Positions 1 to 64,000 of a stretch of 64,000 nucleotides of DNA are shown one piece after another. Below the pieces are notes generated by a model. That model was given only the letters and a program-made list of their open reading frames with translations. It ran no database searches and was not told the origin of the DNA. Position numbers and translations under genes: made by a program. Within the stretch, counting starts at the first letter, position 1. Every line of letters begins with the position of its first letter. The stretch is from Odiellus spinosus (Eukaryota > Arthropoda > Arachnida > Opiliones > Phalangiidae): positions 4,767,424 through 4,831,423 of the forward strand of contig OY987231.1 of NCBI GenBank assembly GCA_963920705.1, given 5' to 3'.

Positions 1-1233
1 GAACCACGTACCAATCATAATATGCCTTGTTGTAAACTTGAATCATAATATATTTAGAATCGTATTTTCCGAAGAAGCTACTCAATTTCCATTTAGAGTT
101 GATGCAAAATCAGTGACAGCCATAGTCTTACTTTCAGAGGTTTTGTGATGCTAATCTGTTATTGGTAGCTATCTTTTCAAGGAATGTCGTCACTCCTAAT
201 TCCGGCAGTAAGTATTGTAGGGGTACATTATAGAGCATAGTTGGGTGATAAAGATAAAGGCTCAAGAATTATTTATTATCATTACATTTGGCAACTTCCT
301 AAAAACGCGCTAGGGATAAATAAATCTCAATTAAAACTGGGAAATGATAAACGACGCGAGGTTTTGTTTTTTATTTTTCACCTCTCTCTCTCTCTCGATC
401 TGTAGCGTTATCCGCGCGGCGTTCAAATCCCGGTTGGTTTTAAAAAAAAATTCTCGACCTCAAATTGATAAGAATAAAATTTCTGTTTTCATTTTTGCCA
501 ACTAAGTTTAACTATATATATATAGCCAATGTCAGTCCGAGAAAGAATCAAGCTTATCGCGTTAAAGGCGGAGCTCGTCGACGTCGACGAGATCCGTTCT
601 AAGGACGTAACGAGACTCAAGCGTGTGTGGATATTTTCGATAAGACTTTATCCACGTTTAGTTTAGTTTTTTTTTTTATATAATATCTATCCTAGTATTT
701 TTAGCGCGCCATTTTTCCTAATCTCTGTCGACAAACACATGGCCGCCGAGCAGTTCAGCTAGCATCGAGAACTAAACACCACACTCAAAACCGAAAGCGT
801 ATATAGCGATAAAACTTCCAATCTACGGGCTTTTATACAACCTAAAAATGGACGGACCAACCACTCCAAATATTTGGTCCGCCTCTTTACGCCTTTCAAT
901 TTTATTACGACACGAACAATCTCACTTTTAGCCACAATTTTTTTTACTCAAATTGACAAAAAGTAACGGTTAATATTCAAGGAGCCAATTTTGGGGCAAA
1001 AAGCAACCCCCTGTTCCCCCAAAACATTAATTTTTAGTTTTGTCAAGACAAATTATATTGGTATTTTTGGGTTTACAGACGAATCAAATCGGGTACAGCC
1101 ACATATGTAAGATTGAAGCTTATCCGAACGGTTTAAATCGATTCCAAGGCCTAGTATGAACGCGGCTTATGAGACTTTATAGGAAGACTAATATGTCTCA
1201 AAATGTGTTGAACTTTGGTCAATGTCTAACTCC
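1..1233. other. No gene seen
   Basis: AT-rich with T-runs and a CT microsatellite (about 383-396). A fragment of the GCTACG/CACTAG family (ATCGATTCCAAGGCCTAGTA) is at 1130-1175. Nothing else identified. Confidence 0.6.
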
Positions 1234-1240
1234 GTTAAGC

Positions 1241-1579
1241 CAGAAGCCGATGAAACCCTCCTTTGAAGTCTACTACTCTAATGTTCCATATAGCGCGCCT
1301 CTCTGAATGGGTAAAATTCTCGATTTTACGAGATCGGAGGGGTCCTACGTTATACCCCCCTGTCTACGGAAAATTGGAAATTCTCTCTCCTCCACAAACG
1401 ACGACGTTTTTTTGACGAACTCCAAGGCTGCTAGAGATATTCGCTGCACTAACTCCCGCTCCGAAAATATCTACCGATAGTAGGCGTACGAATCGCGCTT
1501 TTTGAAACTAACCCATACAGAGAGGGGTGGACAAGACCAGGGAGTAATAGACTTCAAAGGAGGGTTTCATCGGCTTCTG
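1241..1579 (+). mobile_element. CAGAAGCC-family MITE, copy 1
   Basis: 339 bp with inverted ends starting CAGAAGCCGATGAAACCC (about 35 bp pair). Flanking 7-bp target duplication GTTAAGC at 1234-1240 and 1580-1586, perfect. A second inner pair of inverted blocks (CCTCTCTGNATGGGT against ACCCATACAGAGAGG) lies about 50 bp inside each end. Small open frames in it are not genes; no transposase. Confidence 0.93.
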
Positions 1580-1586
1580 GTTAAGC

Positions 1587-2639
1587 CTATAGTGACATTA
1601 ATCGCATATTTTGAAATTGCTCTGGTCCAAATTAACAATATAAGTGTCGAACGTTTCATGGTTCCTTTTCGATTTAAGAGGTCCGATTCAAAATAGAAAT
1701 GACTTTAAACCGGTGTATAGGATGTATGGTAAAAAAAAACCCCGACTGGGATCTTAATTTTTTCTCACGCGGGCGCTCTTATATTAGGAGTCCGCTGAGC
1801 CGCAAATTTTTATCTTCTAAAAGGTTCCTTTCCAGCTATATAGGCCCGGGACGCTATAGATTCCGATATATTCAAGGAGGAATCATTTTTTTTGGCGTTA
1901 TCGAAGAGCGGCTACGGCGAAAGACTCTAAGAGATTTTTTTTGGGTGTCGTTTTTATCCGACTGATAAATAATATTGAAGAGGAAAGTTCTGGCCCGCTC
2001 GAATATACGTTCGCGTTACACTCGGAATTCGCTACGCCAGCGAATAGAAGACGAATCTTATAACAATTAGGAATTTACGCCGGCTATAGAGTTGAAAGCG
2101 TCGATTGGCTGGCATAAGATCCGAACTTGAAACGTTGTTTTATTTTCAATACTCTATATTATATATCTTTATCATAGAGTAGCTTTTTTTATCTGGTGGT
2201 TGTATTAAATGGAATCACTCGTTCAGGGCGTAACTGGCCGCGAACGTTCAATGGCGTTAAGTGCTTCGAGATCTAGCTAGCTCTGTCTAATCTCAAAAAT
2301 GAAAAGGGCCAACGTTATAATAATTTAAAAAAATATATTATTAAAACTATTCTGGGCAATTATTCCTAAAGAGTCACGATATGGTATAACCTATATACCC
2401 ACGAAATTAGGTTGGACCCCTAACAATCTATCTCGATGATTGCCAATGGCGATTCGATTCTCAGGCCTTGACAAATTGATCTCCCAATTAATCTCCCAAT
2501 TTAATTGCAAGAAATTCAAAACATAAAAAACACGACGGTATTTTTACCATACACGTGACAAGGTATGCTTTACTTTTCATTTCTATACGCTCCCATAGAA
2601 AGAAAATGCCTTTACTAGGCCTTAACATGTTTAATTTTT
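1587..2639. other. No gene seen; repeat flank at the end
   Basis: Frames at 1502-1696 and 1699-1965 are MITE-derived or unremarkable. At 2575-2605 the stretch TTTACTTTTCATTTCTATAC plus GCTCCCATAGAA matches the left end of the 13788-14166 element. Confidence 0.55.
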
Positions 2640-3110
2640 CCGTAATTTATTGATTAGGGATTTAATTCTCTGTGATTGGTTGATCAGGGATTTATTTCTC
2701 CGCGATTGGTTGATTAGGAATTTACTTCTCCGCGATTGGTTGATCAGGGATTTATTTCTCCGCGATTGGTTGATCAGGGATTTAATTCTACGCGATTGGT
2801 TGATCAGGGATTTAATTCTACGCGATTGGTTGATCAGGGATTTAATTCTACGCGATTGGTTGATCAGGGATTTATTTCTCCGCGATTGGTTGATCAAGGA
2901 TTTATTTCTCCGCGATTGGTTGATCAAGGATTTATTTCTCCGCGATTGGTTGATCAGGGATTTATTTCTCCGCGATTGGTTGATCAGGGATTTATTTCTC
3001 CGCGATTGGTTGATCAGGGATTTAATTCTACGCGATTGGTTGATCAGGGATTTATTTCTCCGCGATTGGTTGATCAAGGATTTATTTCTCCGCGATTTGG
3101 TTGATCAGGG
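2640..3110. repeat. Minisatellite, 30-bp unit, about 15 copies
   Basis: The unit is GATTGGTTGATCAGGGATTT followed by ATTTCTCCGC. Two variants alternate in blocks: TTATTTCTCC and TTAATTCTAC; a CAAGGA variant replaces CAGGGA in three copies. Because the unit is 30 bp, several frames on both strands stay open (10-residue peptide repeats), but this is a by-product of length, not evidence of coding. Confidence 0.95.
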
Positions 3111-3119
3111 ATTTAGTCG

Positions 3120-4100
3120 AAGAGGGAGGGGAATCACAGAGTGTTCATTTAAAGCGACTATAGATTTTAATTTGAGTCTATTTAAAATATGAAATCAATT
3201 CGTGTCACACAAAAAATCCAATTATACCACATAAAAATGACACTCAAAATAATTACGATAATTACGTTCGTATTAAGACCACAGAAAGACTTCGATAGAT
3301 TTGCCAAAAATGAACTAATTAGGGTCAATTGAAGAGAAAATATCGTCATACCTCCCTAGCACAAACGTGAATTCATCCAATAATCGCTCAAATAATAGAC
3401 ATATATAAGTGATCATTTTTTCCAAACGAAATCGCAATATAAATTGTCTAAAATAATCATAGAAAAACCGATATTCAAATGGAAAATTTAGTAACTTTTA
3501 AGGTTGTAACCGCGCTTATTATACATAAGCGTACATTGTTAAAAAAAATGGTGATAAGAGGTTGACATCAATCAAATATTACTAACTACGAGGTATTACA
3601 AGCGGGGGCTAGCTCACTATCAACTAATCGTTTAAATTTCGGGGCCAATCGAGGGGGGAAGGCTAATTTACCAGATCATTTCAAACGCACCCACCATGCA
3701 CCCCAACCCTTTACTACTGTTCACCCCAATCAGGTTTTAACTCCTATCACCCCTACCCTTACCCCCTTGCCCCAGCTCTTGACAAAAAATTGGTTAATGG
3801 TTGTAGGGTTGTCATTGGAGGTTCGGGGGGGGGGAGAGAGAGGATTGCTTCGGAGAGCTAAAGGGGAGAGGAGGAGGTTATATAACGAGATAGGAAATGA
3901 AGAAAGATTGAAATAGAGAGACACGTTCAAATACTTGTAAGGTTTCTTTTTTCAATTACCATTATTTATATATCTGAGTATAACAATGGAACAACGATTA
4001 CTATTAGGATACGATTAGTTTCGACGATCATTTTTGACTACGCAGACTTGAGAATCAGATAAAAGGACAGATATAGCGAAGACACAACTACCTAAATACG
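3120..4100. other. No gene seen
   Basis: AT-rich sequence with a C/G-rich strip around 3690-3880 (CCCCTACCCTTACCCCC, GGGGGGGGGAGAGAG). No repeats of other families recognised. Confidence 0.5.
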
Positions 4101-4107
4101 CGTATAC

Positions 4108-4682
4108 TGCGTTCACACTAGAGATTTTGAAATAGTTTTGTAGGTTCAAATTAATCTTTTTAAAAAGGGAAACTTGGAGTTAAAAAAAAATGGAACAGCT
4201 TTTTGAATTTATTTTCGAAATAAAACAATTTTTATAGACGTTTTTGGTGTTTAAATCATTTTCTAAAGTTTGGTTAAGTTTGAATGTAAGTGCATGAAGT
4301 ATAAAATCGGACCAATCATATTATTCCAACCTTCAACAGCGCTATCACGATAGAGTTTGTTAAAACCGTCGCTAGATGGCGAAAGCGACGCCTTTAGAAT
4401 AAATATATCTGTACCGTATTGTTCAAGGCGTAAGCCGTTGGGTTCATCTGATTGGTTCGATTTTATTCTTCACTTACATTCAAACTTAACCAAACTTTAG
4501 AAATTGATTTAAACGCCTTGCGATTCCGAAAATAAATTCAAAAGGTGTTTCATTTTGAGCTCCGAGTTTCCCTTTAATCTAATGATTCTATTTTTGGACA
4601 AAGTATCTTTAAAGCTGACCCCAAAATTTTATAGTTTGACCTTTCAAAAACGGTTTCAAAGTCTCGTAGTGTGAACGCGGCC
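4108..4682. mobile_element. GCGTTCACACT-ended MITE split by a TTAA element
   Basis: The left part (GCGTTCACACTAGAGATTTT) and the right part (TTTCAAAGTCTCGTAGTGTG then AACGC) are the two ends of one small inverted-repeat element; the middle is occupied by the TTAA element 4160-4577. Related copies are at 19437-19616, 28753-28925 and 41092-41257. Confidence 0.75.
4160..4577. mobile_element. TTAA-flanked MITE, AGGGAAACTTGGAG family, copy 1 (nested)
   Basis: Ends AAAGGGAAACTTGGAG (left) and CTCCGAGTTTCCCTTT (right) with TTAA next to each. Second inverted pair inside (GAATTTATTTTCG / CGAAAATAAATTC). About 418 bp; inserted in the GCGTTCACACT element. Confidence 0.8.
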
Positions 4683-4689
4683 ATATACG

Positions 4690-5453
4690 ATTCGTTAAAG
4701 CGTGAAGTTATGATGATTCAACGACACGAACATCACGATGTTTACGTTTAAGCGAACAACCCGGAGTTAAAAACAACATTGTTTTTTTAAGGAGAGGGGG
4801 TGGAATGGCTCCGATCCACCAGCTGCATATTCTTGTCATTTTAATTTTGTTATTTCTTCGTTGGCTCGCGTCAGACCGGAGATGTCAAATTTTGAATCAA
4901 GGCTTTTAATAGTATAGGGAAATAATATTTCGGGCACTAATTCAGAGAACGCGCTAGCGTTTTATGTTATGGGCCGACGATCAACTTTAATAATTTTTCT
5001 ATTTCCTTAAAAAAAATTCAGACATTATCAAATCAAAACGCTCCAATTTGCCATTGAAATAATATTAAAATCGAGTTTATCGAGGACATGTCCCGTCCGT
5101 GGCAAAACTAATCGAAATAATCATTTGTTAGAGTTGAAACCAATCTAAAGGTCGAAGGTTGAACTTTCAAGATTCACTAAACATTATTAAGTCTTAGTAT
5201 TTTAAAACTAATTTTGAAGTTGACCCTTCAACTCCAACAAGTAGTTTCGGTTCCATGTTAAGGGTCAATGGGAGAAAATCGTCTGTTAAATATTTGCGAG
5301 TGAATAAAATCAGTTGTTTTGAAATTAGAAACTCTAAATCCTGACAGATTATGATTATAATTCAATTTGGTTTTAAAAGAAAATTTAATATCGGTTACTT
5401 CAGTCATCTGAAATCATAACATGTCCTTCTGGGTCTTTGTTTACAACGACATC
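4690..5453. other. No gene seen
   Basis: AT-rich, no open frame of note and no recognised repeat. Confidence 0.5.
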
Positions 5454-5460
5454 ATAAAAC

Positions 5461-5781
5461 CAGAAGCCGATGAAACCCTCCTTTGAAGTCTATTACTCCC
5501 TGGTCTTGTCTACCCCTCTCTGTATGGGTTAGTTTCAAAAAGCGCGATTCGCACGCCTCCTAACGGTAGATATTTTCGGAGCGGGAGTTCGTCGAGCGAA
5601 TATCTCTAGCACCCTTGGAGTTCGTCAAAAAAACGTCGTCGTTTGTGGAGAGAGAGAATTTCCAATTTTTCGTAGACAGGGGGTATGAAGTAGGACCCCT
5701 CCGATCTCGTAAAATTGGGAATTTTACCCATACAGAGAAGACCGCTATATCGAACATTAGAGTAGTAGACTTCTACTTCTG
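5461..5781 (-). mobile_element. CAGAAGCC-family MITE, copy 2
   Basis: 321 bp, opposite orientation to copy 1. Perfect 7-bp duplication ATAAAAC (5454-5460, 5782-5788). The right end lacks about 15 bp of its inverted repeat (reads GACTTCTACTTCTG). It is inserted in a member of the AAACTACGTCAT dispersed family, whose sequence resumes after it. Confidence 0.9.
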
Positions 5782-5788
5782 ATAAAAC

Positions 5789-6749
5789 TAAAAATATAAT
5801 CCTTATATAGGCATTCGGAGAAAAATATATATATAAAAAAAAAAAAAAAAAAAAAAAACAATGGTGACAACTGCTTATTTTAAGGCGAAACATTTAATGT
5901 AGATTAAAAACAACACGTTTGTAATTTGACATTCCTTCTCTTAATCGGGATCCCACGCTGCATTTCACAATATTTCTAATACGAGAATTAAAAATTTAGA
6001 TATCGTTACACGATCGCCGCTTTAGTTCGCTGATAAACCGACACCCAACTATTTGATACGAAGAAGATTCCTTCGTGGGGGTGGAGGGGAGGGGAAAAGA
6101 TGAAGAAGCCCCCCTTCCCTTCTCCGTTTCAAAGTGACGCGCTGATGGGAAAACGTTCTTAAAATTTTATTCGAATTTGGGAGCAATCTATCAAATATAA
6201 AATGGGAAAAAATAGATCGGATAAGATGCTGGGACAGAGGAGGCGCCTTGTGGGTGCCAAAAGGCATTAAGGAGTCAAAGAGAGATTTTCTTATACAGAA
6301 ATAATGACGTCATTTCCGGCGACTCCCTCTCGTTCGGGCCACGTTTCATTCCAGTTCCAAATAGGTTAAACTCCTTTCGATTCCCCCATCCCTCCTCTAC
6401 TTCTTTATCACCCTTTCTACATTCTGAACTATATGATATAAGAAGTTGGAAAAATTTCAAAAATTCCAACCAACTGATAGGGAACTAAATTCACGCGCGC
6501 CCGCCCAGTTGTGTAAAAAAAAGATTCCGCGGGACGATCTATCGACGAAAGAAAACGCCACCAGAGAGATTTTAGTAGAAAACAAGATACGGCAGCCACT
6601 ATAACAGCTTCCTATCCATATAAATGATATTAGCGTGGTACTAAACGGCCGATGAAGTTGAAACAGAAATATTACTATTAGAATTAAATAAAAAAACGCT
6701 GTTTTGTCAAATAGAAGGAAAGCTATTCGGGACAGATATAATTAATTTA
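5789..6749. other. No gene seen
   Basis: Begins with the tail of an AAACTACGTCAT-family fragment and a 24-A run. Then CT/GA-biased sequence (6060-6420) with short minus-strand frames lacking recognisable domains. Confidence 0.5.
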
Positions 6750-7145
6750 TTATATGTTGAAATGGACCGAATTAGTTCAACACACCTGGGAATGGATAGA
6801 TAATTAGTTCATTACATCTTGGAATGGACAGAATCAGTTCATTATATGTTGGAATGGACAGAATCAGTTCAATACATCTGAGAATGGACAGATAATTAGT
6901 TCATTACATTTTGCAATAGACGGAATTAGTTCACTGCATTTTGGAATGGACAGAATTAGTTAATCTTGGAATAGGCAGAATTAGTTAATCTTGGAATAGG
7001 CAAAATTAGTTAATCTTGGAATAGGCAGAATTAGTTAATCTTGGAATAGGCAGAATTAGTTCATTATATCTTGCAATGGAAAAATATAATTAGTTCGTTG
7101 CATCTTGGAATGGACAGATTAGTTCATTGAAATGGACAGATGTTT
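6750..7145. repeat. Degenerate minisatellite, 25- to 30-bp units
   Basis: Repeats of GGAATGGACAGAATTAGTTC with variable linkers (ATTACATCTT and similar). A more regular inner block of 25-bp units, TTGGAATAGGCAGAATTAGT plus TAATC, runs about 6965-7065. Copies differ more than in the other arrays, so this one is older or less homogenised. Confidence 0.85.
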
Positions 7146-9477
7146 TAACGTAAACAATGTAACCTACTTATCCCGCATATATGGTGCAGGAATCAATCAA
7201 GAAAACCCAAAAAAACCCAAAATAACTTTTACGATAAAAATTACAATTAACAAAATGAAATTCCTTTCCTAGATCTATACAAAAATCTACCAAAAATGGG
7301 AAAAATATCTTCATCGGGTCTTATAGTGTTCAAAAAATTTACCTAACAGATATGGTGATAGTAATACAACGATAATCCGTAGAGAATCTTGGCGGACCCC
7401 AAAAAATGGATAGCGCGTGGGCGCGGGGTGGGCTATTATAATGGTGGGTGGGGCAGAAGGGGGTGGGCGGGCGATACCGAGCTGAGAAGCGAAGTTTGGA
7501 AGGAGATCGTATCACGCGCGACGTTTAACCCCCACCCCCGGTCCTCCCGTATAAAATCGTATTAAAAAAGACCCGTGTAAAACTCGCGAAAAAAGGTCAG
7601 AATCGGCGTCGGAGTAAAGGGGTCTATAGAGCCCCCCTTGCCTCCGCACGCTCCAACCATCCCCGGGTCCCTTATCGCGACCAGAATATCGGGGTCGGTG
7701 AAATGAAATAAAACTCTACACGCGCCAAAGGGATAGCGAATCAAACGGGAATTTCAACACTCCCTTAGACGACACCTATCGATATAAGTAATAGGCTCGA
7801 TTGAGGACTTGGCGCGCTTTCCTCTCCGTTGTAATTCGCGATTGATTCGACGCCACCCCCGAAGGACGCGATGAAAAAAAATATCTTCCGAATTAAAAAG
7901 TCAGAAAAGAGAAGATTTTGCCGGAGATTCTCAGTGGAGATTATATTTACGCGGATCGAGAGAATTTTTCCCTTTTTCTCGGGAACTAGGCCTATCACTC
8001 TATTTTTTTTGACTCGGGAGCTATTATTCCGACTCTGCCGCCAGCGATAAGAACCGAACGCCCCACTATACGCTTATTATAATGTAGAAGAAGACAGTCT
8101 AAGTCCAGCAAAATTTTGACGACGAAAATAGCCAATTTAATATTCCGAATTTCAATGACAAATTCTTCCCCGTTTGATTATAATTGTTAGAACGTAATTA
8201 CTAGTTAAGATCGAATGACGTAAACAGAAATTTCTTCCACTTCTGCAAAATATTAGATATATACGAGGAGCATCGCGATCAAAGTTACAAGTTGCGCAAA
8301 AAGGTTGTACGTCTGTTTCTTCCATGATTTTACGTATTTGTTTATTAACACATGAATTTTCGCGTTTGTAACCTCTCTGTTAGCCGGCGCCGTAAAGAAA
8401 GAAGCTTTCTAGTAGGCCCCATGCCTCTGGCAAACGACAACTTATCCTGTTAACAAACTGAATCATATCTTTTCGCTTGGGACCCTGCCTTTGACAGTGG
8501 CGACGGCGCCGGACTCTAGCGTGATCGCTATATTGACAAGTTTCGCGTAATTAATAATCAGGGAGTCGGTATTTAACCAATGAGAGACGTTCGTTCGAAA
8601 GAGATATTCGAGGATATCATTTCTTGAATGAAGAAAAAGGGCCGTTATAGCTAACTTCTATTAGTTATCAGGTGTAATGCAATTTCGATTTCCTTAAAAA
8701 AATATAGAGATGGCTCCGCTTTGATTGAACTATAATATTATCTCAATTATTTTCTCATTTCACTGTCCCTTTAAAGAAATTTTTATTTATTTATTTTTTT
8801 CCCCCGCGTGAAACGGTATATATAGTGAACGAATTAAGAAACGATGATTGCGATCAATGATTTTTATTTAATTTAAAGTCGACGTAATTTAAAGTCGGGA
8901 ATTCGGTCGGGTTATATCGGGGCTTAATTAATGGTCTCTAATATATCAAATTATCAAAGTGGCGGCGACGAGTGACGAGCCCAAATATTCGCGATTCTTG
9001 GCACCCGCGAAGAAATCCGCGCCCCGCAACTATTAGCGGCTACCTATAAAACATTATCAACACCAGTATGCAGCATCTGCATTCGCAAGAACGTCCCGAT
9101 AAACATCTAAACTTCCCATAGAGCATGTTTCACCAATTGCTAATATATTACCCTCTTTATATATACATATACCAAAAGTCTATCACTGTATTCCATAAAA
9201 GTAAACAACGCCCCGTACCATAATACTATCAGCAAAGGTCCGGGTAAATGTACCGGCAGATTCTGATTCGAGACACTCAAGCGGTGTAAATAGTGAACGG
9301 AGGAAGCACCTCTTTTTGGAGAAATTCCGGAGTTGGGGGGGAGACAATATAGCCAAGCGCGGCCCGCTTAAATTCAGTCCCTCTCTCCCGACTCAAAATA
9401 TCGTGGAAGAGTCCAAAACACTCGAGCGAGACAGGGGTGACAACTTTTTTGTCTAGTTTTAAGTGATGGGCTATGAC
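7146..9477. other. No gene seen
   Basis: Mixed composition with a G/C-skewed strip at 7400-7700. Short minus-strand frames (60-77 codons) have no recognisable domain. No member of the MITE families was identified here. Confidence 0.5.
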
Positions 9478-9484
9478 GTAAAAC

Positions 9485-9794
9485 CAAGAATCCATTCAGG
9501 TTCCATAAGAATATGGGAGCATAGCCTCTGGTACCATCCTCCCAAACTTTGTAACAAAAGTTCGTCCGCAATTTTCGCAACATTTGTACGATTAGATCTT
9601 TTTTCGGTCGGCTCCATTTTTATTACCCAAAATATTATGTCAAGGTCGTTAGTGGCGCGGGTTAATAATAGATGTCAGGAGCGATTTACTTGAAAAATCG
9701 ATTCGAAGCGGACGAACTTTTGCTACAAAGTTTGGGAGGATGGTTATTGAATCGCGGCCCTCCCATATTCTTATGGAACCTGAATGAATTCTTG
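9485..9794 (+). mobile_element. CAAGAATC-family MITE, copy 1
   Basis: 310 bp with about 35-bp inverted ends starting CAAGAATCCATTCAGGTTCC. Perfect 7-bp duplication GTAAAAC (9478-9484, 9795-9801). A second inverted pair (CCATCCTCCCAAACTTTGTA against TACAAAGTTTGGGAGGATGG) lies inside, separated from the ends by a non-pairing spacer. Orientation is opposite to copies 2 and 3. Confidence 0.93.
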
Positions 9795-9801
9795 GTAAAA
9801 C

Positions 9802-10147
9802 TGGACCTTTGCTGATAGTATTAAGCTATGGAGCGTTGTGTACTTTTATTGAATAATGTGATAGACTTTTGAATATACAAATATAGATAACAAAATTACC
9901 TTAAATACTTAATAATTGTTCGCGCTTCAAGATGGAAAAATCTGAATTTTCTTTACAGATAAATAATAGTTGTAGGTCTAATTTACATCCATCATATTGC
10001 AGTATATGTACTTTTGTCTATATGAAGATAAATAGAACTTTCAGGTGTTTTTCAAAATTTTGTAGGACATATTTATAATATAGGATAGATATTATAATTT
10101 GGTTGTTGTATTTAAGCGTAAAACATAATCATACGTGTTTGTCAATT

Positions 10148-10181
<34 letters not shown>

Positions 10182-10724
10182 TTTTTGATAGTCTCGCTTT
10201 AACAATTTAATTCGAAATATATTAAACCAACATTGAAAGTTAATCTCTCCATACGATTCGCGATTAAACCGGAAACCGGAAATAGTGATAAATCCCTGCA
10301 GCGACGTCAACGATTAGTCAGAATATATACCGAGAAAGATCTTTTACGGAAAAGTTATTAACCGCTTGCGAAATAACTTATTTAATTTTTATTTTCGACA
10401 GAAATAGTGGTTTCTGTGAAACCAAATTTTTGGATTTATTCTAAATGTATACGTAGGGGATTCCATAAAAATTTCACTAAAATTGAAGGTGGACCTTTTT
10501 GGGCATTAATTGTTAATTGCCACCCCCCTAATTAGCGCTTAACTCAAAAACTTGATTGTATAGAGCTAAACGGATTTCAAATTCAGACTCGGGACACGCT
10601 TTTAGCTAGGGTAAACCAATTTCAGATGTTTAAAAATAATAGCGGCCAAGATTTATAACTAAATGTGAGCCATTAAGTAAGCAAAGATTGGAAAATGTGC
10701 CATAATTTAAACCAGAAAGTCAAC
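9802..10724. other. No gene seen
   Basis: AT-rich; a 31-A run at 10149-10179. No open frame of note. Confidence 0.5.
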
Positions 10725-10965
10725 TATCTTTAATTTTGTTGTAGAAATAAACTACGTCATATATCGAAAACAAATGAACTTTGTATTTTTGTCATTTTCA
10801 TTTTGAAGCCTCTTTTGAATGCGTCAACCGGCAGAGGTATAATATTTTGTACATGGCTTTTTAATAGTATCATAAAACTAAAAATATAATCCTTAGGCAT
10901 TCCAAAAAATGATGACAGCCGCTCACTTTAATGTTGATCGTAAGAAGTATTTTTCGTAAGGTTAA
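10725..10965. repeat. AAACTACGTCAT dispersed family, copy
   Basis: Blocks GAAATAAACTACGTCAT, GTCATTTTCATTTTGAAG, AAAACTAAAAATATAATCCT and CATTCCAAAAAATGATGACA in order. Other copies are near 15835-16116, 22745-23330, 26150-26760 and 41040-41600, with a fragment flanking 5461-5781. Confidence 0.7.
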
Positions 10966-11658
10966 ATTCATATGAAATAAACGAGATATAGTTTGATTGA
11001 CACCGTTCGGATTGGCGGTTTCTGAATATATATTGATTGAATCGGATAGGGGGGGAGTTTCCAAGCTCGGAAAGGACTATCTACATTCCAACTTGGAATA
11101 AATCTAAGTATGAGAATAAAGATCCCTTCCCGGGTTGTAATCGCCCGAGTAGAAAAAGAAGAGTACGACGAAGCACGAATCGCGGGAGAGAGAGAGATAG
11201 AGGAAAAAAAGAGGGGGTGGGGGTCGGGAGATTGACTAATTGAATTAGGTTGGTCGCCAACTGAGAGCGGGATTAGTATTATAGAGAGTGAAAGAACTCC
11301 GAGAGAAGCTGGCCCTCTCCCGCTCCGCAGACCCCGCGACACACGCTACACCTCATATCTCTTTAGTCTCTATCGACTGTCTTTCTTTTCTGGTTGCTGC
11401 GTGGCTCTATAGCTCTATCATCGTGTCCCCGCCGATACGGATCTACTCGCGGTTAAATCCTTTATCCCCTACTCCAATTCCAAATAAAAAATATACTCTT
11501 TTATAGGGTACCTTTCCATACGCGCGCGAAATGGTGAAAAACCGAAGCTGATATTTTCAAATATTATTTCGCGACTGTATCATAAACAAGTAGCTAGATT
11601 CAGAGTTTGGCGGACGTTGACAAAACGGTTAGCTCTGCTTTTTCTCGTACGTGAGAAA
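10966..11658. other. No gene seen; overlapping short frames
   Basis: Overlapping frames on both strands (up to 124 codons, minus, 10968-11342) in a GA-rich strip. The predicted peptide is Ser/Pro/Ile-rich without a domain I recognise. Probably non-coding. Confidence 0.45.
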
Positions 11659-11922
11659 GCCGCGTTCATACTAGGCCTGGGAATCGATTTAAAATGTTTC
11701 AAAACGTTTCGTTTTAGTCGTGTGAACGGGAAACCATCTTTTCTCGAAACTGCTTCAGGAACCAGTTTCATACCGATTCGGTTTCAACAACCAATAGATG
11801 AAGCTACAATATATCGATTTACAAAGATAATGCGTGAACGCGTGACGCTTAAAACGACTCCTGGCGATTTGAATTTCGGTTTGATGTTACCGTTTCAAAC
11901 CGATTAAATAATGGTGTGATTT
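11659..11922. repeat. GCCGCGTTCATACTAGG element, one end decayed
   Basis: Same interior blocks as the 29.5-kb cluster (GGAATCGATTTAAAATG, CAAAACGTTTCGTTTTAGTC, CCGATTCGGTTTCAACAACC) and ends near AATAATGGTGTGA. An open frame of 96 codons running through it is repeat sequence, not a gene. Confidence 0.7.
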
Positions 11923-12089
11923 AAACGAGATCATAGTCGAGGCTAGGTTATAGGGATCGAGACAAGTTATTACGTCGTCTCGCGAAAGTATAGGAGTAAT
12001 ACGATTAGATTCGGACTGACTAAATAGCGTAACGCTTGATATGGGGTGGCAAGAGATAGACGAAATATTGAGAGAGTTACTAGCCTATA

Positions 12090-13693
12090 TAAAATACCGT
12101 CTTTTAAATACAATACCGCCTTTTAAATACAATACCGTCTTTTAAATACAATACCGCCTTTTAAATACAATTCCGCCTTTTAAATACAATTTCGCCTTTT
12201 AAATACAATTTCGCCTTTTAAATACAATTTCGCCTTTTAAATACAATTTCGCCTTTTAAATACAATTTCGCCTTTTAAATACAATTTCGCCTTTTAAATA
12301 CAATTTCGCCTTTTAAATACAATTTCGCCTTTTAAATATAATTTCGCCTTTTAAATATAATTTCGCCTTTTAAATATAATTTCGCCTTTTAAATATAATT
12401 TCGCCTTTTAAATATAATTTCGCCTTTTAAATATAATTCCGCCTTTTAAATATAATTCCGCCTTTTAAATATAATTCCGCCTTTTAAATATAATTCCGCC
12501 TTTTAAATATAATTCCGCCTTTTAAATATAATTCCGCCTTTTAAATATAATTCCGCCTTTTAAATATAATTCCGCCTTTTAAATATAATTCCGCCTTTTA
12601 AATATAATTCCGCCTTTTAAATATAATTCCGCCTTTTAAATATAATTCCGCCTTTTAAATATAATTCCGCCTTTTAAATATAATTCCGCCTTTTAAATAT
12701 AATTCCGCCTTTTAAATATAATTCCGCCTTTTAAATATAATTCCGCCTTTTAAATATAATTCCGCCTTTTAAATATAATTCCGCCTTTTAAATATAATTC
12801 CGCCTTTTAAATTTAATTCCGCCTTTTAAATTTAATTCCGCCTTTTAAATATAATTCCGCCTTTTAAATATAATTCCGCCTTTTAAATATAATTCCGCCT
12901 TTTAAATATAATTCCGCCTTTTAAATATAATTCCGCCTTTTAAATATAATTCCGCCTTTTAAATATAATTCCGCCTTTTAAATATAATTCCGCCTTTTAA
13001 ATATAATTCCGCCTTTTAAATATAATTCCGCCTTTTAAATATAATTCCGCCTTTTAAATATAATACCGCCTTTTAAATATAATTCCGCCTTTTAAATATA
13101 ATTCCGCCTTTTAAATATAATTCCGCCTTTTAAATATAATTCCGCCTTTTAAATATAATTCCGCCTTTTAAATATAATTCCGCCTTTTAAATATAATTCC
13201 GCCTTTTAAATATAATTCCGCCTTTTAAATATAATTCCGCCTTTTAAATATAATTCCGCCTTTTAAATATAATTCCGCCTTTTAAATATAATTCCGCCTT
13301 TTAAATATAATTCCGCCTTTTAAATATAATTCCGCCTTTTAAATATAATTCCGCCTTTTAAATATAATTCCGCCTTTTAAATATAATTCCGCCTTTTAAA
13401 TATAATTCCGCCTTTTAAATATAATTCCGCCTTTTAAATATAATTCCGCCTTTTAAATATAATTCCGCCTTTTAAATATAATTGCGCCTTTTAAATATAA
13501 TTCCGCCTTTTAAATATAATTCCGCCTTTTAAATATAATTCCGCCTTTTAAATATAATTCCGCCTTTTAAATATAATTCCGCCTTTTAAATATAATTCCG
13601 CCTTTTAAATATAATTCCGCCTTTTAAATATAATTCCGCCTTTTAAATATAATTCCGCCTTTTAAATATAATTGCGCCTTTTAAATATAATGC
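12090..13693. repeat. Satellite-like array, 19-bp unit, about 84 copies
   Basis: The unit is TTCCGCCTTTTAAATATAA (19 bp). The first copies read ATACCGTC or ATACCGCC with TACAA endings. Next come about nine copies with TTTCGCC and TACAA, then about five with TTTCGCC and TATAA, then a long homogeneous run of TTCCGCC with TATAA. A few single-base variants occur late (TTGCGCC, TACCGCC, TTTAA). Each unit contains TTTTAAA, and the array has no open reading frame. Confidence 0.97.
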
Positions 13694-13787
13694 CAGGCTC
13701 GTTTTGGAACCTTGTCCATTTACCAATCATGCCAATTTAATCAAGAGAAATTGACCAAAATTCCTGAGGATGTTTTTACATACAAGC

Positions 13788-14166
13788 GTGCCGTCGGTTT
13801 TACTTCTCATTTCAATACGCTCCCATAGAATAACCAAAGAAATTGGCTTTCCCAATTTTGAAGGAAAAAAAAAAAAAAAAAATCAACTAATTCGGTCAAA
13901 TATGGTCCAAATTCCAATAGGATTCGACCGAAATAGACCAAATAAAAAACTCGAATTCAACAAAAGTGTAACCTTTAAAATGCCTTTGGTCCACTTCAGG
14001 TTGATTTCAGGTTATTTCATTTGGTCTATATTTGGTGTGTTGGAATTTTCCAATTTGGACCGTTTTGGTCCAAAATAGTTGATTTTTTTCCCCTAAAATT
14101 TTAAAAGCCGATTTCATTCATTATTCTAAGAGAGCACATTGAAATGATAAGTAAAACCGACGTCAC
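13788..14166. mobile_element. GTGACGTCGGTTTTAC-ended MITE
   Basis: About 379 bp with inverted ends of about 45 bp: CCGTCGGTTTTACTTCTCAT at the left, AATGATAAGTAAAACCGACG at the right. It starts less than 100 bp after the 19-bp array. The interior is AT-rich with repeated TTTGGTC words and a 19-A run. Shorter related stretches occur near 2540-2610, 17280-17400 and 19345-19435. No target duplication was clear. Confidence 0.7.
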
Positions 14167-15834
14167 CCGTCTTTGAAATTTTATTTTTCTTATTTCCCAT
14201 GATTAAATTTATATGAAGATTTTTCTTGGCCAAAAAAGTAACTTTTTCGGCGTAACTACAGAAATTTACCTTATTTATGACGAAAAAGATACCATTTTTC
14301 TATTGAAATGCGCATAAACAAATTACAAACACGCGGAAGAATTTAACTTTCCGCTTCTAGTATTATAATTGTAGCCTAAAAAAGTTCTCAGTTTCTTTTC
14401 GATAAAAAACTTTTTCTTTTTCAAACGTGAACAATTTTAAATTGTCAAAACCAAAAAACCAATCGCACCGTGTATGTAAAGATATAACTATAGAAATTCG
14501 CTCGAATGATTTTAGAACGCCGATTCTTTACGACAATTTAATCCGACCAGTAAATACGAATACCCGAATGAATGTACCCCCCTTACCCAACCCTATCCCC
14601 CTAGGGCCAAGATTATAATAAATAAGGCGACGAGGTATGAGAGAAAATCGTCCAACCTGAAAAACCAAGTCGCTTCTTTCTTATCGCTTACGTCGATGGC
14701 GTTGGAATTAAGCTAGTCACAATCCAATCCAATATTATGTTTGCCAAACTATAGGGGGTCGGGGGGGGGGGCTAAAGGGGAAAGAATTTCGATCAGAATT
14801 TTTTTAAAGGCTATAGAGCTGCATTTATAATTAATAAAAGTTATGAAATTAACTTAAATTGTTAAAGCGCGAATGCAATTGGCCGGAAATGTTTTCTATC
14901 GTAGATTCCTTACCGTTTAAATAACATCCAAATATGAATTCTAGTGATTTTATTAAATTATCAAGATTTATTAAGCTATAAAAAACAGTAAAAATACGTA
15001 TTTCATTATCGCCATTTTCGAAATTTTTAAAGGTACAGACCGGGATAAAAAAAAGTGTGTCTTAAATTATAGAGCGTATATTAAAACGACTAATATCATA
15101 TCGCAAAAAATTTAATAGTTCGTAGATATTAAGATATTTACGTTTATTATAAGCAAAAATTAATCTCTAGTGAACGCCATTTTAGTTTTTTCATACCCTT
15201 TCGATGCCTGCTGAGGATCGGCTTCGCCGATTGGTTTATTTCTCACCTAAAGTCACTTGACTCTAGCTGAAAATAGATGCGGGTATAAGCGCGCTCAATT
15301 TCTTTAGAGTCAAATAAGATATGCCGGGCCGAAACATAGGCTACTTCCGAAGGATCCCGCGCGCGAACACTAACCCGAAGGTCGGTCGGCCAGCTGAGCT
15401 AGTCAGTACTAGGTATTAACCGAGTCTTAAGTTGATTTGAAGAATTAGAAGGTAAGAACTAAACTGCATTCATTAATTTCGCAATTAGGCATGTTTTCGT
15501 AGAAAGTTAGAAATCACAAAATTACGGGTCTTCTTACGAAGTTACGAACAGACGATCCGACTGCAGCCGACTCGAATGGCCTTCGTTTCGCGAATCTTTA
15601 TTGGGTGACTTAAAGGCCAATCATTGAAGCGGATCCTTATTTTTAAAACTCAAAATGCCGGGAAGCAAATATGGCGTTCTTCTAGGAACGTAAATTTCGG
15701 TTTTAAAATGATATTTATAAATTAACCAAGACTTAAATCACTATAATGTGTCTTGATTTGTAGGTTTTTAAGCATGCTCTTTCCAATGGAAGTACTTTTA
15801 AAGTTGGGTTGCCTTTCCCTTTAAAATAAAAACT
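14167..15834. other. No gene seen
   Basis: AT-rich. Contains AGTAACTTTTTCGGC-type words that also occur near 41435, and a small hairpin ATCGGCTTCGCCGAT at about 15218. A G-run is at 14760. Confidence 0.5.
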
Positions 15835-16116
15835 CCATTTAAATAACACGTCATTGAACTATGGTCGCGTGGCTATTGTAGAACTTTCAACTATGTAATA
15901 ATGTCGCTTTCTCGCGGTCTTTTTTGTAAAAGTACTTAACCCAGATTAAGTACACTACCTTTCGTACGAAAAGTATCGTTAATTACGTTCCAGAAATAAA
16001 CTACGTCATTTATCGGTAAAAACAATGACCTATAAATTTTTGACATTTTCATTTTGAAGTTTCGAACGCGTATAGAATTTTGAATATGATGTTAAAACTA
16101 AAAATATAATCATATA
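15835..16116. repeat. AAACTACGTCAT dispersed family, copy
   Basis: Contains GGTCGCGTGGCTATTGTAGA, CTCGCGGTCTTTTTTGTAAA, CGTTCCAGAAATAAACTACG and AAAACTAAAAATATAATCAT. It is followed directly by the TTCAGAATT-family fragment. Confidence 0.7.
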
Positions 16117-16365
16117 CATTCCAAAACAGCAGGGGGTGTTCAGAATTGGAATCGGGGCGTTCAGAAATAAAAGCCGCTACTGCCGTTTTTAAAACCGCGT
16201 CAAAGGTACTCGTCATGGAATGATGCAAACTAGCGCAACGGATCCGCGACTATTCAAACTTGATATTAGATAGTTAACTTCGTCGCTAAAAATTCAATAT
16301 CAATCGAGATCTCTCTTTTCTTAAAAAGCGTTCAGAAATAGGCGATCCTATACCGTAGCTTAAAC
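16117..16365 (-). mobile_element. Fragment of the TTCAGAATT / TGGTAGGGTCGCC family
   Basis: Shares blocks in inverse orientation with 57505-57690, including GTACTCGTCATGGAATGATG and CAACGGATCCGCGACTATTC (one or two mismatches), and the recurring GTTCAGAA words. Truncated and diverged relative to the copies near 57-62 kb. Confidence 0.65.
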
Positions 16366-17432
16366 AAAAAAAAAAAAAATCTACGGGAAAGTTTAATGCT
16401 CATTTTCATAGTTAAAGAAATCCAATTAAATAAAGTGATTTCATTATCCCTTTAATACGGACTCCCTACCCATTTGATATATTCAAATTTTTCCAATATT
16501 GTCTAGGAGTGAGATTAGCTTTCATTGTTTTGGGGCGAGCGGCAGTTATATTTTCTTTGGACGACTCGCGAATCGAATCGCAGAGAGAGAGAGAGAAAGA
16601 CCCGTATCTCTCGCGGCTAGCGGAATTAATAAGAACTTTGAGCGTGGGGTATCAGACCCCCTTCATATACAAACCACCAACAAGCTTCATTTTGATTGTT
16701 TTAAAAGTTTTAAAAAGTTATTATTCAAAAGAGGAGATGGGTGCGGGGGGGCGGTACAATCTGTTCTTCTCTTGTTTAGCATAATTGATCCAAAGAGGGT
16801 TCTCCTTCCCCGCCGCATGCATCGCGGCCGGCTGAACTTGTTACTTTTTATCGGCTTCCCCCAAATTAATTAGCCGTTTCAATTAACGAGGGGGCCCGGT
16901 GATGGTAACGGTTTAGCGCACTGAAAAACATACTCCGGATACGTCAGACAACGTAACGCCGCGTTCGGGATATGTTTAAATATTGAGGTAATTATGTTAA
17001 TTTTCATTTGTTTGTCCCCTTCCGATTTGATGATTCCGACGTATCGTTATTCTAATTTCAACGCTTTTAAAAAAAATGCCGCACCATTTTATTTTATTCA
17101 ATTTGAACAATAAGATATTACGACAGCAACGGTATATTTGGACAAACGCGCTACATTTCCGTCGTCATCTCACACTTAAAATTTTCTAAAATTCCGCACC
17201 TAATAAAGGTTAACACTCGAGCGGACCTGAATTCAACAAGAGCGGATCTAAGGCATTTCAAATGTTGGTCAATTTGATCGAATTATATGTTGGAATTTTC
17301 TAATTTCGATCATTTTTGATAAAACTAGAAGATTTTTCCTGATTGTATGGGAGATTCATTGAAAAGACACGTATATGACGTCACGTGATGCGCGTCCCGT
17401 GATTCGCGCGAAATCAATTTGACGAGGCCAAA
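16366..17432. other. No gene seen
   Basis: Two overlapping frames (16499-16873 and 16509-16784) without recognisable domains. The stretch 17280-17400 resembles the interior and end of the GTGACGTCGG element (13788-14166). Confidence 0.45.
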
Positions 17433-17440
17433 ATTGAGCC

Positions 17441-17584
17441 CAGGGGCGTCGCTAGATCCTTTGGGGCAAATTCAAAAACTAGTATTTTACAAAACACATG
17501 GTTTTCCGCCACCTTACCCCGATTAGAGCACCCTATCGCCCTGATCAGCCTCCTCCCAAATTTAAAATCCTTGCAACGCCCCTG
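17441..17584. mobile_element. hAT-type MITE with perfect 8-bp target duplication
   Basis: 144 bp, inverted ends CAGGGGCGTCGC / GCAACGCCCCTG, flanked by identical 8-bp ATTGAGCC (17433-17440 and 17585-17592). CAGGG ends with 8-bp duplications are the standard signature of the hAT superfamily. Too short to code for anything. Confidence 0.88.
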
Positions 17585-17944
17585 ATTGAGCCAAGTTGCG
17601 TGTCAACCGCTGCGTCCCCGGCCATGCAACTCTGACAGAAAATACACAGCTATTTTATATATTTAAATTATTTAATTAGATTGATATATTTCAAATTAAA
17701 GGTAAATGGTGGTTGGCGATTGAGTCAAATAATTTAAGACTATCTTTCATCCGTTTTCTCACATTTTAATCCGTGTTTTTACTATTAAAATGGAGTTTGG
17801 CTTAGCGGGGCCAGGAAGAGAGGGGGAAGGGAGAGAAATCGTGACTTTGTTGTTAATTAAGCCGTAAATTAATGAGAACCTTTGTCGCGATCGAGTGTTT
17901 CGATAAGATGTTTTTACGATTAATTTAATCCGAGGGGCCAGTCA

Positions 17945-18078
17945 CTCGGTGTACAGGCTGTACCTTTGACTGTAAACTAATCTTTAAAATCCCTACCTTT
18001 AATAGTGCTATAATTATTACGCGTAATCCTTAATCGGTGTACAGAGAATCCGAGAGTGAGTAGCCCCTCAATTTCAAT
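17945..18078. repeat. Dispersed repeat with TGTACCTTTGACTGTA
   Basis: Shares GGTACCTTTGACTGTA-type, ACGCGTAATCCTTAATCGGT, GTGTACAGAGAATCC and TAGCCCCT words with 28345-28465, in the same order. A weaker match occurs near 56150 and at 28575. Nature unknown. Confidence 0.6.
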
Positions 18079-18399
18079 CGCGATTAAAAAAAAACAACAC
18101 TCCAATACGCGCGACAAATATTGAATTATTATTGGTATATTCAAAAGGTGATGAAAATATTTTCACGTCATGACGGAGAAATTGCCTGGATTATAACGTT
18201 GTTGATAAACCGGAGGTGGGTAGGGGGTAAATCCCTTAACCTTCCCCCCAGTCTCTTACCTTAGCTGTTGAAAACCCTTTGAGTGAAAAGCGGAGCCAGG
18301 AGGAGCGGAATAAATATATAGCGAAGCGTACAAAACCTAATCCCGTAGAAATATATATTTTGCCAAATCGGAAATCTTTGAACGCGCTGTCTCTAGCTG

Positions 18400-18860
18400 G
18401 CCCGGCTTCTCATCCCTCGACCCGTATGCTGCTACAAACCCGATAATAAATCCCCCGAACCCCACACGCGGAACCCCAACCCCAGTCCACCTCACGCGGG
18501 CCGCGTACTCTCGCCTATAGGTGAGCCCCGTAGAGATAGATAGAGAGGCTGCTGCGTTGGTGGTGGGGAGGGCGACGGGTTGGGGCCGTTCGAATCAAGG
18601 GGCGCGGGTGTCATCCCAAGGGCTGCCGAGCAGAGATAAAATTTTATTTCAGGGGGTGACACCTCTCTCTCTCTGTGTCCTTGGCGGGGTGTTGGGGAAA
18701 GGGGCATTTTCCCCTAGCACGCGCCTATCGCTTTGTTTGTGCTTTTCCTTTCGTGGCGCGAGACCATATCAGTCGGGTTCCCGCGCGCGAGCTAGACTTT
18801 ATAGGCCTAACATACGTACGTATAACTTTTCCACGCGGATATCTTAAAAATTCACTAAGA
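18400..18860. other. GC-richer segment, unassigned
   Basis: Clearly richer in G+C and CpG than its surroundings (CACGCGGGCCGCGTACTCTC near 18492, CCCGCGCGCGAGC near 18780). Open frames of 71-108 codons overlap on both strands without recognisable domains, typical of low-stop GC-rich DNA. It may be a CpG-rich regulatory segment or an unknown exon; I cannot decide. Confidence 0.4.
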
Positions 18861-20494
18861 GATGACAGCGACCCTCGAAGGTACAGAAGCGCTTCTATTT
18901 CAATTCGGGCTATATATGACGTCTAAAAAGATAAAAGGATGTAAAGGTTTGCTTAGGGCTGGCTTCCCATTCGCCGAAATTTAAATTTGACACCGACTTT
19001 CCTATCCGTTCTTTGTCTCACGAGCGACGACTCGGATTTAAAGGAAAAGTCTCGCGCCTCAATTAATCGGAAGAGATCATAAATACGGATAAAGTTTCGC
19101 GATTAATTAATCGAAATGAGATTATATATCTCTTCGAAACGGAACAACGAATCGATGGACGTCAGAATGGAAAATTTAAGAAATATCGCGTATCGTAATT
19201 TATATTTTAATTAAGAAATAATCCAATTTATGTTTTAATGACGATTTTATAATATCGAAAGTTTTCTATCCCTATTATTTCTACTAAAATCGTCGAGCTT
19301 CGAAGTTCTGAACTGTTCATTCTTGAAAGTTATAGAGTTCTATTTATTTAATTTTCCAATTTGGATCATTTTTGAGCAAATGAGGAGATTTGTTCCTCAT
19401 TGGGAAAGCTGAATTCTTTAATTATTCAATGGGAGCGCGTTCACACTTCAGACTTCTGAACCGTTTTTAACCGCTTTGGAAAGGTCAAATAAATAAAATT
19501 TTAGGGTTACCCTTGTAGATCTTTGATCAAGAAACCAAATTAATATCTTGAAAAGTCGATTTGAACGTTCGGAACGGTTTGAAAACCGTTCCAAAGTGCC
19601 AAGTGTGAACGTAGGTAATGAAACCGACGTTACGCTTGCGTAAAAACACAACCTCGTTGATTTTGCTCAATTTCTCGTAATTAAAATGGCGAACTTGACG
19701 CGAGATTAATTGGACGAAGCCCGAATCGAGTCATCAGTTGCGTCCCTATACTTAAAATTAATCGACTTAACGTAAGGATTTTGAAGGTACACTCGTCCTT
19801 TAGGGGTGGGTGTCAAAGAGAGAGAGGGGGAGAGTGAGGAAGGGTCAGTTTAGCGCGAGAGATGACAAGCTTTAGCTACGAGAGCTCGTATTCTTGGGGG
19901 TTCGGGGTTAAATTTCCGATTGATCGAGTGTTTCAAATGGATAAGGAAATTTATTATTATTTTAAAAGCTGCCTCCGCCGCCTTATGTTTAGCTAATTTA
20001 TTAGTGGTGCGGATAAACCTGATGACCCCCCCCCCCCTAGCACTCCCTCCTTCCTCACTGGATAATCGTTTTAATATTGGAACTCCCAAAAATAGCCCAT
20101 CTAACCCCCGAGGGATAGGAACTCCTTAGCTAAATACGGTCAAAATCAAAAGCCCGGTTCACTTATACTTTTGACAATTTTTAAAACTCAACAACAAGCC
20201 GACAATATTTCTAAGTTTTAACAAACTTGAAAACAAATTTCGATCAAAATATTTCTGACAATTAGGAATTTACAAAAATAACCCGAGTTTCATCACGATA
20301 TGGAATTAAATATTCCGCTGCTATAAGGTCAGACTCGATCATATAAAAAGGTTTCCATTTTTGGTTGGAAATAATCAAAATATCAATTAAAATCGAAATT
20401 TTTTAAATTGACGTCCATTATTTATATTTATCGGCAGCGAAAGCCTAACGACATCATTATAAGAGCCCGAGAATAAGGCCTAAATTTAAACGAG
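18861..20494. other. No gene seen outside the listed MITE
   Basis: AT-rich; 19345-19435 resembles the interior of the 13788-14166 element and abuts the MITE 19437-19616. Short frames at 19850-20129 overlap on both strands and look incidental. Confidence 0.45.
19437..19616. mobile_element. GCGTTCACACT-ended MITE
   Basis: 180 bp from GCGTTCACACTTCAGACTTC to AAGTGTGAACGTAG. Inner pair around GAACCGTTTTTAACC / GGTTTGAAAACCGTTCC. Similar copies: 41092-41257 (closest), 28753-28925, and the diverged 28198-28370. Confidence 0.75.
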
Positions 20495-21215
20495 TTAAAA
20501 TTTCACTTCCGGATTCCCTGACTTTTTTTGGTTTTCCAGAATCATTTGTAAATAATTTCCATGATCAACTTTTAATATTTTACATAACTCTACTCGTATT
20601 TGCGAGCTGTTTGCAATGCAAACTAGATAGTTTGATCCGAATATAAGGATAAAATTAATCTTTGGCTGAATATTTTCGAAGTTAAAATATATTTTTTATT
20701 ATAATTAAAAGGTATGAAACTATCATAAACACATTTCCTTGACCCGTAATGGATTCTATATTCATTTCCCTGACCTTTTGTGTACGGTTCCTTCTTAAAT
20801 TCCCTGACTTTTATTGGTCCATTTTAAAATTCCCTGACGTTTTGAGCCCATTTTCAAATTCTCTGACTTTTAGGGGTCCATTTTAAAATTCCCTGACCTT
20901 TTGGGCCCTTTTTCAAATTCCCTGACCTTTTGGGTCCTTTTTCAAATTCCCTGACGTTTTGGGTCCATTTTCAAATTCCCTGACCTTCTGGGCCCATTTT
21001 CAAATTCCCTGACGTTTTGAGCCCATTTTCAAATTCCCTGACGTTTTGGGCCCATTTTCAAATTCCCTGACGTTTTGGGCCCATTTTCAAATTCCCTGAC
21101 GTTTTGGGCCCATTTTCAAATTCCCTGACGTTTTGGGCCCATTTTCAAATTCCCTGACGTTTTGGGCCCATTTTCAAATTCTCTGACTTCAAGGTTTCCC
21201 AGATCGTGTACAAAC
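20495..21215 (-). repeat. 29-bp-minisatellite dispersed family, copy A
   Basis: Array of TTCAAATTCCCTGACGTTTT plus GGGCCCATT (29 bp), best preserved at 20990-21180. The preceding 200 bp (ATTTCCATGATCAACTTTTA onward) is a diverged version of the non-repeated module seen in copies B and D, and the array ends in a CAAACCCTGG-type tail. Confidence 0.85.
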
Positions 21216-21439
21216 CCTGGCACATTAGGCCTAATTTTAAACGAGTTAAAAATATCTATCGTGACACGCTAAGCCTAAAATACGATTTAAAAACCCATTA
21301 TCTTCGTCCGATCGTGACGTCGTTATCGGAGACGGCAGACGAATTCGTCTGGAAAATGTATTCCGCGCGAAATAGATATACGAAACCAAAATATTTTGAC
21401 TCTTGGTTTAAATAAATATATATATCGTAAATCAGGTCG

Positions 21440-22150
21440 AGAAGTTGTATGGACATTAATATTTAAATAATACAAAATGAAAAACATGTATTTTCCGAGT
21501 CCCGTGACCCTTTAAAACCGAACCAAATATAAAAGCAAATCAAAATAATCACGAACGAAGGATATTTCTCTCCTCGGCTTTTAATAGCGTTAAATCTCTT
21601 TCTCTCCTTCGCTCGTATAGTATCTTTTCCCCCATAATTCCCCCTATCTCTCTCCATCCCCCCCCCCCAATCCCGTACCATTCTCCGAGGCGTTATCCTC
21701 TCTCTCAGTCAGCGCAGTCTCTCTCTTTCTCTCTCCTTTTCTCTCGCTGTTTACAAAAGGAGCTCTAGATAACAATATAAGCGTGTAGGAAGGGCGGGTG
21801 GGTGGCGGGGGGGCAGACAGGGTCGGTATCGGCAGGCTGGGCGCTGATAAGAAGTCGCTATCTCGGCCCAACACGCATGGCCGCGGAAAATACCAGCTAT
21901 AGCTACGATACAACGCTGTATACGCAAAAAAATAGAAGATAGCGGAGAGGGATAGCGGGGGTAGGAGGGGGAGAAAGGCCTAAACGCTAAAGGGGGAAGA
22001 GCCCCCACCACCCACCCTTTCCGTCCTTCGCCTCTTTTTACGTCCATTTCTTTCATAGAAGGAGCGCTAACGCGTAATAGGGTCCCGTTCGCGTTATCAT
22101 GTATACCCCTTTCATTTTTCAAGACAAAAAATAATATTCCGGGAAACATT
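21440..22150. other. Polypyrimidine- and polypurine-rich segment
   Basis: Long CT-rich tract (21600-21760) then GA/GGGG-rich tract (21780-22010). Overlapping minus-strand frames up to 132 codons arise because stop codons are rare in such DNA; no domain is recognisable. Confidence 0.5.
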
Positions 22151-22744
22151 CGTATGATATAATACTTAAATATTTAGATCTATAATTAATGATTTTAATT
22201 AACTTCTATTTATTATAATTTGTAATTAAATACGTTGGAACGTTTCTAAATAGTTCACTGATTGTATGTAAAAAACTTGTCCAACGTTTTGGCAGCGTTT
22301 GCCCCTGGTGGGTATCTTTTCTCAGGACGCCGAAGCGAGACGGTTGGAACACTTTTACAGGCGTCAACGGGAATATTATTTGAATTTAATTCGTTACGAA
22401 CATCATTATTCAATTTAATAAGTAATTATTACCGGTAATTATAACAACGATATTTCGCAACAAAAAGGTGGTGGCAGCCTACAAGGAGGCGTATCTTATT
22501 TAAGGGTGGTTTCCAGGGCAATTCAAACTAATAGAGTACGCTAAAACTAAATTTGTATACAACAATTAAGAAATAAATACGGATCATTATTTAAATTGGT
22601 AAAAAAAATTAATTATTAAAGTAAACTATACGATTTAAAGTGAATGTAAATCAACGAGATCAAATAGGAAATTGATTAAAGCGCGATGGTAGATAATTAT
22701 CAGAGAAAATTCACGAAGTTGCGCGATAATTTAGAAATATGCCT

Positions 22745-23330
22745 TCCGTACAGTCAGGCTGTCACCATTCATTTCGTATTCATATCCGCATTTTATTTTT
22801 AGTATTATCATACAATTTAAACGGCATATTTAAAATTTTATCTCTGCTGGTTGACGCGTGAAGAAACTTCAAAACGAAAATGACAAATATAGATAATATT
22901 TTCCGATATTTGTCGGAGTTTCTGGAACATAATAGTAATTTTTGTACGAAAGATAGGACACGATCAGAATGAAGTACTTTCACGAAAAAAAACCGTACGA
23001 AAGCGACCATATCACCTCATGGTGTCAGATCGCGCGAGAATCAACTGTAGGCTCAATAACCGTCACGTGACCTTAGCGCGATGAAGTAGAATCGCGGGAA
23101 ATTTTTAATTTTAAAATGTCAAAAATGGCTATTATAAAAAAATGTATTTTTACTATCGTTGTAATTTTTTTCTATGATATATGCATATATATATTTTGAA
23201 TCATTTTGGAGGTTTTCCATTAATACCATGTCTTTTTTTCCGTAAAAAAATAATCATTTAATTTTAGAAGTATGAAATCAAATCATATAGACTAAAATTT
23301 TTTAATTACAGAAATTAAAGGGATGATGAA
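22745..23330. repeat. AAACTACGTCAT dispersed family, related copy
   Basis: Contains the TCACGAAAAAAAACCGTACG, GCGCGAGAATCAACTGTAGG and TTTTAAAATGTCAAAAATGG words that recur in the copies at 15.8, 26.2 and 41.1 kb. More diverged, and the 76-codon minus-strand frame in it is not conserved. Confidence 0.55.
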
Positions 23331-24139
23331 ACGTTAACGTTAATAAATTCAATAATTCGTGCTAATTATATTATTAGTTTGATTTGAAAGAAAGAAATAC
23401 AAGCGCGAACGGAGCCAGGGGATCTTAGACAAGTGATAGGAGGGGAAGGGGGACGGATTTCATTGGATAGTCTTATTTGGCGGTGGGAGGATGAACGTAG
23501 AGAGAGAGAAAGAGAGAAAAAATAAGGGAAAAGATAGTCAGTCGCGGGCTCTTTCGAGCTATAGGTGGTATAGTGCGGGTGTATAGGGGGTGCTAGGGGT
23601 GGGGATTGATTGTTACGCCAGCGATAGCGTATTCATACATAGACCAAGAGAGAGAGACGGAAGATAGAACTATACTCGCAGTTACAATCTTGAAAAAGAG
23701 CTATATCTCTAATGGAAAACGGGTTTTTAAGGTGAAAATATAAACCCATTTCAAGATTGTATATCTCGGTATATAGACTAGCTCTCTTTCTGTACCGCGT
23801 CTCCCTTAGGCTAGCGGATAGAGGATGGGGGAGGGGGGAGCGTTTGGAGGTCTTATCAGGCGGTGCAGAGCGCTCGTCCGCTGCTCGGCCTCCGATAAGC
23901 GCCCTCGATAATGTAAATGAACTATTTTTTCGCTACTCAACCCCTCCCCCCTTTCACCCCGGTGCCTATATACTTAATCTTACCGAGCCTAAGAGAGCGT
24001 TTTTTATAATACCCCGTCACCCCCCTCACCCTCCTCCAAGAGAGGGAAAAGGCATAGTCTTCCTATTATTAAAAATCTGAACAATTAATCTTTCATATAT
24101 TAAGAATAATTAAAATATTAATCATTTTTAAATTAGTCG
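23331..24139. other. No gene seen
   Basis: GA-rich (23420-23560) and C-rich (23930-24050) strips. A 107-codon plus frame (23757-24080) has no recognisable domain. Confidence 0.45.
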
Positions 24140-24146
24140 ATTATAT

Positions 24147-24465
24147 CAAGAATCCATTCAGGTTCCATAAGAATATGGGAGGGCCGCGATTCAATAACCA
24201 TCCTCCCAAACTTTGTAGCAAAAAATCGTCTGCTTCGAATCGATTTTTCAAGTAAATCGCTCCTGACATCTATTAATTTTAATCCGCGTCACTAACGACC
24301 TTGACATAATATTTTGGGTAATAAAAATGGAGCCGATCGAAAAAAGATCTAAGCGTACAAATGTTGCGAAAATTGCAGACGAACTTTTGTTACAAAGTTT
24401 GGGAGGATGGTACCAGAGGCTAAAGCTATGCTCCCATATTCTTATGGAACCTGAATGGATTCTTG
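24147..24465 (-). mobile_element. CAAGAATC-family MITE, copy 2
   Basis: 319 bp, same inverted ends as copy 1. Perfect 7-bp duplication ATTATAT (24140-24146, 24466-24472). A 68-codon open frame starting inside it is incidental, since homologous stretches in the other copies are not conserved as coding. Confidence 0.93.
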
Positions 24466-24596
24466 ATTATATTGACAAGAGTTTTAGGTTTGTTCAAGTG
24501 GGAATGATGCGAGCTCGATTTTGTTATCGTTAAAATATAGATCTAATATACTAGGATAAAAGATAATTTATGCTAGAATTGATAACTTATTGGGAA

Positions 24597-24770
24597 TTAG
24601 GCTTAACAAGGATCCACGGATATTGTTTGATCTAACTCATCGATAAAGACCGCGAACGAATCTTCTTAAGTCTTCGTGCATGGAAACGTTTTAGGGTCGG
24701 AATAAAGCGCGTGATTGGCCGGAGACGAGACGTATCAAATGATCTCCGTGAATCCTTGTTAAGCCTATTT
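24597..24770. repeat. Diverged palindrome, TAGGCTTAACAAGGAT
   Basis: TTAGGCTTAACAAGGATCCA at the left pairs with GAATCCTTGTTAAGCCTA at the right. The same inner block occurs in the two AGGGAGAATGC elements, so this is probably a solitary or decayed interior of that family. Confidence 0.65.
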
Positions 24771-24834
24771 TTCATCCAAGTTAATATTGATATTTATTTG
24801 TTGAATAGAATACAGGCTGATAAGCTAATTTCCC

Positions 24835-25345
24835 TAACTTTTCCAGGTTTTCCCTGACCATTTATAAATAATTTCCCTGACCAATTTTAATATTTTTTAA
24901 TGAATTTAAACCAATGGGAAAGCTCTTGGTAGTTCCCACTTTGTTTGACATAGTTTATCAATCAGGGTCGATAGCTTACTCGGAATATGAGATAAGCATT
25001 TGAATCTTTAGGCAAATATTGTCAGTTTATAAAAATTACGTTGCAATGAATTGGTCAATCAATAATAAACAGTTCCTTCCTTAACACGTGCCAAAATATT
25101 TAATTTACCTGACCTTATGGGCTCTTTTTCAAATTCCCTGACTTTTCCCTGACCTTTTGGGCTCTTTTTCAAATTCCCAGACTTTCCCTGACCTTGTGGG
25201 CCAGTTTTCAATTTCTCTGACTTTTACCTGATCTGTTGGGCCAATTTTCAAATTCTCTGACATTTTCCTGACGTTTTGGATCAATTTCCGAATTCCCTGA
25301 CTTTTCCAAGTTTTAACAGGTCGTGTTCGAACCTTGTTCAGGTTT
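24835..25345 (-). repeat. 29-bp-minisatellite dispersed family, copy B
   Basis: Begins TTTCCCTAACTTTTCCAGGT, continues with a 200-bp unique module (GTTTATCAATCAGGGTCGAT and neighbours) and then about six irregular 29- to 42-bp units with CCCTGACCTTTTGGGC. Ends CAGGTCGTGTTCGAACCTTG. It matches copy D in reverse orientation module for module. Confidence 0.8.
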
Positions 25346-26149
25346 GCGGAATGTGAAGCAATAACTACGAGGTTGATCTAAATTATATTGCATAACAAAG
25401 AAGACTATAAATATATACATCTCCCGTATTTATTACTCCACTTTCGCTCTTCAGTTCGCCCGTGAATCTGAAGCAATCTTTAGGTTGATTTAAACGCCAC
25501 GTAGATTCTCTCTATAGCTTGTTGGAAAGGTCCAACAGATTAACCAGTGAGACTACGTCTTTTTAAGGTGGTATGGATGGGGGGTTGGATATAAGATCGC
25601 GTCTATAGTTTAGGCTGACGCGCTCACTTGCGGGGGGGGGGGGGAAGGGGAGCAAGGAGTGGGAGGAGGAACTTAGGAAATATATTTGGCGAAAGATATC
25701 TCTCCTCGACGAGCTAGCTCAAACAGTGTTCTCTCTCGCTCTCTCCTCTGAGCCTCCTTTTTTTTTGAGCGGCGAGGTTTTCCAGATAAGGAAAGGAGTT
25801 AGTTTTTGTCCCTCCCCCTACCCGCTTAATTTTTAACTTTTGCTGGCTAAGAGTAGATTATAGGAGTAAGAACCTCAAAAATAATTCACCCAAAGAGAGA
25901 AAGAAAAAAAAATTTAAAATCCACCAAAAAAAAAATGATTTCTTATCGAGAACTCAAAAACCATCGTCGCGGAAATACTGGAGGAGATAAGAAACGACGA
26001 ACGCCGAACGCGTACGCCTAGATATCTTTTTTGATGATTCCAGTCGCTAGATTTTCATGATAATTTACGAGAAATTTAAATTTGCTTTTTCTTAGATTCA
26101 AACACAGTTGAAAACTTATTAGTAAATTTGAATAATTAACTCGGCACCA
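25346..26149. other. No gene seen
   Basis: G-run and purine strip at 25630-25670 and CT tract at 25728-25750. No repeat family recognised. Confidence 0.5.
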
Positions 26150-26760
26150 AAGGATTTTCCCGCTACATGACGTAGTTTATTTCTGCAACGAAATTAACGA
26201 TAATTTTCGCACGAAAAGTAGTTGAATTTATGGATTAAGTACTTTTACGAAAAAGACTGTGTGAAAGCGACCTTTCAATGGTGCCAGAACGCGCGATAAT
26301 TAATTTTGTAGATTCTATAAATAGCCGCGCTACCATAGTTCGATGATGAAGTATAGTCCTGGTCGATTTGCCGGAAATGGGCCCTTGTCTCATAGCCGCG
26401 CCGCCATCTTTTTGTAGTAACAGGTTGCCAGACTATTTCTAATTTTATTTCCCACAAACCAAATTCAAGTTGTTAGTCCAACGCTTCCTATATGATAAAG
26501 TATAGGAGGCGTTGGTTAGTCTGTAGCTATTTTCACACTACAAAAAGATGGCGGACGATCACGTGACAAAAAGTTTTCCCCGCCAAAATTTTCGCGAGGT
26601 TCTCTAGACTTCCGGTTTTGGAAATCGACCAGGACTATTGTGAGAATTTTTTTTTAAATTTACAAAAATGGTAAAATTTTATAAAATACTTATTTTTACT
26701 ATCGCAAATGTATTTTGAATCAGAAAATGCTACTCAATTTCCATTTGGAGTACTGTCTAT
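26150..26760. repeat. AAACTACGTCAT dispersed family, copy interrupted by a foldback
   Basis: Inverse orientation stretch ATGACGTAGTTTATTTCTGC, then AAGACTGTGTGAAAGCGACC and CAGAACGCGCGATAATTAAT. The foldback 26355-26636 is inserted, and related A/T-rich sequence resumes after it. Confidence 0.65.
26355..26636. mobile_element. TA-flanked foldback MITE, AGTCCTGGTCGATTT ends
   Basis: 282 bp with AGTCCTGGTCGATTT at the left and its exact inverse at the right. Inner inverted blocks include CCATCTTTTTGTAGT and the near-perfect central hairpin CCAACGCTTCCTATA / TATAGGAGGCGTTGG. TA lies at both borders if the terminal A is counted as target. It interrupts a member of the AAACTACGTCAT dispersed family. 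Confidence 0.8.
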
Positions 26761-26779
26761 GAAAAATCCGTCACAGTCT

Positions 26780-27215
26780 CATTTTGAATTCCCTGACCTT
26801 TTGGGCCAACTTCCAAATTTCCTGACTTTTGTCTGATCCGGGAAAATTTTCAAATTTCCTGACCTTTTGGGGCCAATTTCCAAATTCCCTGACCTTTTGG
26901 GTCAAATTCCATGACCTTTTCGAGCCAATTTCCAAATTCCCTGACCTTTAAGGCCAAATTCCAAATTCCCTGACCTTTTCGAGCCAATTTTCAAATTCCC
27001 TGACCTTTTCAATCCAATTTTCAAATTCCCCGACCTTTAAGGCCAAATTTCAAAATCCCTAACCTTTTCCAGCCAATTTCCAAATTCCCTGACCTTTTCA
27101 AGCCAATTTTCAAATTCCCTGACCTTTTGAGCCAATTTCCAAATTCCCTGACATTAAGCGAGAATTTTAAAATACCCTTACTTTCCCTGACCTTTTGGAC
27201 CAATTTCCAACGAAC
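26780..27215 (-). repeat. 29-bp-minisatellite dispersed family, copy C
   Basis: About fourteen units of AATTCCCTGACCTTTT with variable GGGCCAA, CGAGCCAA or AAGGCCAA linkers. The unique module is missing. It follows directly on an AAACTACGTCAT-family stretch. Open frames on the minus strand here are repeat peptides. Confidence 0.85.
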
Positions 27216-27649
27216 CCCGAACTCCCTCCGAATAAACCATTTGTTATTGGCCAAAAATATAATTTAAAGAGTGACGATGGAGCTGCAGCGAGTAGTTTAG
27301 ATAAACGAGGGGGGGGGGAGGAGAGATTGAAGGGGGTTATTCCCCCAGTCAATAAATTCTTCGATAGTGGGGTGCCCGTTAATCTACAAAAATACGCTTT
27401 ATTGGAGATTTATCGCGCGGGGTGTAACGGTTTAAGCCCCCAGCAGACACTAGCTAGCCAGTAGCAACTGACGCCAAGCAAATTCACCTATATTATATAT
27501 AGAGCTTAAAATTAGTTTTCTTTCAGGTGAGAAAGCTTTTTTTCGCTCCAACACGTATTTCTTCTCCCCCTCGCCCCACCTCTAAAAAATTTGACCGTTT
27601 TGATATAGGCGCCAACTTAAGCCAAGTTCGCACTAGAGTTCGGAATCGT

Positions 27650-28112
27650 ATAATGAATAACTTCGGATATCTATTGATAACTAGGCTTTTTTTCAGATAT
27701 TTTAATCTCGGATAAATTGGTTGTTAATGTAAAACAACAAATTATATAAAGACGCGTATCAAATGGAGATAAAATTTTAAGCTCGATTAATAAACAAATT
27801 ACACATTTATTCGAACGGATAAAAATATGTTTCTTGAAATCCGTGTAGAATGAAATATAATTATTATATTTTAATCTAAATTGAAAGGAACAGCGACAAA
27901 ATGACTACATTCTAGCTTCGTGATCTCAATTTGGGTTAAAATACCGGGTTTCAAATTGTTCTTATCGGTGAATGAGTATAACGTATCAATTTCGTATAAC
28001 AAGGAATACGAATAAAAGGTTTGCCTTACATTTGGATAAGTTATAGCTCTAATAAGAAATGGATATGTTTTTCGCGAACGGATAATATCTAATTGACATT
28101 CACGATGGTCTT
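27650..28112 (+). repeat. Two-copy dispersed repeat, copy 1 (about 460 bp)
   Basis: Closely similar to 36933-37410 over its whole length, with shared blocks AAGCTCGATTAATAAACAAA, TTTCTTGAAATCCGTGTAGA, CTAAATTGAAAGGAACAGCG and ACATTCTAGCTTCG. No inverted ends, no long frame and no third copy in the window. Confidence 0.85.
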
Positions 28113-28197
28113 ATGGATTTCCTAGCTCTATTTCGCAAGCTCTTTATAAAGAAGTAAATGGTTGCGCGAGTTTAATTGAATGGGATGGACAAAATCG

Positions 28198-28370
28198 CCG
28201 TGTTCGCACAATACAGACTTTTCAACGGTTTGGAAAGGTCAAAAATTCAAATTTTCCTTGTTAACTAGAGAGATCATTTGTCACAAAATGAAGTTATTAG
28301 CTTGAAAAGTTAGAATTTGAATATTGGAAAAGGTGTGAAAACGGTACCTTTGACTGTACTAAAGTCAAAT
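28198..28370. repeat. GCGTTCACACT-family repeat, one end only
   Basis: Begins CCGTGTTCGCACAATACAGA and continues with CAACGGTTTGGAAAGGTCAA; the other end runs into a dispersed repeat with GTACCTTTGACTGTACTAAA. Diverged. Confidence 0.5.
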
Positions 28371-28465
28371 TTTTCAAATCCATGCTTTGACAGTGCTAAA
28401 ATGAATACGCGTAATCCGTAATCGGTGTACAGGGAATCCTAGAGAAATTAGCCCCTTGCGTATAG
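28345..28465. repeat. Dispersed repeat with GTACCTTTGACTGTACT, second copy
   Basis: Same word order as at 17945-18078 (ACGCGTAATCCGTAATCGGT, GTACAGGGAATCC, TTAGCCCCTTG). No inverted ends seen. Confidence 0.6.
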
Positions 28466-28752
28466 CTAAAGAAATGATCCCAATTGAAAAGTTATCGTGA
28501 ATGACATGTTTCCGCTTAAAGGACCTATCTGCTCTGAAATTAACCCCCTTTACAATGCTCTTCCCTTACGCACAGAGCCTAGCTTTGACTGTACAAGTTG
28601 TTATGATCAACGTCGTCTGCTAGCTAAGCTAGAAAAGAAGCTTGGGGACTTTAAAGGGGATTTAAAAATAACAGATAGTGCCTTTAAATTAAAAGGCATA
28701 TAAAACGCTCAAACTTGTAAGCATTTCTTTAATTTCATCGATATAAAAAAAT

Positions 28753-28925
28753 TAAAGTCAAGTTCACACTTTCAAATCGTTTTTTAAACGTTTTTTAAAC
28801 CGACTATTGAGAACATAATATTTGTATTTGTTAATCGAAGATTTGCACGAATGACCCCGAACTTTTATAATTTGACCAAATATAATTCAAATTGGTTTCA
28901 AAGTCTCTAATGTGAACACAGCTTA
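28753..28925. mobile_element. GCGTTCACACT-family MITE, diverged
   Basis: From AGTTCACACTTTCAAATCG to CTCTAATGTGAACACAGC. It carries the same arrangement of TTTTTAAACCG, AATTTGACC and GGTTTCAAAGTCTC blocks as the other copies. Confidence 0.65.
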
Positions 28926-29204
28926 GAGATAGAAAATTACAAGTCAATTAAAAAAATTACATAATTATTACTAATTAAAGAGACTGTAAAAATCAAGCGT
29001 CGGCGCCCTTACCCCATTAAAAACTTGAAATATAAATTACTTAATTGTCGTGCAGCGCGCGAAGGGTGAATTATAAATTCCAAAATACAGCAGAAACTTT
29101 CAAAAATTCGTATCGCGTTCCTAAAAAGGAAGAGGAATTTTGTTTCAATTTTTAACTAGGATAAATTTGATAGTCGCTATCGATTAAAAACCAAATCGTT
29201 TCGC

Positions 29205-30392
29205 ATAAAGGGAGAATGCAACCTAACAACAAGTGATTTTTTATCTATTCATTATCGTTTAAATAGGCTTAATCCACCAGTAAAACAAAATTACAAACTA
29301 ATATTAAACTAGAAATAAATTTAAAACTTACCCGGAAAATAGGCTTAGCTGGATTCATGGAGATCCTGAACTCCCCGTATAACGGCAATCAACCAATTAC
29401 ATTGATCCGTGGCCCTTAATTATTTGGGGAGTTCAGGATCTCCATCCATGAATCCAGCTAAGCCTAATTTGATGGTAAGTTTTAAATCTATTTCTAGTTT
29501 TAATATAGCTACGTTCATACTAGGCCTTGGAATCGATTTAAACCGTTTCAAAACGTTTCGCTAGAGTCGTGTGAACAGGAAACCGTCTTTTCTCGAATCG
29601 ATTTCATTCGATTTCTCGAAACCGATTAGAGAACCAGTTTCGTACCGATTCGGTTTCAGCTAGATTAAGCTAGAAAATATCGATCTATAAAGATAACGCG
29701 TGACTCCTAAAACGATTCCTGCCGATATGAATATCGGTTTGATTTTACCGTTTCAAACCGATTAAGAAATGCTAGTGTGACCGTAGCTTATCTGTTTATA
29801 ATTTTTTACTGTTGGACACTAACATTTCTTAATCGATTGAAACGATAAAATCAAACCGATATTCAAATCACCAGGAATCGTTTTAAGCGTCACGTGTTGA
29901 CGCATTATCTATAGCCGCGTTTATACTAGGTCTTGGAATCGATTTAAAGCGTTTCAAAACGTTCGCTAGAGTCGTGTGAACTGGAAACAGTCTTTTCTCG
30001 AAACGATTTCATTCGATTTCTCGAAGTTGCTTCGGGAACCAGTGTCATACCGATTCGGTTTAAACAACCGATAAATTAAGTTACGATAAATCGATTCATA
30101 AAGCAAATGCGTGAACGCGTGACACTTAAAAACGATTCCTGGCGATTTAAATATCGGTTTGATTTAACCGTTTCAGATCGATTAAGAAGCGCTAGTGTGA
30201 CCGTAGCTTATCGGTTGTTGAAACCGAATCGGTATGAATCTGGTTCCCGAAGCGGTTCCGAGAAATCGAATCGATTCGATAAAAGACGGTTTCCCGTTCA
30301 AACAACTCCAGCGAAACGTTTTGAAATGGTTTAAATCGATTCCAAGGCCTAGTATGAACGCAGCTTCGTTGTTAGGCTGTATTCTCCCTTAA
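29205..30392. mobile_element. AGGGAGAATGC-ended element, copy with several insertions
   Basis: Left end AAAGGGAGAATGCAACCTAA (29207 onward), right end GTTGTTAGGCTGTATTCTCC CTTAA (to 30392). Inside are the inverted pair TAGGCTTAGCTGGATTCATG / CATGAATCCAGCTAAGCCTA (29342-29466) and the cluster of GCTACG...CACTAG elements (29508-30366). Confidence 0.7.
29508..30366. repeat. Cluster of GCTACG...CACTAG inverted-repeat elements
   Basis: At least three rearranged copies: one complete (about 29508-29790, from GCTACGTTCATACTAGG to GCTAGTGTGACCGTAGC), a half copy inverted (29815-29905), another near-complete copy (29910-30213) and a further half ending CCTAGTATGAACGCAGC (to 30366). All share AATCGATTTAAA, ACCGATTCGGTTT and GTTTCAAAACGTTTCG blocks. 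Confidence 0.7.
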
Positions 30393-31032
30393 AACAAAAT
30401 CGCGGCCGACTCTAAGCTAAGTTTGATTTTGTCAACTTTGCTGTTACTTTAAAATGATGGTTAATTTAATGAACAACGCATGGATATCGCTTATATAAAG
30501 ATATATATACTTCGCTATATTGGAAATATATTGCCATGATTCAGTTTCTCTCTCTCGCAATGTGATGTGGCGATTTGTTGCGCGTTGTCCCGGGGCCATT
30601 TAAGGTATATATATACTGATGGGGTCTCACCAATATCTATCAGTCGGGGAGGGGGGTTATTCAGGAGTGAGGGTGTGAATTGATGTCTCCATTTCCCGGG
30701 GTGTCGCGTTTCGGGCTTCGGTCTCGGTTATCGAACCGCGGTCGAAGTGAATGGTGATTCGTCGGGCGTCATCGAGAAAAAAAATGTCCACCGCTTACGC
30801 GATACGCAATTTCCGCTCGCCAGCTCCTTATAAACACCTATATATTACCGCTTTATTTCTTATAGACAAAAATCGCGTGAAATAATAATTTATTCGCCGA
30901 TAAAACGTGCAAAGGGGGAGGGCCACTATACAAATTTGGGTAAATAGTACAACTTAAACCCTAGGGAGTTTAGGACGAAGTAAGTTATAAATGTATTTTG
31001 GTTTCGAGATCTAATGAACGATTGAGAAATTT
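30393..31032. other. No gene seen
   Basis: Mixed composition with some CpG around 30700-30790. No recognisable frame or repeat. Confidence 0.5.
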
Positions 31033-31039
31033 GTAACGG

Positions 31040-31376
31040 CAGAAGCCGATGAAACCCTCCTTTGAAGTCTATTACTCCCGGGTCTTGTCTACCCCTCTCT
31101 GTATGGGTTATTCTCAAAAGGCGCGATTCGTACGCCTCCTAACGATAGATATTTTCGGAGCGGGAGATGGTCGAGCGAATATCTCTAGCAGCCTTGGAGT
31201 TCGTCAAAAAAACGTCGTCGTTTGTGGAGAGAGAGAATTTCCAATTTTGCGTAGACAGGGGGTATGAAGTAGGACCCCTCCGATCTCGTAAAATCGTGAA
31301 TTTTACCCATACAGAGAGGCGCGCTATATGGAACATTAGAGTAGTAGACTTCAAAGGAGGGTTTCATCTACTTCTG
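31040..31376 (-). mobile_element. CAGAAGCC-family MITE, copy 3
   Basis: 337 bp, same orientation as copy 2 and closely similar. Perfect 7-bp duplication GTAACGG (31033-31039, 31377-31383). It lies just before the 26-bp satellite array, which starts about 40 bp downstream. Confidence 0.93.
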
Positions 31377-31419
31377 GTAACGGTATAGGGAGTCGTCACA
31401 CTGTGATATTTACCCATAC

Positions 31420-33580
31420 GATATAATATAATCCTATACTTTGCAAGTAAAATAGAACCCCATATTTTGAAAATAAAATATAATCCCATATTTTAAAAAT
31501 AAAATATAATCCCATATTTTAAAAATAAAATATAATCCCATATTTTAAAAATAAAATATAATCCCATATTTTAAAAATAAAATATAATCCCATATTTTAA
31601 AAATAAAATATAATCCCATATTTTAAAAATAAAATATAATCCAATATTTTAAAAATAAAATATAATCCCATATTTTAAAAATAAAATATAATCCCATATT
31701 TTAAAAATAAAATATAATCCCATATTTTAAAAATAAAATATAATCCCATATTTTAAAAATAAAATATAATCCCATATTTTAAAAATAAAATATAATCCCA
31801 TATTTTAAAAATAAAATATAATCCCATATTTTAAAAATAAAATATAATCCAATATTTTAAAAATAAAATATAATCCCATATTTTAAAAATAAAATATAAT
31901 CCCATATTTTAAAAATAAAATATAATCCCATATTTTAAAAATAAAATATAATCCCATATTTTAAAATAAAATATAATCCCATATTTTAAAAATAAAATAT
32001 AATCCAATATTTTAAAAATAAAATATAATCCCATATTTTAAAAATAAAATATAATCCCATATTTTAAAAATAAAATATAATCCCATATTTTAAAAATAAA
32101 ATATAATCCCATATTTTAAAAATAAAATATAATCCCATATTTTAAAAATAAAATATAATCCCATATTTTAAAAATAAAATATAATCCAATATTTTAAAAA
32201 TAAAATATAATCCCATATTTTAAAAATAAAATATAATCCCATATTTTAAAAATAAAATATAATCCCATATTTTAAAAATAAAATATAATCCCATATTTTA
32301 AAATAAAATATAATCCCATATTTTAAAAATAAAATATAATCCAATATTTTAAAAATAAAATATAATCCCATATTTTAAAAATAAAATATAATCCCATATT
32401 TTAAAAATAAAATATAATCCCATATTTTAAAAATAAAATATAATCCCATATTTTAAAAATAAAATATAATCCCATATTTTAAAAATAAAATATAATCCCA
32501 TATTTTAAAAATAAAATATAATCCAATATTTTAAAAATAAAATATAATCCCATATTTTAAAAATAAAATATAATCCCATATTTTAAAAATAAAATATAAT
32601 CCCATATTTTAAAAATAAAATATAATCCCATATTTTAAAATAAAATATAATCCCATATTTTAAAAATAAAATATAATCCAATATTTTAAAAATAAAATAT
32701 AATCCCATATTTTAAAAATAAAATATAATCCCATATTTTAAAAATAAAATATAATCCCATATTTTAAAAATAAAATATAATCCCATATTTTAAAAATAAA
32801 ATATAATCCCATATTTTAAAAATAAAATATAATCCCATATTTTAAAAATAAAATATAATCCAATATTTTAAAAATAAAATATAATCCCATATTTTAAAAA
32901 TAAAATATAATCCCATATTTTAAAAATAAAATATAATCCCATATTTTAAAAATAAAATATAATCCCATATTTTAAAATAAAATATAATCCCATATTTTAA
33001 AAATAAAATATAATCCAATATTTTAAAAATAAAATATAATCCCATATTTTAAAAATAAAATATAATCCCATATTTTAAAAATAAAATATAATCCCATATT
33101 TTAAAAATAAAATATAATCCCATATTTTAAAAATAAAATATAATCCCATATTTTAAAAATAAAATATAATCCCATATTTTAAAAATAAAATATAATCCAA
33201 TATTTTAAAAAAAAAATATAATCCCATATTTTAAAAATAAAATATAATCCCATATTTTAAAAATAAAATATAATCCCATATTTTAAAAATAAAATATAAT
33301 CCCATATTTTAAAAATAAAATATAATCCCATATTTTAAAAATAAAATATAATCCAATATTTTAAAAATAAAATATAATCCCATATTTTAAAAATAAAATA
33401 TAATCCAATATTTTAAAAATAAAATATAATCCAATATTTTAAAAATAAAATATAATCCCATATTTTAAAAAAAATATAATCCAATATTTTAAAAATAAAA
33501 TTTAATCCCATATTTTAAAAATATAATCCCATATTTTGAAAATAAAATAATACTATATTTTGAAAATTAAATAATTCTAT
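31420..33580. repeat. Satellite array, 26-bp unit with 337-bp higher-order repeat
   Basis: The unit is CCCATATTTTAAAAATAAAA plus TATAAT (26 bp), about 83 copies. A variant unit starting CCA instead of CCC begins at 31641, 31849, 32004, 32186, 32341, 32523, 32678, 32860, 33015 and 33197. From 31849 on, the steps alternate 155 and 182 bp, i.e. six units (one of them 25 bp) and seven units. Thus a 13-unit block of 337 bp is repeated exactly four times (31849-33196). The edges, especially 33350-33580, are irregular. Confidence 0.97.
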
Positions 33581-34039
33581 ATTTCCAATAAGGAATTGAA
33601 ATTTATAGCTGGGCTGTTTGATATGAACAATGGAACGTTAAATATTGTTATCCGTTTGGCGCTCGCGGTGATGGCATTTAACGAGGGAGTTATCTGCGGG
33701 CAAAGGCCTACTTTTAAGCTATCTCGCGTCGCTAGAATTATTTATTTAATAATATAAATATAATACGTAAGAGAGATATAAGTTAGCTTTGTCCGCTTAT
33801 CCGTTATCAACTGGACGAAAAAAAAGGGCCAATCATCTTCCACGCATTCGTACCAGGAAAAAAAACCTAGACCCGAGGTTGAATGGTATAGCGGGCGTGG
33901 GGAGCCGATAAAAACAGCGACAAAAATATAAATGTTGATAATAATGGAAATTCGGATTCACGCCGAGACTTTTAGATATATCATTAACGAGCGGCCAAAA
34001 AAGAGAGATAACAGGAAAAAAATCTAACCAAAGAACAAG
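33581..34039. other. No gene seen
   Basis: AT-rich spacer between the 26-bp satellite and the TTAA element. Confidence 0.5.
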
Positions 34040-34789
34040 TTAAAGGGAGAATACAACCAAGGCCTAATCCACCATTAAAATGTTCACAAAACATATATTA
34101 AACTAGAAGTAAATTTAAAACTTACCCCCAAATAATAGGCTTAGCGAGATTCATGGAGATCTTGAATTGCCTCCGTGTAAGGTCTAGTAACCAATTAGCA
34201 AAGGCGCATCATTCACGCGAGATCTCCATGAGACTTACAATCGCGTTCGATTGGTCACTAGACCCAGAAGTAGATGAAACCCTCCTTTGAAGTCTACTAC
34301 TCTAATCTTCGATATAGCGCTCCTCTCTGTATGAGTAAAATTCCCAATTTTACGAGATCGGAGGGGTCCTACTTCATACCCCCCTGTCAACGGAAAATTG
34401 GAAATTCTCTCTCTCCACAAACGACGACGTTTTTTTGACGAACTCCAAGGCTGCTAGAGATATTCGCTCGACGAACTCCCGCTCCGAAAATATCTACCGT
34501 TAGGAGGCGTACGAATCGCGCTTTTTGAAACTAACCCATACAGAGAGGGGTAGACAAGACCAGGGAGTAATAGACTTCAAAGGAGGGTTTCATAGGCTTC
34601 TGCTAGACCTTATACGCGAGGAAATCAGAATCTCCGTGAATCCCATTAAGCCTATTTTCGGGTTAAGTTTTAAATTTATTTCTAGTTTAATATCTGTTCG
34701 TAAATTTTTTCACTAGTGGATTAGGCCTATTTAAACAATAAGGAATCGATAAAAAAATCACTTGATGTTAGGTTGCATTCTCCCTTTAA
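34040..34789. mobile_element. TTAA-flanked element, AGGGAGAATGC ends, copy with nested MITE
   Basis: Ends TTAAAGGGAGAATACAACC and GGTTGCATTCTCCCTTTAA. Interior blocks TAGGCTTAGCGAGATTCATG and CCGTGAATCCCATTAAGCCT form a second inverted pair. The CAGAAGCC MITE copy 4 lies between them. Confidence 0.8.
34265..34602 (+). mobile_element. CAGAAGCC-family MITE, copy 4 (nested)
   Basis: 338 bp, plus orientation. Perfect 7-bp duplication CTAGACC (34258-34264, 34603-34609). It is inserted in the middle of a TTAA-flanked element (34040-34789), so it is the younger of the two. Confidence 0.93.
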
Positions 34790-35329
34790 CGATATCGATA
34801 GAACTACTTTTTATTCTATTAGAGTTTAACACGGTGTATAAATCCGCCTCCGATTGAATTGTTACTTCACTGTATATTCGCGCCATGTTATCACTAACCC
34901 GTATTTTGGTTTCCCGCAGCGCATAACGTAATAATACTAATACTATACCTATATATATTTATTCCCGCGAGAGGATAACGTTTTCTTTTTTCGAAGCTTT
35001 TTACATTTTGCCAAAACATATCCTCTAACTGATAAAAGCACTTTTTTGTATTTGAATAAAAAAAAAAATCCAAAAAAATCTGGCCTTAAATCTGAATTTA
35101 TTAACAAGGAAAAGTTATCTAACGGCTGCTGTTAAAATATTTGAAACCAGCTAAGCATATAGGGTGCGCTAGGCGATGGAATATTATTCTTATCTTTTGA
35201 ACCCCATGTGGAGTTTATTTTTGACAAAAATTGAAATAACTCGCTTATCCAACAAACGCCATTTAACGTTTAGATTAGTATTATTATTATTATTATTGGG
35301 TATACAATGAGATACCTTCGTAGACTTCG
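34790..35329. other. No gene seen
   Basis: AT-rich spacer with a short (ATT)n tract at 35279-35297. Confidence 0.5.
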
Positions 35330-35580
35330 TTAAAGGGAGAATGCAACCTAACAACAGCTACAGTCACACTAGCATTTCTTAATCGATTTGAAACGGTACA
35401 ATCAAATCGATATTAAAATCGCCAGGAATCATTTTAAACGTCACACGTTCATGCATTATCTTTATAATCGATTTATCGTAGCTTCATCTATTGGTTGTTG
35501 AAACCGAATGGGTATGAAACTGGTTCCCTAAGCAATTTCGAGAAATCGATTCAAAAGCCTCGTTCATACATAGACCTAAA
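35330..35580. mobile_element. Truncated AGGGAGAATGC end plus GCTACAGTCACACTAG element
   Basis: TTAAAGGGAGAATGCAACC at 35330 is followed directly by AGCTACAGTCACACTAGCAT, the end of the other family, which runs on to about 35580 (ATCGATTCAAAAGCCTCGTT). The partner end of the first element was not found. Confidence 0.6.
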
Positions 35581-36932
35581 TGCGCTTCGTTGCGCTTCGA
35601 TTCTATAATTGGTTATCAAACCAACGTGAGAAATCAGTTCGTGTTGGTTCGGGAAGCAGCTTGGCCAAGTCGCTTCGGTTCAATCCGCTTTGAAAATAAC
35701 GAGGCGGGGAGACAAATTTGCTGATAAATCTTAAAAAACGATTAAAATTATAGTTTCTGTCAAAAATTCTTAACCAACGAGTTACAAACACGATTTACTA
35801 ATTAGTTTGAGATAACTATTTAAAAATTTTAAATTCTGGGCATTTTTTAAAACGACACTAAGCCTTGGCTTAGGTCGAACCGGGGCGAACGGCCGCGAAC
35901 CGTCTTGTCAGCGTGTGAAAACGGAAAACACTTCGTACTGGTTTTGAAACTCAAACTATTTAAGGCATTTCTTAAACGATGCTTCCCCAGAAGTGCACAT
36001 TCCCAAAAGGGCAATTTCCCAAAAGAGCGCATTTAAACAAACGGTGCTAATTAAAAAAAAAAATAAATAAATAAAACTCAAAACCGGTTTTTTGGGTAAA
36101 GCGTTCTTTTGGGCAGTGCTCTAATGAGGGTCACCTCTATGACCACTATATACCTATTGTCTAATTTAAGAGATAAAATCGAGGATAGCTTTAAGCTCGC
36201 CTAAATTCTAACACTTATCGGCAAGTTGGTAGAACCAAAATTCTACAAGTTCAAAAAAGCTTTTTTTTGGTTCTAAGAAAGTGTACGCGGTTTTTTTAAA
36301 CTATAGGGTATTAATACTATGTAGAATGGATTTTTGGGAAGGTTTGGTCCCCCTCGAACGCTATCTTTTACCTTAGAAAGAAAATAGAGCCCTTTAGCGA
36401 CGGGGGTTGCTAAAAAACTCACCTTTATTAATTTTTCCCGGTTCGATATTTAAAATGAGTCGTTTGAAGGGTTCATCCCCCTTCTTCAGAGACTCTCTTT
36501 CTCTCTCTCATTCTATAGGTAATGACATTTTTTGTAGCTCTATATAACCCCCCTTTCGCTATCGAATGAGGACAAACCCCTTAAGACCCCAATAGCTTCC
36601 CCCAACCTACCCCGCAAAGTACTCAACCCCGATAGCGACCTATACGAAAGAGTGTAAGAGAGAGAAAAAAAAACTTGTCCCTAATTAGGAGCGCCAAATT
36701 TGAGACCACCTTATTGAATATTGGAAATAACTAAAGAAAATTCTATATCTTAAACACTTACATTTTGCCCCTTTAATTTAAAGTAAAACATTTTAATTTT
36801 CGAAAGTTTTAATTGGGATATTTTTGGGGGCGGGGGAATCTTATCCGATTTTGGTTTAAAATATCAAATATAGGTTTATATACGTTACGAAAATCATGGG
36901 CGCGACCATCCGATGGTCAGACACTTGATTAA
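35581..36932. other. No gene seen
   Basis: No family recognised. CCC/CT-rich strip near 36460-36620. Short minus frames (61-62 codons) look incidental. Confidence 0.45.
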
Positions 36933-37410
36933 GAATAACTTACGATATCCATTGACATAGGCCATTTTCAGATATTTTAATCTCAAATTATATTAACAGA
37001 CGGGTGTCAAATGGATACGAATTATCGGGAGATAAAAATTTAAGCTCGATTAATAAACAAATTACGCGTTTATTCGAACGGATAACGCGAAGATAAAAAT
37101 ATGATGTTTCTTGAAATCCGTGTAGAATGAAATATAATAATTATATTTTTATCTAAATTGAAAGGAACAGCGACTAAATGACTACATTCTAGCTTCGAGA
37201 TCTTAATTTGGGTTAAAATCCGCGAAGAAACTTGAGTTTCAAATGTTTCTTATCGGCGAATGAATAACTCGTATTACGTATCAATTTCCTATAAGAATGA
37301 GTAAGAATAAAAAGTTTGCTATTACATTCGGGTGTACGTTAACTCGAATTAGAAAGGGATATTTTTTCGCGCACGGATAATATCCGATTGATATTCACAA
37401 TGTTCTTATT
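36933..37410 (+). repeat. Two-copy dispersed repeat, copy 2 (about 475 bp)
   Basis: Same orientation as the copy at 27650-28112. Differences are mostly small indels and substitutions (for example an extra ACGCGAAG near 37086). Both copies end near a CGGATAATATC...GATTGACATTCAC-type stretch. Confidence 0.85.
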
Positions 37411-37773
37411 CAATTAACAAAAGCTATGAATTCCGAGCTCACCTCAGGTGTACCAACAAACAAGGGTTTCAACTGAATGCACTGTCAATTGCTAAACTCA
37501 CGTAAACTCAGTTGTACAAAAAATTCATGAGCGAGTGACTTCCCCCTCGCGCGCATCTCGACCAATTAGAAGAGAAACACACTGAATAATGGCGTTAGGA
37601 TCAATTGTATTAGATCGACTAAGCAAAGGGCCGTTTTCAATAAAAAAAAAAAGAACTTCGCGCCAAATTGAAGGTGAAGTTTAAATCAAATTTTAACAAA
37701 AAAAAAATTTGCAATTTGTTTCTCTGGAGGTAAGATATATTTTTCGCTGGATGAAAATTTGCCTTAATCATGA

Positions 37774-38222
37774 TTAAAGGAAACTTGGAGTTAAAAATGG
37801 AACAGCTTTAGAATTTATTTTAGGAATCACAAGTTGCCAAAAAAACATATTCGAGAATTTTTAGACGCGTTTTTGGTGTTTAAATTAATTTCTAAAGTTG
37901 GGTAAAGTCTGAATAAAAGTATAAATTCGGGCCAGTTAAATTATTTCAGCCTTCATCAGCTTCGTTCGACTTCCAAGACTTTGGACATCAAATCTCGGCC
38001 ATTTCCTTTAAATGTTAAGACGTTTCAACCAGCTAGGGCTACTGAATGATGAAATAATATGATTGGCCCGAATTTATATTTCCTATACCTTCAAACTTAA
38101 CAAAAACTTTAGAAAAATCTTTTTAAACACCTAAAATGTGTCTAAAAAATTCTCGTATACGTTTTTGACACTGAAAATAAATTCAAAAGATGTTCCATTA
38201 TTAGCTCCAAGTTTCCCTTTAA
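37774..38222. mobile_element. TTAA-flanked MITE, AGGGAAACTTGGAG family, copy 2
   Basis: 449 bp including TTAA at both ends (37774-37777, 38219-38222). The ends AAAGGAAACTTGGAG and CTCCAAGTTTCCCTTT pair, as do inner blocks around GAATTTATTTT and the GGCCCGAATTTATA / GGCCAGTTAAATTA area. No coding signal. Confidence 0.82.
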
Positions 38223-38890
38223 CTAAAGCTTTATATATAGAATCGTATTTATTCCCCCCTAAATGAAAGCCACCATCCGATAACGACCGAAGACTGTCTC
38301 AACAAAAGCAACTTTATAACTAGATTTATATAGAAGTAGAGGTATATAGGTTCTTACGTGAAATGAATTCTTATCACGGGACGAACTACCTTTTTAGCGG
38401 ATAATCAAGACGTGGGGGGGGGGGGGTTAAAATCAATCTGTCGATCGGGGGAGGCCGATAAGACGCAGTAACTAAGTTTGGCTTTGTTTTCGACAAGATA
38501 CAGCCACCAGAGCGCCACCTTTCGTATATGGCGTTGTCTTGAAAAGAAAAAGAAAAAAAAACCAAACTCATCTCGGGGAGCGAATAAAAAATCTCTTCTC
38601 CGATATAGAAGAACAGCTAGGCGAAATAACTATGGCTTTTCTTTAGACCCATCTCTCTCTCTGGCAGCCATTCTATTTCTTTCACACACTTATAACTAAG
38701 GGAGACACCTGCTAATGACCATCGTTCCCCATGCACACGCCTCCTCTATGCCATAAGCTCGTTCATCTCCTAAAAGGGGTAGGTAGTAAAATCTACGGCG
38801 GGTGGAAGGGGTAGGGTTGTTCTTCTTCTCCTATCTATTGTTGCTCCCTTCAAACAAGAGTCTTTTTTTCAGCCGTTCATTTTCTATCTC

Positions 38891-38925
<35 letters not shown>

Positions 38926-39603
38926 GGAGGCCCCACCTCCTCTCTCTCTCCCTCCAGGGTTTCGGCTATATAGTAACTGTAAGAATAAATGAAGACGACA
39001 CCTTTTAAGAGCCACGTACGCGGCTCAGACGGCAGGCGACGAGAAATTGGCTTTAGAGATAAAAGAAGCTACCTATACCGAATCGATATAACACCCGCCT
39101 TATTAGACTTCATAGTCTCCGACCATATTCGAGATCGTATAACGAGAAATTTAATCTAATAAAAGGGGGTGCGTGTGCTTTAACATCAGTTTTCATTATA
39201 AGGTAAATAACAAAAATTGCTTTATATCTATCTAGAATTTATTACACGCCGCTATGAAAACGAAAGTTCAGATTAACAGAGTTCAAATTATGATTATATC
39301 AGGGAATTTGAATGTTTTGTCAAAAGATCAGGGACACTCTTATAAACTTGGCGTACTTTAGGGAAATTTATAGAAGTGTGAGAACTTTATTGGTATTACG
39401 TCGGCATTATGTTAATAAGCTAAATTAATTGTATTTATTATGGTTTTTAATCAGCTGGTGAACCTCGAAATATCAGATTTACCGATAAAATCTGGGAAAT
39501 TTGTTTTTTTAAATGATGTATAAAAAGGGACTGTAAATTCTAAAACCAAGTTAAAAGATGATATTAATTTAAAGGGAAAATGCAGCGGCGACACCTGACA
39601 TAA
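38223..39603. other. No gene seen
   Basis: Contains (ATT)n at 38891-38925, CT tracts, and a short remnant of the 29-bp family at 39290-39365 (TCAGGGAATTTGAATG). Confidence 0.5.
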
Positions 39604-39693
39604 GACGCGTTCACACTTGAGATTTTTTATGTTTTTAAACAGTTTCGCAAAGATTAAAATCAGTCTAGATTTTAGAATAATATATACAAATAA

Positions 39694-39947
39694 GCTACGA
39701 TCACACTAGCATTTCTTAATCGGTTTGAAACGGTAAAATCAAACCGGTATTCAAATCGCCAGGAGTTATTTTAAGCGTCATATGTTCATGCATTATCTAT
39801 CGGTTGTTGAAACTGAATCGGTATGAAACTAGTTCCCGAAGCAGTTTCAAGAAATCGAATCAAATCGTTCGATAAAAGACTGTTTCCCGTTCACGCGACT
39901 CTAGCGAAATGTTTTAAATCGATTCCAAGGCCTAGTATGAACGCGGC
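39694..39947. mobile_element. GCTACGATCACACTAG-ended MITE
   Basis: 254 bp from GCTACGATCACACTAGCATT to CCTAGTATGAACGCGGC. Flanks contain TA on both sides, compatible with a TA target. It interrupts the left half of a GCGTTCACACT element (39604-39690). Further relatives: 11659-11922 and a fragment at 1130-1175. Confidence 0.7.
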
Positions 39948-40009
39948 GTACGTCCCTCTTAGATAATATCGAATAAAAGTCAATTCCGACACCTCGGTAA
40001 AAACGGTTT

Positions 40010-40860
40010 AAGTAATGGTATATATTTGTACAAGCGGCGCGCGTACGTATACGTCGAGCAAAATGCTGCGCCAAAACTTCGACTCATCTGTCGAAAACGA
40101 AATCCTATTTCTAATCGGTATAATCTGCCGAGTCCCCGAGGGTGGGGTTAGGGGGTTGTCGAGACTACAAATATACGGTCGAGTGTTTTTTACGCTAATG
40201 GGTCACGCCGGGGGATATGGGGAGGTCAACGATTGGTCATCCTAGCGCGAAGTGTCTCTCTGATGACAAAGGCGGGGGGAGGGAAGAAGGGGTCACGAAC
40301 GCGAGGGAAAAGTGAAATAAAAAGAAGCTCGCGATTCGGGAGCGGATATCAATGAGGGATCCAACTAAGACAGAACCCTAACGCCGCGTGCCAATTGCGC
40401 GAAGAGATAGAAGGGTCAAAGGCCGTCGAGGCGATTCTCTAGCCGTTGAAAGGTGGAAGGGATCCTCCGCCGACCAAAAGGGATTGTCCATTTCCGGCCG
40501 AGAGACGTCGGGATGAGACGAGGGAATCGTCTTCTCCTCCTTTTTTCCCATTAGGATTGTTGGTCCGAGCAAAACGGTCAAGCGAGTACACGTTCCACAG
40601 CTCTCAGTTCCATCTCTTCTCTTTTTGTTCCAAAGCGTTGCCGGGGAGAAAGGAGAGGGGCGGGGGTGACCTAATGGTTCTTCTATTTCCGCCTTTTAAA
40701 AACATTTCCCCTCTCGACTCGAGTCCAAGCCGTATAGGCCTACTATCCCGCGATCAAACACGGCGTACGTTCTTAAAAACAATATCGCGGCTAAAACGAA
40801 AGACATCTGATATATGGATGGGAAATGGAATATTATCCGATTAACGCCTACGTCTAGATA
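40010..40860. other. GC-richer segment with open frames, unassigned
   Basis: Open frames of 76 and 132 codons (plus) and 67 (minus) overlap. The longest plus-strand one (40446-40844) is rich in R, S, P and K and has no domain I recognise. Splice-like context is not evident. Possibly CpG-rich noncoding DNA. Confidence 0.35.
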
Positions 40861-41039
40861 TCAATACCTTGTTCAGCGTTTAACTTCATTCAACCTTTAA
40901 AGTGAGAAAGCTTGGATTTTTCATGAATTCGAAATGAGTAGAATTTTAACGATCTTTCAGATGTCAGAGAATTAAATAACAGAGACAGGAAAAATACATA
41001 TTTTATAATCCCAATTTTCAAAATTTTTAAAATAAAAAT

Positions 41040-41600
41040 TCCCCGCGATACTACGTCATCGCGCTATGGTTGCGTGGCTATTCTTAAGCCGCGTTCACAC
41101 TACAGACTTTGAAACCGTTTTAAACCGTTTTGGAGAGTTCAATTTTTAAAATTTTGGAGTCACCCGTGTAGATCTTTCACCAAAAAACAAAATATCTTTG
41201 AAAGTCGATTTGAACATTCGAAACGGTTCCAAAGTGTCAAGTGTGAACGTAGTTTAGAGCCTACCGTTGATTCTCGCGCGTTCTGGAATAAGTAATAAGG
41301 TCGATTTCACGCGGTCTTTCTCTTAAAAGTACTTCATACAAAAACTACCTTTCGTACGAAAATTATGATTAATTACGTTCCAGAAACAAACTACGTCATT
41401 TATCAGACTATATTTTTGTCATTTTTTGGCCAAAAATGTAACTTTTTAGAAATTTATCTTAGTTATGACGAAAAAGTTACCTTTTTTTTTTTTGACCAAA
41501 GAAATCTTGATTGAAAAGGTGCCTTTAGAACTGGCAGATCAGTATAAAAATTTCGTTTTAATAGTATGATAAAACTAACAAATATAATCGTGACTATAGT
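41040..41600. repeat. AAACTACGTCAT dispersed family, copy interrupted by a MITE
   Basis: GGTTGCGTGGCTATTCTTA before the MITE 41092-41257, then TGATTCTCGCGCGTTCTGGA, TACGTTCCAGAAACAAACTA and TGATAAAACTAACAAATATA after it. One of the longest copies. Confidence 0.7.
41092..41257. mobile_element. GCGTTCACACT-ended MITE inserted in a dispersed repeat
   Basis: 166 bp from GCGTTCACACTACAGACTTT to AAGTGTGAACGTAG. It interrupts the GTTGCGTGGCTATTCTTA stretch of an AAACTACGTCAT-family repeat whose sequence resumes after it. Confidence 0.75.
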
Positions 41601-42214
41601 GGTCATCGTACAAAAGGAAAGTTAATTGATAATTAATCGCGATAAGTTGGTTTGTTCGAGTCATTAGTTTCGATACTAAACTATAAATATAAACGATATG
41701 TCGAATTGAAAAAAAGGGACCATTTTGCTACGTATATAGGCCTTTGTAGGATAGGATAGGATAGGATATAGGTTTGGTTACGGTTCCGTAGCACGTATTT
41801 CTCGTATCAACCCAATGTAATATACACGATGAAAGAAAAAAAATAGAAAAGTAGAAATTCATCTTGCTCCCGAGGAACGGGGATAGCAATATACGAAAGA
41901 AGCAAAGTGTCACGAGATATCTCGCTGTAGGGACGCCATCGTGATTTTCGCACGAATGCCCCGAATAATGGATCCACCCGCGAACCATCCTATAACACCG
42001 GATCCCATTTATCAAACGGGCTCAAAATCACAGCGTGTACAACATCTTAGACTCTTAAAACTATCTCTCGTACAGTAAATACCAACTGTATCAACAGCCC
42101 CGTTGGCTCCGTTTTGACCAGTTCAAATGGTCAGCCGTGTCTTAAAAACTTACATTTACGTTCAAAATCGCGGAATTTACTTCGTTCTCAGAGATGAAAA
42201 ATAAAAATTTTAAA
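41601..42214. other. No gene seen
   Basis: Short (GGATA)n-like tract at 41748-41768. A 95-codon minus frame (41728-42015) has no recognisable domain. Confidence 0.45.
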
Positions 42215-43530
42215 TATAATCAGGGAAAACCTAGAAAAGTCTGGGAATTTGAAAATTGGCCCAAAAGGTCGTACAAAAAGTCTGGGAATTTGAAAATTGG
42301 CCCAAAAGGTCGTACAAAAAGTCGGGCAATTTAAAAATTGGCCCAAAAAGTCGGGCAATTTAAAAATTGGCCCAAAAAGTCGGGCAATTTAAAAATTGGC
42401 CCAAAAAGTCGGGCAATTTAAAAATTGGCCCAAAAAGTCGGGGAATTTAAAAATTGGCCCAAAAAGTCGGGGAATTTGAAAATTGGCCCAAAAAGTCGGG
42501 GAACTTGAAAATTGGCCCAAAAAGTCGTGGAATTTAAAAATTGGCCCAAAAAGTCGTGGAATTTAAAAATTGGCCCAAAAAGTCGTGGAATTTAAAAATT
42601 GGCCCAAAAAGTCGGGGAATTTAAAAATTGGCCCAAAAAGTCGGGGAATTTAAAAATTGGCCCAAAAAGTCGGGGAATTTAAAAATTGGCCCAAAAAGTC
42701 GGGGAATTTAAAAATTGGCCCAAAAAGTCGGGGAATTTAAAAATTGGCCCAAAAAGTCGGGGAATTTTGAAAATTGGCCCAAAAAGTCGGGGAATTTTGA
42801 AAATTGGCCCAAAAAGTCGGGGAATTTGAAAATTGGCCCAAAAAGTCGGGGAATTTGAAAATTGGCCCAAAAAGTCGGCGAATTTGAAAATTGGCCCAAA
42901 AAGTCGGGGAATTTGAAAATTGGCCCAAAAAGTCGGGGAATTTGAAAATTGGCCCAAAAAGTCGGGGAATTTGAAAATTGGCCCAAAAAGTCGGGGAATT
43001 TGAAAATTGGCCCAAAAAGTCGGGGAATTTGAAAATTGGCCCAAAAAGTCGGGGAATTTGAAAATTGGCCCAAAAAGTCGGGGAATTTGAAAATTGGCCC
43101 AAAAAGTCGGGGAATTTGAAAATTGGCCCAAAAAGGTTGAGGAAAAGACAGGGAATTTGAATATTGGCCTAAAAGGTAGGAAGAAAGTCATGGAATTTGA
43201 AGATTGGCCCAAAAGGTTGGGGAAAAGACAGGGAATTTGAAAGTTGGCCTAAAAGGTCGGGGAAATTAAATATTTTGGTACGTGTCAAGGAACTGCTTAT
43301 GATTGTAACTTAACTATTATAAACTGAAAATATTTACCAAAATATTCAAATGTTTTCTCATATTCCGAGTAAACTATCCTGATCCTGATTGATAAACTAT
43401 GTCACGTAAAAAGTGGGAATTGCCAATAGCTCTCTCGTAAGAATAAATTCATGAAAGAAGATTAAAATTGATCAAGGAAATTATTTAGAAATGGTCAAGG
43501 AAAATCTATAAAGTTTTTGTAAGAACCTTC
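42215..43530 (+). repeat. 29-bp-minisatellite dispersed family, copy D (about 35 units)
   Basis: Starts AATCAGGGAAAACCTAGAAA, then about 35 units of GGAATTTGAAAATTGGCCCA plus AAAAGTCGG. Subtypes are clustered: GGGCAATTTAAAA, then GTGGAATTTAAAA, then GGGGAATTTTGAAAA, then GGGGAATTTGAAAA. A unique module of about 260 bp follows (43265-43525; CATATTCCGAGTAAACTATC, TTGATAAACTATGTCAC). Since 29 is not a multiple of 3, all three minus-strand frames give the same 29-residue repeat peptide; I do not regard it as a gene. Confidence 0.92.
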
Positions 43531-44097
43531 TCAGGGTTGCCTCAGATTTTGAAATTTGGAGATTTTGAAACTAAGGGTCAGGGAAATCTTTAACATTTTT
43601 CATAAAAAAAAAGTTCCGTATCTCCGTTCGACCTGTCCATATGTATTGACAGGCAGATCACGATTTGTAATGTTGATTTAAACCTGAAATAATACATTAC
43701 CGATTTAAACGGTTAAAAACGATGTAGATGGTCAGGGAGAACTTGGGAACGAAAAATCTGTGGCAAACCCTGAATTAATCCTACTATAGATTTTAGAAAA
43801 AAAGGTGGCAATATCACGTTAAATAAAAAGAAATAAGAACATATCGTGATACGATTCGAATGAATTGTTCTGAAGGCACTTGGAAAATAATTATATCGTC
43901 CGAGCATCTTTTCCCCGCATTACCGAAATTCAACTAAACAAAGTCGACATAGTTGGGAAAATATACGAAGCGTGCGAATAATAACTTCTAAGATTAATTC
44001 TGTATAATTCGTTAAAAAGTTTAAGAATTTTTTTCCTTATTTGGAATATAAAGAGTGGGGTGGGCACGAGGTCTTCCCTCTCATCTCACGCCAATTT
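43531..44097. other. No gene seen
   Basis: Words CAGGGTTGCCTCAG (43534) and GTGGCAAACCCTG (43761-43773) look like opposed ends of a small CAGGG-type element, but no target duplication was found. Confidence 0.45.
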
Positions 44098-44607
44098 TTA
44101 AAGGGAGACTGAAGGAAATCGTGTGTAATACGCGATAAATGAATTTTTAGATTTCTTAAGATCATAAAATGAGTTTTTTAGTACAACTCATACAAGTCGA
44201 CCACCATTTTAAACCCTGCTCGGAGAGAAGGGGATACGAGCCAATCAAATCTCGAATTTTTATTCCGATATTATAAGTACAAACGACAAGTCCCCAAAAG
44301 GTGGCGCCACATTTCAGATAAAAATCAATATCAATTCGAGGAAAAATATTTGGAGGCTGTGGCGACATCTAACACAACACGTAAGACTTTCCCAAAGAAA
44401 TATTTTGATTGGCTAGTCTCCCCTTTTCTACATGGAAAACAAAGATGGTGGACGATTTAAATAAATCGGCGCTTTCTTTAAACCTTAATTGTGGAGTAAT
44501 TAAGGGGAGTTTCAAATAATTGACTGGAGGAAGGGACTTTTTTATTACTAAATTAACGTGTTATTAACAAAATAGGGCTTTCGATTTTGAAGTCAGTCTC
44601 CCTTTAA
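44098..44607. mobile_element. TTAA-flanked MITE, AGGGAGACTG ends
   Basis: 510 bp with ends TTAAAGGGAGACTGAAGG and TGAAGTCAGTCTCCCTTTAA, TTAA at 44098-44101 and 44604-44607. The interior does not fold over its whole length. A diverged right-end relic of the same family appears near 63455-63540. Confidence 0.8.
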
Positions 44608-44911
44608 GTCTTTATTAGAACAGGGTTATTTTACTCGGGTTGAAACACTAAAATCTAGTTTCAAATTAGCCGTTTTGGCGGGAAAGTTCCGTGTTGAAGC
44701 GTGGTTATTTTTTTTTTCGCGTCCAAAGCTCGCCAAGTAAACGGACCCTGGTAAGATATTAATCTATCTCCGGTATGTCTACGCTCGCTATAGCGTTAAG
44801 ATTGACTATAAAGATTAGACGGAAAAACAACAAAAATTTGAGGTTGGTAAAAAAATCGCGGTCGACACGAAAAGCCTCGACTGCACGCCATAATTCAATT
44901 TTTACAAAGTA

Positions 44912-45551
44912 TTAAAGGGAAACATGGAGTTACAAATGGAACAACTTTTGAATTTATTTTCGTAATCAGCGTGCCAACATATCCTAAGATTAAGAGAATA
45001 TGCCGGCGTTAGACGTCTAATACCTTGGGCGTCAAACACCGGCCTATTATCTTAATGTCAGGACATTACATGCACTATTAAAGGCTGAAACCAAGAATTC
45101 ATTCAGGTTCCATAAGAATATGGGAGGGCCGCGATTCAATAACCATCCTCCCAAACTTTGTAGCAAAAGTTCGTCTGCTTCGAATCGATTTTTCAAGTAA
45201 TCGCTCCAGCCATCTATTATTAACCCGCGCCACTAACGACCTTGACATAATATTTTGGGCAATAAAAATGGAGCCGACCGAAAAAAGATCTAAGCGTACA
45301 AATGTTGCGAAAATTGCGGACGAACTTTTGTTACAAAGTTTGGGAGGATGGTAACAGAGGCTAAACCTATGCTCCCATATTCTTATGGAACCTGAATGGA
45401 TTCTTGCTGAAACATTATGGCCCGAATAAATTTACTTTTATTTAAATTTTACCTTTAGAAATTAATTTAAAATCTATCTAAAAATTGTTTGAAAATTCTT
45501 TTGGCACGAAAATAAAAGGCCGTTTCATTTTAGTTTCAAGTATCCCTTTAA
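44912..45551. mobile_element. TTAA-flanked MITE, AGGGAAACTTGGAG family, copy 3
   Basis: 640 bp including the nested CAAGAATC MITE (45092-45406). TTAA at 44912-44915 and 45548-45551, ends AAGGGAAACATGGAG and TTTCAAGTATCCCTTT. Located just upstream of ZFPM exon A. Confidence 0.82.
45092..45406 (-). mobile_element. CAAGAATC-family MITE, copy 3 (nested)
   Basis: 315 bp, same orientation as copy 2. Perfect 7-bp duplication CTGAAAC (45085-45091, 45407-45413). Inserted in the middle of the TTAA element 44912-45551, about 620 bp before ZFPM exon A. Confidence 0.93.
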
Positions 45552-46027
45552 GAGTATTAGGAGTATATATATATATATATATGCCTAGAAATGTTTTTTC
45601 TTTCGATTTATTCGTTGAAGTTAGCAGTCCGCGCAAAATAATAGACATTCGCTACAAAGTATAACATAGACCGGGCACCAAACCGGCGCCACTGACAAAT
45701 TATTTAAAACTCAAATTGGAGACAATGACCACTAATGGTAACGCCCACTTCCTTCGAACATCAACGCGAAGAGATACAGAAATTTAACGGTTTGAGACTT
45801 AATCGAATATTTTTGGTTTATCGCGTACGCCGAGTTAATAGCTACGTTCACACTAGACACCTTGTCAGATGGTCGAATATCTCTTTAAGAACCATATTTG
45901 TTTAACTGTTTGGTTGCTTTTTTTAAATAACCTATAACGATAGTTAATTTAGCATCGCTAGTTGTCAAAATAACCTTCGTTAAGAATATGAAATGTATAT
46001 TTATTAATTTTTTTTTTCTTTGTTCAG
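45552..46027 (+). other. Intron sequence upstream of ZFPM exon A
   Basis: Starts with a short (TA)n tract; a lone CTACGTTCACACTAGAC end of a MITE is at 45842. Ends with the pyrimidine tract and acceptor of exon A. Confidence 0.6.
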
Positions 46028-46284
46028 GAAAAGCCGAAGAGGAGGAGCTATTGGAATTAGCCGAACGAGTGTGTCTGCCAAGGGAAGAGTTGTGTTTGGG
46101 AGAAGCTGAAGAAGAATCCGAAGACGAAGAATCGCGCCTACACCCCGGGAGCAGCGCGGAAGGAGTCTCCGTTCAAGCCGCCAAGAAACTATGCGAAGGA
46201 CGACAGTTCGGACCCTACCAAGCGCAAATTATTGCCCCGCAAGATGACCATCATTCGCTCACCGACGGACACCAAATACTACGG
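46028..46284 (+). CDS. ZFPM: ZFPM/FOG (U-shaped) homolog, internal exon A: acidic segment and start of PR domain
   Basis: This exon encodes about 85 residues. It follows a classic pyrimidine-rich acceptor (T-run then TTGTTCAG) and ends at CGG|GTATAA, giving phase 0 into the next exon; it enters with two bases completing a split codon. The N-terminal part is very acidic (several E/D runs around residues 1-35). The later part, with GVSVQAAKKLCEGRQFGPYQ, looks like the early strands of a PR (SET-like) domain, where PRDM and FOG proteins carry a motif of the type 'G..FGPY'. FOG proteins are non-DNA-binding cofactors that bind the N-terminal zinc finger of GATA factors in the nucleus and recruit NuRD or CtBP. 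The usual N-terminal NuRD-binding start peptide (SRRKQ type) is not in this exon, so at least one 5' exon is missing. Family assignment rests mainly on the zinc finger in exon E and the frame continuity. Confidence 0.85.
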
Positions 46285-47425
46285 GTATAAATAACCCCCT
46301 TTTCCTAACTAATTAACGAGTATCGTTAAAATTAACGTTGCTAATTACTGTACATGGTTAATATATCTTTTCCCAAATAGTTTCACTAAAATTTTACAGG
46401 TTTGCTACAAATATTTCCCTTAAATTTCAAGGCCCAAGACCGCCGAATATATTAAGATTAACCCAACCAACTAAACTATACCCGGGTAATGCAGTAATAA
46501 CATTCAGACACCCTGGAGTGGTTTTTACTTTTTATTTGATGAAACAGCCTATTTATACTAAACATAGCCAAACCTCAAACCTAATTCCCTGATTTTCACT
46601 AATATTTTTAAATTTCCCTGAATTTTTAGCCTTTAATTTATTTCCCTGGGATTTCCCGGTTATTTACGAACCCTGTTAAAGCAAAAGCTAATATTTTCAG
46701 CTTTTCAAAGGATATTTCCCAAGTAATTCAAATTCCCAAAAAGGATCCAGATAAAAATGAAATCAATTTGGCGAAGAGTTTGTGGCCTAATTCTGGGTTT
46801 GAGAAGTTTATTTTTTAGCGGGAAACTCAAACTTTACGACGAAATTGAGCGCGTAAGCCCGCGATTTTTCCCAAGCTCAAAAACCTTATTCCCCGGACCA
46901 TGAATGGAAACATTCCTTTTAAAACGGTTTAGTTAATTAGATTAATTATCGCGGTTGGCTAATTAGGGTCGTACCTTCTACGGGTCTTTTCCTAGAGGTT
47001 TTAAGTTGTGTTCCGCGAATAGCCCCATTCTTAATCTACAAAACGAGCCCTTCCATCTTTAAATAGACCCAACCAAAGTTAAGTTATACAATTTTAAATG
47101 AAGGTGTTCAGAATTAGAAGCGTTCAGATTTAGGACCATACTATTTCTACACTTTTTAAATTTGGCTAAAATCATATTATTTTCTAAAATTTATTTTTAA
47201 CTTTTTCTCTAAAACTGTATACACTCTTTGGCATTTATAAGAAAATATGTCGATTTAGTGTGGTCTAATGACCCACAAAAAACCCTAAGTTCCCTAATTT
47301 TTCGGGATTAAGTCAGTTCTATTGGGAAATATCTCTGTTCATTTCGTAAAATCGTCAATTTAAACGAGATTTAATTCATAGTGATACGAACTTAATTTAA
47401 ATAAAAATTTTATATCTAATTTCAG
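46285..47425 (+). other. ZFPM intron A-B (1141 bp)
   Basis: Starts GTATAA and ends TTTCAG. It contains a short diverged stretch of the 29-bp CCCTGA-type repeat family (about 46580-46680) and a fragment of the large TA-flanked foldback family (about 46757-47150). No coding signal was seen. Confidence 0.75.
46757..47150 (+). mobile_element. Arm fragment of the TGGTAGGGTCGCC foldback family
   Basis: About 390 bp closely matching the right arm of the complete hairpin element at 61605-62482, including the shared blocks GCGGTTGGCTAATTAGGGTC, CCGCGAATAGCCCCATTCTT and CCAACCAAAGTTAAGTTATA, and ending with TTCAGAATTAGAAGCGTTCA. Only one arm is present, so this is a truncated, immobile copy inside the intron. 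Confidence 0.75.
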
Positions 47426-47546
47426 ACCAAGGATCAAAATGGTCGTCCGGTGAAAGTATTTCTGAAAGAAAGCGGCGCTCGTTGGCTCAAGTTGATCAAA
47501 AGTTCCTCCGCTTATCATTCAGCTAATTTTAGCGTTTACACCCATG
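47426..47546 (+). CDS. ZFPM: ZFPM/FOG homolog, exon B: middle of PR domain
   Basis: A 121-bp exon between TTTCAG and G|GTAAGC, entering in phase 0 and leaving one base (phase 1). It encodes about 40 residues, including RPVKVFLKESGARWLKLIKS and then SAYHSANFSVYTHG. The 'W(L/M)..(I/V)..A.....N' pattern matches the central part of PR domains, where a Trp is followed by a helix and an Asn before the strand that ends the fold. I see no residues resembling a catalytic SET centre, as expected for FOG-type PR domains, which act as a scaffold. The exon is too short to stand out as an open frame alone; it was found by frame and splice-site continuity between exons A and C. Confidence 0.83.
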
Positions 47547-48168
47547 GTAAGCGAGTAACGAGTAGAACGATAAATAAATTAACTTATATGGAGGGTGAAG
47601 AAGAAAATAAGTGATTTTTTATCGATTCTTATACCGCGTAGTTAATCATTCAGCAAATATATAACCATTATTTAAAAAATAAAAATATATCCACATTTCA
47701 CTGTTCTTTTAAATTGACCCCCCTCCAACCAATCGCGTAACGCCCTGCCTTCCAGCGAACAAAATACTCGTGGCACGCGCAATGTCGTGCTCAATTAGTG
47801 ATAAACGTGACATGCGACATAGAGCGTGCCACGAGTTTATGTTCGCTGGAAGGCAAAGCGTTACGCGATTGGTTGAAGGGGGTCAGTTTAAAAGAACAGA
47901 GAAATGTGGATCTATTTTGACTTTTAAAATCATTTGAACATATTTCCCGAATTATTAATTGCATGATTGGTCTTATAATTAGTAGAAGAATCTATTAAAA
48001 AAACACTTGACTTTCCTCTTCCCCCTCCCTTTAACGCGCCACGTTACAAAATTATAGATATTAAAATTAAAGTAGCTTAATAAACGGGGCCTTAAGAACG
48101 TTTATCTATACATTTAAATACACACGTTCTACGATCATTCTAAACTTTGACCGCTTGGCTAATTGCAG
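47547..48168 (+). other. ZFPM intron B-C (622 bp), mostly a foldback element
   Basis: Starts GTAAGC and ends TTGCAG. About 73% of it (47579-48034) is a single palindromic element, leaving roughly 30 bp at the 5' side and 130 bp at the 3' side as ordinary intron. Confidence 0.85.
47579..48034. mobile_element. TTAA-flanked foldback MITE inside the intron
   Basis: Two arms of roughly 200 bp face each other. The inner blocks are almost perfect: AACCAATCGCGTAACGCC, CTTCCAGCGAACA and CTCGTGGCACGC on the left recur inverted between about 47828 and 47900. Outer blocks (CCACATTTC, GTTCTTTTAAA, and the GAGGGTGAAGAAG/CTTCCCCCTCCC ends) also pair, less well. TTAA occurs at both ends (47579-47582 and 48031-48034), the usual target duplication of piggyBac- or Kolobok-type elements. 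No coding capacity. Confidence 0.75.
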
Positions 48169-48717
48169 GCGATCACGTCTGGTGCCGAGTCAAACGCGAC
48201 TTGGAAATCGAAACGGAATTGCGCAGCGCGTACGAAGGAGAAGCCAAATACTCGCGTTCTTCTCCCTCGGAACCAATTACTTCGCCAATTCCGGGCAACA
48301 AATTCGCCAAAATCAGACGATTGTCGGTGGCAGCGGCGGTCAGTCCCGAATCGAGCGTCAACGGAGGCGAAAACGCCTTATCACCCAAGAAAGAGTTGGA
48401 AGAAAGGGCAGAATCGCCCAAGAACTTCCGGCGGTCGCCTACCCCCGCCGCCGCCAACCGGGACATCGTGGTTGCCTCCTCGTCTAGCATTCTAGTCAAC
48501 GGTGATGACGTCAAGAGGGAACGACTAAGTCCGGGACCCGATTCCCCGTCGTCCAGGACGGCGGGACCACCCAATGACGACGAGGCTGCCGTCGCCGGAG
48601 GACAAACGCAACCGGAGTTCATCAAGGTACCAGTCAGCGAAGAGAGTTCCTACCCAGAAACAACCGGACTTCCGGCCTTCCCCCCGTACGGCTACGTTCC
48701 TCCGCAAGCACCACCCG
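48169..48717 (+). CDS. ZFPM: ZFPM/FOG homolog, exon C: end of PR domain and Ser/Pro-rich linker
   Basis: A 549-bp exon from AATTGCAG|GC to CCCG|GTAAGT, phase 1 on both sides. The first residues, GDHVWCRVKRDLEIETEL, complete the PR domain: this is the strand plus 'RD(I/L)....EL' turn that ends PRDM/FOG PR folds. The rest is a disordered linker rich in S, P, E and K, with many SP dipeptides (possible proline-directed phosphorylation sites) and a Pro/Tyr-rich end (FPPYGYVPPQAPPG). GC content is clearly higher than in the flanking introns, which fits constrained coding sequence. Open frames on the other strand and in the other frames here are by-products of this GC-rich exon. Confidence 0.85.
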
Positions 48718-49175
48718 GTAAGTAACGTTCATTCAACGTCCTATTACGAATATCTCATTTCTTAAGACTAAGTTGAACTAGGTTCAGAAATAATTAGCGT
48801 CATACCTCCGAACAAGCTTCAATTTTGAAATTTTAACAAAATGGCAGAACCTCGCGAACTATTTGAACACTACCAAGACGGAACTTAACTCAGTAAACTC
48901 AAGTATATATACAGTGAAATGAAAGGGTAAATGAAACTTTCCTGAATTTGGATTTTTCTGAATCTCAATATCGAAAACCTTAGGAAAATATCAACTCTTA
49001 TTTTTAAGCATCTCCTAAATATGATAGAAAAGATTTTTAAAGATCAGACTTCGCTGTCCACTACAAAAAAGCATGGAGCCCCAATGTTTGAGTTTCCGAG
49101 GCAAACACTTGACCAATAAGCGTCATTTAGACAATGATGTAACCCCAGAGAAACCTTAGATATCCTATATATACA

Positions 49176-49310
49176 GGGTGTTTCGAAAATGATGGTAGGA
49201 CCAAGCTACGGTCGGTTCTATGGGTCAATATTCTATGACGTTTTGTCGTATATACCGGGGGCAGTTAAAGAGTTGCGAAATGGCTTTTTGTAGCCTGTAT
49301 ATATATAATC
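49176..49310. repeat. Small element with TATATACAGG ends
   Basis: TATATATACAGGGTGTTTCG at the left and GCCTGTATATATATAATC at the right form inverted ends about 120 bp apart. The CAGGGTGTTTCGAAAA type of end is common in small animal DNA transposons. No clear target duplication. Confidence 0.5.
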
Positions 49311-50365
49311 AGGCTAAATACCTTTGATAACGACCACATTTGTTAAAAACGGGGTTTGCCTTCATTTAAAAAATATTGTGTCACCTAAATAATTTAAAGT
49401 CGCAACCCCCGCTTAAGAATTGTAAATAATTATAATCTTTCTTAAAAATGCTAAGCCTAAATTGAGCCTAAAAAATTTATGAAATTCACTCACTCGCTTT
49501 CATTTGATTTAAAGTCGCGCATTTATACCAGTAGCGACGCCAGGGGTAGGCTGAGTAGGCTATAGCCTACGTGTAAATTTCATAGGGGCTACAAAATCCA
49601 CTCAAAGGGGACCTCTAACCTAATTATACTGTCAACTACGACGAAAATCATCATATCACGCTGCCACTGGGTCTCGTGGAAATTCGCAGTAAAGTATCAC
49701 AAGTGGGATATTAGACTATAGACGAAAAATTCAAATAAAAGTTGCTTATTGGTAATAATATATCTTCGGACTGATTAAGCTTAAAGTAAAATTTACGCGA
49801 AGAAAGTAGGAGTGGCCACAACACTCAATTCTCAACCGTGGGTATTAAATTATTCGATTTCAATGTCGTAAATAACCACGATAAAAATAACATCCCGCCC
49901 CAAAAAAAAAATAATAAAATAAAATAGAAACATGGAATTTATAAACACTTACCAGTTTGAAGGTCTACGATGAATGCTGTTTCAGTTAATAGTATCGCAC
50001 GATTCCGAAAAAAAAAAAAAAAACACGCGCACAACGCGACTAAAACACGCGCACAACGCGAAAATTTCAGGAACTCGAATCATCACACTCATCGGGCCTT
50101 CGAAAATAATAGAGGTCGTTGTTAGCCTTTGTCCTACTATTAGGGGTATATACACGATAGGTCTTTCAGACGCGTTTGAGCTTGCTCCATCGGTGTCGGC
50201 CACTCGCGGGCTCTTTTACGTCGATACTGGATGACTTAGCATTATTTCATCGTTCATTACCTAAGAAATATATTTAAAATAATTAATGCCAATTTAGACT
50301 ATTTGAAAACAATCTTGTACCAATTGCGAATAGATGGCGCCCTTTAATAAGACAATTGGTAACAA

Positions 50366-50689
50366 GAGAAGCCGATGAAACCCTCCTTTGAAGTCTACTA
50401 CTCCAATGTTCCATATAGCGCTCCTCTCTGTATGGGTAAAATTCCCAATTTTACGAGATCGGAGGGGTCCTACTTCATCCCCCCTGTCTACGGAAAATTG
50501 GAAATTCTCTCCCTCCACAAACGACGACGTCTTTTGGACGAGCTCCAAGGCTGCAAGACATACTCCCGCTCCGAAAACATCTACCGTTAGGAGGCGTACG
50601 AATCGCGCCTTTTGAGAATAACCCATACAGAGAGGGGTAGACAAGACCCGGGAGTAATAGACTTCAAAGGAGGGTTTCATCGGCTTCTG
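50366..50689 (+). mobile_element. CAGAAGCC-family MITE, copy 5
   Basis: 324 bp, plus orientation, inside ZFPM intron C-D. The first base is G instead of C. The flanks GTAACAA (50359-50365) and GTAACAC (50690-50696) match at 6 of 7 positions. It sits within the long inverted repeat 48915-51710. Confidence 0.88.
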
Positions 50690-52652
50690 GTAACACGAGT
50701 TAGAAGGGGCAAATAAAACAGTTCTCTCTGCTACCTGAACTGTCAAGTTAAGAGTAACGACCACTTAGCAATGATTTTGTACAATTAATAAACTTAATGA
50801 TTTATCACTTATAATTGTCATTCGTGTCATTCTTACAAACACAATAAATACATAAATAGCGGTATTTCTGGTAATATACAAACAACTGACTTTCCCAGAA
50901 GTATTGTAATATTTGTTGATTCTCTCTCCCATTTTTGATTAGTCTCCATGTGATAATAGGTCCAGATTAAAGTAGAGACCTATCAACCTGCATTAAAGAA
51001 GCTTTAAGCCTTGTCCTATTTGCTAACATACATTTAATATATTGTGTAGCAAACTCCATACCAATAAAATACTCGGACAAATTCACCTATATTCCATTTC
51101 GAAGTTTAAGTGTCTACTGCTAGGCCTTGGTAAAAAAACTAGCCAGGGTCTTTCTCAAGGTGTTTAGGGAGATTCTAGAAATTAGCTTTTGAAATCGACT
51201 TGCAGTCTTGCACTGTAGAAATATGTGTGAAAACTTGTTGAAAGTCCATGAGTATGCTATAGCTAACGTGTAAATTTAAAAGAGGTTCCCAAACTCCACT
51301 CAAATGGGTCTCGAAAAAAAACGAAACAGGGCTTCCAAATCTCAAAATGGGCCTCTAATTACCGTCGACCAGCAAAAATTCCAGCTACGACGTAATGCCT
51401 CTAAATATTATCAGCCTACGCGTGAAAACATCCTGCCATTACCACTGTACTATGAGCACGCGGGATTTTGCGAGAGCGGCTATTGGTCGGATGTTTGCCT
51501 TGGAAATTCAAACATGCAGGGGCTCCATGCTTTTTTGTAGCAGACAACTATGACCTATCTTTAAAACCTTTTCTATCATATTTAGGAGATGCTTAAAAAT
51601 AAGAGTTGATATTTTTCTTGGGTTTTCGATATCGTAGAATCAGAAAAACGTAAAACTAAGAAAGTGACACATCAGTTTTTCATTTACGGTACCCTTAAAG
51701 AGTTGTTTGGTATATACTAAAATTCGCCGCGGTTAAAATAACCATATAATATATTTAATCGAATTTAGTTTCCTATAATCCAATATCAAAACTCAGAGTT
51801 AATTAAAAATTCGTCGCGAAGACTCTGAAAAAGATGGCGATAAATAAACTCGAAAATGTATATCTTAAATCTTTGAAAGGCGGTCGACCGAGTGACGTCA
51901 CAATTAACCAGTACTTCTACGCGAAAATAAAACTAATTACATTTGGGCGCGCGGGCTGTAGTAATTTCGAGGTATATGTCGAACAGACACGATTTCAACA
52001 AAACATCTTAGGTCCCCCGATGATTAAGATTTTGTCCCTTAGTTACCAACGAGATTTGTCTAATTAAAACCTTAGCTTAAACATAAAAGTCGTACGCGAA
52101 TGGGGGTGGGTGGAAGAAAAAGGGGAAGCCTACAAACCTAGAACTAAACGAATTTTCAAAGTGAAACGAACCTATACTGTATACTCTTATAGGTGCGGGT
52201 GTTGAAACAAAAACGAATTTTAATTTCCTGCCTTTTCGATTCGCGAGAGATAAAACTAGCCCTTGTCGTCGGAGGGAGGGGTCGCCCCCCCCCTCCTGGC
52301 CACAGCGATACCAACTGTATACTCGGAATAGAAAGATAGTCGTAGGGGGAAGGTTGAGGGGAACAACCCCTGAAGGTACGACATTTTTAAAACCTCAAAA
52401 ATCAACGAGGTGCGCAAACTAAACAAAACCTCGTTACCCCCGTAAGTGAAATTACTCGTAGAAAACTCGCTGCCGGACTAAAACCTAAAGACTATCTCGA
52501 TCGGACAGCTGAGCTAGTATAGAGAATTTCGAACTTGCAACTTGGAAGAGACTAAAATTCACGTGGAAAAAGCAGCGACGGCTTAAAGGGATACTAAAAC
52601 GCTATAAAGGACTTTGAAATACGACCCTTGTATACATAGTTTTCACTAAAGG

Positions 52653-52992
52653 CAGAAGCCGATGAAACCCTTCTTTGAAGTCTACTACTCTAATGTTCCA
52701 TATAGTGCTCCTCTCTGTATGGGTAAAATTCACAATTTTACGAGATCGGAGGGGTCCTACTTCATACCCCCCTGTCTACGGAGAATTGGAAATTCTCTCT
52801 CTCCACAAACGACGACGTTTGGTTGACAAACTCCAAGCTTGCTAGAGATATTCGCTGGACGAACTCCCGCTCCGAAAATATCTACCGTTAGGAGGCGTAC
52901 GAATCGCGCTTTTTGAAACTAACCCATATAGAGAGGGGTTGACAAGACCCGGGAGTAATATAGACTTCAAAGGAGGGTTTCATCGGCTTCTG
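52653..52992 (+). mobile_element. CAGAAGCC-family MITE, copy 6
   Basis: 340 bp, plus orientation, in ZFPM intron C-D. Perfect 7-bp duplication CTAAAGG (52646-52652, 52993-52999). Near full length and closely similar to copies 1 and 4. Confidence 0.93.
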
Positions 52993-53011
52993 CTAAAGGG
53001 GATTTCCCCCA

Positions 53012-53095
53012 GTGTTGCCAGCCACTTGTGAGCATAGATAAAGGCTTGCAGTTCAGTTTTGGAATTGATTTACTCTGAACTGCGCTCACAAGATC
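53012..53095. repeat. Small palindrome with CAGTGTTGCCA
   Basis: CACTTGTGAGC...TTGCAGTTCAG pairs with CTGAACTGCGCTCACAAG about 40 bp on. CAGTGTTGCCAG at 53012 resembles the inverse of GTGGCAACCCTG at 54036-54047, so a 1-kb hAT-like element might lie between, but no target duplication was found. The 83-codon frame at 53192 inside this interval is unrecognised. Confidence 0.45.
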
Positions 53096-53934
53096 CTGGA
53101 AATTCTGCAATGAAAGGAAAACTGGGAAACAGGAGTGGAATTTTGTATATCAAGAAACCATAAAATCCCTTAACATTTTCGACCAAATTTCGTGTCTATA
53201 TTATATATGGGAAGATTGAGATTAAACTCGGTAACCAATCAAGGCATTATATATGTGATAGATTTCAAGCGTTTAATTAACGAGGTCAAAGCTGAGATTC
53301 TTCGCAATAACGCGTTTGAATTGTTGAAACGATTGCCACGGAGTTTAATCTCAAATTTCCTGGATATGGACGAAGCTTTCCAGGATTTTTTATCATCCGT
53401 TTCGTTTGAATTTCAACTTGGGTCTATGCCTAGTTGTTTCTAGGTACAACGCTAAAAATAACAGAGTTGCTATTACAAAATTGCCCGACTTTCTCAGGTT
53501 TCCCCTGATCATCTAGATTGTTTAGCCATTTAAATTTAGCGAAATTCTAAGTGTAAAACAAACTTTAATAAGCAGTCTTGACTTTTGACCCTCTTAAAGA
53601 TTATTTTACGGTATATGTTGTTAACTTTGCTGGTCGGTGTCATTACGTCACTTTGTACCGTAGTAAGCCGTGTTTTTTTTTTTTTTTATTTATTATTATT
53701 ATGAAACGAGCCGCGGGTCTGTGCTGTCTAACCTGTATTATTTCATCCTATTTATTGAATATAAACAAGAGCATAGCCCATGCAACCTCTCCCTGAGAAC
53801 AGTTGTTCTTTTTGTTAGACTGTGCATAAGAAAGTATACTTGAATATGGGCCTTTATCAAAAATGCCCACTATCCATAAATGTTCCCAAGGGTCTGATCA
53901 GTGAGTGACCCTATAATGAATTTCTCCACATATT

Positions 53935-54050
53935 TATGAATATCCCCCGACTTTTCCCTCACCCTTGAATAGTTTCAAATTGCCCTGACTTTTTCGACCT
54001 ATTTTGAAATTCCCTTACTTTTCCAGGTTTCCCAGGTCTGTGGCAACCCT
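53935..54050 (-). repeat. Short remnant of the 29-bp family
   Basis: Four diverged units (CCCGACTTTTCCCT, TTGCCCTGACTTTTTC, TTCCCTTACTTTTCC) ending in GTGGCAACCCTG. Similar short remnants lie at 39290-39365, 43540-43600 and 46580-46680. Confidence 0.6.
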
Positions 54051-56401
54051 GAATAATAATCTTTGGGTCGTTTAAGTATCCCCTTGAAAGTGTCGCTTTT
54101 AAGATTGTAAACGAATATGTAACGCGAGCGGAGACTCAACAGCCAGGTTCATTTCCTAGATAGATCACGAAATGTCGCCGCAAAATCTCTCTTTTCCAAC
54201 GTGGTTTGACAATTACGGAGATTTCATTCCGAGCTAGATGTATACTCTATGTAGCGGAGCGGTATCTCTTTCGGTATCGCGCGATACCCAGGGAGCTGAT
54301 ACTTTAGAGTCCACCGACATCTCAAAGTGACTTTAAAGTCAACCGCGAGTTTGTCGTCTAAAGGATTCTTTTGTTTGAATTTCCCTCGCGCGCGTGTCTA
54401 GTTATTTATTCTAATAATTCAACCGACGAAAAAAAAAAATACCCCAAATTTTTTATCTCTATATTAGAAATTCTCTTGTGGAAGACCCCAGAGCTCCGCT
54501 GGTATACAGTCGGTATCCCCTATACCTTCTCCAATACGGTTTAACACTCTTCTTGGAGCTAGGATGCGCGTATTGTTTAAGCCAAGAGAATAGCGAAACA
54601 AATTAGCAACTTTTTTTTCTAGAATTTAAAGGCATGATGACGCGAGATAAATTATTTTTATCGCGCAATATTACGGCTAGGAGTTGAAATTAGTCAAAAA
54701 TGGGAGACAGTGAGCGAGTTAAACAAAAGCACGCAGAGCCTCAAGCCGTTCATAGGAAATTTAAATAGGATTAATCAGGCAAAATTATAGGATTTGATAC
54801 TATGGGACATTTTCCCACGAAATTGTAGGATTTTATAGGACATTTTCTACGAAATTATAGGATTTTATAGGACATTTTCTACGAAATTATAGGATTTTCT
54901 AGAAAGTGGGCATTAAAAAACTAACATGTAGAAAAAAAATGTGCCCAGGTATTGAAGACAACACTTAAAAACCTAATCCGGAGATAACGACGAGTTATCA
55001 AATCATACGATCTTTACTGATTCTTGCTAAGCATACTTTCCGACTAATTTGAACGATATAGGCCTTTCTAACAAAGGGGGTAGTAAAACTGTACAAGTCA
55101 AGAAAGAATATATAATTAGTTTTTAAAGTGGACTAGCACTTAGTTTATTAGTTTGTGTTCTTTAAAATTATACTCTGGCAGCTCTGTTTCCGCTGGTTTT
55201 TAGTGTAATTTGGTTACCCCGGTCACCGGGGCTCGGTCCGAGACTAAGGCCTAGCTGTCTATATTTTTTTCCCTAGTTCGCTTAATTTATTGAGTTTTGA
55301 AATGCCTAAATTAATGAAAGAACAATGCGAGATTTCCAAAAGACGAGTGTTTAAGAGAGGAATGGTTTATAAAAACAAGCTATGACGAGAGAGACAAACT
55401 TGGCGGTAGCCCCTCCCCTCGTGCTTTGAGACTCGACGAGTTTCCCATAGCAACGGGTGTTATACGTGGATAGGTACGAGAGCGAGAGATAGTGAGGCGC
55501 AGGCGCGCCATCAATTGCGATAATTCATCATTATATTTGTACCCCAATTGCCGTAGTCCCTGGAAGTTGGTTTATAAGTATTGAAATTTCGATTGTCTCG
55601 AAATTTTAAGCTCCGCGGCTATCATTACAAATAAAGCATTGAACTGTCATGACAGTTTCCCTTTATAAACGTCTTTTACCCGAGTAGAAATCGCCATAAT
55701 TTGTGGTGTCGAGCTAGTTTGTAGTTTTTCTTAATTAGAATGTCCCCCCTTTCTTAGTGGGGCTTATACCCCCTTTTTCTATCGTACAACGCGTACTGTG
55801 GAACTTAAAAAAAAAAAAAACACTACCTATAGGTAAGAAAGAAAAAACAGCCCAACGGAAGAAAAAAAACCCAACCAAGACAAGTAGCTCGAGTTTATAG
55901 AAAGAAGAAAAAAATGAGGGGCTGGAAATATTTCTTAATTAAAGACGACAGTTCTTTGTTTCGTTTTCTAATCTCGAAACTGAAAAACCCGAGTAGAATG
56001 TCGACATTTTTTTCTACTAATTAAGGTTTTAATAGAGACTTACGAATCATTTTAACTTTTTATAGGACACTTTTTTTTATTTTTTTTTTTATTGAAAAGT
56101 TTACCGAAATTATTTTGTTGCCTTTGGCAAGTTATCGGTGTTTCGAGTCTGTAGCTTTGACTGTACTAAAAGTGATTACGTAACTTAACAAGTATTTAGC
56201 ATTACCAAAGACCGTAATCAGTTAAGTAACTAAGTAGTCGCTGAACAGATTTTTACCGTAGCTATTAACCAAATCCTATCGGCCATTGGCGTGGGAGTAC
56301 CGATCGTTGACCAGGTGGGAATTAAGCTGGGGCGTAGAGTTATGCCGTGTTAAACACAAATACGGAAGAAAGTAGACCACGATTCATTATTATTGATGTT
56401 A
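54051..56401. other. Intron sequence, no recognised gene
   Basis: Apart from the 32-bp repeat at 54776-54905 and A/T runs (54429, 55808, 56072), no open frame or repeat family was recognised. Confidence 0.5.
54776..54905. repeat. Short tandem repeat, 32-bp unit with ATAGGATTTTATAGGA
   Basis: About three copies of TACGAAATTATAGGATTTTA plus TAGGACATTTTC. The ATAGG-rich composition resembles the subterminal parts of the CAGGG-ended elements at 57-63 kb, so this may be a relic of one. Confidence 0.7.
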
Positions 56402-56653
56402 TTAAAGGGAAACTTGGACCTTAAATTGGAACAAATTTTTAATTTATTTTCGGACTCACTGTGCCAAATTTTTTAGACACTATGATTGGCCCGAATTTAT
56501 ATTTACTTTTATGCAAATTTTACCAAACTTTAAAAATTAATTAAAACATCAAAAACTAATAATTGTTTGAAAACTCTCGATTAGATTTTTGGCACGATTA
56601 TTCCGAAAATAAATTCAAAAGCTGCTCCATTTTAAGCTCCAAGTTTCCCTTAA
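56402..56653. mobile_element. TTAA-flanked MITE, AGGGAAACTTGGAG family, copy 4
   Basis: 252 bp with ends AAGGGAAACTTGGAC and CTCCAAGTTTCCCTT. TTAA at 56402-56405 and 56650-56653. The right TTAA is shared with the next TTAA element, so the two abut exactly. Confidence 0.8.
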
Positions 56654-56792
56654 AGGCCTAAGATTAGTTCTGCCTGTCACCCTGGAAACAAACTCACCCT
56701 CTAGGCTTTCTCTTGCCTTGTTACCCAAAGGGGAAGCTCAGAAGGTGAGCCCACTTCCAGTGAAACAGGCAGAAGAAATCCTAGGCCTTTAA
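56650..56792. mobile_element. TTAA-flanked MITE, AGGCCTA ends
   Basis: 143 bp with inverted ends AAAGGCCTAAGATTAGTTCT / AGAAGAAATCCTAGGCCTTT and an inner TCTGCCTGT / ACAGGCAGA pair. TTAA at both ends; abuts the preceding element at a common TTAA. Confidence 0.75.
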
Positions 56793-57242
56793 CTCAGTAA
56801 CTCCCTGACTGGATTTTGCCGTATTGGCGTTGTAAGTCCGTTGACCCTATAAAAGTTAAGCTGGGGTTGAGGGTTATTATAAGACCCCGATTAATTAATA
56901 TTGAAGTTATTATGTTGGAAGTGCTTCGAATACTAAATGCTTGAATTCTTAAGGGTTTACATTGCAAGCAGGCTATTTAGCGCTTGAAAAAACGCCGAAG
57001 AGAACTAAATGTGGGTGGACTGTTCTTCGAACCCTTCTTTAAATTTAAATTATTAAAAATGAAGTTTAGCCAACGTGGGATGAGGAACAGAGAGTCGATA
57101 ACGTCAACCTACTTTGACAAAAATGGTCACTATAGTTTCCGCGTGAATTCGAACGTAGATATTCAAATAACGTTAAATTTAAAATTCTTATACAAACTAT
57201 TATGCCTAAATCTATTCTTGCCTGCATGAATAATCCCATATT
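56793..57242. other. Intron sequence, short unrecognised frame
   Basis: An 81-codon plus frame (56984-57229), Lys/Arg/Phe/Leu-rich, without recognisable domain. Words GACTGGATTTTGCCGTATTG and TTAAGCTGGGG recall 56280-56335, hinting at a small direct duplicate. Confidence 0.4.
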
Positions 57243-58504
57243 CAGGGTGACCAGGGAAAAAACTTGAAATATTATTGGAAAAATAGGAAATTTAAAGGCG
57301 AATTATACGTGAAAATAAGATTGAAAATTATAGGAAATATTGGATAAATAATAACGAAAATATAGGAAAATATAGGATAAATAACAGCGAATTTATAGGA
57401 AAAATAGGATTTAACATTTTTATCACATATTTATTGCTTTTTGATTTTCTTTAAAATCTTTTATCTCTTCCGTTTTTGACTATGGTAGGGTCGCCTAATT
57501 CTGAACGCGTTTCAAGAAATCTTAGACCTCGTTTGCTATGGAATTTTTACCGACGACGTTAAGTATCTAATTTCAAGATTGAATAGTCGCGGACCCGTTG
57601 CGCTAGTTTTCATCATTCCATGACGAGTACTTTTGACGCAGACGCGTTTTTAAGGACGTAAGTAGCGGCTTCTAATTCTGAACGAACGATTCTAATTCTG
57701 AACGAACGATTCTAATTCTGAACGAACGATTCTAATTCTGAACGCCCTGCTTCTAAATCTGAACACAACACCCCCTGATTCTAATTCTGAACTATCTTAC
57801 AACATGTAAAAATTTGCAAAAGGAACCACTTCCGCACCTCGGATCCAGAAACGAGTGTCACCAATCGATTCCTTGGCCTAATTTAAGAGGGGAAAGGCGG
57901 AATTAGCGCGATCGAGCCACTATTAGCGAAGTTATTGACGATTTAAAATTTTTGCATTGCTTTGGCATAGAACCCGTAAAGGAATGGATAAGGAAGGAAA
58001 TCGTGGATAACTTCGCAAATACTGCTTCGAGCGCGCTAATTCCGCCTTTCCCCTGTTAAATTCGGCCAAGGAATCCATTGGTGGCACTTGTTTCCCGATC
58101 CGAGGCGCGGAAGTGGTTCCTTTTGCAAATTTTGGGAGTTTTTCATAAATGTTCAGAATTAGAAATTTTTAGACATATTTTGAAATTACGTTTTCGCGAA
58201 GGGCTTGTGGCCAATTTCTGGGTTTGAGAAGTTTACTTTGTAAGCCCGCGATTTTTCCGAAGCTCGTAAAACCTTATTTCCCGGACCCTAAAGGGAAACA
58301 TTCCCTTAAATACGGTCTAATTAATTAGGCTAATTATCGCGGTTGGCTAATTAGGGTCGTATCTTCTCCGGATCTTTTCCTAGAGTGTTGAGGTCGCGTT
58401 CCGCGAATAGCCCCGTTCTTAATCTACAAAATGAGCCCTTCCATTTTTAAATCGACGCAACCAAAGTTAAGTTATACATTTTTAAATGAAAGTGTTCAGA
58501 ATTA

Positions 58505-59245
58505 CAGGGCTCCCAGCGCATAGCCAAGGAGGATCAGAGAAGGAGAGGAAATGTGGGGCTGCGTTGAGTTAGAGAGAGAAGAGCCAACCTCCCACTCGGG
58601 TGGAAAGGGGGGATAGGAAATTCTCGAGGTAAACTGTTGTCACGTGGTCGCTAGCTAGCGCGTCTCATAAAGGATTCGTTTTACCCACGCGACAACATTT
58701 TACCACGAAACGTCTCTACCCCCGTTCTCCCAGAGTGGGAGTTTAGGCCGACGCAGTAGGAACCGCGCCGTCCCCACATTTCTTCTCCTTCTCTGATCCT
58801 CCTTGGCATAGCCCAAAAAAATTATAGGTATTTTAGGTTTTAAAAGCCAAAAATATAGGTTATTTATAGGTCCAAAAATATCAATTTATATGACTTTTTA
58901 AAGGTTTTTAGTTTCGAAAAATAGGGGTTTTATAGGTTGGTTTCACTGAAATGTAGTGCAATAAGCTACCTAACCTCTAATAAAATATAGAGTAATTATA
59001 ACCAGTGACCTAGGAGAGGAAACCTTTCTGCCACAGCTTCGTTTTTTGCAACCATTTGCACTTTTTCAAGCAAAAGTATAATTTTTATAGTTATATAGTT
59101 CATTATTTTCGAATTTTATCACCGAAATTGTACAAATTCCCCAAAAAATAGGTATTATATGTTAAAAAGTGAAATTATAGGTTTTTATAGGTTCACTTCA
59201 GAATTATAGGTAATTATAGGTATTATAGGTGGTCTGGGAGCCCTG
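58505..59245. mobile_element. CAGGGCTCCCAG-ended element with ATAGG-rich interior
   Basis: 741 bp with 12-bp inverted ends CAGGGCTCCCAG. The interior is AT-rich with many TATAGG / AATATAGG motifs, and it contains the CAAGGAGG MITE. Flanks resemble each other (AGAATTA / GCAATTA) but are not a clean duplication. It is itself inserted in the larger foldback 57483-59281, splitting its TTCAGAATTAGAAGCGTTCA block. Confidence 0.75.
58525..58805. mobile_element. CAAGGAGG MITE with 7-bp target duplication
   Basis: 281 bp with inverted ends of about 38 bp starting CAAGGAGGATCAGAGAAGGA. Perfect 7-bp duplication GCATAGC (58518-58524, 58806-58812). It is inserted close to the left end of the CAGGGCTCCCAG element 58505-59245. 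Confidence 0.9.
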
Positions 59246-59378
59246 GCAATTAGAAGCGTTCAGAATTAGGCGACCTTACCATAGTAGCCTAAAGGAAGAA
59301 CTCCACCTATCAACACCTAACAAAACATTATAAATATCCTATTGGCTCTCTTGAACTGACGTTGACTAACGTAATCGT

Positions 59379-59412
<34 letters not shown>

Positions 59413-59524
59413 GTGTTTGGTTGCCCTGCTTTAGCTTATGGAAACTAGGGCCCTCGTGGACTATGACGCGTGCTCACTAAAGCCTGTCAAATATTCGTTC
59501 CATATTTATGCCTATATATCCTAG

Positions 59525-59946
59525 CAGAGGTATATAATAACCCCCTTCGGGGGGAAGTATGAAAGGTAGGCAAAATCGACGAACAACAAGTGCCCGGCGT
59601 AAATCGCGGCGGATCGACACACCGCTTTACTCCCAAAAAATAGTTACACCATTTTGAACCTCACTAAATTCTCCCTACGCATGCACACTTCCGGAACTTG
59701 CGAGCTGAAGTCAACCTTCGACTCCATTTTGACAGACAGCCTGACTCCTGAGGCAGGAAGTTCTAAACACAAATCGAGCCGTCTTGTTTATACAAAGACC
59801 ATTTACTAGAGTAGCGACATTGAGAAGTCCAGCGCGAGCTAGTGGCCTAGATAGTCAGCAGCGGGCTCTTGTTGTTCGTCATTTTTAGCATTGGTAGTAT
59901 AGGGGCTTTCATACTTCCCCCCGAAGGGGGTTATTATATACCTCTG
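59525..59946. mobile_element. CAGAGGTA MITE with 7-bp target duplication
   Basis: 422 bp with inverted ends of about 40 bp starting CAGAGGTATATAATAACCCC. Perfect 7-bp duplication ATCCTAG (59518-59524, 59947-59953). Each end contains its own small hairpin, CCCCCTTCGGGGG, and an inner inverted block (ACGAACAACAAG / CTTGTTGTTCGT). Single copy in the window; no open frame of note. Confidence 0.9.
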
Positions 59947-60414
59947 ATCCTAGTGATTCCATTTAAATCAATAAGAAATTTTAATTATTTCAAAATGAAG
60001 ACACGAAAGGTTATTTTGTAGATCGAATTTGATTAAGAAAAAAATGCTAAAACGCTAGAATAAATTTCATATTCGTGTCATATTTGTAGCATTAATTCTA
60101 TTTTAATTACGAACTTATTAATGACGTCACTTTAAAAATCAGTAGGAAAGCCGATTGTGTTTAAAATCGTTGCATAAATAATTTTCAATTAATAAATACC
60201 ATTAAAACGCACTAAACATAAGTCGATTCAAATTTCCCAATCAAAATATTAAAACCACTATTAAAACCAGTAAATAAATTATAAAATAACCATAAACCGT
60301 AACAAATTATTACCAAAAATTGGTTACATTAAAGCTTATCAGAGACTATAGCGTTATCATTTTAATTAAAATTTAAGAGGTAAAATCCATAATGGCGTCC
60401 CAACTATGCCTAGC

Positions 60415-61205
60415 CTGATTTAATTTTTTTGTTTCCCCGCTAAAAACGACAACTCTTTCGGCGTAAGTCGCCCGTACCATCCCCCCTATCGTCCCGTCGG
60501 CATTAGGCGAACTCCCCCGTTTCCCTTCCCGCCTCTAAGCCTAACAATGCCAATCGTAACACCTTAATTAAAAATCAACTTGAATCATAAACTTACATTC
60601 ATTATTTCGTTCTCTCAGTAATCTCCCCTTTCATATCGACAATAATTCGGCGATTTTCATCCATTTTGAAACACATTTAACCCGAATTCAACACGGAACC
60701 ACAATAATTAAACAGCCATTACCGTAAAATAGCTAGCAACAATCAGGATGGCGGCGGTGCCCCGCGGCCCCGCGCCAAGAAGAAGGGGGAGAAGAGGGGA
60801 TGCAACTCTCCTGCGAAAAACAACAACTCTTTCGGCCGATAGCCACCCAATATCGTCCCGTCGGCATTAGGCGAACTCCCCCGTTCCCCTTCTTGTCCCC
60901 CGGCGCTTAGCCTAACAATGTCCTAACGCCGTAATTAAAAATCAACTTGAATCATAAACTTACATTCATTATTTCGTCCGAATAAGATCATATTCGTTCT
61001 CTCCGTAATCTCGCCTTTCTTATCGACAACAATTCCGCGATTTTAATTAATTTTGCAACACAATTAAACCGAATTTAACACGACACGAAATTACTTAATC
61101 AGCCATTACCGTAAATGACAAGCGGCATCATTGACGACAACCGTCTAGAAGAACGGGGAAGAAGAGGAGAGGGGAAGGCACTCTCGACCTTGGCGCTTAG
61201 AGCTA
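60415..61205. repeat. Direct tandem duplication, about 375-bp unit, two copies plus a partial third
   Basis: Copy 1 (about 60430-60800) and copy 2 (about 60805-61180) share AACTCTTTCGGC, CGTCCCGTCGGCATTAGGCG, AAAATCAACTTGAATCATAA, TACATTCATTATTTCGT and CAGCCATTACCGTAAA in the same order. The spacing varies between 366 and 387 bp because of small indels. A third copy breaks off after TTGGCGCTTAGAGC near 61200. Each copy has a GC-rich, purine-rich tail. Located in ZFPM intron C-D. Confidence 0.8.
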
Positions 61206-61244
61206 AAATATTGTAACTGTCAACATGGCGTTTGAAAATACTAT

Positions 61245-61276
61245 CAGAAGCCAAAGGAGGGTTTCATCGGCTTCTG
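61245..61276. mobile_element. CAGAAGCC-family MITE, 32-bp stub (copy 7)
   Basis: Only the ends remain: the first 8 bp, CAGAAGCC, joined to the last 24 bp of the element (AAAGGAGGGTTTCATCGGCT then TCTG). It still has a perfect 7-bp duplication ATACTAT on each side (61238-61244, 61277-61283). The interior was therefore lost before or after insertion without disturbing the borders. Confidence 0.88.
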
Positions 61277-61604
61277 ATACTATCCTAAGTGGAGCTTTTT
61301 TAATTGTAATCGCATTATGATAAGAGGAAAAATGTTGTAAATTCGCAGTTAAATGAATGGCAAATATTAAGGTTATATTTTTATCGCGTTCGCCATAATA
61401 CTAATATTACTAAATTCGATAATAAAATATCTTAAAATAACGCGAAAATACGTTTTGCTAATTTTTTTTTTTTTTTTTTTTTTTTTTTGCAATGAATAAA
61501 AAGGCAGAAATAAAATCTGAAAAATGTTGGAATTGAATGTAAAATTGGGCAAAGTTTGAACAGTAAAATTACTGAATTTTTTTCTATTTCTCGTTCATTA
61601 TGTA

Positions 61605-62482
61605 TGGTAGGGTCGCCTAATTCTGAAGACTTTCATTTAAAAATGAGTAACTTAACTTTGGTTGGGTCTATTTAAACATGGAAGGGTTCATTTTGTAGAT
61701 TAAGAATGGGGCCATTCGCGGAATGCGACTTCAAAACTCTAGGAAAAGATCCGGAGAAGATACGACCCTAATTAGCTAACCGCAATAATTAGCCTAATCA
61801 ATTAGACCGTTTTTAAGGGAATGTTTCCTTTTAGGGCCTGGGAAATAAGGTTTTACGAGATTCGGAAAATTCCCAGGCTTTACGTGCTCGATTTCGTCGT
61901 AAAGTTGGAATTCCCCGCTACAAAACAAACTTCTCAAACCCAGAAATTGGCCACAAACTCTTCGTGAAAACGTAATTTCAAAATATGTCTGAAAATTCTA
62001 ATTCTGAAATTATATGAAAAACTCCCAAAATTTGCAAAAGAAACCACTTCCGCGCCTCGGACCGAGAAACGCGTGGCACCATAAGAAAAATAATGGTGGC
62101 ACCAATTTTAAAATTACGTTTTCGCGAAGAGTTTGTGGCCAATTTCTGGGTTTGAGAAGTTTATTTTGTAGCGGGGAACTCCAACTGTACGACGAAATCG
62201 ATTGCGTAAGCCCGCGATTTTTCCGAAGCTCGTAAAACCTTATTGCCCGGACCCTAAAGGGAAACATTCCCTTAAAAACGGTCTAATTAATTAGGCTAAT
62301 TATCGCGGTTGGCTAATTAGGGTCGTATCTTCTCCGGATCTTTTCCTAGAGTTTTGAAGTCGCATTCCGCGAATAGCCCCATTCTTAATCTACAAATGAG
62401 CCCTTCCATGTTTAAATAGACCCAACCAAAGTTAAGTTGCACATTTTTAAATGAAAGTGTTCAGAATTAGGCGACCCTACCA
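61605..62482. mobile_element. 878-bp hairpin element, TGGTAGGGTCGCC ends
   Basis: Two arms of about 385 bp, inverted and highly similar, separated by a loop of about 110 bp around 61990-62100. Ends TGGTAGGGTCGCCTAATTCT with TA on each side (61603-61604, 62483-62484). Beyond the TA, a further 60-65 bp on each side pair as well (61541-61602 with 62485-62551), so the element sits exactly in the middle of another palindrome. Open frames on both strands at 62010-62267 are arm sequence, not genes. Confidence 0.85.
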
Positions 62483-63062
62483 TACATAATGAACGAGAAA
62501 TAGAAAAAAATTCAGTAATTTTACTGTTCAAACTTTGCCCAATTTTATTATATTAATATATTGAATATTAAACAAATAATTAGGGTACCCATGGAGTAAT
62601 AACACTAATAGCTATAGGAGTAGAAGGAATAAAAAGTTGTAATTTTTAATTGAAATTAATTATAAGCAAACCCAGGTTATTTTTGTAATTTTTAAAGTGA
62701 GGCTAATAATAAACACTTTAGAGAGAGACTCTTTGGATTCGAGGCTAGACGCTAAAAGGCTCAACTTATAAACAAACTTATCCTACCACGGCGACAATCT
62801 CTTCCGTTTTTGACTTTATTCCTTTGGTGGGATTTTTTTTTATTTTTGAGAAGTTTTAAATTATACTTTTATTTGAAAATGAATGACCTGATAACCGAAT
62901 AAATAGAAAAATATAGGAGAAAACCGTCAATTATAGGAATTTATAGGAAGGCACTGAAAATATAGGAAATATAGGAAGTCTGGTCACCCTGCATATTTCG
63001 TAGTATAGACGTCACTAAGAGATTCTAAACTTTGTTTTCTCCGTTCCTTTCGCTTTTGTCAG

Positions 63063-63167
63063 GTGGATTCGTGTACGTCCCGTTTCTATCTGGTCAGCAA
63101 ATGTCTCCGAGACCGTCATCAGTCTCTTCCGTGTCTAGTGACCAAAACGAACCCAAGACCATTAAAG
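63063..63167 (+). CDS. ZFPM: ZFPM/FOG homolog, exon D: linker before first zinc finger
   Basis: A 105-bp exon bounded by TTTTGTCAG and G|GTAAAC, phase 1 at both ends. It encodes about 35 residues beginning GGFVYVPFLSGQQMSPRPSS and continuing through a serine-rich stretch to NEPKTIK. It joins in frame with the Pro/Tyr-rich end of exon C over a 14.3-kb intron and with the zinc finger of exon E. No domain of its own is visible; it is low-complexity linker. Support comes from both splice sites and the uninterrupted frame in an otherwise stop-rich region. Confidence 0.8.
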
Positions 63168-63765
63168 GTAAACTAAATTGTTTAAATTGTCTCGAGATGA
63201 TTGACTAGCGTTTTTTAAATCAGAAAAGTGCCATTAAAACTCGCCAAACGTTTCTCGTTAATTTAAGTAAATAATTAACTTTTGTTATACCCTTTTCAGA
63301 CGAGGCGTAATTCGTCGGTTTAATCAGATTTAACCGACGTTTACATAGCCTTCTCAGTTCAATAAAACTCGGTTAAACCGCTTAAAACATCCGGTTAATT
63401 ACGCCTCGCGAGGCGTAATATAACCGGACGCGTCTGAAGACGGTATTACGAAGGTGCTTTTTTATATTACTGAATTAATGTTTTATCAACAAACTCGGGC
63501 TTTCAATGATTCCTTCATCCTCTCTTTAAGGAAGCCAGCTGATGGCCTTTCAGACTATTAGAAAAAATGTCATAAAACCAACGGTGGCTAATTGAAGAGC
63601 GTTTGCAAACATTTCAAGACGTTCGGATTATCTGAAATTTTCTATTTAATCTTACATAAATTAACGAGAATCCTTTAATGCCTTTTCTTAACTTAATCGC
63701 GATTAAAAAAAACGTTACTCGTCTTGATTAAAATTAACTAAACCCTAACGTTTATGATTCGTTAG
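63168..63765 (+). other. ZFPM intron D-E (598 bp) with small palindrome
   Basis: Starts GTAAAC and ends CGTTAG. It contains a pair of inverted blocks, GACGAGGCGTAATT near 63300 against AATTACGCCTCG near 63400, and a perfect 16-bp palindrome ACGCCTCGCGAGGCGT (about 63410). A stretch around 63455-63540 resembles the right end of the TTAA element at 44098-44607 (same ATTACT...TTATCAACAAA...GGGCTTTC pattern). Confidence 0.7.
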
Positions 63766-63894
63766 CGGGATTCAACTGCGTTCCGTGCGGAATTACATTC
63801 AGTTCGTTGAGGACGTTACAAGCGCATCAGTCTTATTACTGCGCCCACAGAACCATCAATCTCAAGAACAGGAACGAAGATGCCAACAACGAAG
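63766..63894 (+). CDS. ZFPM: ZFPM/FOG homolog, exon E: first FOG-type C2HC zinc finger
   Basis: A 129-bp exon between CGTTAG and G|GTACAA, phase 1 at both ends. It encodes GFNCVPCGITFSSLRTLQAH followed by QSYYCAHR and a polar tail. The finger has the spacing C-X2-C-X12-H-X4-C (63777-63842), with the last histidine of a C2H2 finger replaced by cysteine. The 'C.PCGI.FSS..TL.AHQ.YYC.HR' signature is diagnostic of the GATA-contacting fingers of vertebrate FOG1/FOG2 and fly U-shaped, so this is the most secure part of the gene. In the family this finger type contacts the GATA N-terminal finger rather than DNA. The exons for the remaining fingers and the CtBP-binding motif lie beyond the window. 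Confidence 0.93.
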
Positions 63895-63996
63895 GTACAA
63901 ACGATTTTGATTTTAATCGCGATAAATATCTCTTTATACGTCGGTATTTTGCCCAATAGTAAAACTCTAAAACGAGTATTCCTTTTTATTTCGCAG
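63895..63996 (+). other. ZFPM intron E-F (102 bp)
   Basis: Starts GTACAA and ends TTTCGCAG after a T-rich tract. A short ordinary intron with no repeats noticed. Confidence 0.6.
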
Positions 63997-64000
63997 ATAG
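63997..64000 (+). CDS. ZFPM: ZFPM/FOG homolog, first bases of exon F (cut by window end)
   Basis: The last ten bases read TCGCAG followed by ATAG after a T-rich tract, a plausible acceptor 102 bp downstream of the exon E donor. Only four exon bases are visible. With the base carried over from exon E the first codon would be GAT (Asp), which keeps the frame open as far as can be seen. Confidence 0.5.

Follow-up and report, generated by a model that had tools for sequence, protein, structure and literature searches.

Four MITE families with CA...TG ends and 7-bp target duplications in Odiellus spinosus, and their probable mobilisation by P-superfamily transposases

Four families of MITEs (A to D) in the genome of Odiellus spinosus are in all likelihood non-autonomous elements mobilised in trans by P-superfamily transposases. 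Comparison of sequences leads to this reading: the 7-bp duplication rule, the architecture of the ends, the target pattern and a size peak of minimal A elements are observed for these families, and P elements of the same genome share the 7-bp rule. The analysis brings to light four MITE families of P type, each in high copy number and with 7-bp duplications, a length for which the Galileo element already offers a precedent. If the size peak does consist of excision scars, orphan MITEs that lack a transposase-coding partner could be assigned to the P superfamily.

The window, a stretch of 64 kb from a genome of 443 Mb in 286 contigs, contains twelve elements with the listed ends, seven from family A, three from B and one each from C and D (Table 1). 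All twelve had been described by a sequence-only reading of the same stretch, and their duplications are as it gave them: eleven are exact over 7 bp, one matches in six of seven positions, and none extends to 8 bp. The ends proposed there for the seven A copies need correction: CAGAAGCC does not stand at both ends of every copy, with deviations at 5461-5781, 31040-31376, 34265-34602, 50366-50689 and 61245-61276. A scan of the window for 7-bp direct repeats flanking 12-bp inverted repeats (at most 2 mismatches, 60-1500 bp apart) returned nine matches, namely eight of the twelve elements and one inside a large palindrome, compared with 0.73 on average and at most 3 in 60 first-order Markov sequences; the other four elements are passed over because their ends are broken, short or diverged. 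The four interiors had been called unrelated, and they indeed share no significant similarity (best E 0.6).

Table 1. Positions, ends and target duplications of the twelve MITEs in the window
Element	Position	Strand	Ends	Duplication
Family A MITE	1241..1579	.	inverted repeat 38 bp, 1 mismatch	GTTAAGC, exact
Family A MITE	5461..5781	.	right inverted repeat shortened	ATAAAAC, exact
Family A MITE	31040..31376	.	CAGAAGTA at one end	GTAACGG
Family A MITE	34265..34602	.	CAGAAGTA at one end	CTAGACC
Family A MITE	50366..50689	.	starts GAGAAGCC, first base G for C	6/7 (GTAACAA/GTAACAC)
Family A MITE	52653..52992	.		CTAAAGG
Minimal A element, 32 bp	61245..61276	.	two end fragments joined	ATACTAT, intact
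Family B MITE	9485..9794	.		GTAAAAC
Family B MITE	24147..24465	.	inverted repeat 35 bp	ATTATAT
Family B MITE	45092..45406	.		CTGAAAC
Family C MITE	59525..59946	.	inverted repeat 41 bp, perfect	ATCCTAG
Family D MITE	58525..58805	.	inverted repeat 34 bp, 1 mismatch	GCATAGC

The 7-bp rule also holds outside the window. Among 40 distinct copies of families A to D, the duplication is exact over 7 bp in 37 and matches in six of seven positions in 3; an 8-bp duplication, which the sequence-only reading had named as contrary evidence should it prove usual, occurs in none. The count leaves aside L104 and L109, whose flanks are identical to those of L103 and L108; L106, which has an exact duplication of its own but a left flank near-identical to that of L102; the C copy on the right of L121, which belongs to an inverted duplication and has mismatched flanks; and L005, which overlaps L004 and whose C copy is truncated at the end of the locus. 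Copies of two further families, E and F, were kept out because the scan for them requires an exact duplication. A 7-bp duplication had been regarded as unusual among cut-and-paste superfamilies, a view that does not extend to the P superfamily: in the available part of its description, the Drosophila element Galileo, a member of that superfamily, makes mostly 7-bp duplications with the consensus GTATTAC (PMC4168063), so this length is not odd for P elements. Within the genome under study, 7-bp duplications flank all four P5 and P7 copies that were read, and both P5 copies match in seven of seven positions. P5 (5,670 bp) has CATAGAC ends and CA...TG termini, and P7 (3,777 bp) has a perfect 31-bp inverted repeat and CG...CG termini; both encode proteins with THAP, TNP-like RNase H and GTP-binding domains.

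The ends of families A to D combine terminal inverted repeats of 34-41 bp with separate subterminal inverted repeats located 51-123 bp from the ends, the best of which outscores all 200 shuffles in each of the four families. Drosophila P and zebrafish Pdre2 show such a pairing of terminal and separate subterminal repeats too, in the portions of the literature at hand (PMC7776569, PMC10983969), and Pdre2 ends likewise begin with CA, whereas both of these elements make 8-bp duplications rather than 7-bp ones. Among the P elements of this genome, the subterminal repeat is present in P7 and absent from P5. The target of A to D is palindromic: across the 37 exact copies, T occurs at position -2 in 23, a pyrimidine at position 2 in 35, a purine at position 6 in 34 and A at position +10 in 25. 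This palindrome, which extends beyond the duplication, is close to the published P-element pattern (ANAGT...ACTNT for P and 1360, GTATTAC for Galileo, as excerpted from PMC4168063). A difference lies at position -2: with the GT of P and Galileo placed at positions 1-2, those elements show A there, and A to D show T.

The same features weigh against Dada elements, which the sequence-only reading had placed beside P-like ones as a nearest fit. Dada does make 6-7-bp duplications, but, within the part of its description consulted, Dada-U6 and Dada-U1 have no terminal inverted repeats, in contrast to the 34-41 bp of A to D, and small-RNA genes serve as the insertion sites of Dada (PMC3706591), while the duplication sequences vary among the 37 exact A to D copies. 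An assignment to Dada is accordingly extremely improbable, and of the two proposals it is the P-like one that agrees with most of what could be tested, namely duplication, inverted repeats and target.

It is also conceivable that A to D are mobilised by hAT transposases whose duplications happen to be 7 bp long, since hAT transposase domains are present in the genome (150 of 220 candidates scored). The starts of C (CAGAGGTA) and D (CAAGG) bear some resemblance to hAT ends, and in the duplication a T at position 2 and an A at position 6 are reminiscent of the hAT target pattern, nTnnnnAn. Furthermore, in the accessible part of a Repbase paper the example query is for hAT families with '7-bp TSD' (PMC4455052), and a length of 7 bp is thus insufficient by itself to exclude hAT. 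Against this stand the 40 A to D copies, none of which extends to 8 bp, and a CAGGGGCG family of the same genome that carries 8-bp duplications (17441-17584 in the window and L001:2353-2500) and is presumably hAT-like, judging by its ends. Terminal repeats of 34-41 bp accompanied by subterminal repeats are likewise unlike what is known of hAT, and hAT excision is not known to leave remnants of 8-25 end bases, the size retained in the apparent scars. No element bounded by A to D ends was found among 30 hAT loci with 1.5-kb flanks. Mobilisation by hAT transposases is thus very unlikely.

A longer, transposase-bearing copy with the same ends, as the sequence-only reading had suggested looking for, did not emerge. 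The A to D ends do not bound any element in 60 P/hAT loci (1.5-kb flanks), in 20 P 5' flanks (2.0-2.3 kb) or in 8 further ones (1.4 kb), and the P link is consequently drawn from shared rules rather than from a partner; it is from these rules that we infer movement of A to D by P transposases. The sole strong match in those loci and flanks was a complete D-like MITE in the hAT locus L054, and weaker end matches, with 4 errors in 18 or 5 in about 21, were put down to chance. Several candidates were set aside: a 3.5-kb pair of exact C ends in L121 is an inverted duplication of two C MITEs, a 1.2-kb pair of C ends in L122 is a C MITE enlarged by about 0.8 kb of additional sequence, and a C-like match in L010/L011 (3 mismatches in 18) did not hold up. 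Searching the literature for these four ends turned up no papers.

Known systems resemble A to D in different respects. Galileo shares with them mostly 7-bp duplications, a palindromic target, terminal inverted repeats and, if A to D are indeed moved by P transposases, a P-type enzyme; its inverted repeats are described as long and internally repetitive, in contrast to MITEs of about 281-418 bp with repeats of 34-41 bp (PMC4168063, in excerpt). The P-MITEs of Anopheles gambiae are likewise miniature, have ends of P type and are linked to several P subfamilies; according to the portion of the report available, however, they have 8-bp duplications and known autonomous relatives (PMC1562414), unlike the 7-bp families here, for which the loci searched gave no partner.

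Counted by their ends, there are roughly 12,600 copies of A, 2,150 of B, 2,000 of C and 1,430 of D, with mean distances to consensus of 3.7% for A (calculated without the 32-bp and 169-bp copies), 1.9% for B, 1.7% for C and 0.6% for D (including the duplicated copies L104 and L109). The proposal of one active transposase group behind all four families is not borne out: family ages differ (0.6-3.7% from consensus), which leaves a single currently active transposase unsupported, and the loci and flanks searched held no transposase-bearing A to D copy. Their movement may instead go back to different transposases or to different periods.

Under mobilisation by P transposases, the enzyme would recognise the terminal and subterminal repeats of a MITE, excise it by a widely staggered cut, so that the donor site keeps some 17 nt from each end, and integrate it through a 7-bp stagger at a weakly palindromic target, giving rise to the duplication; the emptied site would then be end-joined into a short palindromic scar. 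Candidates for such scars exist as minimal end-to-end elements. Family A accounts for 58 of these at 20-46 bp and 3 at 47-73 bp, a comparison range that applies to this family, with reversed-pattern controls giving 1 site in each range; 43 of 50 among the matches listed measure 29-43 bp. The five distinct A strings read letter by letter, besides that of the window, keep 9-16 end bases a side around 0-12 filler bases. Minimal B elements (9 sites, control 1), known by length rather than letters, include three of exactly 34 bp, and minimal D elements (11 sites, control 1), known in the same way, measure 22-30 bp, less than 2 x 17. In the part of the source consulted, the Drosophila P transposase is described as cleaving the 5' strand at 17 bp within the inverted repeat (PMC7776569), and if excision leaves some 17 nt of each end in place, minimal A elements should cluster at 20-46 bp, as they do. 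The A size peak and the B lengths fit such a cut, and the D sites are shorter.

The window's own minimal element, one of the 58, keeps 8 and 25 end bases (1 counted twice) and is probably an excision scar. Palindromes of end bases also lie inside P5 and P4, a third P locus with an apparent left end CAAGGATCC at L076:1502, known from its left side; each stands between exact 7-bp repeats, the duplications around minimal sites having been read for the window, P4 and P5. These palindromes of P5 and P4 hold, on their two sides, 17 and 14, 21 and 13 (3 counted twice), and 18 and 19 bases. More than 17 bases are therefore retained on a side in the window (25), in P4 (up to 19) and in P5 (18-21).

These remnants could alternatively be internal deletions from gap repair rather than end-joined products of a stagger of about 17 nt, as the 25 bases kept on one side of the window site, a 169-bp A derivative and the D sites of only 22-30 bp might suggest. 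A broad process of this kind predicts no peak, however, whereas family A has 58 sites at 20-46 bp against 3 at 47-73 bp, and gap repair is in our judgement unlikely to explain the short A and B sites. Excision scars, with a cut about 17 nt inside each end, remain the interpretation that the A and B lengths favour. If the size peak does consist of scars, plain genome sequence would suffice to test in other lineages the 17-nt staggered cut described for Drosophila P (PMC7776569, in part), and the apparent scars hint at how the cutting enzyme works. We give even odds to a broader picture, in which the genome would host a 7-bp branch of P transposons whose CA-ended MITEs form at least six families (A to F), together with an archive of their excision scars; from this archive a cut about 17-19 nt inside each end could be read for non-Drosophila P transposases by sequence alone, and the P elements themselves would carry scars of their own earlier insertions.

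Some minor observations accompany these results. The shortened A derivative of 169 bp lies at L004:1501-1669. The P locus L010 has a palindrome of F ends in an apparent intron, flanked by an inexact 7-bp repeat (3 of 7 positions mismatched); as a partner for F this locus is an unproved candidate, its own ends lying beyond the sequence read. Over the first 11 bases, B and P4 match at 9, as do A and F, a likeness that is suggestive only.

Families A, B, C and D, four groups of MITEs with 7-bp target duplications and seven, three, one and one copies in the window, are very probably P-superfamily MITEs, mobilized as passengers of P transposases. All 12 elements described by the sequence-only reading of this part, C7:4767424-4831423, of a 443-Mb genome (286 contigs) were recovered with their duplications; the end sequences reported there needed small corrections. 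When the window was scanned for inverted repeats enclosed by 7-bp repeats, nine matches came up, eight of them A–D elements; 60 Markov controls averaged 0.73 matches and never exceeded 3.

Genome-wide, ends were counted at 12,592 and 12,635 for A (32 bp, at most two mismatches) and, with at most one mismatch, at 2,156 and 2,147 for B (36 bp), 2,011 and 1,979 for C (30 bp), and 1,430 and 1,424 for D (21 bp), together about 18,200 element equivalents; reversed-pattern controls gave 0 in all four counts. The 7-bp rule proposed from the window also holds outside it, as 37 of 40 distinct copies (12 from the window and 28 from outside) carry exact duplications, three match at six of seven positions and none has 8 bp, in a non-random sample whose fetched D copies were picked for two exact ends and whose A copies from outside came from near the top of the listing. 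By family, exact duplications were found in 11/14 A, 4/4 B, 3/3 C and 19/19 D copies; before duplicates were taken out, the D copies retrieved for this reading were exact in 20 of 20 cases. Mean distance to consensus differs, being 3.7% for A (n = 12), 1.9% for B (n = 4), 1.7% for C (n = 3, with one inverted duplicate accounting for two) and 0.6% for D (n = 21), which suggests that the families did not spread at the same time. Between 3.1 and 16.4 Mb of contig C1, only one exact C end occurs among the matches listed; P and hAT matches are many at 3–10 Mb.

Terminal inverted repeats are 34–41 bp long in the four families, each of which also has a separate inner inverted repeat, located 55–72 (A), 51–91 (B), 55–85 (C) and 62–87 plus 98–123 bp (D) from the ends, the best of which exceeds 200 of 200 shuffles in every family. 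The target pattern is palindromic and extends 3 bp past the duplication on either side, with T at −2 (23/37), a pyrimidine at 2 (35/37), a purine at 6 (34/37) and A at +10 (25/37). It resembles the P/1360 and Galileo motifs described in PMC4168063, although with their GT aligned to positions 1–2 those elements have A at −2. P-MITEs have been described in Anopheles, with 8-bp duplications (PMC1562414), and Galileo is known to follow the same 7-bp rule as A–D.

The genome is rich in both P-type RNase H domains and hAT dimerisation domains, for which 150 of 386 and 150 of 220 candidates, respectively, were scored. The P elements P5 and P7, whose proteins combine THAP, TNP-like RNase H and GTP-binding domains, showed exact 7-bp duplications in all four P copies with both ends read, two of each (GTCTGTC, ATATTAT, GTATAAT and CTTCAAA). 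P5 ends in CA...TG and P7 in CG...CG; a third, P4, seems to start with CAAGGATCC, as read from one end. P7 shares the terminal and inner repeat layout of A–D; P5 lacks the inner one. Of the P and hAT loci read, not one is bounded by A–D ends, so the assignment follows from shared rules and not from a coding partner: anatomy and duplication argue strongly for P membership.

Minimal end-to-end sites, read as excision remnants, bear on the same question. In Drosophila, P transposase cleaves the 5' strand at a point 17 bp within the inverted repeat (PMC7776569), which predicts that at most about 17 end bases are kept per side. For A, 58 sites of 20–46 bp were found (control 1), against three of 47–73 bp (control 1). 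Among the 50 of these 58 sites that were listed, 43 measure 29–43 bp (p = 4e-6 versus a flat spread over 20–46); two of the 50 share one string and may be a single duplicated site. Five distinct strings besides the window's keep 9–16 end bases per side with 0–12 filler bases. The A sites appear to fit the prediction well. Judged from lengths alone, the nine B sites (control 1; 44, 26, 42, 38, 34, 34, 34, 44 and 28 bp) would fit in length; the 11 D sites (control 1; 22–30 bp), likewise known by length, do not fit 2 × 17 as well.

Palindromes of end bases also lie inside P loci. P5 contains two, each 31 bp long and flanked by exact 7-bp repeats, that are built from the element's own ends (17 plus 14 bases in one; 21 plus 13 in the other, where 3 count twice); they are common to all four P5 loci and so count as one history. 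Both P4 loci hold a 37-bp palindrome of 18 and 19 end bases, again within exact 7-bp repeats.

A scan of the fetched DNA that demanded exact duplication brought out two more CA-ended, 7-bp MITE families: E, with three copies (CATAGAGGG), and F, with one (CATAAGCC). Another family, with two copies, has 8-bp duplications and CAGGGGCG ends, which we take to be hAT-like. The window also carries long tandem arrays and large inverted repeats.

Coordinates of individual features (plain numbers, window; L handles, DNA stretches fetched elsewhere in the genome)
Feature	Location	Details
A minimal site	61245-61276	32 bp; 8 and 25 end bases kept
E and F copies	L003:441-678; L085:1017-1262; L118:214-441; L007:963-1408	
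F-end palindrome	L010:2094-2131	in P-transposase locus, apparently intronic; flanks without exact 7-bp repeat
Two C MITEs	L121	inverted duplication, flanks inverted too
CAGGGGCG MITE	17441-17584	8-bp duplication ATTGAGCC
CAGGGGCG MITE	L001:2353-2500	duplication ACTTGGAA
Tandem array	12089-13691	19-bp unit x84
Tandem array	31421-33573	26-bp unit x83
Tandem array	42315-43135	29-bp unit x28
CCCTGAC-type unit arrays	20797; 25104; 26845; 42235-43265	similar-looking
Large inverted repeats	29528-30344; 57820-58122; 61756-62332	flanking repeats themselves palindromic
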